From positions 1-29,471 of IMG/VR virus record IMGVR_UViG_3300021440_000093: DNA of 29,471 nucleotides. One strand, 5' to 3'. The position numbers were made by a program, and so were the translations under genes. The stretch is from a virus. Shown here piece after piece: positions 1 through 29,471 of the stretch. Within the stretch, counting starts at the first letter, position 1. The number at the start of each line of letters is the position of its first letter. The notes under the pieces were generated by a model that ran no database searches, had not been told where the DNA came from, and worked only from the letters and a program-made list of their open reading frames with translations.

Positions 1-211
1 AAATTTCAACTGGTGTATATGGTCATGAATTTACTCGTAGCACTCCACTTCATTTGACTGCTGGAACTACTTATAGATTCTTGGTAGGTATTCCTCATAG
101 CAATAACGATATGCTAGTTCAGTATAATACACCTTCTGTACCTAAGAATTTGCATCTATTTGAAAGTGGTTATAATGTATCTCAATGGGTTACATATAGC
201 AGAGCAAATAA
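1..211. repeat. Terminal redundancy, left copy
   Basis: This segment recurs at 29261-29471 in the same orientation. By eye the only difference is at position 86 (A here, C at 29346), which changes GTA to GTC, both valine, in the tail-fibre frame. The repeat lies inside a coding sequence and has no visible pac or cos signature. It is most simply the overlap of a circular assembly from a circularly permuted or circular genome. A true short terminal repeat cannot be excluded. The mismatch may be strain variation or a sequencing error. Confidence 0.95.
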
Positions 212-266
212 TGTTCAAGGTGTAGACTTCTTAATCAAAGATGCTAATCACGAATGGAGAATTTAA
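1..266 (+). CDS. Tail fibre protein, C-terminal end (continues from 29471)
   Basis: This is the 3' end of the fibre gene that starts at 26794. The frame enters open at base 1 and stops with TAA at 264-266. After removing the 211-base overlap, the joined gene is 2733 nt (910 residues). The in-window ATG at 54 is internal, not a start. The last residues unique to this end follow YSRAN and finish NHEWRI. They are part of a beta-rich receptor-binding-type C-terminal region in which no catalytic motif is recognisable. The next gene starts two bases after the stop. Confidence 0.9.
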   Translation, partial: ISTGVYGHEFTRSTPLHLTAGTTYRFLVGIPHSNNDMLVQYNTPSVPKNLHLFESGYNVSQWVTYSRANNVQGVDFLIKDANHEWRI

Positions 267-267
267 T

Positions 268-1104
268 ATGGCAAAGATGAATAAAGTCGCAGTTAATTTA
301 GCACAGGATTTCACTGATGCAGAGAAAGCACAGGCCAGAGCTAACATTGGTGCTGTTGGCGCAAGCGACATACCTGAAATTATACGTACTGATATTTCTG
401 CAAGTGAATACGATGTTGACACCCTGAAATTTCAGGCTCAGTCAGTAAATACCGCAATAGTCAAATGCGATAACGCAGAACTTGGTTCTACCGTTCCAGT
501 ACCTGCCTTGGCAACCGATGAAGGCAAAGTACCTGTTGCCTACTACCGTGATGGCCGTAAATACTTCATACTTGAACGTTATAAAGATCCTAGAATTCCT
601 GATTCAGCGTCCGCTGATTATCGTAAAGTATTGACCGTGGATTCTCACGGTAATGCAACATGGCAACTGCCAATCGCAGGTGATTCTGATGTAGGTGTGT
701 ATGAATTCACAGTAACTAAAGTTCTTGACGGAACAGGAACGCAACTTTGGAATGGCCAAGGTCTAACATCAGCCGACATTAGTGAGTCATTCGTCAACTG
801 CACAGATGAGACTTGCCCTGTACATATCATATTGGACGACTATGGCCGATTGGTTACTAGCTTGGCTACAGGTTATGATTCTATTACCTGCGAATCTCAC
901 ACTTTCGTATCGCCAAATGCTAATTTCGCAACTGAACTTGGAATGTGGGGATTTGATGACCTATGCCAAGTAGTTGCTGGTATGAACAGAACCTGGTATT
1001 TGACTCATGGTTCTTCACTTGACCAGAATGGTATTCGTTCTACTACAGAGACATTGAAGAGCGGTACATTAACTATCAAATTTGATTTCGTCTTCAATGT
1101 ATAA
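268..1104 (+). CDS. Tail fibre-like / appendage protein
   Basis: The gene encodes 278 residues. I chose ATG 268 because it lies just after the TAA of the fibre gene and has GGAGA upstream; the longer frame from 241 overlaps that gene without a better ribosome site. Residues 16-30 carry the TDAEKAQARANIGAV motif, which recurs near the N-terminus or in shaft segments of many phage tail fibres and appendages. The rest is rich in Thr, Ser, Asp and Gly and probably beta-structured, with no enzyme signature. Its position right after the main fibre suggests a second fibre component, adaptor or fibre-tip protein. The fibre assignment is moderately sure; its exact place in the virion is inference. Confidence 0.65.
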   Translation: MAKMNKVAVNLAQDFTDAEKAQARANIGAVGASDIPEIIRTDISASEYDVDTLKFQAQSVNTAIVKCDNAELGSTVPVPALATDEGKVPVAYYRDGRKYFILERYKDPRIPDSASADYRKVLTVDSHGNATWQLPIAGDSDVGVYEFTVTKVLDGTGTQLWNGQGLTSADISESFVNCTDETCPVHIILDDYGRLVTSLATGYDSITCESHTFVSPNANFATELGMWGFDDLCQVVAGMNRTWYLTHGSSLDQNGIRSTTETLKSGTLTIKFDFVFNV

Positions 1105-1118
1105 GGAAGGTTAATATC

Positions 1119-1475
1119 ATGGAAGCAGCATTAACAGCAATTATAGCAGCTATGCCAGCGGCGGCACTACCTATCGTGGTGACCGTCCTTGGCCTTGGCT
1201 TCATCTATTGGAAGATTCAGAGCCAACGCAAGGTTACGAAAGATGAACGTGACACAGACTCCCAGTCTATACATGATAAGCTCTTGACTCATGATTTCAA
1301 GATTTCCGAACTTCAAGGTATCGTAAATCTTCATCGTGATAAGCTTGACAGTATAGATAAGCAGCTGGGAATCGTTAACCAAGAACTCGTGAAGTTGAAC
1401 ATTCAAGTTGAACATCTTGCTAAGGCACTTGAACGTCAGAATGAAATTATGCTTAAGCAGCTGGATAGGAAATAG
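1119..1475 (+). CDS. Membrane-anchored coiled-coil protein (holin- or spanin-like candidate)
   Basis: The gene encodes 118 residues, preceded by AAGGAAGG. Residues about 5-31 form one strongly hydrophobic, Ala/Leu/Val-rich helix ending in FIYW. A charged linker follows, and from about residue 45 to the end there are heptad-like leucines and isoleucines predicting a long coiled coil. One N-terminal membrane helix with a charged coiled coil is the architecture of XhlA-type haemolysin proteins and some inner-membrane spanins or class II/III holins. Downstream genes (DUF5675, DUF1353) are often found in lysis regions, which supports a lysis role. No family-specific motif decides between holin, spanin or structural anchor. 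Confidence 0.5.
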   Translation: MEAALTAIIAAMPAAALPIVVTVLGLGFIYWKIQSQRKVTKDERDTDSQSIHDKLLTHDFKISELQGIVNLHRDKLDSIDKQLGIVNQELVKLNIQVEHLAKALERQNEIMLKQLDRK

Positions 1476-1483
1476 GAGAGATT

Positions 1484-2065
1484 ATGTTCGTTGGTGATAT
1501 AAAGAAATCAGACTTGCCAATTATACCGATAGACAGCACGGATAATAGTGATGCTGTTAGATGGAAGACACTGTATAACATGAGCATCATGGGTGTGGAT
1601 GAACCAGTTATAGAAAGAATCATGAATGAATATGATAAAGATTATAGACATACTCATCCAACACCAAATGCATGGCAGAAATATCTATATAAGCGTGGAT
1701 GGGATGATTATTCTCTTAATAGCAATTATAACATTGCTCCAGACGATTCGCTATTCATGGTGAACAGTGTCCCAGGACATCATAGCACCAATGTGGAACT
1801 TTATAAGTATATGACTGATAGAGGAGATGATTTCCTTGGAAGAAATGAATTCTATGAGTATTATCCTAAATTGGGCAGCGGAAATTATAGTCCAGAGCCA
1901 CTTGAATACCCAGGTAATGAAGCTGGTTACTTCAACTACTTGGATTCAATTTCCTTTGGTGATGATGCTTTCAATAGAAAGAATACTAAGGACCAGCCTA
2001 AAGATAAAGAAAGAGCTGCTCTGTATCAGTATTGGAAATCACGCAAGTATGGTAAGGAGAAATAA
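1484..2065 (+). CDS. Unknown phage protein, paralogue 1 of a tandem pair
   Basis: The gene encodes 193 residues; AGGAGAG lies just upstream of ATG 1484. It is acidic and very rich in Tyr, Asp and Asn. It shares three blocks with the next gene: PIDSTDN (residues 15-21), a central PG-E--YFNYLDSI block, and a C-terminal ERA-LYQYWK--KYGK block. The copies are therefore a tandem duplication that has diverged. This copy is longer because of an insertion between the first and second blocks. No signal peptide, membrane helix or known catalytic motif is visible. It sits between the membrane protein and micro-ORFs of the tail/lysis operon. Function unknown. Confidence 0.8.
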   Translation: MFVGDIKKSDLPIIPIDSTDNSDAVRWKTLYNMSIMGVDEPVIERIMNEYDKDYRHTHPTPNAWQKYLYKRGWDDYSLNSNYNIAPDDSLFMVNSVPGHHSTNVELYKYMTDRGDDFLGRNEFYEYYPKLGSGNYSPEPLEYPGNEAGYFNYLDSISFGDDAFNRKNTKDQPKDKERAALYQYWKSRKYGKEK

Positions 2066-2067
2066 TA

Positions 2068-2517
2068 ATGTTCAGAGGAAATCGAACACCTGATGACTTA
2101 TCGCCGATTGACAGCACCGATAATGCTGAGCAGCGAGCCGTTAAGTCTGCGTGGAACCTCAGTCGTTATGGTACATCATGGCCTGAAATTCTTAAAGCAG
2201 TTGAGAAAGCAGAGAAAGATGAATTCGTTGATGACTCATTGCAGTATATCGTAAATCAGGAAAGATGGTATGACGATAGAGACTTCAATGATTATGATAG
2301 ACGCGACATTATGTATGACGGTTATCTCGTACCTTCTAAGCAAGGTCCATATTATCTTAATGGATTTGAGATGTGGCCTGGGTCAGAACGTTCATATTTC
2401 AACTATCTTGACTCTATTGCAGAACATCCGCTTGATAATGGCACAGATGAAGAACATCCAATAAATGAACGTGCAAGACTATATCAGTATTGGAAAGCAA
2501 TGAAGTACGGCAAATGA
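2068..2517 (+). CDS. Unknown phage protein, paralogue 2 of a tandem pair
   Basis: The gene encodes 149 residues and starts two bases after the preceding stop, with AAGGAG upstream inside the previous gene. It shares PIDSTDN (13-19), PGSERSYFNYLDSI and a C-terminal ERARLYQYWKAMKYGK block with paralogue 1. The conserved aromatic/basic tail is the strongest family mark and may be a packaging or binding peptide. Its stop overlaps the next start (ATGA), implying translational coupling to the following micro-ORF. I recognise no characterised family. Confidence 0.8.
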   Translation: MFRGNRTPDDLSPIDSTDNAEQRAVKSAWNLSRYGTSWPEILKAVEKAEKDEFVDDSLQYIVNQERWYDDRDFNDYDRRDIMYDGYLVPSKQGPYYLNGFEMWPGSERSYFNYLDSIAEHPLDNGTDEEHPINERARLYQYWKAMKYGK

Positions 2518-2594
2518 TGACATTACTATTCATAGCGATGGTGTTAACTTTAGGCGCATGGTTCTTTGACCCAAAGGATTGGAACGGCAAATAA
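2517..2594 (+). CDS. 25-residue membrane micro-protein
   Basis: ATG at 2517 overlaps the TGA of the upstream gene (ATGA), and the TAA overlaps the next ATG (TAATG). The peptide begins MTLLFIAMVLTLGAWFF and ends with a short polar tail DPKDWNGK, so it is essentially one membrane helix. There is no separate Shine-Dalgarno; translation would depend on coupling. Start/stop overlap on both sides and an uninterrupted hydrophobic helix argue for a real gene. A role in lysis or the membrane is inferred from the neighbours only. Confidence 0.5.
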   Translation: MTLLFIAMVLTLGAWFFDPKDWNGK

Positions 2595-2743
2595 TGGACA
2601 TAGCGATGGACATTTCTAAAGATAATCTAAATCTCATTTATTCATTAAGACAGTATATCGCAAAGAATATACTGTCTTTATCACCTGAAGAACTAAAGAT
2701 GTTCGAGAATATAGAAAGGAGATTGAAGAATGCAGAATACTGA
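2594..2743 (+). CDS. 49-residue helical micro-protein
   Basis: ATG 2594 overlaps the TAA of the membrane micro-protein, and the TGA at 2741-2743 lies inside the next gene. The product is predicted mostly helical: a polar N-terminus, then LIYSLRQYIAKNIL, then SPEELKMFENIERRLK. No family is recognised. The AAAGGAG that serves the next gene lies inside this one, so the three small genes are tightly packed and probably co-translated. Confidence 0.45.
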   Translation: MDIAMDISKDNLNLIYSLRQYIAKNILSLSPEELKMFENIERRLKNAEY

Positions 2744-2912
2744 ACATGATGAGTTAACTAAGGAACAGCTAGGAGAAGGCGTTCCATTTGAAAGAATAAG
2801 ACGTATTACAGGATATTTGGTTGGCACATTGGAAAGATTCAATGATGGCAAAGCTGCGGAAGTAAATGACAGGATGAATGATCATGGAAGAACAGAGGAC
2901 TATCATAGTTGA
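2730..2912 (+). CDS. Stand-alone NrdD-type glycyl-radical domain protein
   Basis: The gene encodes 60 residues, with ribosome site AAAGGAG at a good distance. Residues 24-48 contain RRITGY followed by ERFNDGKAAEVNDR, then a DHG. This matches the C-terminal glycyl-radical segment of anaerobic ribonucleoside-triphosphate reductase NrdD (a GY pair in an R-x-x-G-Y context, followed by FN-GK--E---R). Gly28 would be the radical site. The catalytic barrel and the zinc-binding cysteines of full-length NrdD (about 600-700 residues) are absent. By analogy with YfiD/GrcA, which supplies a fresh glycyl-radical domain to damaged pyruvate formate-lyase, it may repair or modulate the host reductase. That role is inference; the motif resemblance is direct. 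Confidence 0.7.
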   Translation: MQNTEHDELTKEQLGEGVPFERIRRITGYLVGTLERFNDGKAAEVNDRMNDHGRTEDYHS

Positions 2913-3270
2913 CCACGATTTATACCTGAGAAATCTCAGTAGAATTTACGTAGACGATGAATTTATATGCTACGGGCTTGATCCGTGCATTCTAAGCCCG
3001 GGTTGCTACTCAGTCGAGTGTAATTACAGTCCTAAGTTCAAGAGGATTCTACCGCTATTCTACATGACTGGAAAGTATAGTGAATTTCCAGCATCAAGAG
3101 GCTTACGAATTCACGCAGGCAATACTTTGAAGGACAGCCAAGGATGTATCTTAGTGGGTATGAAGTATCAAGTTGATACAGAAGGCAACGTTACATTGGT
3201 AGACAGCAAGGTTGCTCTTGATAAATTGATGAACGAAATAGGAGGGAAGTTACATGGCATCATTCTGTAA
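2884..3270 (+). CDS. DUF5675 family protein, possible lysis-related
   Basis: The product has 128 residues from ATG 2884; an ATG at 2878 is also in frame but lies only 3 bases from AGGA, while 2884 lies 9 bases away. The fold-typical elements of DUF5675 are present: a compact beta-rich N-terminal half, PGCYSVE, a SPKF motif, RIHAGN (75-80) and GCILVG (87-92). The H-x-GN ... GC arrangement resembles the L,D-transpeptidase His/Cys pair, so peptidoglycan action is possible, but biochemical function in the family is not established to my knowledge. It overlaps both neighbouring genes. It is the best candidate in this genome for cell-wall activity, since no classical endolysin is recognisable. Confidence 0.7.
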   Translation: MEEQRTIIVDHDLYLRNLSRIYVDDEFICYGLDPCILSPGCYSVECNYSPKFKRILPLFYMTGKYSEFPASRGLRIHAGNTLKDSQGCILVGMKYQVDTEGNVTLVDSKVALDKLMNEIGGKLHGIIL

Positions 3271-3691
3271 CATATTGCATCACAGCGATGTATGCAACGC
3301 AGAGAAAGTCAACGGACTTTATGTATTGAAGTCCCCTGTGTTCATTGACTTTATGTATAATGGGGCTCTATTCAGAATAAAGGTTGATAAAGGAGCGATG
3401 ACAGACGGTCTATCGGTTCCTAAGATATTCCGATGGTATCTGCCTGACTGGAATGACAGCAACCCGCTCTATAACATAGCAGGTATATGTCATGATGGCG
3501 CATACGGTTCTGAGCTGCTTGCAAAGGATGTAGCCGACGAACTGTTCTATCAAGGATTGGTCAAAGCAGGCATCTCGAAGTCAAAGGCAACTGTAGCAAA
3601 GTGGGCAGTTGAACATCTTGCTGGACTGCATTATGGCCGAAAGAACGACGATTATGATATTGCTCCGTATGTGTCGGTCACTGCCGTGTAG
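3254..3691 (+). CDS. DUF1353 family protein
   Basis: The gene encodes 145 residues and starts inside the preceding gene, with the strong site GGAGGGAAG. TDGLSVP (50-56) and CHDGAYG (79-85), followed by a helix with AxxVADELFYQGL, are the hallmark blocks of DUF1353. This small phage family is usually found near lysis or tail genes and has no firmly known function. It is the last gene of the rightward tail/lysis operon and is followed by a bidirectional terminator. Confidence 0.75.
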   Translation: MASFCNILHHSDVCNAEKVNGLYVLKSPVFIDFMYNGALFRIKVDKGAMTDGLSVPKIFRWYLPDWNDSNPLYNIAGICHDGAYGSELLAKDVADELFYQGLVKAGISKSKATVAKWAVEHLAGLHYGRKNDDYDIAPYVSVTAV

Positions 3692-3795
3692 AATGATGAT
3701 AGAAGAGGCGTAGCATCATTTAATAATGTAGTAATGGAAATATATTGGTATGGGCTAAAGAGTCTTAGAATGCAAATATGGCCCAAATATAAGGA

Positions 3796-3829
3796 AAGAC
3801 CCCGAGCAGCACATCTGCAGCGGGGTCTT
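3796..3829. terminator. Bidirectional intrinsic terminator
   Basis: AAGACCCCG at 3796-3804 pairs with CGGGGTCTT at 3821-3829, with an extra GCAG/CTGC inner stem. It stands between the convergent genes ending at 3691 and 3849 and can serve both strands. The 3' tracts are TCTTAA rightward and TCTTTCC leftward; there is no run of four T, in line with the genome-wide absence of TTTT. Confidence 0.8.
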
Positions 3830-3848
3830 AATTCATTGAAGTGAATTA

Positions 3849-4202
3849 TTAGACTTTAAATTTGCCCAGACGATTATGGTTACCCATCTGGGACTGGGAC
3901 ATCTTTCTCCTAGTAACATCTGATACAGTCCTGCAGTTATTGCTCATAGCGACACGCATATTCCTTATTCGTGCGGCACCGCCAAATCTGCTATCATAAT
4001 AGTCATGAACTGCATCGTGTATTGAACGTCCCGTATACTCTTTATTACATTGAAAGCGGTTAGCAACCTTCTTAATGGCGTTCGTCACAGGCATGGGAAT
4101 TGGGTCGTCTTCAAAGACCGAGTCAAGATATTCCTCAACGACTGTGTAGTCAATAGCCTTACTATAGAGATGATTGCGTCTGCTTTGCTTGATGTCTGCC
4201 AT
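3849..4202 (-). CDS. Small basic protein of unknown function
   Basis: The product has 117 residues from ATG 4202, chosen because GGAGGAAAT lies immediately upstream; the longer frame would need a TTG at about 4238. It begins MADIKQSRRNHLYSK and ends NRLGKFKV; it is Arg/Lys/Asn-rich with helical segments and no membrane helix. The frame overlaps the upstream membrane-protein gene by 41 bases, implying coupling. Basic charge would fit nucleic-acid binding, but no family motif is recognised. Last gene of the leftward operon. Confidence 0.65.
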   Translation of the reverse strand: MADIKQSRRNHLYSKAIDYTVVEEYLDSVFEDDPIPMPVTNAIKKVANRFQCNKEYTGRSIHDAVHDYYDSRFGGAARIRNMRVAMSNNCRTVSDVTRRKMSQSQMGNHNRLGKFKV

Positions 4203-4380
4203 ATTTCCTCCGAAGTGGCTTGATGATAAATCTTTCAATTAAGGAGTATATGACGAGCAGCCAAGCTAAAGCGACTAAGCCGCAAATAACATAAGTAATT
4301 GCTGCTGCGATTGAAGGAGCAAAGATGACACATAAGATTAGGACTGCTCCGACGATAAATTGAAGTAAATTATTTGACAT
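4162..4380 (-). CDS. Small two-helix membrane protein (holin candidate)
   Basis: The product has 72 residues from ATG 4380, set by AAAGGAG 8 bases upstream; an upstream in-frame start at 4434 is less likely since it would overlap the promoter. Residues about 6-27 and 29-49 are two hydrophobic stretches separated by a short PS/Ala segment. A basic C-terminal tail (KPLRRKYGRHQAK) follows. Two helices and a positively charged cytoplasmic tail fit a class II holin, but its place in the leftward, probably early, replication operon also fits a membrane anchor or superinfection-exclusion protein. No sequence family recognised. Confidence 0.6.
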   Translation of the reverse strand: MSNNLLQFIVGAVLILCVIFAPSIAAAITYVICGLVALAWLLVIYSLIERFIIKPLRRKYGRHQAKQTQSSL

Positions 4381-4405
4381 AGTGTAACTCCTTTGATTTA
4401 TGTTA

Positions 4406-4434
4406 AATATAATAAATTTAAGGCGATCTGGCAA
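4406..4434 (-). promoter_or_regulatory. Sigma70-type promoter for the membrane/basic protein pair
   Basis: On the minus strand TTGCCA (4434-4429), a 17-base spacer and TATATT (4411-4406) differ from the consensus hexamers by one base each. The start would fall near 4399, giving a short leader with AAAGGAG before ATG 4380. This is the cleanest host-type promoter I see. The 14 bases AAATATAATAAATT (4405-4418, plus strand) recur exactly at 6876-6889. Confidence 0.7.
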
Positions 4435-4468
4435 TAGTTGAACAGATAATTCTTTCTATATAAGAAAT

Positions 4469-4500
4469 GCGCCCGTTCGGCGTGAAGCTTAGTAGGGCGC
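4469..4500 (-). terminator. Hairpin terminator after the GIY-YIG gene
   Basis: GCGCCC at 4469-4474 pairs with GGGCGC at 4495-4500. On the minus strand the hairpin is followed by ATTTCTTATATAG. A competing inner pairing CGCC/GGCG is possible. It lies between the stop at 4521 and the promoter at 4434, where a terminator is expected, but the T-tract is weak. Confidence 0.5.
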
Positions 4501-4520
4501 GGTGTCATCGGAGGATAATG

Positions 4521-5222
4521 CTAAATTTCTATAGGATATTTATTACGCCAGTATTTCTTCCAGATTTCAGTAACTTCTGGAACTTCATTATATAGCTCAG
4601 AGCAATACGATTCGTCTACTTTCTGCTGCCCTAAGTTATTATCAACAGACTTATAGGCGGAGCATTTCATTTGAAGAATTGCTTCATCTAGTTCCATAGT
4701 CTGCGTTCTCTTGAGGTCAACTATGTCAATTTGCGTGTTATACTTTGACTGAAGTTCCTCTTTACGGCGTGTAATATCATTCGTGAGTCCTATCTTATAC
4801 TTTCCTTTGATTCTCAACAGATAAATGTAACCAGGGCGTGATTGGATAGGCTCAAATGATGCTAGACGCCTCATTATATCTTCTCTAATATAATGCCTAT
4901 TTGGACTATCAAATGACGTTAGAAGACGTTCTAAGATGGTTAGAATGAGCTTATCAGAAAGGTTGACTGTTAATGAAATAATGCAACTTTCAGTTATCCA
5001 CGGCTTGAATACTTCGTGGAATGTTCGCTGCAAATGTCTGCATTCATCATAGTCTTTACAGTCAATGAATAATTGACGTGAAGTATCTCTTGACATACCA
5101 ACCCACTTCTGAAATACTCCTTCACGATATTTCCTAGAGTATTCTGAATGGTTACCAATCTGTGTGAATATCAACGTCCTATCTGCGCATTTAATGAAAT
5201 TTACGAATAATGTATTATACAT
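4521..5222 (-). CDS. GIY-YIG nuclease domain protein (T5orf172/MUG113-like)
   Basis: The gene encodes 233 residues; AAGGGGAT precedes ATG 5222. The N-terminal 125 residues are not recognised. Residues 131-153 contain GYIYLLRIKGKYKIG and then LTNDITRR, the GIY-YIG core with the Y-x-IG and following Arg that characterise the T5orf172/MUG113 branch. A Glu-containing helix after residue 170 (MELDEAILQMK) may carry the metal-binding Glu. Such proteins include stand-alone phage nucleases; substrate is unknown here. It has its own TATAAATA-type promoter and sits next to the primase, so roles in host-DNA breakdown, mobility or genome protection are all open. Confidence 0.75.
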   Translation of the reverse strand: MYNTLFVNFIKCADRTLIFTQIGNHSEYSRKYREGVFQKWVGMSRDTSRQLFIDCKDYDECRHLQRTFHEVFKPWITESCIISLTVNLSDKLILTILERLLTSFDSPNRHYIREDIMRRLASFEPIQSRPGYIYLLRIKGKYKIGLTNDITRRKEELQSKYNTQIDIVDLKRTQTMELDEAILQMKCSAYKSVDNNLGQQKVDESYCSELYNEVPEVTEIWKKYWRNKYPIEI

Positions 5223-5238
5223 GTGATTTATCCCCTTA

Positions 5239-5255
5239 GACGTAGTATTTATAAT
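5239..5255 (-). promoter_or_regulatory. Late-type promoter motif TATAAATA, minus strand
   Basis: The minus strand reads ATTATAAATACTACGTC, identical over 17 bases to the plus strand at 7208-7224. TATAAATA covers 5253-5246 and there is no convincing -35 hexamer. It lies 17-33 bases upstream of the GIY-YIG start codon. TATAAATA is the consensus of T4 late promoters read by the small sigma gp55; a sigma-like protein is encoded at 26217-26702. Function is inference from motif, position and repetition. Confidence 0.6.
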
Positions 5256-5296
5256 CTTTACCTAATGAATTTCTCTTGATTTGATGATATTTCCTC

Positions 5297-5368
5297 AGTA
5301 TCACTTATTTCTCATTTGATATAATAATGGAATAGATAGAATATATTATTTGGGAAATAAGTGATACT
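5297..5368 (+). repeat. 72-bp palindromic element, copy A
   Basis: Terminal arms AGTATCACTTATTTC (5297-5311) and its perfect complement (5354-5368) flank an AT-rich core containing ATATAATAATGGAATAGAT. The same element occurs at 7114-7185 (same orientation) and 22766-22837 (inverted). In this copy both arms carry the ATT variant where copy B carries TCT, so pairing is kept. It lies between the primase and the GIY-YIG gene. Confidence 0.9.
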
Positions 5369-5376
5369 TAATCTCA

Positions 5377-6663
5377 TTAAATACGAATAATCTTAATGGC
5401 ATTTCGAGAACAGTAATTCTTTATTGCAGCAGTTACCTTATCTTTAGGTATTTCCACAGTGTTATCAACTACATTATATCCTTCAAGGCATTTGCCCTTG
5501 CTTCTTTGCTTCACAGTAGCAAATACGATGTTATAGTCAAGTCTCTTGATGTATGCAACTGCTCTATAGTAATTGATGTAATTCATATCGCAAATTTCAC
5601 GAAGTTCGTCTTTATCATCAAATACCACAGTCTTTGCATCAACCAAATGAGCATTGATGATTGATGAACATACTGCAGGCAGCAACTGTCTTGACTTATA
5701 CTGACGCTTTGATGACTTGAAGTAAGGCTCAAGGACGGAGCAAATATCTTCAAATGATTTATCCATCAGTATGTCCCACTTATTATCAAAGAAGCGTCTT
5801 ACACCTTTGAAGTCTTGGCTTTCACAGAATTCTTCAGGCTTCATCACCGATGTCTTTACAGCCCAGTCAAATGTATCAAGGAAATCAAATTTAGACCATC
5901 CTTCATTGAATACGTGATTGAGATAAAGAACTCTCATCAATATCTTTGCTCCAAATATCATGCACCAGTTATAACGATGTCCTTCTTTGATCTTCTTCAT
6001 ACGGCCACATGTCATTGAAGGCAATATGACGTCAAATCTCTTATCTTCTTCAATAGTCAATAGATTATGCTTGCGGCAATAATCGGCTGAATTCATTGAT
6101 GGTCTAATCTTTACCTCTTTATCAACATAGAATTTAGGCTGTGTATCCTTCTTAACCCACTTCCAAAGGCGTCTTGAGTTATCAAGGATATATGATGTCT
6201 TGCTGTTAACCGATGAACCAAAGAAGCATTGATAGAAATTTGCTGCGTTCTTATCTAGGACTAGCACATCACAGCGACCACAGACCAATTTATGCAATTT
6301 CTCGTGTTCAGCCTCAAGAACGTCCTTATATTCATCAATAGTGATGGTTCTATGTAAATTGACCAATACATGGAACTTCAAAGGATTATTTGAGGCACTG
6401 TAAGATACTCTGTAATCTGGGTTATCTTTGGTCTTCTCAATCACGGTAGCAATGTTGACGGTTGATTCGTCATAATCAAGAGCAACGAAGTCGGTCTTAT
6501 CGCCGATACGTCCGATGATGCAGCCACAGTCAAGCAGATCGGCTGCTTCATCAAATGTCATATTCTTAAGATACACTGAATGTTCAGTGTTGCATTCACG
6601 CTTATCGTTCTTAGCATCATCTTTATTGATGTGCGTGATGGCGATATACTGTATGTTATTCAT
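5377..6663 (-). CDS. Archaeo-eukaryotic-type primase / replication initiator
   Basis: The gene encodes 428 residues. The N-terminal 140 residues carry the three AEP motifs: FVALDYDES with D63 and D65 (metal ligands), KFH with H98 (nucleotide binding), and VLVLDKN with D137 (third acidic residue). AEP primases of phages and plasmids make primers and sometimes act as primase-polymerases. The C-terminal 250 residues are helical and not recognised; they may be a DNA-binding or initiator module. No helicase, DNA polymerase or ligase is seen in the genome, so this is the sole replication gene and must recruit host machinery. Start ATG 6663 has only a weak AGGA 10 bases upstream. The leader contains a 16-bp hairpin whose loop can pair next to this ribosome site. 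The primase assignment rests on motifs only. Confidence 0.7.
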   Translation of the reverse strand: MNNIQYIAITHINKDDAKNDKRECNTEHSVYLKNMTFDEAADLLDCGCIIGRIGDKTDFVALDYDESTVNIATVIEKTKDNPDYRVSYSASNNPLKFHVLVNLHRTITIDEYKDVLEAEHEKLHKLVCGRCDVLVLDKNAANFYQCFFGSSVNSKTSYILDNSRRLWKWVKKDTQPKFYVDKEVKIRPSMNSADYCRKHNLLTIEEDKRFDVILPSMTCGRMKKIKEGHRYNWCMIFGAKILMRVLYLNHVFNEGWSKFDFLDTFDWAVKTSVMKPEEFCESQDFKGVRRFFDNKWDILMDKSFEDICSVLEPYFKSSKRQYKSRQLLPAVCSSIINAHLVDAKTVVFDDKDELREICDMNYINYYRAVAYIKRLDYNIVFATVKQRSKGKCLEGYNVVDNTVEIPKDKVTAAIKNYCSRNAIKIIRI

Positions 6664-6666
6664 AGG

Positions 6667-6674
6667 CGTCCATT
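6667..6674 (+). repeat. CGTCCATT site 1, overlapping the primase ribosome site
   Basis: CGTCCATT at 6667-6674 recurs at 6767-6774, exactly 100 bp away, and its complement AATGGACG lies in the hairpin loop at 6708-6715. In the primase mRNA this site is AAUGGACG right after AGGA, so the hairpin loop could base-pair here and mask translation start. Confidence 0.6.
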
Positions 6675-6686
6675 CCTAATAATAAA

Positions 6687-6736
6687 GGCTTTGCTGTGGT
6701 ATGCTTAAATGGACGACGCAATACCACAGCAAAGCC
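6687..6736 (-). promoter_or_regulatory. Hairpin in the primase leader, attenuator or origin hairpin
   Basis: GGCTTTGCTGTGGTAT (6687-6702) and its perfect complement (6721-6736) form a 16-bp stem with an 18-base loop. On the minus strand the stem is followed by TTTATTATT, giving a terminator-like shape 24 bases before the primase start. The loop contains AATGGACG, complementary to sites on both sides, one of them next to the ribosome site. This would suit attenuation or a kissing/pseudoknot switch; a DNA hairpin for priming is the alternative. Confidence 0.7.
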
Positions 6737-6766
6737 GGTAAATTCTTCAATTTCAAGCATTCAGAC

Positions 6767-6774
6767 CGTCCATT
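6767..6774 (+). repeat. CGTCCATT site 2
   Basis: This is the second direct copy of CGTCCATT, 100 bp from the first, upstream of the primase hairpin in the direction of transcription. Its RNA can also pair with the hairpin loop, so the two sites could compete for it. Confidence 0.5.
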
Positions 6775-6788
6775 GCCCGTCAGCCTGT

Positions 6789-6794
6789 ATTATA
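6789..6794 (-). promoter_or_regulatory. Possible -10 box for the primase gene
   Basis: The minus strand reads TATAAT at 6794-6789 in the context TAATATATAATACAGG. No good -35 is seen at 16-18 bases. If used, the transcript would carry the 16-bp leader hairpin. Confidence 0.35.
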
Positions 6795-6809
6795 TATTAG
6801 CCTAACTCT

Positions 6810-7112
6810 GCAAATTTCATCAATTTGATGTAAATTTATGTATACAGATGTATACAGCCATTCTGTTACGTATTCAAATATAATAAATTATTCGCAAATT
6901 TAAGGATTTGAGCAGAAATTTCTTTCCGAGTGAGATAACTAGGCAAATTTCCTAGAAATTACATAGGATTTCCAAGCAAATACTCCGAATATATGAGTTA
7001 ATACCTCTTAGACGCCCAATAAATGATGTCTACACCTCTTTCAATAATCGGTAATATATTTACTAGTCTAATTCAAATCGGGTCTTAGAATGCGGTTATG
7101 GGCGGCAAATTT
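6810..7112 (+). repeat. Four GCAAATTT repeats
   Basis: GCAAATTT occurs at 6810-6817, 6894-6901, 6943-6950 and 7105-7112, always in the same orientation. Spacings are irregular (84, 49 and 162 bases), so they are not classical phased iterons, but four direct copies of an 8-mer in 303 bp next to a replication gene are notable. The third copy sits inside CTAGGcaaatttCCTAG. Confidence 0.5.
6839..6856. promoter_or_regulatory. Tandem TGTATACA operator
   Basis: Two perfect 8-bp palindromes TGTATACA (6839-6846 and 6849-6856) are separated by GA, one helical turn centre to centre. This is the look of a repressor or activator operator between divergent operons. No obvious helix-turn-helix repressor is encoded in the genome, so the binder may be a host protein or one of the unknown small proteins. 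Confidence 0.55.
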
Positions 7113-7113
7113 A

Positions 7114-7185
7114 AGTATCACTTTCTTCCCATTTAATATAATAATGGAATAGATTGAATATATTATTTGGGAAGAAAGTGATACT
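7114..7185 (+). repeat. 72-bp palindromic element, copy B
   Basis: Arms AGTATCACTTTCTTCCCA (7114-7131) and perfect complement (7168-7185), 18 bp each, flank the core ATATAATAATGGAATAGATTGAATATATTATT (split here as ATATAATAATGGAATAG and ATTGAATATATTATT). It has the same orientation as copy A and lies 22 bases before the TATAAATA promoter of the rightward operon. Confidence 0.9.
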
Positions 7186-7207
7186 GACGAATTCTCTGAT
7201 AGTAACT

Positions 7208-7224
7208 ATTATAAATACTACGTC
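7208..7224 (+). promoter_or_regulatory. Late-type promoter motif TATAAATA for the long rightward operon
   Basis: ATTATAAATACTACGTC is the exact counterpart of the minus-strand motif at 5255-5239. TATAAATA covers 7210-7217, 43 bases upstream of the first rightward gene. No -35 hexamer is apparent. A 6-bp hairpin CAAGGC/GCCTTG at 7224-7241 follows in the leader. Confidence 0.6.
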
Positions 7225-7260
7225 AAGGCAATTAAGCCTTGCGTCATACGGAGATATATC

Positions 7261-7407
7261 ATGACATCACAGGAAATTAAGAATCGTATCATGGAATTGG
7301 AAGTTATCATTAGGAAGCTTGATGAAGCAAATAAAGTTGAGGAAATGCTCAACGCTATTGACGAACAGCTTGAACTTGCTAATCTCATTCAAATGGAGGA
7401 AATCTAA
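7261..7407 (+). CDS. 48-residue coiled-coil protein
   Basis: ATG 7261 is preceded by CGGAG. The product is almost entirely helical and acidic (MTSQEIKNRIMELEVIIRK...), with heptad spacing of Ile/Leu, and ends NLIQMEEI. It is the first gene of the rightward operon; its stop overlaps the next start (TAATG). Function unknown. Confidence 0.65.
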   Translation: MTSQEIKNRIMELEVIIRKLDEANKVEEMLNAIDEQLELANLIQMEEI

Positions 7408-7586
7408 TGACAGATGTCGAACAGAAGTTAATGGACCTAGAGAATCGCGTCCGCTGGCTTGAACTTAATCAGGGCTTGCCTAAATATCCGGAGACATATC
7501 AAATCAACCCTGCTTGCTATCAGCAGACACCAGCAACACAGGCATGCATGCCAGACGAATATAAAGGAGTAAATAATGGCAAATAA
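7407..7586 (+). CDS. 59-residue small protein
   Basis: ATG 7407 overlaps the preceding TAA; GGAGGAAAT lies inside the upstream gene as ribosome site. Residues 4-22 (VEQKLMDLENRVRWLELNQ) form a short amphipathic coiled coil; the remainder is Pro/Gln/Tyr-rich and probably unstructured. The end overlaps the next gene by 11 bases. Function unknown; tight coupling suggests it works with its neighbours. Confidence 0.6.
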   Translation: MTDVEQKLMDLENRVRWLELNQGLPKYPETYQINPACYQQTPATQACMPDEYKGVNNGK

Positions 7587-7974
7587 GATTATGGTTACTG
7601 CGGAATTGAAGAAAGAACTTGACGAATTGATGCATAGCAACCTTTCATCATATAAGACTATGAACTATGGACGCTTAAGCGATGTATATCAGGCTGAATT
7701 TAAAGGCAAATACTATACGATTACTCGAAAGGATATGCCTGCAAGAAAGGTTGAATGGTGGAAGTACATTACTCAACTGTGGGATAGAGACGCTGAATTG
7801 GAAATCAAGACAGCAAAGCCAATAACTGAACTATGCGCCTGGGATGGTCAATCATATGAACTTGCTGGCACTAGACGTATTGAGACGGCAATGATAGACG
7901 TAAAGGATCCTGAAGAAAGAATGGCAGTTCGTTATTCTGTATTGAAGTCAATGCTTGCTGCTATAAAGGAGTAA
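7576..7974 (+). CDS. Unknown protein, 132 residues
   Basis: ATAAAGGAG stands at the right distance from ATG 7576. The product is a soluble mixed alpha/beta protein with a central YKTMNYGRLSDVYQAEFKGK segment and a Trp-rich stretch EWWKYITQLW, then a helical C-terminus. No motif I recognise. It follows two small coiled-coil genes and precedes the DUF4422 gene by two bases. Confidence 0.75.
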   Translation: MANKIMVTAELKKELDELMHSNLSSYKTMNYGRLSDVYQAEFKGKYYTITRKDMPARKVEWWKYITQLWDRDAELEIKTAKPITELCAWDGQSYELAGTRRIETAMIDVKDPEERMAVRYSVLKSMLAAIKE

Positions 7975-7976
7975 AT

Positions 7977-8567
7977 GTGACATACATCATTTACACAGAT
8001 GACGTAAAGTATTTGCTCGATGACGCCAAAGTCATCAAGAATAATGATCCTAAGTTCGGTGACATTGGCGCATATCACCAAATCTCGGTATCATCTGATA
8101 GAGTGACGATCTTCCAAGGGAGACGTCACCTCATTCTTCCTTCATTTATTGATGAATCAAAGATCTATCACACAGTTCATACATTTGAACCATCATTCAT
8201 GCGTCAGTGGATTGAATCACATCCATCCTATTCATCTTTATTACTTGAAATTGAGTCAAAGATTGCCGCAAAGATGCCTGAATATGCAGATACTATCAAG
8301 ACAGTGAATGCTGGACATGAGATGTATCCTCATAATATGTATTCTATGCCTGGTGTATTATTTCAGAAGTATCGTTCTTGGCTTGACTGGGCACTGCATT
8401 TAGTTGACTTACCAGATAAAGATAAAGTTGGATCTTTGCTTGCTGAACGTCTATTCACCATCTGGATGAAGCATAATGAAGATAAGTATCCTCATGAATG
8501 CGTGAAAGCATGTTGCTATGATAAAGTAACCGGCGAATGCATCAATGATACGGACGGTGTTGCATAA
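7977..8567 (+). CDS. DUF4422-like protein, glycosyltransferase-associated
   Basis: The gene encodes 196 residues from GTG 7977 with AAAGGAG upstream; the overlapping ATG at 7975 reads straight into a stop. The middle and C-terminal parts resemble DUF4422 domains of polysaccharide biosynthesis: a FQGRRHL block where the family has a HYRRY-like block, MPEYADTIKTV, then YPHNMYSMPGVLFQKYRSWLD and GSLLAERLFTIWM. The family is associated with capsule and LPS glycosyl transfer; direct catalysis is unproven to my knowledge. It is short and lacks the N-terminal part of many members. A phage copy could modify host surface sugar or virion proteins and may act with the glycosyltransferase at 25241-26224. 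The match is from memory of family motifs, moderately sure. Confidence 0.55.
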   Translation: MTYIIYTDDVKYLLDDAKVIKNNDPKFGDIGAYHQISVSSDRVTIFQGRRHLILPSFIDESKIYHTVHTFEPSFMRQWIESHPSYSSLLLEIESKIAAKMPEYADTIKTVNAGHEMYPHNMYSMPGVLFQKYRSWLDWALHLVDLPDKDKVGSLLAERLFTIWMKHNEDKYPHECVKACCYDKVTGECINDTDGVA

Positions 8568-8598
8568 CTCTAGTTATTTAGAGTAAAGGAGTAATAAA

Positions 8599-8670
8599 GG
8601 GCCTGTAGCGCAATGGTAGCGCAGTAGCTTTGCATGCTAAAGGTTAGGAGTTCGACTCTCCTCAGGTCCA
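8599..8670 (+). tRNA. tRNA-Ala (anticodon TGC)
   Basis: This 72-base cloverleaf has acceptor GGGCCTG/CAGGTCC with the G3-U70 wobble that identifies tRNA-Ala. The D stem is GCGC/GCGC, the anticodon loop TTTGCAT, and the T arm AGGAG-TTCGACT-CTCCT, with discriminator A. The CCA end is not encoded beyond the natural CC-A. The anticodon stem GTAGC/GCTAA has a G-A mismatch at its outer pair (27-43), and position 38 is T. It reads GCA and probably GCG codons; GCA is frequent in the virion genes. It is transcribed within the rightward operon, 31 bases after the DUF4422 stop, preceded by a small CTCTA/TAGAG hairpin (8569-8584). Confidence 0.92.
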
Positions 8671-8689
8671 TAATGAAAGGAGAATAATC

Positions 8690-8878
8690 ATGGCTGCTAA
8701 GAAAGAACCAAAGGCTACTGCCAATCATATTGACTATAAAGATTCGTCCTTGCATCACGACTTGACTGAAATCAAAGTCTTGCTTGGCTGCATGTTAAAG
8801 GACATTGATAAATTATCAGAGAACATCAATGTAGTTACACGCATTGAGAAGATCAGGGCGGGTATGTGCGATGAGTAA
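8690..8878 (+). CDS. 62-residue protein before the small terminase
   Basis: GAAAGGAG precedes ATG 8690. It has a Lys/Ala-rich start, then a helical stretch DLTEIKVLLGCMLKDIDKLSENI and a C-terminus ending CDE. The stop overlaps the small terminase start by 8 bases, so the two are coupled. No family recognised. A DNA-packaging accessory or regulator is possible from position only. Confidence 0.7.
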   Translation: MAAKKEPKATANHIDYKDSSLHHDLTEIKVLLGCMLKDIDKLSENINVVTRIEKIRAGMCDE

Positions 8879-9305
8879 TGTGCTTGAATGGACTAAAGAC
8901 ACGCTTAAAGATGGTGTTGAACTTTGGAATGATGATAAGGTCATCAACCAGAACGGCACCACATTGAAGCGTAATACGAGACGCCTCAGAGAAATCTGCT
9001 TAGGCGTTATTTCTGCTAATACCGCTGAAGAGTGGTATCGTATTTGCCGTCTTAATGCGCCTGCGGGAACGGTCATTGAACCATTCATTGAAGATTTATG
9101 GATTGAACTGTTCAATGATACCACCGCATTAGTACGCAATGAATTGACGAAATGCCTATTGAAGGAACGCGCTGCAAAGTCAGCTCAGACCTTGCTTAAC
9201 ATTCTTCAGAAGCGTGATAAGGATCATTGGTCAGATAATTCTAAGACTACACAGATAAAGGCTGAAGGCCAAGGTATTAACTTGGAGTTCAGTATTAGAG
9301 AATAG
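8871..9305 (+). CDS. terS: Small terminase subunit (predicted)
   Basis: The product has 144 residues from ATG 8871; the longer frame from 8844 starts within the preceding gene without a ribosome site. It is highly helical and rich in charged residues, with RNTRRLREICLGVISANTAEEWYRICRLNAP near residue 40, compatible with a DNA-recognition helical domain, and a C-terminal ...LLNILQKRDKDHW region. Assignment rests mainly on size, helical character and position four bases before the large terminase. It would select phage DNA and stimulate the motor. Confidence 0.65.
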   Translation: MSNVLEWTKDTLKDGVELWNDDKVINQNGTTLKRNTRRLREICLGVISANTAEEWYRICRLNAPAGTVIEPFIEDLWIELFNDTTALVRNELTKCLLKERAAKSAQTLLNILQKRDKDHWSDNSKTTQIKAEGQGINLEFSIRE

Positions 9306-9308
9306 TAA

Positions 9309-10628
9309 ATGAATACGAGTGAATGGAAAGATGGCAAGCCGGAAATATCCGCTTGGCAAGGTGACTACATCTTTAAGCGATTTAACGATGACTTGGCTAT
9401 CGCTTGCTGTGGTGTAGGTTCAGGCAAATCCGCTGCATTAGCAATGTGGATCGTATTGCAGTGCTGCAAGAAGCCTGGCATTCGCTGCATAATGGTCGCT
9501 CAGGACTATGGCGCCTTGCAGAAAGCCTTGATACGTGAAATTCAAGTATTCTGTGAATGGGCTCATATTGAATATGCTATGCAGAATAAGAAAGAAATCC
9601 ACTTTCCAAATGGTTCGCATATCTTTGGCTATTCTGCTGAGAACCCTGCTTCTGTATTGGGTCTTTCCGAAATTGCTTTGCTAGCTATTGATGAAGCAGC
9701 ATACATTCCAGAGGAAATGTATAACTACTGCCGTGACCGTATGCGTGGCAGCAAATATCCTTCAATGGTCCGTCTTATTTCATCACCTAACTCTTTATCT
9801 AAAGTTCAGAACTGGTTCTCTAACCTAGTTAAGAAATACCCATCAAAGGTCGTGTATGCGTCTTCGCTTGATAATAGATTTACCGGTGAAGAATATAAGC
9901 AAGAGTTGAAAGAACGTTACATTGAAGGATCAAATCTCTATAAGCAGCAAGTACTAGGGCAGATCGTTGATAGCGATGTTGCCTCACAGATCGTTATGCG
10001 AAATATGTTCAGCGGCTGTATGCAAGGCACTTCAAATGATTACTTCTTAGGATATGACGCTTCAGGTCTAGGCGCGGATAAAGATGTAATGGTAGTCATT
10101 AACCGCTGCGGCATCGTTGAAGTTAAAGAATTTCTTGAAGCGGACACATTCCAGAAAGCACAGGCTATTGCTGAACTGTATCAGAAATATCATATCAGGA
10201 ACGGCTTTGCGGACGCCACAGGCGGATATTCAATGGGTGTACTTGATGTACTCAAAGCAAAGAACATCACGGTGAATGGAATTAACTTTGCTCAGAAGGC
10301 ATACACTGAAGATTATCCAAATGCACGAACAGAAATGTACATGGAACTTGCTTCTAGCATTAGAGGTGGTCTTTACATTCCGCAGGATAACATTAGGGAA
10401 GAAATCTTAGCACAGCAAGTAACCATAAATAATAGAGGTCAGCAGGCCCTTGCTCCTAAGGAACTGATAAAGAAGCAAATAGGACATTCGCCTGACCATA
10501 GCGATGCACTTGCCTTAGCTGTATATGCGATGAACCATTATAATACTGAAGTCGAGCAAGGAACTACAGCAGAAGAAGCAGCTGAAATTGCATCTAAGTA
10601 TCTGTATTATTATGGAGCTGAATCATGA
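9309..10628 (+). CDS. terL: Large terminase subunit
   Basis: The gene encodes 439 residues, normal for the family. Walker A GVGSGKS is at 35-41, Walker B LLAIDEA at 124-130 with E129 as catalytic carboxylate, and the coupling motif SSPNS at 158-162. The C-terminal RNase H-like nuclease shows GYDASG (D250), FADATGG (D302) and a final PDHSDALALA acidic motif. It powers DNA translocation into the prohead and cuts concatemers. It is followed by an overlapping HNH gene (ATGA). The missing cos site and circular redundancy would fit headful cutting, but this is inference. Confidence 0.95.
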   Translation: MNTSEWKDGKPEISAWQGDYIFKRFNDDLAIACCGVGSGKSAALAMWIVLQCCKKPGIRCIMVAQDYGALQKALIREIQVFCEWAHIEYAMQNKKEIHFPNGSHIFGYSAENPASVLGLSEIALLAIDEAAYIPEEMYNYCRDRMRGSKYPSMVRLISSPNSLSKVQNWFSNLVKKYPSKVVYASSLDNRFTGEEYKQELKERYIEGSNLYKQQVLGQIVDSDVASQIVMRNMFSGCMQGTSNDYFLGYDASGLGADKDVMVVINRCGIVEVKEFLEADTFQKAQAIAELYQKYHIRNGFADATGGYSMGVLDVLKAKNITVNGINFAQKAYTEDYPNARTEMYMELASSIRGGLYIPQDNIREEILAQQVTINNRGQQALAPKELIKKQIGHSPDHSDALALAVYAMNHYNTEVEQGTTAEEAAEIASKYLYYYGAES

Positions 10629-10948
10629 GAGATAACCATCAGAAAGAGAAGCAGAAATTCCGTGCATCAAAGAAATGGAAGGAATTTCGTGATAGAAAGC
10701 GTCATGAACAGAAGGTTGACCCAGTTACTGGTGCTAAATTGACGAGAATGAGCAATCTGCACCATAAGGATCTAGATGAATCTCATTATGAAGATATTTC
10801 CAATGAAGATAACTTCGTATTTCTTAATCAGATGACACATAAGGTCGTGCACTGGTTCTTCTCTAAATCACATCCCAAGCAGTGGCGTGAACGTATGGAG
10901 AAGTTAATTCCAATTCTTGAAGACATGGAGAGAATCAATGGCAATTAA
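10625..10948 (+). CDS. HNH-type nuclease, zinc-ribbon-free
   Basis: The gene encodes 107 residues and starts inside the terminase stop codon (ATGA). A basic N-terminus (KFRASKKWKEFRDRKR) is followed by DPVTG and a betabeta-alpha-metal core: LHHKD (H46, H47), NFVFLNQMTHKVVH with N63, H72 and H76. The usual cysteine pairs are absent, with DPVTG in the place of the first knuckle. HNH proteins beside large terminases commonly assist genome cutting during packaging; here the coupling to terL supports that. A general DNase is the alternative. Confidence 0.75.
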   Translation: MRDNHQKEKQKFRASKKWKEFRDRKRHEQKVDPVTGAKLTRMSNLHHKDLDESHYEDISNEDNFVFLNQMTHKVVHWFFSKSHPKQWRERMEKLIPILEDMERINGN

Positions 10949-11207
10949 CTGTAAAGGATGTAAGGCTTATTGCTGTCGTAAGATTGGCCTATTGGATCCT
11001 ACATTAGACCGTGGGGACTGTGTATGCAAGCATCTTGATGAGACCACCTGTAAATGCAAGATATATGAGTCTAGACCTCTTATCTGCAATACCGATAGAT
11101 TATATGATGCTGTCTTCAATTTCATGCCACGGGACGAATATGACGCAAATAATGCACAGGGATGCAAAGCGCTCAAAGAACTATTTATAGAGGGAAAGGA
11201 GGATTAA
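10938..11207 (+). CDS. YkgJ-type cysteine-cluster protein (putative metal-binding)
   Basis: The product has 89 residues from ATG 10938, fixed by GGAG 7 bases upstream; the longer frame from 10917 lies in the preceding gene. The cysteines C5-x2-C8-x3-C12-C13, C28, C30, C38, C40 and C50, together with KHLD and IYESRPLIC, form the pattern of the YkgJ/UPF0153 family, proposed to chelate zinc or iron. The family is known mainly from bacteria. Here it stands inside the packaging operon, overlapping the HNH gene and abutting the gp4-like gene. Role in a phage is unknown; a metal-dependent modification or assembly factor are options. Confidence 0.75.
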   Translation: MAINCKGCKAYCCRKIGLLDPTLDRGDCVCKHLDETTCKCKIYESRPLICNTDRLYDAVFNFMPRDEYDANNAQGCKALKELFIEGKED

Positions 11208-12152
11208 ATGAAATCCGTAAGAGAAATTATAGAAGAAGCATGCCATAGAATCAATTTGGTACCTAGACGTCAAGCACCTGCGGGCGACCAGCTTGAGAAT
11301 GGTTATAGACTGTTGAAAGGAATCGTTACGAAGTATAATAACGATAACCTGCTTGCTTGGACGCAGAACTCTATTATCGTTCCTAATAATGAATATATTC
11401 ATATTTATGACGAGACTGATACATTGAAAGGCGAGAATAACCTTTACTTCAGCACAGTTGATGAATTGAATGCTTATGAACTTACTCAGGAAGATTCTGA
11501 GAATGACGTATGGGCAACTGTTGATGGACGACCTGGTGTCATCTGGCGTGTCATGCCGGTTAGCACACAGGGAGGCACTGTCTATACATGGTATGGAGTC
11601 CCAGCAAGACCGCCTTATCCGCAGCGCTATCAACGAATCCTTCAGTATAGAGCAATGTTCAATTTCCAAGTAACTGATATGATGAAGATTAACAGCCTTT
11701 ATTTGGTTACACCGAATAAGCAGCTTCATGCCAAATTGGAATATGTTGCTCCAGCTGACTTTGATAAGTATACTGTAACTGCTCCTGTATTTACATTTAC
11801 ACAGAAATCTGAAGGCGAATGGCTCATACAGTTAAAGCCATCTGTTGCTAAGATGCAGTACGACGTTAAGATTAACTATAACGAAGGTATTGAATTTGAC
11901 CTTAACACTGAACTTTACATTCCAGATAACTATGTTGAATTGCTAATCGTTGCTCTTGCTCATAAGCTTGCTTTAATGTATCCTCGTCTTGATGATGCTC
12001 AGATGCAGCGTCTCGAGAACGAAGTAAGAGTCCTGATTGATAACGTTCAGACTCCTAAAGCAGTTGACAGAATGATTGAACGTTCAGAGTATTTCTATGG
12101 TGACCGTAATATGAGCCAGTCTGAATTGCTTGGTGGTTACGGAATCCTTTAA
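11208..12152 (+). CDS. P22 gp4-like tail accessory / head completion protein
   Basis: The gene encodes 314 residues; AAAGGAGG lies before ATG 11208, directly after the upstream stop. The N-terminal helical segment REIIEEACHRINLVP...QLENGYRLLKGIVTKYNND is like P22 gp4 and related adaptors, where helices pack under the portal. A beta-rich middle and a C-terminal helical part (VELLIVALAHKLALMYPRLD) follow. It is longer than P22 gp4 (about 166 residues) and lies immediately before the gp10-like gene, the same pairing as in P22. It would connect portal and tail and help retain DNA. Assignment is by local resemblance and order. Confidence 0.65.
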   Translation: MKSVREIIEEACHRINLVPRRQAPAGDQLENGYRLLKGIVTKYNNDNLLAWTQNSIIVPNNEYIHIYDETDTLKGENNLYFSTVDELNAYELTQEDSENDVWATVDGRPGVIWRVMPVSTQGGTVYTWYGVPARPPYPQRYQRILQYRAMFNFQVTDMMKINSLYLVTPNKQLHAKLEYVAPADFDKYTVTAPVFTFTQKSEGEWLIQLKPSVAKMQYDVKINYNEGIEFDLNTELYIPDNYVELLIVALAHKLALMYPRLDDAQMQRLENEVRVLIDNVQTPKAVDRMIERSEYFYGDRNMSQSELLGGYGIL

Positions 12153-12161
12153 GGAGAATTT

Positions 12162-13889
12162 ATGGCTTCTCAAGTAAAGCTCATACAGAACATTGCTGGA
12201 GGCATTTCAAAGAGTAACCTAGCCAAAGTAGGCTTAGGCGAGTCTTTGAATATGTTCGTTGAACAGCAGAATCCAACAGAGCATTCAACTTCATTGCTTA
12301 TGAGAACTGTTCAAGGTGAAGTGAAGGCCGCGGACATAACTGGACGATGCCGCGGAATGTACCGCGTGTCTAGAGGTTATGATAATAAGCCTACGCTTTA
12401 TGCTGTATATGACCAGACTCTTTATCTTATTGATGAGTCAAATACAGTTCATGAAATTGGTACTATAAATTCATTTACCACTGAATGTCACATGTGCGAG
12501 ACAGGCGGTTACGGCTCTGCACACCCGCATCTTATCATAGTTGATGGATCATCGGTGTATGCAGTCAACACAGGCCTTTCTATTGGCGACCAACAGCTAG
12601 ACTTGCGTAGAATTGACTTACCGCTTCGAGTTAACTCAACTACTGAGTATATCAAGCCTACGCACTGCGCATACCTTTATGGTTATCTGATCGTCAATGA
12701 TGCTGGTACCGACGCATTCTATACTTCATATCAGTATCCATTTGAAATTGAAGATGCTGAAGATGCTTCATTCTATCAGGATAGAGAAGACTTCATCAAC
12801 TGGTGGATGACGCTTGATGATGCAACCAAAGCATCATATAAAGCTGGTGAAATTCATGACCAATACTATTCACAGTGGCAAGAATTCATTGACGGTGATG
12901 CAGATGATACTCCTGAGAAATATGACATATTCAGAGTTCATACTGTTGAATTTGCTGATTATGGATTCATAACATATTCTGAATGGTGTCCAGATAATAC
13001 CATTGCTCTATGCAGTAATGGTTCAAAGCTCTATACCTTTGGTGAACGTTCATGGCAGGTATTCTCATATAATGATGATAAGAATAATCCGTTCAGTTCT
13101 CCGGATAACGCAGCTGGTAACATTGGTATCAAGGCTCCTAACTCACTTGCTATGCTAGGCAATACTGTGCTGTGGTTAGGATCGAGCGATATTGGTGATA
13201 ACGGCGTGTTCATGATTAAGGACACTACTATCACTCGTATCTCGACACAGGATATTGAAAGAGAACTTACACAGATAATCAATCCTGAGAACGCATATTC
13301 TTCTATCTGGCAGGAACATCAGCACGTCTTCTATTCTATTACCTTTGAAGACAGCAAGAAGACATTCGTATATGATATTGCTGAGAACGCATGGCACTAC
13401 CGTGCTTCTTATAATGATATGAACCGACTTACATTCTGGCGTTATAACCATGTTACATTTGCTTATGGAAAGCAATATGTTGGCACTAAGGACGCGCTAT
13501 GCTATATGGACGAGAATAAGTATACCGAACATGATGACCGTGTTATGTTAAAGATGCGCAGAGGTGGCGTCCTTACATCTGTTGACTGTCCATTCTACAT
13601 TGACAGCGCAGAACTTATCGTTAATAACGGTCAGCAGTCATTTGATAATCACTATGATAACCTTGAACTCAATCCTAGAGTATCAATTCGTTATTCTTGG
13701 GATGGTTCAACATTCAGTGATTATGAAGACTATTATATGGGTAAGATCGGACGTTATGATTGGTCTACTACTATATGGCACTTGGGAATGGGTAAGTACT
13801 TTACATTGGAAATTTCAACGACTGAGCCTATTCCATTTGCTATTGAGAATCTTAAGATCGCTTTCAGTCCTTGCAGCAATTTCATCTAA
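12162..13889 (+). CDS. P22 gp10-like packaged-DNA stabilisation / tail hub protein
   Basis: The gene encodes 575 residues, near the usual length (P22 gp10 about 472) with a larger middle. The N-terminus has the family look: SLNMFVEQQNPTEHST, LLMRTVQGE, CRGMYRVSRG, LYAVYDQTLYLID, the propeller-like repeats of the stabilisation protein. Further beta repeats run through the chain (TYSEWCPDN, GSKLYTFGERSWQVF). AAGGAG precedes ATG 12162. It would form the tail hub holding the DNA in and attaching spikes or fibres. An insertion rich in acidic residues (about residues 195-260) is specific to this phage. Confidence 0.75.
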   Translation: MASQVKLIQNIAGGISKSNLAKVGLGESLNMFVEQQNPTEHSTSLLMRTVQGEVKAADITGRCRGMYRVSRGYDNKPTLYAVYDQTLYLIDESNTVHEIGTINSFTTECHMCETGGYGSAHPHLIIVDGSSVYAVNTGLSIGDQQLDLRRIDLPLRVNSTTEYIKPTHCAYLYGYLIVNDAGTDAFYTSYQYPFEIEDAEDASFYQDREDFINWWMTLDDATKASYKAGEIHDQYYSQWQEFIDGDADDTPEKYDIFRVHTVEFADYGFITYSEWCPDNTIALCSNGSKLYTFGERSWQVFSYNDDKNNPFSSPDNAAGNIGIKAPNSLAMLGNTVLWLGSSDIGDNGVFMIKDTTITRISTQDIERELTQIINPENAYSSIWQEHQHVFYSITFEDSKKTFVYDIAENAWHYRASYNDMNRLTFWRYNHVTFAYGKQYVGTKDALCYMDENKYTEHDDRVMLKMRRGGVLTSVDCPFYIDSAELIVNNGQQSFDNHYDNLELNPRVSIRYSWDGSTFSDYEDYYMGKIGRYDWSTTIWHLGMGKYFTLEISTTEPIPFAIENLKIAFSPCSNFI

Positions 13890-13898
13890 GGAGGTTAC

Positions 13899-14201
13899 AT
13901 GGCTAATGTTGATGTAAAGATCGTTCGCTATGACGAATCTAACCAGAACATTGAAGCTCTTAAAGGTCAATTTGGGCAATTAGGCGATAAGAAGGCTGTA
14001 TTTACTATCTTAAAGAATCTATTGATAATCAGCCTTCATGCCGGCGCCAAATATGATAATGCGAAGTTGCCATCAGTGTATGATGGCTTCATTCAGTTAT
14101 CAAATGGTCAAAGGATTCAAGTAAAGGACAGTACTTTGACATGCTCACTAGGAAGCAATGTAACCGGCTTTGGTATCCTCGTGTTACAGAAGTGGAATTA
14201 A
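13899..14201 (+). CDS. Small virion-region protein, 100 residues, unknown
   Basis: TAAGGAGG is ideally placed before ATG 13899. A helical segment (residues 15-50) is followed by a beta-rich C-terminal half ending FGILVLQKWN. It lies between tail hub and ejection genes, where P22 has its needle gene gp26, but it lacks the long coiled coil of gp26. Function unknown; a tail or adaptor component is likely from position. Confidence 0.75.
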   Translation: MANVDVKIVRYDESNQNIEALKGQFGQLGDKKAVFTILKNLLIISLHAGAKYDNAKLPSVYDGFIQLSNGQRIQVKDSTLTCSLGSNVTGFGILVLQKWN

Positions 14202-14231
14202 GACTATTTATCAGGTAAAGGAGAATTTAAT

Positions 14232-14951
14232 ATGGCAGCACCACTTATAGCAGCGGGTATCGCTGCAGGCGCTTCACTCGCAGGCGCATACATGTCATCT
14301 CAGGCTCAGAAGGAAGCCGCTGCAGCTGAACGCGCAGCTCGTCAAGCTGCTGCTCAGCGGCTTCGTGCTCAAGGCCAGATTACCGACAGCGAATATAAGA
14401 CTATCATAAGTCAAATTGATAGTTACTATAATACACGCGGTAGCCTTGGATCTGAACAGGATGTAAATGAATATAAAGCAGCAATCCAAGGATATAATCC
14501 TGAAGATTATGTGTATGACATTAAGGACTTTGATTACAGCAAGTCTAAAGAGGACTTTCTCAATCCTTATTACAGCAAGATAATGAGCGACACAGCTCAG
14601 CAGATTCAACATTCTGCAGCCGGCGCTGGCCTCGGAAGAGGAACTGGTGCTGCCTTGAACATTGCTAAAGGAACTACTGAGAAATCTGATGAACTGTATA
14701 GAACTGCAATGCAAGATTACCAGCAGGACCGTAACTTTGCATATCAGCAGTATCAAGACGCTATTACGAATAATCAGAACAGACTTAATGCTCTTAATCA
14801 GGCTAATCAGTATAAGACTACACTTCAAGGCAACCTTGCTCAGGACTACTATAATACGCTTGATGCGCGTCAGTCGGATTTGATGAAAGCACAGCAAGAT
14901 CGCATGGCGGCTCAGACATCTTATTCAACCGCGATGGCCGGACTTTATTAA
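14232..14951 (+). CDS. Ejection (DNA transfer) protein, gp7/gp14-like
   Basis: The gene encodes 239 residues with AAAGGAG. A hydrophobic Ala/Gly-rich start (MAAPLIAAGIAAGASLAGAY) is followed by an Ala/Gln/Arg-rich helix. There is a GAGLGRGTGAALN glycine segment near residue 133 and a long Gln/Asn-rich helical tail. This composition and the place after the tail hub match the internal virion proteins of P22-like podoviruses that leave the capsid to form a channel across the envelope. Individual equivalence to gp7 or gp14 cannot be decided. Confidence 0.6.
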   Translation: MAAPLIAAGIAAGASLAGAYMSSQAQKEAAAAERAARQAAAQRLRAQGQITDSEYKTIISQIDSYYNTRGSLGSEQDVNEYKAAIQGYNPEDYVYDIKDFDYSKSKEDFLNPYYSKIMSDTAQQIQHSAAGAGLGRGTGAALNIAKGTTEKSDELYRTAMQDYQQDRNFAYQQYQDAITNNQNRLNALNQANQYKTTLQGNLAQDYYNTLDARQSDLMKAQQDRMAAQTSYSTAMAGLY

Positions 14952-14963
14952 GTAGGAGATATT

Positions 14964-15431
14964 ATGGGAATTTATAATCGTGATAACATCAATTATGCTG
15001 GAATGATTCAGAACATGCTAACTAACGCACAGCGCGGCGGACAGATTAACGCTGATGAAATTCGTAAGCAAGGTGAAATTTGGGGTGGTGCCGTTAATGA
15101 CATCGGTAGCAAGGCAGCAAATGCATACCTTTGGTCTGACATGTATCTGACTGATGAAGAGAAGTTGCTTGAACAGAAGAAAGCAGAAGCTGAAGCATTG
15201 AAAGCACAGGAATCTGCTATTGCGGTTAACTTGATGAATGACTATTCACAGGATGTTGGAATGGTTGGCAACACTAATAAATACGCTGAGTATAGCCCTA
15301 ACGTTGCTGGAAATTACTCAAGGAGCGCTGTGGCATCTAATCCGTATGCAATCCCTGGAAATCCTTACGCATCACAGGAAGAATACTTTAAGTACATTCA
15401 GGCTATGAACGGTATCTATGGAGGTAGATAA
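14964..15431 (+). CDS. Probable internal virion protein
   Basis: The gene encodes 155 residues; AGGAG precedes ATG 14964. Helical N-terminal part (MIQNMLTNAQRGGQINADEIRKQ), an acidic/Lys-rich helix KLLEQKKAEAEALKAQES, and a low-complexity Asn/Pro/Tyr tail with the near-repeat SNPYAIPGNPYAS. Located between ejection-type proteins and overlapping the next start (TAATG). No family recognised; virion internal protein is inferred from context and composition. Confidence 0.6.
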   Translation: MGIYNRDNINYAGMIQNMLTNAQRGGQINADEIRKQGEIWGGAVNDIGSKAANAYLWSDMYLTDEEKLLEQKKAEAEALKAQESAIAVNLMNDYSQDVGMVGNTNKYAEYSPNVAGNYSRSAVASNPYAIPGNPYASQEEYFKYIQAMNGIYGGR

Positions 15432-16339
15432 TGCCTTATCCATATAAGAATTACATTCCGACTTCTTATCAGGAAGCAATGACAGGCAACATTGGTTATG
15501 ATAGCCAAGATCTTATTGACCACGATGCTACACCGTGGGCTTCTGAGTCACGTGCTAACATGGACCAACTTAATGCTGAAATTGCTGAACTTGAGAAGAA
15601 AGTCGCTGAGCAACGTGCATCAAGAAGTCGCCAACTTAGCGATATGAAAGCAGATCCGCGTTGGAACATTGCGTCATTGCAGTTCATCTTGAATGGTGAC
15701 CGTTCTGGTATGGACGCCATTGCATCATCAGTTCAAGCAAGAGAACAGATGGAGAACAGCGCAGCACTTCAGCGTGCTATCAAAGCACAGGAAGAAGCAG
15801 TTCGCTTTGATGATAACATGCTTAACTGGCAGAAGGCTGAGAACGTTCTTTCCGCAGCTAAGCAGAAATTTAAGTCATATAAAGGCCGTGAATTTGAAGA
15901 AGGCTATCGTGATGCTCAACTTGAACTCGCTAATGCTGAGGCACAGGCTGCTCATTGGCGTAAGAAAGTTGGTAAGACTGAACCCGCTAAAGACGAAGTT
16001 GCTACAGTTGATACTAAAGCTGATGGCGAATTTAAAGCAAAGGAAGATGAATTGGTTAAGACAGCTGAAGGAAAGATTGCTAATGCAGACACAGATGCAG
16101 GTGTTGCTGCTGCACAGGACGCAATTAACTTAGTTCAGAATCCTGAGACGAGAAAGCAGCTCAATGATAAATTGGCACCTAAGGTCGGTAAGACTAAGGA
16201 AGCACAGAAGAAAGCCCACGCTGAGAAGGTCGCTGCTGCCAAGGCTGAACTTGAATCAGTTAAGAAGAAAGGCGTTGCGGCTCTCATACGTTGGAAGCAA
16301 GTAAATCCTGATAAGTATAAATTGGCTGAAGGAGAATAA
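15431..16339 (+). CDS. Coiled-coil internal virion / ejection protein
   Basis: The gene encodes 302 residues; GGAGG lies in the preceding gene and the start overlaps its stop. Residues 40-65 and about 100-260 are long Ala/Glu/Lys-rich coiled coils (for example AEIAELEKKVAEQRAS). A charged Lys-Ala segment around residue 250 is reminiscent of structural rod proteins. Order between two other internal virion proteins suggests an ejection-apparatus part. The antisense open frames here arise from the codon pattern and are not genes. Confidence 0.6.
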   Translation: MPYPYKNYIPTSYQEAMTGNIGYDSQDLIDHDATPWASESRANMDQLNAEIAELEKKVAEQRASRSRQLSDMKADPRWNIASLQFILNGDRSGMDAIASSVQAREQMENSAALQRAIKAQEEAVRFDDNMLNWQKAENVLSAAKQKFKSYKGREFEEGYRDAQLELANAEAQAAHWRKKVGKTEPAKDEVATVDTKADGEFKAKEDELVKTAEGKIANADTDAGVAAAQDAINLVQNPETRKQLNDKLAPKVGKTKEAQKKAHAEKVAAAKAELESVKKKGVAALIRWKQVNPDKYKLAEGE

Positions 16340-16341
16340 TA

Positions 16342-17844
16342 ATGGGTGCATTTAAAGATAAGATCGTTGAAGAATTGGCTATGGCCTATCAGGATGATCT
16401 AGCTGAACTCATCAACGGAATGGACTCTGATGTTGATGTGGCAAATTATCTTGCATCAGCTGGTCCTGTTCTTTCAAGACGTTACACTACACCAGATCTT
16501 GAGAAGATGCCGGAGTTCCGTAAGGCACTTTATGCTGAACTTAAGACCGGAAAGGTTGACTACGAGAAAGAATTTGGAAAGGATTGGTATAAGAACTTTG
16601 GACAGATTCCCCTTGACCAAATTAGATTCGTTGCCGATAAGCAAGGTCTCGACTGGAAGGAATTGAATAAGAAGATGGCTGAAGACGCAACCAAAGCACT
16701 TCGTTACGACATTGCTCATGACGGTACCATTGCTGGCGCCATCACTAACATGGTATTCCCGCGTTCAGTTGAAGCGGTTGAACGTGGTGAAAGCCCGTCT
16801 ACTAAGGATGTTACGTTGGATGTTGGCGAGAATGCGCTTTATGCCGTTCCTTGGGCACGCGGTGCTCAGGCTATTGCCAAGGGCGGACGAGTGGCTAAAG
16901 TTCTTTCTAATCCTGTGGTTCAAGGTGGACTTTCTAACGTTACTCAACCACTAGTATCGGAAGTAGCTGATGCAGCTCTTTATGACGAAGGCCCGAGAGG
17001 TGAATTTAACCCTTATGAAGTTGGTGCTGGTGTTGGTACTAACGTCGTTGGCGGTGCATTGCTTAGAGGTGCTGGTGCTGGTATTGGCCGTGTTAATGAT
17101 AAAGCTGGCGCTTGGCTGCGTGATCTTGGTACAGGTAAGACTGCTGCTGAAATGACAGATGATCTTGCTAAGCAGTATAGAACATTCAACATCGCTAACG
17201 CAGATAACCCAACAGTTAGCGCTGAAGTCCGTAAGTTCGCACAGGATATGAAGTCACTTTCTTCAATCAATCCTGAACTTTATGCAGCTGCAGCAGGACG
17301 TAATGCTCCTATCTGGGAAATTGCTGCACAGCCTGGAAAGAACATTGAAGAGAAGACTATCAACTGGCTCAAATCACAGGGCGTGAAAGACTATGCATTG
17401 GTTCAAGGCACAGGCGACATCGTATCATCACCAGACTTGCCTACGCTTTATAATAATGCAAAGGCCGCTGAGCTTGAAGTTACTCCTGAACTTGCTGAAC
17501 ATTATGGACCTATGGCTGCATTCCGTCAGCCTACTACCGAGTATGTTCATTCTCCAGTGACCTATAAGTTGCTAACTAATTATGATAAGTTAGGTCTAGG
17601 AAGAACAGAAGGAGCTAAGACATTGGCTCAACTTGCGGCTGAGGAATCTGTTAAGAATTATATGACTAACCAATTTGGTTCATATCAGAATGAACAGGGA
17701 AAGGCCTTAACACGTATTCCGATCTTTGGACCTTATGTTCAGAAAGTTCTTGATGAGAAGGAAGCTGAAGCATTACGAAAGGCTAAAGAGGAAGCAATTA
17801 AAGAAGACCTCAAGCGTAAGTATAAAGTAATCTTTGGAGAATAA
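16342..17844 (+). CDS. Large ejection / internal virion protein (gp16/gp20-like position)
   Basis: The gene encodes 500 residues; AAGGAG precedes ATG 16342. The N-terminal 130 residues are acidic and helical. The middle (about residues 150-260) is a chain of Gly/Ala-rich hydrophobic segments such as VGENALYAVPWARGAQAIAK and GAGVGTNVVGGALLRGAGAG, fit for membrane insertion. The C-terminus is a Lys/Glu-rich helix. This is the usual make-up of podoviral ejection proteins that cross the host membrane. It carries no lysozyme or peptidase motif that I can see. Its stop is one base before the tailspike start. Confidence 0.6.
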   Translation: MGAFKDKIVEELAMAYQDDLAELINGMDSDVDVANYLASAGPVLSRRYTTPDLEKMPEFRKALYAELKTGKVDYEKEFGKDWYKNFGQIPLDQIRFVADKQGLDWKELNKKMAEDATKALRYDIAHDGTIAGAITNMVFPRSVEAVERGESPSTKDVTLDVGENALYAVPWARGAQAIAKGGRVAKVLSNPVVQGGLSNVTQPLVSEVADAALYDEGPRGEFNPYEVGAGVGTNVVGGALLRGAGAGIGRVNDKAGAWLRDLGTGKTAAEMTDDLAKQYRTFNIANADNPTVSAEVRKFAQDMKSLSSINPELYAAAAGRNAPIWEIAAQPGKNIEEKTINWLKSQGVKDYALVQGTGDIVSSPDLPTLYNNAKAAELEVTPELAEHYGPMAAFRQPTTEYVHSPVTYKLLTNYDKLGLGRTEGAKTLAQLAAEESVKNYMTNQFGSYQNEQGKALTRIPIFGPYVQKVLDEKEAEALRKAKEEAIKEDLKRKYKVIFGE

Positions 17845-17845
17845 C

Positions 17846-20368
17846 ATGAGATCATGGGATAATTGGAACAGATATCAGGATAACCAGAACCATCCTTTGC
17901 ATGGCTGCATTCAGTTCATGGTTAAGGATGGAAATACGGTTGCTCCTATCTATGACGCTGATGGCGTAAGTCTGCCCAACCCAATCATAACTGACGTATA
18001 CGGTAGAACACAGCATCAGGTCTTCGTAGAAGAAGACGTTCGTGCTTATTTCTACCTTTACATTGGCGATGGTTCATGGGCATCAGAACAGGACATTGAC
18101 ACTTCGGACATTACGAAGTGGTCTTTGCAGTATACATCTGAAAGCATTGACTCATCAACAGTTAACATTAACGCAACAGCCGCTTATGCAGTGAATAGCA
18201 TTGCCGATCTTCGTGCGTTAGACCCTGCATCTATTCCTTCATTTGATGGACATACAGTTATCACATTGCTTGGATATAACACAGCCGGCGATAAAGAACC
18301 AATTAACTATGTGTGGGATCCTACAGCACATGCTGCAGATGACGGCGGATCTGTTATAGCTGGGTCTGAGCTTACTGGCCGTTGGATAATGGTTCAGCCT
18401 ACAGAGCATCTTGATGTAAGACATTTCGGCGTCTTTCCTTCAAATTCTCAGAATATGTCAGACCAGACCATTCAGATTCAAAGAGCTTGCATTTATGCAA
18501 ATAATCATGGACTAAGAATGTTCTTTGATATGGTCAGCGATACACAGACATATCGTTACTATAAGTTGAGCAATATCACCTTGACTCCTGTTCAGACTAT
18601 TGACGTTGCTAAAGGCGTGCAGTTCATTGATAGTGATGTAACTATCAGAAGTTCAAGTGTTCAAGCATTCAATAATGATCCTTACTTCATTAACGCATCA
18701 ACTAACCTTTACAGCAATTATGCTAAGTCAAGCTGGAACATCAAGACTTTGAATAAAGCACAGGCTAACGTTGAAGGAACTTACATCATTGATGACGCAA
18801 GCAAGTCAACTAACATTACTACGCTGCAGGGATGGAACGTAAATGTAAATGCTAACATTTCAGGATTTACATTCCATCTATGTAACATCAGCGGTCTAGG
18901 TATCATTTCAAATTCTACTATTACATCATGCCTATTGGATGTCATTGGTACTTTGGATGTTGGAAATACATATAACGCATGTAAATTGACTAAGCAGATG
19001 TTCAATAACACACCTGCACATGCTGGCATTCATGGTTGCTTCTTGGATGTTGCTGACTTCTATGAATACTTGCCTTATTGGACATACCTTAACTGGTCGC
19101 AAGACACTACTGCATTAGACTTTAATAACATGCCTGTAACGCAGAACATGGACATCAACTTTGCGAATAAGTCTGCTGACTGGGTTATTTCTAACTTCAT
19201 TGGAAATGGTCAACATAAGTTCTATGAAGCAGGCGTAACACATGTCTATACATTCAATAACTGCAAAGGTAATATCACATTGATGGCTAACTGGGTTGAT
19301 AATGTGTATATCTTCAATGACTGCGATGTTAACATTACAGTTGAGACAGCAAATCGTGCTATCACTATTCAGTGTAATGGCGGTAATGTTAACTTTACAC
19401 AGGACTTGCCTAATGCAGTAATCATTGGAAGATCATCTAATGTTGGATTGCAGAATACATATAAAGAACTCGTATTCAGAGACTCCTCATTTGCTGGACC
19501 TACTGATTCGTCCGTGGTTACATGTGATAACTTCACTTCATATAACTCTATCATTATGGAAGCAGTCCGTGCTAAGAACATGGTCGTTAAGGATTCTCAA
19601 ATCAATAAGAAATTAACTTCAATAGTTAACTCTGACCATCAGCTGACGTTCTTCTTGGATAATAACATCTTCAACGCACAGCATGAGCTTAACACTGATA
19701 ATGAAAGCAACGTTATAGTTGCGGCTGGTACCTGGACTAATAACACTGCGGCAGTTGCGGATCCTATTATTCTCACGGCAGGACTTTATCAGACTGATGC
19801 AGCTCACCACTATGTATATGAGAATAACACAGGAACGTTCTTGCCAAAGAACATAAAGCAAATGTTCCAAGCACAGGGATGCTACACTATCTATGGCGAT
19901 GTATGGCATGCATATTACTTGAATGCGCCTGAACTGTTCACAGTTCCACACCTAGTCTATAGAGGTGATGCATTCCCTATCCTTGATGGTTCTAACCGAG
20001 CAAGATATGCATACGGCGTGTTCATTCCGCAGTTATGGCAACCTAACTGTGCGTTCTTCAGCATTGGCGCTGCAATTAAGAGAGTAAAGCTGACTGTTCA
20101 TGTACCGTTCAGCGGTAACGTATCACCGTTAAATGGTACTTCATTCAGCCCAGTCGCTGCTTGGGATTACGCATATAGTGCCGAACTAATCATAACAGCA
20201 AATGGCGCTAATCATAAGTTGACTGAATTTAACGGACAGATGCTTGCTGGTCCGCAGTACATTCCTTATTCATACGATTTGCCTAAGGATGTACCGTATG
20301 ACAGCTCGACCATTCCACCCGCTGATGCAGGTTCAGGCTACTTTATGATTGAGATTGAAATATCTTAA
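17846..20368 (+). CDS. Tailspike with predicted beta-helix
   Basis: The product has 840 residues from ATG 17846 (GGAG six bases upstream); the longer reading begins at a TTG inside the preceding gene. Residues 1-110 look like a virion-attachment domain: HGCIQFMVKDGN, PNPIITDVYGRTQHQVFV, YLYIGDG. Residues 150-215 resemble the entry to pectate-lyase-type spikes (INYVWDPTAHAADDGG, HFGVFPSN, TIQIQRACIYANNHG). A long Asn/Thr-rich beta-solenoid follows (about 220-650), then a compact C-terminal part. Such spikes bind and often cut surface polysaccharide; catalytic acids cannot be assigned. Lying between the ejection genes and the portal is unusual. Confidence 0.75.
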   Translation: MRSWDNWNRYQDNQNHPLHGCIQFMVKDGNTVAPIYDADGVSLPNPIITDVYGRTQHQVFVEEDVRAYFYLYIGDGSWASEQDIDTSDITKWSLQYTSESIDSSTVNINATAAYAVNSIADLRALDPASIPSFDGHTVITLLGYNTAGDKEPINYVWDPTAHAADDGGSVIAGSELTGRWIMVQPTEHLDVRHFGVFPSNSQNMSDQTIQIQRACIYANNHGLRMFFDMVSDTQTYRYYKLSNITLTPVQTIDVAKGVQFIDSDVTIRSSSVQAFNNDPYFINASTNLYSNYAKSSWNIKTLNKAQANVEGTYIIDDASKSTNITTLQGWNVNVNANISGFTFHLCNISGLGIISNSTITSCLLDVIGTLDVGNTYNACKLTKQMFNNTPAHAGIHGCFLDVADFYEYLPYWTYLNWSQDTTALDFNNMPVTQNMDINFANKSADWVISNFIGNGQHKFYEAGVTHVYTFNNCKGNITLMANWVDNVYIFNDCDVNITVETANRAITIQCNGGNVNFTQDLPNAVIIGRSSNVGLQNTYKELVFRDSSFAGPTDSSVVTCDNFTSYNSIIMEAVRAKNMVVKDSQINKKLTSIVNSDHQLTFFLDNNIFNAQHELNTDNESNVIVAAGTWTNNTAAVADPIILTAGLYQTDAAHHYVYENNTGTFLPKNIKQMFQAQGCYTIYGDVWHAYYLNAPELFTVPHLVYRGDAFPILDGSNRARYAYGVFIPQLWQPNCAFFSIGAAIKRVKLTVHVPFSGNVSPLNGTSFSPVAAWDYAYSAELIITANGANHKLTEFNGQMLAGPQYIPYSYDLPKDVPYDSSTIPPADAGSGYFMIEIEIS

Positions 20369-20400
20369 GAACCTAATTATTGACAGTAAAGAGGTTAATA

Positions 20401-22278
20401 ATGAACGATAAATCATTTGATAATGAAGAGATAATCGCTCAATGCGAAAGCTTCCTTTCAAAGTCAGATAAGCGCTTTGCTAATACGATTGACAGAGCTG
20501 TGGATGATATGAGACGCTATTCCGGAGACTTCTGGAATACGTCTTTCATTCGTAAGTATAAGAGAGGAAAGCGTATAAATCTTGCATTGAATAACTGGAA
20601 CCCGCTAGCTAACGCAATTAGCTCGCCAATCTCAAATTCACCTTGGCATATCGAGTTGACGAATAAAGAGAAGGAACTTGATGTTATTCAGCAAGCTATT
20701 GACACGATTGAAGCAGATACAGATACCAAGAGTGCATTGGTTGATGCATTCCGTAAAGCAGTACTTACAGGATACGGCTTCTTGGTCGTTACTACCGTTG
20801 AAGACGAATACACAGGCGAACCTAAAGTAATCGTTGAGTCAGCAACTCACATTGATGCTATTGCATTTGACCCGTCATGTACATCAGTTGAAGGATCTGA
20901 CGCTGAAGAAGGCGCTATCATCAACTATATGCCAGTTAAGAAAGCAAAGCGTCTTTATGGCGATGACGTGGTACCTGAGTATTTCCCATCCATTGACACA
21001 GCAATTTCATTTAATAACTTTGACCAATGGACTGTTCCAGATGATTCAGTTGCTGTCATTTCTTACTTCGTTAAGAATAAGCAGGACATGGTTGATTACT
21101 ATAAGATCGTAGGCGATAAAGTGGTACAGCATACAGTATTGCCTATACGCTTTATTCCTATCATTCGTATCGCTGGTAATGAAATCTTCGAGAAAGACCA
21201 GATTAACTATAACGGTATCATTCAGCAGACATTGACATTGGAACTTGGTGCTAACATTGCGTATTCTTCTCTGATTGAAAGAGTAGGTCGCTCCGCTAAA
21301 GCCAATATCATGGCTAACGTAGATGCAATTAAAGGACTTGAACAGAACACCGCAGCAATGAACCAAGATGATTCTGTCGCTATCCTTTGGAAAGGCGAAC
21401 ATCAGCCAGTACTTCTTCAGGAACAGTTCCAGACTGGTGACCTTCAGGCAACTATCAGTACATGCCGCACATTGATGGAAGATACCTTGGGTATCCCATT
21501 GACTGGTATAGTAGATCAGAAGGAACGCACAGCAACTGAAATTCTCCGTCAGGAAGCATCTAAGGAATCTAACACTGCATCTTACTATAATAACGCATAT
21601 AAGGCAGTAAGATTGCTTGGAAAGATTATCATTGAACTCCTTAATGAAGGCCGTGATTTGATGTTCACTTTAGAGAACGGACCGTCTGTAATTACGAGAG
21701 AAATGAAGGCACGTCAGGAATTGACTGCTATGTCAACTATCATGCCTGATGAAATGAAGCCAATTATCGCTAAGTACTTTGCAGATACATTGAAGAATGA
21801 CCTTGGACAGGAATTGAGCGATAACATAGTTGCTAACCTTCCACCTAACGTCAAATTCGTTACTGCTAATCAGGATCCGGCTGCTATTCACGTTATGAAT
21901 CAGATGCAAGCTCAGATTGATGATACATTACAGCAACTTGAAGAATCTCGCGCTGAAGCAGAACAGCTGAGACAGCAGTTAACTGCAGCACAGTTGAGTA
22001 TGTTGGATAACCGTGAACAGCGTGTACTTGACTTCCAGAAGTTCCAAATTCAGCAACAGGATAAGATGCTTCTTGAGACTGCTAAATTGCAGCAACAGGG
22101 TGTCAAGATTGATAATGATGCTATGTTGAAGCAACAGGAAGTCAATATCAAGGCTGCTGAAAGCAGCATGGCTAAAGCAGAAGCTGAGACTGACGCTGCA
22201 TTACGCGAACAGCAGGCATACATTGACGGTGTTGCCGATGGTTCCGTGGAGACAGTTAAATCCATCATAGGAGGCTAA
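20401..22278 (+). CDS. Portal protein, P22 gp1-like
   Basis: The product has 625 residues from ATG 20401 with AGAGG upstream. Recognisable are the N-terminal RFANTIDRAVDDMRRYSGDFW, the DAIAFDPSCTSVEGSDAEEGA segment typical of P22-type portals, and EKDQINYNGIIQ. Also present are ERTATEILRQEASKESNTASYYNNAY and a long C-terminal Gln/Glu-rich coiled coil (520-600), matching the barrel-type tail of P22 gp1. It forms the dodecameric DNA channel and works with the terminase. It lies far downstream of terL, unlike in P22. Confidence 0.85.
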   Translation: MNDKSFDNEEIIAQCESFLSKSDKRFANTIDRAVDDMRRYSGDFWNTSFIRKYKRGKRINLALNNWNPLANAISSPISNSPWHIELTNKEKELDVIQQAIDTIEADTDTKSALVDAFRKAVLTGYGFLVVTTVEDEYTGEPKVIVESATHIDAIAFDPSCTSVEGSDAEEGAIINYMPVKKAKRLYGDDVVPEYFPSIDTAISFNNFDQWTVPDDSVAVISYFVKNKQDMVDYYKIVGDKVVQHTVLPIRFIPIIRIAGNEIFEKDQINYNGIIQQTLTLELGANIAYSSLIERVGRSAKANIMANVDAIKGLEQNTAAMNQDDSVAILWKGEHQPVLLQEQFQTGDLQATISTCRTLMEDTLGIPLTGIVDQKERTATEILRQEASKESNTASYYNNAYKAVRLLGKIIIELLNEGRDLMFTLENGPSVITREMKARQELTAMSTIMPDEMKPIIAKYFADTLKNDLGQELSDNIVANLPPNVKFVTANQDPAAIHVMNQMQAQIDDTLQQLEESRAEAEQLRQQLTAAQLSMLDNREQRVLDFQKFQIQQQDKMLLETAKLQQQGVKIDNDAMLKQQEVNIKAAESSMAKAEAETDAALREQQAYIDGVADGSVETVKSIIGG

Positions 22279-22281
22279 CGT

Positions 22282-22758
22282 ATGCTCTTTAACGTATTGA
22301 ATGGCGGTTCTGTTGGTGCTGGAGGAAATCCAGCCGCTAACATGCAGACGCAAAGAATGCATGACGAGTTGCTGGACATCGCCAATCTTCCGGACTATTA
22401 TGCAGTTATGGCCTTGCCTCCTGGTCCTCAGAAGGAAATTGCTATTGCTGCATTACATGACCAAGCAGAACTTAATGAAGCAATGGTACCTGAATACTGG
22501 AAAGATGATGCTGTTCCTCGTCAACCTTTAACATTACAGTCTTCATGGGTTCAACCAATTCAGTATGACCCAGTGACTAAGGTTATGACTGTGTTCGGCA
22601 AATCTTACGCTAATGTGGATCCACAGACTGTATCAGATATCGTAAATGGCGACATGTTCGTTCATAAGCCAGGTTCAATTGGTTCTGCTATGAATAAATT
22701 CTGGGATGATAGATTTGGTGTTGACCGTCCTAGAGGACGTGCTGCTAAAGGCATATAA
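22282..22758 (+). CDS. KTSC-domain protein
   Basis: The gene encodes 158 residues; AGGAGG precedes ATG 22282, three bases after the portal stop. The C-terminal half (SSWVQPIQYDP, VMTVFGKSYANVDPQTV, GSIGSAMNKFW) matches the KTSC domain: an SS start, a YD-x-TV-FG-Y beta pattern and a final S-G-xx-F. The N-terminal half is helical, with LPDYYAVMALPPGPQKEIAI. KTSC domains occur in phage and bacterial proteins with no settled function. It may bind portal or DNA. It is followed by 72-bp element C. Confidence 0.65.
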   Translation: MLFNVLNGGSVGAGGNPAANMQTQRMHDELLDIANLPDYYAVMALPPGPQKEIAIAALHDQAELNEAMVPEYWKDDAVPRQPLTLQSSWVQPIQYDPVTKVMTVFGKSYANVDPQTVSDIVNGDMFVHKPGSIGSAMNKFWDDRFGVDRPRGRAAKGI

Positions 22759-22765
22759 GAAATAA

Positions 22766-22837
22766 AGTATCACTTATTTCCCAAATAATATATTCAATCT
22801 ATTCCATTATTATATTAAATGGGAAGAAAGTGATACT
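22766..22837 (-). repeat. 72-bp palindromic element, copy C (inverted)
   Basis: In reverse orientation it matches copy B except for one arm. Its left arm is AGTATCACTTATTTCCCA (A-type) and its right arm is the complement of the B-type arm, so two stem positions are unpaired. Flanking TTAAG and a CAAATTT block next to the B-type arm also resemble the left flank of copy B. It sits between the KTSC gene and the scaffold gene. Confidence 0.9.
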
Positions 22838-22879
22838 TAAGAAATTTGAATTGATGTACTAAGACATCCCTAATTATAT

Positions 22880-22912
22880 TGCGTAGAAGGATAACGGTGG
22901 TTCTCCTACGCA
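22880..22912 (+). promoter_or_regulatory. Leader hairpin before the scaffold/coat genes
   Basis: TGCGTAG (22880-22886) pairs with CTACGCA (22906-22912). Closer to the start, CACCGGTG (22924-22931) and GGTG/CACC (22928-22943) can enclose the AAGGA ribosome site of the scaffold gene. These may protect the mRNA or tune translation of the two most abundant assembly proteins. No T-tract follows, so termination is unlikely. Confidence 0.45.
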
Positions 22913-22945
22913 TCACTTTATAACACCGGTGAAGGATGACACCTT

Positions 22946-23935
22946 ATGTCTATGTCAACAGAACAGGCACTTGCTTATTTGAGCAAGGAAGATACTTCGG
23001 TTCAACCGGAGAATACACCAGCTAATGAACCACAGGCTACAGAGACTGTCTCATCAACAGAACCTGAAGTTAATGATTCTAAATCAGAAGTTAAGGACGT
23101 CGCTTCTCCTGAAGATAACGCTGATAAGACCAATGACGGCGAACCTAAATCTGAAGTTGATACCAAGGCTGATAACCCAGGGACTGCTAAAGATGATAAA
23201 GTTGAGAAGAAGGATGAAAGACAGGCTCAGAGAGACTATGCATTCATCCGTGAGAAGAATAAGCGTAAGCAACAGAAAGAACGCTATGAAGCACGCATTA
23301 AGGAACTAGAAGCAGAACTCAAGAAGCGTGATAATCTAGAAGCCAAGCATTTCCAGAAAGAAGACGGCACTCCAGATCCTGAGGCGTATGTGCATAATGA
23401 ATTTGCTAAGCGCGATATGAAAGATGAGTTAAATCGCATTCGCCAGCAAGACATGTATGAACAGCAGCAATTGGAAATTGAGCAAGACCGAATCATTACT
23501 GAACGTTGCTTTGAAGGCAAAGATCTAGATGATTATCGCAGCCTGATTTCTACCAAAGGACCAGCATTTGCTGCAGCGTTGAAAGAGAATGATCCGAATA
23601 ACGTCGTTCTTGGCTACCTTGATACTCTCCAAGAATATCCTGTAGTAGTTCGAGAATTGATGACTAACCTCGGAACATTGCGTCGCCTATTCAGAAGCAG
23701 GGATCCTGAAGCATTGAAATATAATGTTAGAGTAATTGCGGATGAAATCCTTGAGAAGCATCATTCTGCACTGCCGCAGAACAGTGTTCCGCAGACAGAT
23801 GTAGTTGAGAAGAAATCAATTCCCGTCATTGGGAAGCAAATCAGTTCACAGAGCAACACTAATTCTGCTAACGCATCGCTCGTTAAGGATTGGGGCTCAA
23901 TTAACGCTTACCTAGCAAAGCATAAGTATCGCTAG
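22946..23935 (+). CDS. Scaffolding protein
   Basis: The gene encodes 329 residues; AAGGA lies nine bases before ATG 22946 (a second ATG at 22952 is possible). The first 90 residues are acidic and low-complexity (repeated EVNDSKSEV, EPKSEVDTK). A charged coiled coil runs at about 95-185 (KNKRKQQKERYEARIKELEA). A helical C-terminus ends in basic AYLAKHKYR, the usual coat-binding helix-turn-helix type end of P22-like scaffolds (P22 gp8 has 303 residues). The place directly before the coat gene confirms it. It would direct prohead assembly and leave before DNA filling. Confidence 0.8.
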   Translation: MSMSTEQALAYLSKEDTSVQPENTPANEPQATETVSSTEPEVNDSKSEVKDVASPEDNADKTNDGEPKSEVDTKADNPGTAKDDKVEKKDERQAQRDYAFIREKNKRKQQKERYEARIKELEAELKKRDNLEAKHFQKEDGTPDPEAYVHNEFAKRDMKDELNRIRQQDMYEQQQLEIEQDRIITERCFEGKDLDDYRSLISTKGPAFAAALKENDPNNVVLGYLDTLQEYPVVVRELMTNLGTLRRLFRSRDPEALKYNVRVIADEILEKHHSALPQNSVPQTDVVEKKSIPVIGKQISSQSNTNSANASLVKDWGSINAYLAKHKYR

Positions 23936-23959
23936 GACATATTAAAGGAGAAATAAATT

Positions 23960-25171
23960 ATGGCAAATGATATTAAGACTAACCGCAGGGCAGAACTCGT
24001 TCTTATCCGTTCTGCAGAAGCAGCACCTTATCTTACTGTTGGTTCTAAGAACTACTGTAAGGATCAGCTCGTTGGCAAGCGTAATGGCCAGAGCTATGAA
24101 TTCGTCATTCGTGACGCTGGTGAATACGTTGAAGGCATGGACATTTCCGCATCTGGATCTGAAGACGTCATCGAACGTAAGGTTACCAAGAACATCAAGA
24201 TTGGTAACGTAAAGGTTAACACCAACTTGCTCGAGAAGGTTACTGACCTTAACTGGGATAAGGAAATTGCTGAACCGTATGGTGAGAAGGTTGCTAAGGG
24301 CCTCGTTGAATCGGTTCTTAAGGATGACATCGGTCTCCAGAACACTGCATTCGTGGGAACTGGCTGGCTTCCGCTCTTCAAGGCATCTAACTTCCTTGAA
24401 TCTATCTCGTCTGAAGCTCAGTACGCATTCGTTGACCCGATGATTGACTCTATCATGCAGTCAAGCGGCAAGGGCTTTACACCGGCTGGTGATGTTGAAC
24501 CACGCTTCCAGAAGAACCTCAAGGGTACTGTTGGTCAGGCACAGGTTCGCGGACAGCAAGGTATGCCTACTTTGGAAATCTCTGAAGATTTGGCTGCTGA
24601 ACTTGCATCTGCAACAGTTACATCTTACGCAACTGGTGCTGACTATGACACCTTGACATTGAACGGTGTAACCGAAGACATTCCGGCAGGTACTCCGCTC
24701 TTCATACAGGGAGTCTACGCAACTGACCTCGTCGGTCAGAAGACTTCTGCTCCGAAGGCATTCATCGCTATTGAAGACGCAACTTCTGGTTCCGTAAAGG
24801 TCCGTAAGGTTGACTTCGTTGGCAATGGAACTCGTGAAGCTTGCGATAAGGACGGCGATAACATCGTTCTTTCTAGCCTTGCTACTAAGAAGCTCGCTAA
24901 TCCGATTAAGGCTGGTATCTATTTCACTGGTATCTTCCGCGTGAACGGTGCTATGGAATTTGATGCTCTTCCGGAATTGGATTGGTCTAACGCTGACAGC
25001 CGCGTAAGCACACCTGATGGTATCACTCTTCACACTGGTCGTGCAGTGGATGTATTCGCTGGTACCAATAAGACTCGCTTTGCTATCGCAGCAGTCGCCG
25101 GCATCGTGGAACCTCGTGGATGTGTATACGTCTGCGTTAAGGATTCTACAGCCAACCTCGTGGCTATGTAA
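23960..25171 (+). CDS. Major capsid (coat) protein, P22 gp5-like
   Basis: The gene encodes 403 residues (P22 gp5 has 430); AAAGGAG precedes ATG 23960. The pattern of P22-type coat proteins is seen: RRAELVLIRSAEAAPYL near the N-terminus, VIRDAGEYVEGMDI, KVNTNLLEKVTDLNWDKEI, a DDIGLQNTAF stretch, then a beta-rich insertion-like region (about 205-290). A C-terminal ITLHTGRAVDVFAGTNKTRFAIAAV follows (shown only in part). Codon choice is more biased than in the neighbours (mostly AAG for Lys, CTC/CTT for Leu, AAC for Asn), a sign of very high expression. It is followed by a strong terminator. Confidence 0.85.
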   Translation: MANDIKTNRRAELVLIRSAEAAPYLTVGSKNYCKDQLVGKRNGQSYEFVIRDAGEYVEGMDISASGSEDVIERKVTKNIKIGNVKVNTNLLEKVTDLNWDKEIAEPYGEKVAKGLVESVLKDDIGLQNTAFVGTGWLPLFKASNFLESISSEAQYAFVDPMIDSIMQSSGKGFTPAGDVEPRFQKNLKGTVGQAQVRGQQGMPTLEISEDLAAELASATVTSYATGADYDTLTLNGVTEDIPAGTPLFIQGVYATDLVGQKTSAPKAFIAIEDATSGSVKVRKVDFVGNGTREACDKDGDNIVLSSLATKKLANPIKAGIYFTGIFRVNGAMEFDALPELDWSNADSRVSTPDGITLHTGRAVDVFAGTNKTRFAIAAVAGIVEPRGCVYVCVKDSTANLVAM

Positions 25172-25198
25172 TCAGCTCTAATTTCCTTTAGAGACTAT

Positions 25199-25232
25199 AA
25201 GACCCTTGGGCAAATACTCGCTCAAGGGTCTT
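25199..25232. terminator. Bidirectional intrinsic terminator after the coat gene
   Basis: AAGACCCTTG (25199-25208) pairs with CAAGGGTCTT (25223-25232). It stands between the convergent coat and glycosyltransferase genes. The tails are TCTTTCTG rightward and TCTTATAG leftward; as at 3796-3829 no run of four T is present. Confidence 0.85.
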
Positions 25233-25240
25233 TCTGTATT

Positions 25241-26224
25241 CTACTTAAATAATTCTATGTATTTACGCCAGTCAAGCCATCTGCTTTGAAGTACATTATA
25301 CTGATGGGCTATAATTTCATCGTAATGCTCATTCGCACGCTCTACGATGTACTTTATTGCAGTTGCTGTTGAGTTGACAGGTATTCTCTGTAGAGGATGC
25401 GAGACCTCATTATAAGGACATCCAGGGAACTCTGATACGAGGCATACTCGACCAACAGCGCAAGACTCAATATACTTCAAGTCAGACTTGCATCTGTTAA
25501 AGTTATTATCTGCTAGTGGAGCAATAATGAATCTATTCTGCAACGCACATCTAGCGAACTGAATTGGATAATCATCAATGTCAACCCAATTACTTAATAG
25601 TCTTGCTTTAGGCAAGAATGAAGGCGTTCTGCCCATGACAGTCACATCTTTATTATTAAGATAATGAACGAGTCCTTTAGAGAAGTCGCCATAGTTATCT
25701 GGAGTCCAATGCGTAGGTGATCCGGCATATAGAAATGACATATTATTAGGCGATGGGTATCTATCAAATCTCCATCTATGAAAGTCAAGGCAGTTCGGCA
25801 TTATGATAATCTTATCTTCCGGAACGAACTCCATCAATGACTTCTTAATGTACTCATTGGTGCATGTTACTTTATCTGCTAAGTCATTGAGGTATTGCTT
25901 CATTGCATCTTTCACGCCATCTTGATTAAGTCCGCATTTATTAAATTCAGGCATTTCATTCCAGACATCGTCATCATAGTCAATCACGAACTTTACATTA
26001 TATTTCTTCTTTATATCAAGCAACGGTTCAAATAGTTCTTTATGAATGATTCGCTGTGTAAAGAACCATTCCTGCCCATAATAATGGAATGACCCAGGCG
26101 GCGACAGTGTAATCTTTGCTTCATTATACATTACCTGTGCTGGATATGCAATGCGATAACGGCCGCAAGCTTTATAGTCCAAGGGAACGCAATTTATCTT
26201 TATCTTCTCTTCTGTATTAGTCAT
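25241..26224 (-). CDS. GT-B glycosyltransferase-like protein
   Basis: The gene encodes 327 residues. It has GRYRIAYPAQ near residue 21, FVIDYDDDVWNEMP at 79-92 (the D-D-x-W signature of phage and bacterial GT-B enzymes), PNCLDFHRW, and FLYAGSPTHWTPDNYGDF. A nucleotide-sugar-site-like CKSDLKYIESCAVGRVCLVS block follows, with a Lys and Glu at family positions. The ATG at 26224 overlaps the stop of the sigma-like gene by 8 bases, so the two are coupled. It could glycosylate virion proteins, phage DNA or host surface glycans; the substrate is unknown. GAGG is the ribosome site. Confidence 0.7.
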   Translation of the reverse strand: MTNTEEKIKINCVPLDYKACGRYRIAYPAQVMYNEAKITLSPPGSFHYYGQEWFFTQRIIHKELFEPLLDIKKKYNVKFVIDYDDDVWNEMPEFNKCGLNQDGVKDAMKQYLNDLADKVTCTNEYIKKSLMEFVPEDKIIIMPNCLDFHRWRFDRYPSPNNMSFLYAGSPTHWTPDNYGDFSKGLVHYLNNKDVTVMGRTPSFLPKARLLSNWVDIDDYPIQFARCALQNRFIIAPLADNNFNRCKSDLKYIESCAVGRVCLVSEFPGCPYNEVSHPLQRIPVNSTATAIKYIVERANEHYDEIIAHQYNVLQSRWLDWRKYIELFK

Positions 26225-26702
26225 TGAAATATGTCCTCACTTTATGATCATTTACGTCTTCACAGTAATCTTCATAGGCTTGCTTACAGTGTTCTTCTAT
26301 AAGGTCTTGGCGTCTAGCGTCATCAATCTTCATCGTATAGTAGTGACACGCCGATGTATAACCAATACGATATGCGTATGAATAGAGCTTACCTTTATCT
26401 GGGTTGAATAACTTTAGGCCAGGCAACATCTCAAAGTATTGCTGTTCAAGTATTTCTTCTTTCTCGTTGCGTGGCTTATCTCTGAACTTAGGTCCTTCAA
26501 GCACCATTACACACATAGCCAGAATGTAATCACCGTAGCGGTTATTCTCTACATCAGTCAATCGTTCATTATTCTTCAATTTAATTACTAGCTGCTGGAA
26601 GTCATCAAGATCTACATCGTAGTATCGTCTATAGTCAGGATCTGTATAACTGATCTTTATCTTGCGCTTCCTATCAACAGCACGCCATTTAGGTATAATC
26701 AT
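26217..26702 (-). CDS. Sigma-factor-like protein, T4 gp55 type (late sigma candidate)
   Basis: The gene encodes 161 residues; AAAGGAG precedes ATG 26702. Residues 52-130 resemble sigma70 region 2 as kept in small phage sigmas: a helix GDYILAMCVMVLEGPKF, then EILEQQYFEMLPGLKLFNP, then DKGKLYSYAYRIGYTSACHYY and a basic/acidic helix KIDDARRQ. T4 gp55 (185 residues) has the same order (nFD-x-K-xx-xx-aY and a following helix) and recognises TATAAATA without a -35. Three TATAAATA sites stand before operons here, one in this gene's own leader. The N-terminus is basic. It could instead be a host-RNA-polymerase regulator; the sigma call is by motif pattern only. Confidence 0.55.
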   Translation of the reverse strand: MIIPKWRAVDRKRKIKISYTDPDYRRYYDVDLDDFQQLVIKLKNNERLTDVENNRYGDYILAMCVMVLEGPKFRDKPRNEKEEILEQQYFEMLPGLKLFNPDKGKLYSYAYRIGYTSACHYYTMKIDDARRQDLIEEHCKQAYEDYCEDVNDHKVRTYFND

Positions 26703-26741
26703 GTTCCATTCTCCTTTCCATATTTATTAGGCATGAATGTC

Positions 26742-26749
26742 TATTTATA
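26742..26749 (-). promoter_or_regulatory. TATAAATA motif before the sigma-like/glycosyltransferase operon
   Basis: The minus strand reads ACTATAAATAGAC; the motif lies 40-47 bases upstream of ATG 26702. Same octamer as at 5246-5253 (minus) and 7210-7217 (plus), without the extended 17-base identity. It suggests autoregulation of the sigma-like gene. Confidence 0.5.
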
Positions 26750-26759
26750 GTATGTAACA

Positions 26760-26767
26760 TATAAATC
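26760..26767 (+). promoter_or_regulatory. TATAAATC motif before the tail fibre gene
   Basis: TATAAATC, one base off TATAAATA, points rightward 27 bases before the fibre start and is divergent from the minus-strand site 11 bases away. It may drive the fibre/lysis operon through the circular join. No -35 is seen. Weak on its own; supported by position. Confidence 0.35.
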
Positions 26768-26793
26768 ACAGCTACGCTTTGGAGTAAAGGATA

Positions 26794-29471
26794 ATGATCA
26801 ATAATGACGAAGAAATTCAGTGGGCATATCTCTTAGATCCCACATTTGAGCTAGTCAATTCCGCAGGCAAGCCTTTGACTGATGGATGGCTAGAAGTATA
26901 CATTCACGGAACACGTAATAAGTATTACTGTGCATCTGACTTTGACGGAACATTACATCCGTTCAAGATTCCTCTAGATTCCCTCGGCGCCAACATCGTG
27001 TTGGCGTCTCCTGCTCATTCTTATGACGTCTATGTCTATAACAGGTTCGGATCTTTGGTGATGAGCCGTTATAACGTAGTGCCTGCTACTGGTGACGGAA
27101 GTGTCATTAAAGACGTCGTAACCATTACATCTGAAGATGGCACCGTTGATGTATCTACATCAGACCAGACTAATTGGGACTTATCCATTAAGAATACTGT
27201 AGACACAGTCGTTGAAGGATTGACCGAGCTCATCGCTGCTACAGGTGAAGATCTTCAAGATCAGATTGATAATAAGAAAGATAAGCAGACACCTTATTCA
27301 AAGTCTGGTTCGGTAACTAAGACTATTACCTCAATTAGCCAGAACGCGAACGGCGAAATTTCCGTAACATACAGCGACATTGATTTGCCGCCTGAAGTAC
27401 CTAACGTTGATCTTACATCACCGTGTGGAACTATTGACATTCAGACAGATGTTGATGTAGAGTCTAATACCAAGACATTTAAGATTGATGTTAAGAAGTC
27501 TAACATGCAGTACTTTGATGGCTATGCAGGTGCTAGCCATTATGAAGACCGTGACCCAGGTAGTGCATTTGCCTTCGGATGTCCTATGAATAACTGGAGT
27601 GAATATAAGTATGAAGGCGACTTTATCACTAATAATTGGCAGGCCGCAGGAAATATGAATTTCTTGCTAAAGCCAGGTATCTACTTGGTCACAGCAACTA
27701 TTCGTTACGCTATGACTAATACATCTGCCGCTAACGCAGATGGTTACATTCGTATAGCAACAGGTTCATATAATGGTCTTGAGAATGGTACTCGCTATAA
27801 AGACTGGTCACATGAATATCAGATGGGCGAGAACACTATTCAGATGGCATTCGTTCGCACGGTGCTTGATGGTGGTAACTATTCTTACATTGGTGGAAAT
27901 GACCTTTACTTCTATCCGTATTTGCCTTATGGTGTGAACTACGCACAGCTAGATCATCTTCAGATCGTAAAGTTGGATTCTGTGGTTGGTCAAGGCGGTG
28001 GTTCTGGTTCCAACACAGTCGTAACATCGTCAGATCATTCTGTTGAAATTACTGAGACTACTGTTGGTGACACTACTACTTATGACCTTTCTGTTGATGC
28101 AGCGAGCGGAACCGAATATACTGCTGGTGATGCAATAGATATTACCAACGACACTATCAACGTCAAGGTAAATCCGGCATCCGGCATTGACATAGTTGAT
28201 GATAAATTGGTGGTAAAGGTTGGAGAAGGTCTTTCTATAGATCCAGCATCTGGCTTGGTAATTATCAACTCTGAAGTTGGTGATGTAGTTGCTACTGTTG
28301 AGAAATTGAAGACCGACCTTGATACTCAGTTGACAGTTAACTTTGACATGCCAAATGTTGATAACGTATATGACTTTGCTGACCCATCTGTTATCGGTAT
28401 GTCAAATGGTGCAGTAATGCTCTGTCAGGCTTTCACAGTTCCTATCAATCACGACATTCGTGTTGATGATGGTGAGACTGAGAATCCTACACTCATTGGT
28501 ATCTATGCAAAGCAGGCTTTCACAGGTAAGAAGATTATGCTTGCCCTGTATGTCTATGACTTTGATACTGGCTATACAGATTATGTTGGCGATACTGGTC
28601 CTGTAGAAGTTACGCAAGGTAGAAATGAATTTCCATTAGTTCATATCAATTCTAACATTACTGAACTTAAATCTTCTTGCGTATACTATGCATCACTTTA
28701 CCTTCCTTCTAATGCTCACAGCAATGGTCTTTACCTTGCTGGTTGCCCATCATACAGTAATGCATCTTACATCAATGCTACACCAAGATTTACTGTAGGT
28801 GTTGAGAACATTATCAATCCTAACACTAACCAGGAAATTGATATGTCAAATGCTACTACTGGTAGATTGGATTTCAATGATGGTAATGGTAACTATTACA
28901 TTGGTCCTTGGTCAGATAACTATAATGAAAGACCTTCTATCCCAAGATTCTTTATGCAGATTCGTAATGGCGATGCTGAAGCACCTGTCGTAGTTGAACC
29001 ATTCACTGACATTGGAAGTTATACATTGAAGAATACTTCGTCTGTAACTGATGTATTTGGTTCAACTATCACAGTCAATACATCTACTTACGGTGCTATG
29101 TTCATGGAAGTTACACCTGCTCAAGATGTTGATGTTACTGGTTGGGTATGCTATGATAACTACAGCATAGATGAAAGAAATTGGTATGGAATGGTATTTG
29201 ATTCAAGCTTTGAGAACCAGTTATCTAGCAATAGTAACGGAACTGTATCTGAACTAGGTGAAATTTCAACTGGTGTATATGGTCATGAATTTACTCGTAG
29301 CACTCCACTTCATTTGACTGCTGGAACTACTTATAGATTCTTGGTCGGTATTCCTCATAGCAATAACGATATGCTAGTTCAGTATAATACACCTTCTGTA
29401 CCTAAGAATTTGCATCTATTTGAAAGTGGTTATAATGTATCTCAATGGGTTACATATAGCAGAGCAAATAA
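26794..29471 (+). CDS. Tail fibre protein (runs off the right end, completed at 1-266)
   Basis: ATG 26794 has GGAGTAAAGG upstream. The frame is open to the last base and continues at position 212 to the TAA at 264-266, giving 910 residues on the circle. Residues 1-100 form a virion-attachment type domain: LDPTFELVNSAGKPLTDGW, EVYIHGTRNKYY, DFDGTLHPFKIPLDSLG, YDVYVYNRFGSLV. Residues 105-330 contain a jelly-roll-like region and shaft-type sequences. Around residue 440 the repeat VNPASGIDIVDD / IDPASGLVIIN is typical of trimeric fibre shafts. The C-terminal 400 residues form beta-rich, Asn/Thr-rich modules likely to bind the receptor. No chaperone or enzymatic domain seen. Confidence 0.8.
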   Translation, partial: MINNDEEIQWAYLLDPTFELVNSAGKPLTDGWLEVYIHGTRNKYYCASDFDGTLHPFKIPLDSLGANIVLASPAHSYDVYVYNRFGSLVMSRYNVVPATGDGSVIKDVVTITSEDGTVDVSTSDQTNWDLSIKNTVDTVVEGLTELIAATGEDLQDQIDNKKDKQTPYSKSGSVTKTITSISQNANGEISVTYSDIDLPPEVPNVDLTSPCGTIDIQTDVDVESNTKTFKIDVKKSNMQYFDGYAGASHYEDRDPGSAFAFGCPMNNWSEYKYEGDFITNNWQAAGNMNFLLKPGIYLVTATIRYAMTNTSAANADGYIRIATGSYNGLENGTRYKDWSHEYQMGENTIQMAFVRTVLDGGNYSYIGGNDLYFYPYLPYGVNYAQLDHLQIVKLDSVVGQGGGSGSNTVVTSSDHSVEITETTVGDTTTYDLSVDAASGTEYTAGDAIDITNDTINVKVNPASGIDIVDDKLVVKVGEGLSIDPASGLVIINSEVGDVVATVEKLKTDLDTQLTVNFDMPNVDNVYDFADPSVIGMSNGAVMLCQAFTVPINHDIRVDDGETENPTLIGIYAKQAFTGKKIMLALYVYDFDTGYTDYVGDTGPVEVTQGRNEFPLVHINSNITELKSSCVYYASLYLPSNAHSNGLYLAGCPSYSNASYINATPRFTVGVENIINPNTNQEIDMSNATTGRLDFNDGNGNYYIGPWSDNYNERPSIPRFFMQIRNGDAEAPVVVEPFTDIGSYTLKNTSSVTDVFGSTITVNTSTYGAMFMEVTPAQDVDVTGWVCYDNYSIDERNWYGMVFDSSFENQLSSNSNGTVSELGEISTGVYGHEFTRSTPLHLTAGTTYRFLVGIPHSNNDMLVQYNTPSVPKNLHLFESGYNVSQWVTYSRAN
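29261..29471. repeat. Terminal redundancy, right copy
   Basis: Same 211 bases as 1-211 except C at 29346 against A at 86. See the left copy; both lie in the same reading frame of the fibre gene. Confidence 0.95.

Follow-up and report, generated by a model that had tools for sequence, protein, structure and literature searches.

Three near-palindromes in a near-complete phage contig

The window analyzed here is the whole 29,471-base record IMGVR_UViG_3300021440_000093, a near-complete contig of a small, rumen-type phage (W), with 211 bp repeated at both ends (one mismatch) and a P22-like portal and terminase among its genes; window coordinates are used throughout. Three 72-bp near-palindromes, copies A, B, and C, lie beside the gene of a putative AEP-like primase/initiator (PRIM), between PRIM and the divergent long operon, and before a scaffold-like gene, respectively (Table 1). 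Their positions, with C inverted, agree exactly with those in a preliminary description made from the sequence alone. Terminal repeats of 15 to 18 bp, as described there, are found in A and B, while in C perfect pairing extends over 10 bp and is followed by two mismatches. Copies B and C (minus strand) are 90% and 93% identical to A, with E-values against the A query of 2.2e-24 and 6.5e-27 (7.8e-34 for A itself). As also described, the differences between A and B fall at paired positions and leave pairing intact in both, and C is a hybrid of the two: on the minus strand, its left arm is B-type and its right arm A-type. The three palindrome scores were 22.6, 19.2, and 18.2, against a maximum of ∼16 when 1.5 Mb of related genomes was shuffled once; three such elements are far beyond chance. 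Within the window, exact matches to the arm motif are confined to the hairpins, and near-matches (≤2 mismatches) show no excess over chance.

Table 1. Coordinates of features in the window and in related contigs
Feature	Location	Strand	Description
T5orf172-domain ORF	4521-5222	-	Immediate neighbor of copy A
Hairpin copy A	5297-5368	+	72 bp; 8 bp past PRIM stop codon; perfect arms 15 bp
PRIM	5377-6663	-	Putative AEP-like primase/initiator, 428 aa; motifs D63xD65, H98, D137
PRIM predicted winged helix	about 5449-5682	-	Residues about 328-405; structure model
Inverted repeat	6687-6736		16 bp, perfect; just 5' of PRIM
Hairpin copy B	7114-7185	+	72 bp; between PRIM and long + operon (divergent); perfect arms 18 bp
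tRNA-Ala (TGC) gene	8599-8670	+	
Well-conserved ORF	12162-13889		Query for relatives
Insertion hotspot	22759-22945		Gap before scaffold-like gene
Hairpin copy C	22766-22837	-	72 bp; A-type/B-type arm hybrid; between ORF 22282-22758 and scaffold-like gene
Conserved protein	26217-26702	-	
In-frame RepX palindrome, G012	C1:21243-21338		
In-frame RepX palindrome, G018	C1:3052-3149		
In-frame RepX palindrome, G033	C1:405-524		
In-frame RepX palindrome, G037	C1:22363-22448		
Repeated motif, G016	C1:5430-5660 and 13338-13565		Around both hairpins
Repeated palindrome, G017	C1:88-688		

Several other features of the window were recorded. The perfect inverted repeat just 5' of PRIM, GGCTTTGCTGTGGTAT, is not related to the 72-mers, and a tRNA-Ala gene follows further along. 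Relatives of the T5orf172-domain ORF next to copy A are found in family members that lack PRIM. An origin-directed nuclease with a T5orf172 domain is known from phage ICP1 (PMC8263062); a corresponding link between the present ORF and PRIM was considered and is unsupported, with no similarity detectable between the two.

PRIM carries primase-type motifs and a predicted winged helix

Members of the AEP superfamily carry the ordered motifs I (hhhDhD/E), II (sxH), and III (hD/E) (PMC5862659), and all three are found in this order in PRIM. The residues concerned are invariant in an alignment of 5/5 PRIM homologues and follow the same order as D111/E113, H145, and D171 of pRN1 ORF904, a by-eye match of modest weight. 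The AlphaFold2 model of PRIM is poor overall (mean pLDDT 58.5); its C-terminal stretch, with pLDDT mostly near 80, is modeled as helix, strand, helix, helix, and strands, i.e., a winged helix. Comparison of PRIM with Pfam and PHROGs gave no family match, transposases included, which is not proof of absence, and profile comparison with pRN1 Rep by hhalign found nothing. Fold searches with the low-confidence model were not significant, and a second look yielded ties near Z 5 without a known primase, carrying no weight either way. Since profile and fold comparisons gave no confirmation, the designation of PRIM as a putative AEP-like primase rests on its motifs.

A hairpin adjoins PRIM in all five genomes found to encode it

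Scans of IMG/VR with the coat protein and with the well-conserved ORF yielded about 60 distinct contigs, all of which were read. Within this family set, PRIM is encoded only by W, G011/G004, G055/G044, and G050, and a hairpin of 72 to 81 bp adjoins it in each. An early idea that every family member has a hairpin was dropped, as many are without one. The three 72-mers of G011, which is also present as the same phage within contig G004, occupy the same sites as those of W and share their center. The outer arms in G011 are TGTTACCGAT as opposed to AGTATCACTT in W, with pairing preserved; the core of B is flipped between the two phages, so that B and C of G011 are direct rather than inverted. Contig G004 itself (58,000 bp) joins the whole G011-like phage to about 25 kb from another family member and is either a chimeric assembly or a cointegrate.

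A blind test of the association was provided by a PRIM-profile scan of all IMG/VR, in which G061 was the sole new genome and was recovered via PRIM alone. Its PRIM is 55% identical to that of W, as compared to 28% for TerL, 23% for the portal, and 20% for the coat. G061 contains four hairpins, all of 72 bp with the shared core and a third set of arms, GGTTAACATA, one of them overlapping the PRIM stop codon. Altogether, a hairpin lies beside PRIM in 5/5 distinct PRIM genomes (W, G011, G061, G055, and G050), with the caveat that W and G011 are not independent. In 4/5 the distance to the PRIM stop codon is at most about 16 bp (8 bp in W, 16 bp in G055, at or over the stop in G011 and G061), and only 3 to 7% of ORFs in these four genomes have a hairpin within 20 bp of their stop; in G050 it is upstream of PRIM instead. 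Conversely, scanning IMG/VR with the core DNA pattern matched five contigs, all members of the PRIM set except for G062, a short piece of a phage resembling G061, and PRIM is present in 3/3 that include the replication region. A different pattern, AGTATCACTT...AAGTGATACT, was discarded when its sole match in IMG/VR proved to be an unrelated contig. A host search of 84,980 prokaryote genomes found no relative of PRIM or of the well-conserved ORF, and phage and plasmid records likewise yielded none for PRIM.

Each genome has 1 to 4 hairpins, and those not beside PRIM lie at positions that differ from one genome to another. The preliminary description had named relatives with conserved gene order and no element among the observations that would refute its reading. 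This is the situation at site C in several relatives, and the site is empty in many family members; of these relatives, those that include the replication region lack PRIM, except for G055, whose hairpins lie elsewhere. Another protein of the window, termed sigma-like in that description, is kept in most family members (Table 1) and has no Pfam or PHROG match.

Hairpin arms diverge while the center is retained

Arms and core were compared over W, G011, and G061, with positions 19 to 54 taken as the center. Within a genome, identity over the outer 10 bp is 100% for both arms, and between genomes it is 30 to 50%; for W and G011, identity over the outer 2 × 10 bp is 0.40 as compared to 1.00 within genomes. 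In contrast, identity of the center is 0.94 within genomes and likewise 0.94 between W and G011. PRIM of these two phages is 80 to 90% identical over residues 1 to 320 and 48% identical over residues 328 to 400, the predicted winged helix. Divergence of both arms and winged helix is the pattern expected if site and binding domain change together, which the five genomes compared for arm turnover and PRIM divergence may suggest but cannot prove.

The 72-mers as candidate replication or priming sites

The element is linked to PRIM and probably concerned with replication. More specifically, the 72-mers may be DNA-level recognition elements, i.e., origins or priming sites, for the phage's own PRIM, a reading to which we give slightly better than even confidence. 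Of the candidate functions in the preliminary description, binding of a replication initiator is thus the one favored, given the co-occurrence of element and primase gene and the change of arms with the predicted DNA-binding domain; a miniature mobile element is retained among the rival readings, and inversion sites and RNA hairpins fare poorly, as set out below. In the mechanism that we propose, PRIM winged-helix domains would bind two inverted 10-bp half-sites, the AT-rich center between them would melt or be extruded, and the primase domain would lay a primer at the opened center for extension by host enzymes. Each copy would then act as an origin or as a site of single-strand initiation. 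The ancestral copy would be the one adjoining the PRIM stop codon, and the others would be additions kept uniform by recombination; gene conversion between copies, selected by PRIM, is the simplest guess for the concerted change of arms. Against origins, three or four dispersed copies exceed what an origin needs, copies not beside PRIM differ in position between genomes, as with the one between convergent genes in G055, and GC skew does not turn consistently at the hairpins.

The nearest worked example for the proposed hairpin mechanism is, by analogy, pRN1, in which a stem-loop of ∼100 nt downstream of the AEP initiator gene is needed for replication, and the isolated 100-bp stem-loop restores replication of a deleted construct (PMC4234260). 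The sequence of that stem-loop is poorly conserved between relatives while its fold is held, and a similar stem-loop has been reported beside replication genes in Bordetella phages (PMC4234260). The present system resembles pRN1 in that PRIM combines AEP-type motifs with a predicted C-terminal winged helix, as does ORF904, and in that a long AT-centered hairpin of varying sequence and constant fold lies just 3' of the gene in W, G055, G011, and G061, though upstream in G050. PRIM is, however, smaller than ORF904 and without a profile match to it, and in the phages the copies are dispersed and combine a conserved core with arms particular to each genome. PRIM also has no Walker-A motif, and thus not the SF3 helicase of the pRN1 type, so that it is described as possibly working like pRN1 rather than filed as a member.

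Other systems share single aspects. RepB' of RSF1010 is a primase that recognizes the hairpins ssiA and ssiB, one per strand (PMC4434180), a pairing of primase and hairpin sites like that proposed for PRIM; unlike the 72-mers, each ssi site spans about 40 nt and includes a 21-nt hairpin, and RepB' is reported to consist of a catalytic domain and a helix bundle, with no winged helix (PMC4434180). In PLE, the DNA-binding domain of RepA covaries with the origin sequence and both swap as a module (PMC8263062), although its origin consists of iterons at one place and its initiator is unrelated (PMC8263062).

If the origin reading is right, one gene and a set of 72-bp sites would make up a compact phage replicon in which origin specificity changed several times while center and architecture stayed fixed. 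Coevolution of initiator and origin would be testable by swapping the 10-bp arms and one winged helix, the idea of a stem-loop origin would extend past pRN1, and the element would be a marker for replicon exchange among gut phages whose capsid genes are only very distantly related.

Alternative explanations

The main rival, which we consider unlikely, is that the 72-mers are mobile nonautonomous hairpins, REPIN-like, which spread within phage genomes by PRIM or recombination and have no duty to the phage. Like the REPIN/RAYT system, they are dispersed hairpins of a type tied to one linked gene (PMC3116915); variable copy number and off-PRIM positions, near-identity of copies within genomes, the hotspot character of site C, and the related in-frame palindromes described below all accord with mobility. 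The linked gene in REPIN/RAYT is, however, a tyrosine transposase, and the elements reside in bacterial chromosomes at high copy number (PMC3116915), while no transposase signature was found in PRIM. Copy C is flanked by an 8-bp direct repeat, TAAGAAAT, which lies two bases off its left end and abuts its right end; this would accord with mobility, as a weak, post hoc observation. Lack of target-site duplication, as noted in the preliminary description, thus holds at A and B but is qualified at C; no consistent duplication was present in the flanks of 15 copies, which speaks against a target-duplicating MITE. Retention of all three sites in both W and G011 with every arm replaced is not expected of dead insertions. 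The origin and mobile readings are not exclusive, as copies of an origin module could likewise spread to other places.

We regard as rather unlikely that the 72-mers head operons as promoters or operators under a phage regulator, which might be PRIM itself. Most copies do lie within about 120 bp upstream of some gene start, and the core includes a TATAAT-like sequence; on the other hand, one hairpin of G055 is placed between the convergent coat and glycosyltransferase genes, the scan yielded 0 promoter-like matches covering a whole copy, and the core of site B flips between W and G011.

A doubtful reading is a primase-driven hairpin family: dispersed palindromes that a linked AEP-like primase, and not a transposase, would copy within phage genomes, the specificity of their half-sites being rewritten in concert whenever the binding domain of the primase changes.

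Function as RNA hairpins (terminators, processing sites, or mRNA stabilizers) is very unlikely. The predicted RNA stem-loops are strong (−19.5 to −34.5 kcal/mol), but copies occur in both orientations, wobble pairs are not restricted to one strand, and B is situated between divergent operons. Orientation, which would be fixed for a strand-specific RNA hairpin, differs between copies and between the orthologous B copies of W and G011, and this unconserved core orientation argues for a function as duplex or cruciform DNA and not as a transcript. The promoter/terminator scan found no U-run terminator, and such scans and Rfam were uninformative. Finally, site-specific inversion around the structural operon, for which the 97% complementarity of B and C over 75 nt could be cited, is highly improbable, as B-C gene order is the same in G011, whose B and C are direct through a flip of the B core itself, and no recombinase gene was recognized among the ORFs scanned.

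A second class of palindromes and the site C hotspot

Longer AT-centered palindromes were found in or just 5' of an uncharacterized gene, RepX, in G012, G013, G016, G018, G033, and G037. In four of these genomes a palindrome of 86 to 120 bp is translated in frame near the start of the RepX ORF (about 400–470 aa; Table 1). Linkage of RepX and palindrome is 6/6 but partly circular, the set having been seeded from genes near palindromes; a profile search found no further RepX gene without a palindrome. A fold search with RepX, a second putative replication protein, found nothing. G012 is a complication, in that the arm type of its RepX palindrome differs from that of its two other copies, a pattern that recombination would leave.

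The gap before the scaffold-like gene, in which copy C lies, and its equivalents in relatives form an insertion hotspot. It is occupied by hairpins in W, G011, G012, and G013, by tRNA-like sequences in G016 and G001, by a gene and tRNA-like sequences in G009, and by a gene in G014, and is followed by a conserved leader, CTAATTATT...GGTAACGGTG...CACCG. Around both hairpins of G016, and within their outer arms, the motif GATGCCCA / GATGACCACTTT is repeated above shuffle frequency. The palindrome GTTTCATNATGAAAC is repeated in G017, with similar repeats in G018, G037, and G043; these repeats are possible operators or iterons.

Follow-up and report, generated by a model that had tools for sequence, protein, structure and literature searches.

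Does the codon that follows set codon choice in the Lys/Glu-rich gene for a putative scaffold protein of this virus (Table 1), or does something wider act on its DNA? A preliminary description, made from the sequence of the IMG/VR virus record, had proposed that because of forbidden words Lys is AAA almost only before codons starting with G or T and AAG otherwise, and that Asn, Asp, Tyr and His codons end in T when the next codon starts with AA. We examined this proposal over the whole stretch of 29,471 bases, here called the window, and in related records.

Six tetramers absent from the window

The tetramers AAAA, AAAC and ACAA and their complements TTTT, GTTT and TTGT have no copy in the window, compared to 82, 89, 130, 57, 70 and 98 copies, respectively, expected from a second-order Markov model based on trimer counts. 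They are the only tetramers missing (6 of 256), and the longest run of A or T is three, which extends to the entire window what had been described for A runs in Lys-rich segments. The forbidden words are likewise absent from both strands of the 2,663 bases located outside open reading frames (ORFs).

The codon pattern was found to be without exception. The base after the 192 AAA codons for Lys in the window ORFs was G in 124 cases and T in 68, with A and C not occurring there, and none of these codons was preceded by A; AAG was followed by A 140, by G 93, by C 74 and by T 71 times. Codons for Asn, Asp, Tyr and His located before a codon starting with AA (61 + 94 + 66 + 15 = 236) ended in T in 236 of 236 cases and in C in none. 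We shuffled synonymous codons 300 times over 31 ORFs (26,958 nt), with the proteins and the codon pool preserved. The shuffled sequences contained on average 171 AAAA, 108 AAAC, 157 ACAA, 115 TTTT, 89 GTTT and 101 TTGT (minima 146, 84, 133, 87, 70 and 83), as compared to 0 observed for each word. Thus, the dependence on the next base persists when amino-acid order is kept, the pattern derives from the forbidden words (0 observed, 89–171 per word in shuffled codons), and the constraint on synonymous sites, previously described as strong, is total (0 words, shuffle minima 70–146). In the putative scaffold gene, Lys AAA was found 8 times before G and 4 times before T, and AAG 6 times before G, 5 before A, 8 before C and once before T. 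When the codons of this gene were shuffled 1000 times, the mean was 31.5 forbidden words and the minimum 17, compared to 0 observed.

The rule of the next codon is therefore exact, but too narrow, since the preceding codon, both strands and non-coding DNA obey as well and relatives follow different word sets. Codon-pair bias would be limited to the coding frames and to the sense strand, which was not seen in the window. Because non-coding DNA and both strands are word-free, it is DNA words that are avoided, not codon pairs; the unit of selection is the double-stranded DNA word, from which the rule of the next codon follows.

The name scaffold has its sole basis in the position between the portal and putative capsid genes and in the Lys/Glu-rich make-up; the gene has no PHROG match and no significant Pfam match. 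Besides the terminase and portal genes, the window genes largely lack family matches, and the putative capsid gene has none (PHROG, Pfam). Searches of phage records gave no DNA match for the terminase-side region and no protein match for the tail gene. Most core genes are preceded by Shine-Dalgarno-like leaders (e.g., 11 of 12 in the window and 9 of 13 in the relative G007). The search with the tRNA-Ala gene gave no host link. Relatives carry genes for tRNA-Tyr, -Gly(ACC), -Pro(AGG), -Arg(ACG) and -Leu(AAG), several of them with unusual A34 anticodons.

Table 1. Features of the window discussed in the text, with positions and the basis of each assignment.
Feature	Position	Strand	Basis
Whole window, zero AAAA/TTTT, AAAC/GTTT, ACAA/TTGT	1..29471	.	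word count
Small protein, cluster c35, adjoins c36	3849..4238	-	weak NUMOD3-like motif, E 0.042, below cut-off
GIY-YIG (T5orf172) nuclease (predicted), cluster c36, candidate agent or co-factor	4521..5222	-	Pfam PF10544, structure, association
428-aa protein, cluster c47, primase-like by eye	5377..6663	-	no Pfam/PHROG match
912-base intergenic region between divergent genes, also word-free	6664..7575	.	word count
tRNA-Ala(TGC) gene	8599..8670		
Terminase large subunit	9309..10628	+	PHROG 2, E 2.2e-32
HNH-like protein beside terminase, cluster c18	10625..10948	+	HNH by eye
Portal protein	20380..22278	+	PHROG 156, E 4.6e-26
Putative scaffold protein, 329 aa, gene named in the preliminary description	22946..23935	+	position
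Putative major capsid protein, query for relatives	23960..25171	+	position

Relatives with different forbidden sets

A search with the putative capsid protein recovered 19 relatives at first and then 71 loci with an alignment, which we take from recognised sample numbers to be mostly from rumen metagenomes, and 38 whole relative records were read. AAAA was zero in 55 of the 71 loci, present in one copy in 3, at 4–20% of the compositional expectation in 2 and above 20% in 11. It was exactly zero in ten records of 29–36 kb with end repeats of 107–127 nt (G003, G006, G007, G008, G011, G012, G013, G015, G035, G036). Other records with such repeats do not avoid the word (G010, 130 copies; G038, 816 copies), and in G037, likewise with end repeats, both AAAA and GAAA are almost fully banned (3 copies and 1 copy). 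In total, 28 word-avoiding records (844,601 bp) contained 5 AAAA, compared to 6,004 (Markov) or 16,603 (composition) expected, a descriptive figure in that these records were picked as avoiders from 39; the other 11 were non-avoiders, chimeras, G025 and G037.

The sets of forbidden words differ among the relatives. Some ban AAAA by itself, others AAAA and AAAC (G007, G008, G011, L002) or AAAA and ACAA (G006, L003), and the window shares the full set of three with G018. Among distant relatives from a terminase scan, L320 bans only AAAC (0 vs 99 expected; AAAA 161 vs 162) and L294 only ACAA (0 vs 25 expected; AAAA 78 vs 95). Since the three words are banned independently, they represent separate units and not one relaxed motif. 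Avoidance is partial for ACAA in G002 (21 of 459 expected), AATC in G018 (12 of 256) and AAAC in G028 (32 of 170). Phages with a capsid protein identity of about 90% differ in their sets, and phages that ban AAAA span a GC content of 0.31–0.52. Palindromes are less cleanly avoided: GATC and TCGA are depleted in many genomes of the family, with GATC at 6 copies vs 167 expected in G007 and 0 vs 168 in G008, a near relative; AAAA and AAAC are zero in the two genomes.

G011 combines window-like structural proteins (capsid 90%) with non-structural genes, GC content and a word set like those of G007 and G008. A methyltransferase-like gene is common to these three genomes, and this gene and their common GC could reflect a shared host. 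The difference in GC content between G011 (0.31) and the window (0.41) at 90% capsid identity suggests rapid recoding, perhaps upon a host switch.

In aligned genes, each of the four positions of the lost words had undergone changes, transitions as well as transversions, and about half of the replacements were synonymous. Such mixed replacements at all positions point to loss of the words by selection, and directed mutation or editing was rejected. Three non-avoiders nested among avoiders (G010, G016, G022) have low AAAA, with AAA at 0.37–0.51 of expectation, and look as if the ban had recently been lost.

Several further patterns were recorded among these sequences. Two seemingly chimeric contigs, G029 (65,950 bases) and G027, join an AAAA-free phage to an AAAA-containing one, and G002 seemingly joins two related genomes; AAAA content is thus a possible chimera detector. 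In a distant clade (L070, L071, L072, L075) AAAA is common and many restriction-like sites, among them CCGG, TCGA, CATG, CCAGG, ACCGT and CGACG, are at zero or close to it, as if these phages faced a big restriction arsenal. Among distant terminase relatives, the asymmetric word CCAG, with adenine on one strand, is zero or almost zero in L325, L329, L344, L345, L346, L352, L361 and L364. TTAA is exactly zero in L312, L327 and L328 (304, 221 and 63 expected). One contig of the family, L076, is binned in a single metagenome-assembled genome (MAG) of an uncultured Elusimicrobia, a weak hint at the host.

Genes associated with the word ban

We clustered the ORFs of all records. Two clusters, c24 and c36, were mutually exclusive among records; all ten AAAA-free records with 107–127-nt end repeats had one or the other, and none of the non-avoiders of the clustered set did. 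In a terminase tree of 50 rows, of which 12 were records added via the terminase scan, 25 of 25 carriers of c24 or c36 avoid the words and 16 of 20 non-carriers do not, with 5 rows with an uncovered region scored as unknown. There are about five independent contrasts in the tree, of which 3–4 have the same direction and none the opposite, too few for a sign test to be significant (median p 0.125). AAAA was lacking or nearly so in 7 of 7 loci recruited by c36; among 24 loci recruited by c24 it was zero in 23 and present once in the other. G288, with a terminase 28% identical, is an AAAC-only avoider over the 11.7 kb examined and carries c24 (E 5.6e-33). Nine non-avoiders (G289–G297, 25–37 kb) have neither gene, taking the records to cover the region.

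The exceptions are avoiders with a covered non-structural region yet neither gene, namely the close kin G026, G027a and G028, and G037. G026–G028 have a helicase-type replication module that resembles that of the non-avoiders, and they also contain c35. Without proof, we read these and G037 as relics or third systems. The HNH gene c18 was rejected as the agent, as only 6 of these 10 end-repeat records without AAAA carry it, and it is present as well in that half of G029 which contains AAAA. Three records of about 26–35 kb (G012, G017, G031) contain c24 and almost no other recognisable replication genes.

The c36 protein of the window scored 23.9 bits against PF10544 (cut-off 20). The top VIA-align matches to its AF2 model (pLDDT 84.6) were to Slx1 (Z 6.2, rmsd 3.3, 81 aligned residues), which is below the clear level of the tool, and Foldseek alone gave no fold. 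Residues I133, Y134, K143, I144, G145, R153 and E180 are invariant, and c36 has a GIY-YIG nuclease domain in which the catalytic positions are conserved. In phage records it has only weak T5orf172-like matches (17 records). The c24 protein is a stand-alone DEDD exonuclease-like protein of about 200 aa with the fold of a polymerase proofreading domain (Foldseek E 8e-6; VIA Z 13.8, rmsd 2.8, 149 aligned residues), in which the acidic set (DxE, D, HxxxD; D9, E11, D119, H176, D180) is invariant or nearly so. It has no significant Pfam family and no match in phage records at E 1. The c24 proteins of G011 and G007, which ban the same two words, are only 30% identical. A PDB sequence search returned nothing for c36 and two insignificant rows for c24. 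PADLOC returned nothing for nine of ten proteins and one weak HamA match for a c36 member. No protecting methyltransferase partner of the candidate nuclease was identified.

Candidate agents and known systems

Our favoured explanation, which we hold tentatively, is that a word-specific nuclease acts in every infection, probably phage-borne with c36 or c24 as the candidate agent, and that the phage purges the target words. Purifying selection acts on double-stranded DNA against specific asymmetric A-rich tetramers, and an agent present in practically all infections would destroy or disable any DNA with the word. This agent would most likely be a nuclease of the phage's early module (c36 here, c24 in the majority of relatives), acting by itself or together with a partner that confers specificity. 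If it cuts host or competitor DNA at the word, phage survival would need a word-free genome, and codon choice would be a by-product of the purge. A phage-borne agent is suggested by the ban on AAAA being stricter than that on palindromes, persisting over GC 0.31–0.52 and following the non-structural module in G011. Against the phage nuclease, c24 resembles a proofreading domain and not a known sequence-specific enzyme. Two unrelated nucleases share the word AAAA, so that neither clearly sets the specificity, and a common specificity factor, of phage or host, may exist. The partial sets of G002, G018 and G028 rather suggest that an outside agent is avoided incompletely, or that these sets are relics. 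It is conceivable, although we would not rely on it, that such phage nucleases are interchangeable, have a four-base asymmetric specificity and lack a protecting methylase, self-immunity being the absence of the word from the phage's own genome. If so, a new nuclease would force or require the recoding of a whole 30–36 kb genome, and the forbidden set would reveal which nuclease a phage has and would hinder both recombination and co-infection between phages with differing sets.

Exact zeros are unusual and might point to an artefact of sequencing, assembly or data, or to a sequence that is synthetic and recoded. Such an origin has a negligible probability, as the trait is found in many independent IMG/VR records from many metagenomes, with intact reading frames, and is missing from others in the same collections. 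A constraint on translation or RNA, such as codon-pair bias, frameshifting or transcript slippage at A or T runs, agrees with the exact codon pattern, and runs of A are slippery in general. It is nevertheless very improbable, since the words are equally missing from non-coding DNA and both strands, ACAA and AAAC are not runs, and AAAA persists in some relatives in which AAAC or ACAA is banned. 

A close rival to the phage-borne nuclease, which we consider somewhat less likely, is a host restriction-like defence with short, asymmetric and swappable words (AAAA, AAAC, ACAA, GAAA, AATC), which the phages would evade through the lack of any site. In that case c24 and c36 would be cargo that is usual for phages of such hosts, or would serve in counter-defence. 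The independent variation of the words resembles separate enzyme specificities, palindromes are also depleted in the family, and the adenines of AAAA, AAAC, ACAA and GAAA are on one strand, as one-strand methylating systems require. However, we know of no enzyme with sites of the AAAA, AAAC or ACAA type, and the GC range of the AAAA-banning phages presumably corresponds to different hosts. Avoidance of Type II sites would be expected to concern palindromes, and none of the three words banned in the window is one. Type III systems need two opposed (head-to-head) sites, so that a phage could keep those of one orientation, but in the window the words are missing in either orientation. Site avoidance is a known anti-restriction route, although in the available text of PMC6286503 it is absent or rare for Type I, IIG and III systems; a Type III methyltransferase with the four-base site GCAG exists, according to an extract of PMC3036652.

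The words could also be PAMs of the hosts' CRISPR-Cas systems (e.g., A-rich Cas9 PAMs), in which case a phage without PAMs would escape every spacer. Short asymmetric, degenerate and variable words fit this explanation; AAAAW/ANAAW, GATT and TGAAA are listed in the available part of PMC4246573, and NAAAAN for the Treponema denticola Cas9 in that of PMC5569134. Cas9 was above the cut-off in 53 of 247 genomes of the phylum of the MAG (Elusimicrobiota), a high share. We regard PAMs as improbable all the same, since the phage PAM depletion reported in the available text of PMC4246573 is slight and 818 Cas9-adjacent and 291 other-array spacers (1,109, from the candidate phylum only) match the phages no better than reversed-spacer controls do; the other arrays were from 20 cas1 regions picked from 37 cas1-bearing genomes among 119. 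An adaptive system would moreover tolerate new words briefly, and almost none are present in the 28 avoiding records.

A phage-borne agent would imply self-tolerance without modification, and a host-borne one would indicate that rumen bacteria have a type of short-word defence not described so far. In both cases the specificity of the agent can be predicted from the absent words, which makes it directly testable. Genomes that lack AAAA and are still competent to code are also of practical use for nuclease tools and as examples of recoding. Two known virus-borne systems are similar in part. T4 endonuclease II (DenA), like other phage nucleases, breaks down host DNA; it is a GIY-YIG enzyme with a short preferred sequence, and T4 protects itself from it by base modification. 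A phage-borne GIY-YIG domain is common to DenA and, by prediction, c36, whereas the protection predicted here is the absence of the word. Chlorella virus nicking enzymes are virus-borne, asymmetric and of low specificity, with sites of about three bases, and the virus's own sites are methylated; asymmetric recognition is alike, but here no methyltransferase partner was identified.

In the literature searched, we found no report of a total loss of asymmetric A-rich tetramers, of interchangeable sets or of AAAA-free phages, which does not prove that none exists. Word avoidance is already known, and the total loss of asymmetric A-rich words with switching sets appears to be new relative to that literature. 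Rusinov et al. (2018, PMC6286503) described that non-temperate phages avoid restriction sites, in some cases completely. The likeness is that words are removed from phage genomes, several palindromes included; the cases in the available text of that study are mostly orthodox Type II sites, whereas here the words are asymmetric, A-rich, exactly absent, interchangeable and linked to a putative phage nuclease. Kupczok and Bollback (2014, PMC4246573) described phage PAM depletion on both strands for short asymmetric motifs, which are alike in type; the published depletion is slight, to judge by the text available, whereas here it is total, with no spacer match among 1,109. The loss of several asymmetric tetramers and the switching of sets among close relatives are thus far above the depletion reported in the available text of these two studies (PMC4246573, PMC6286503).
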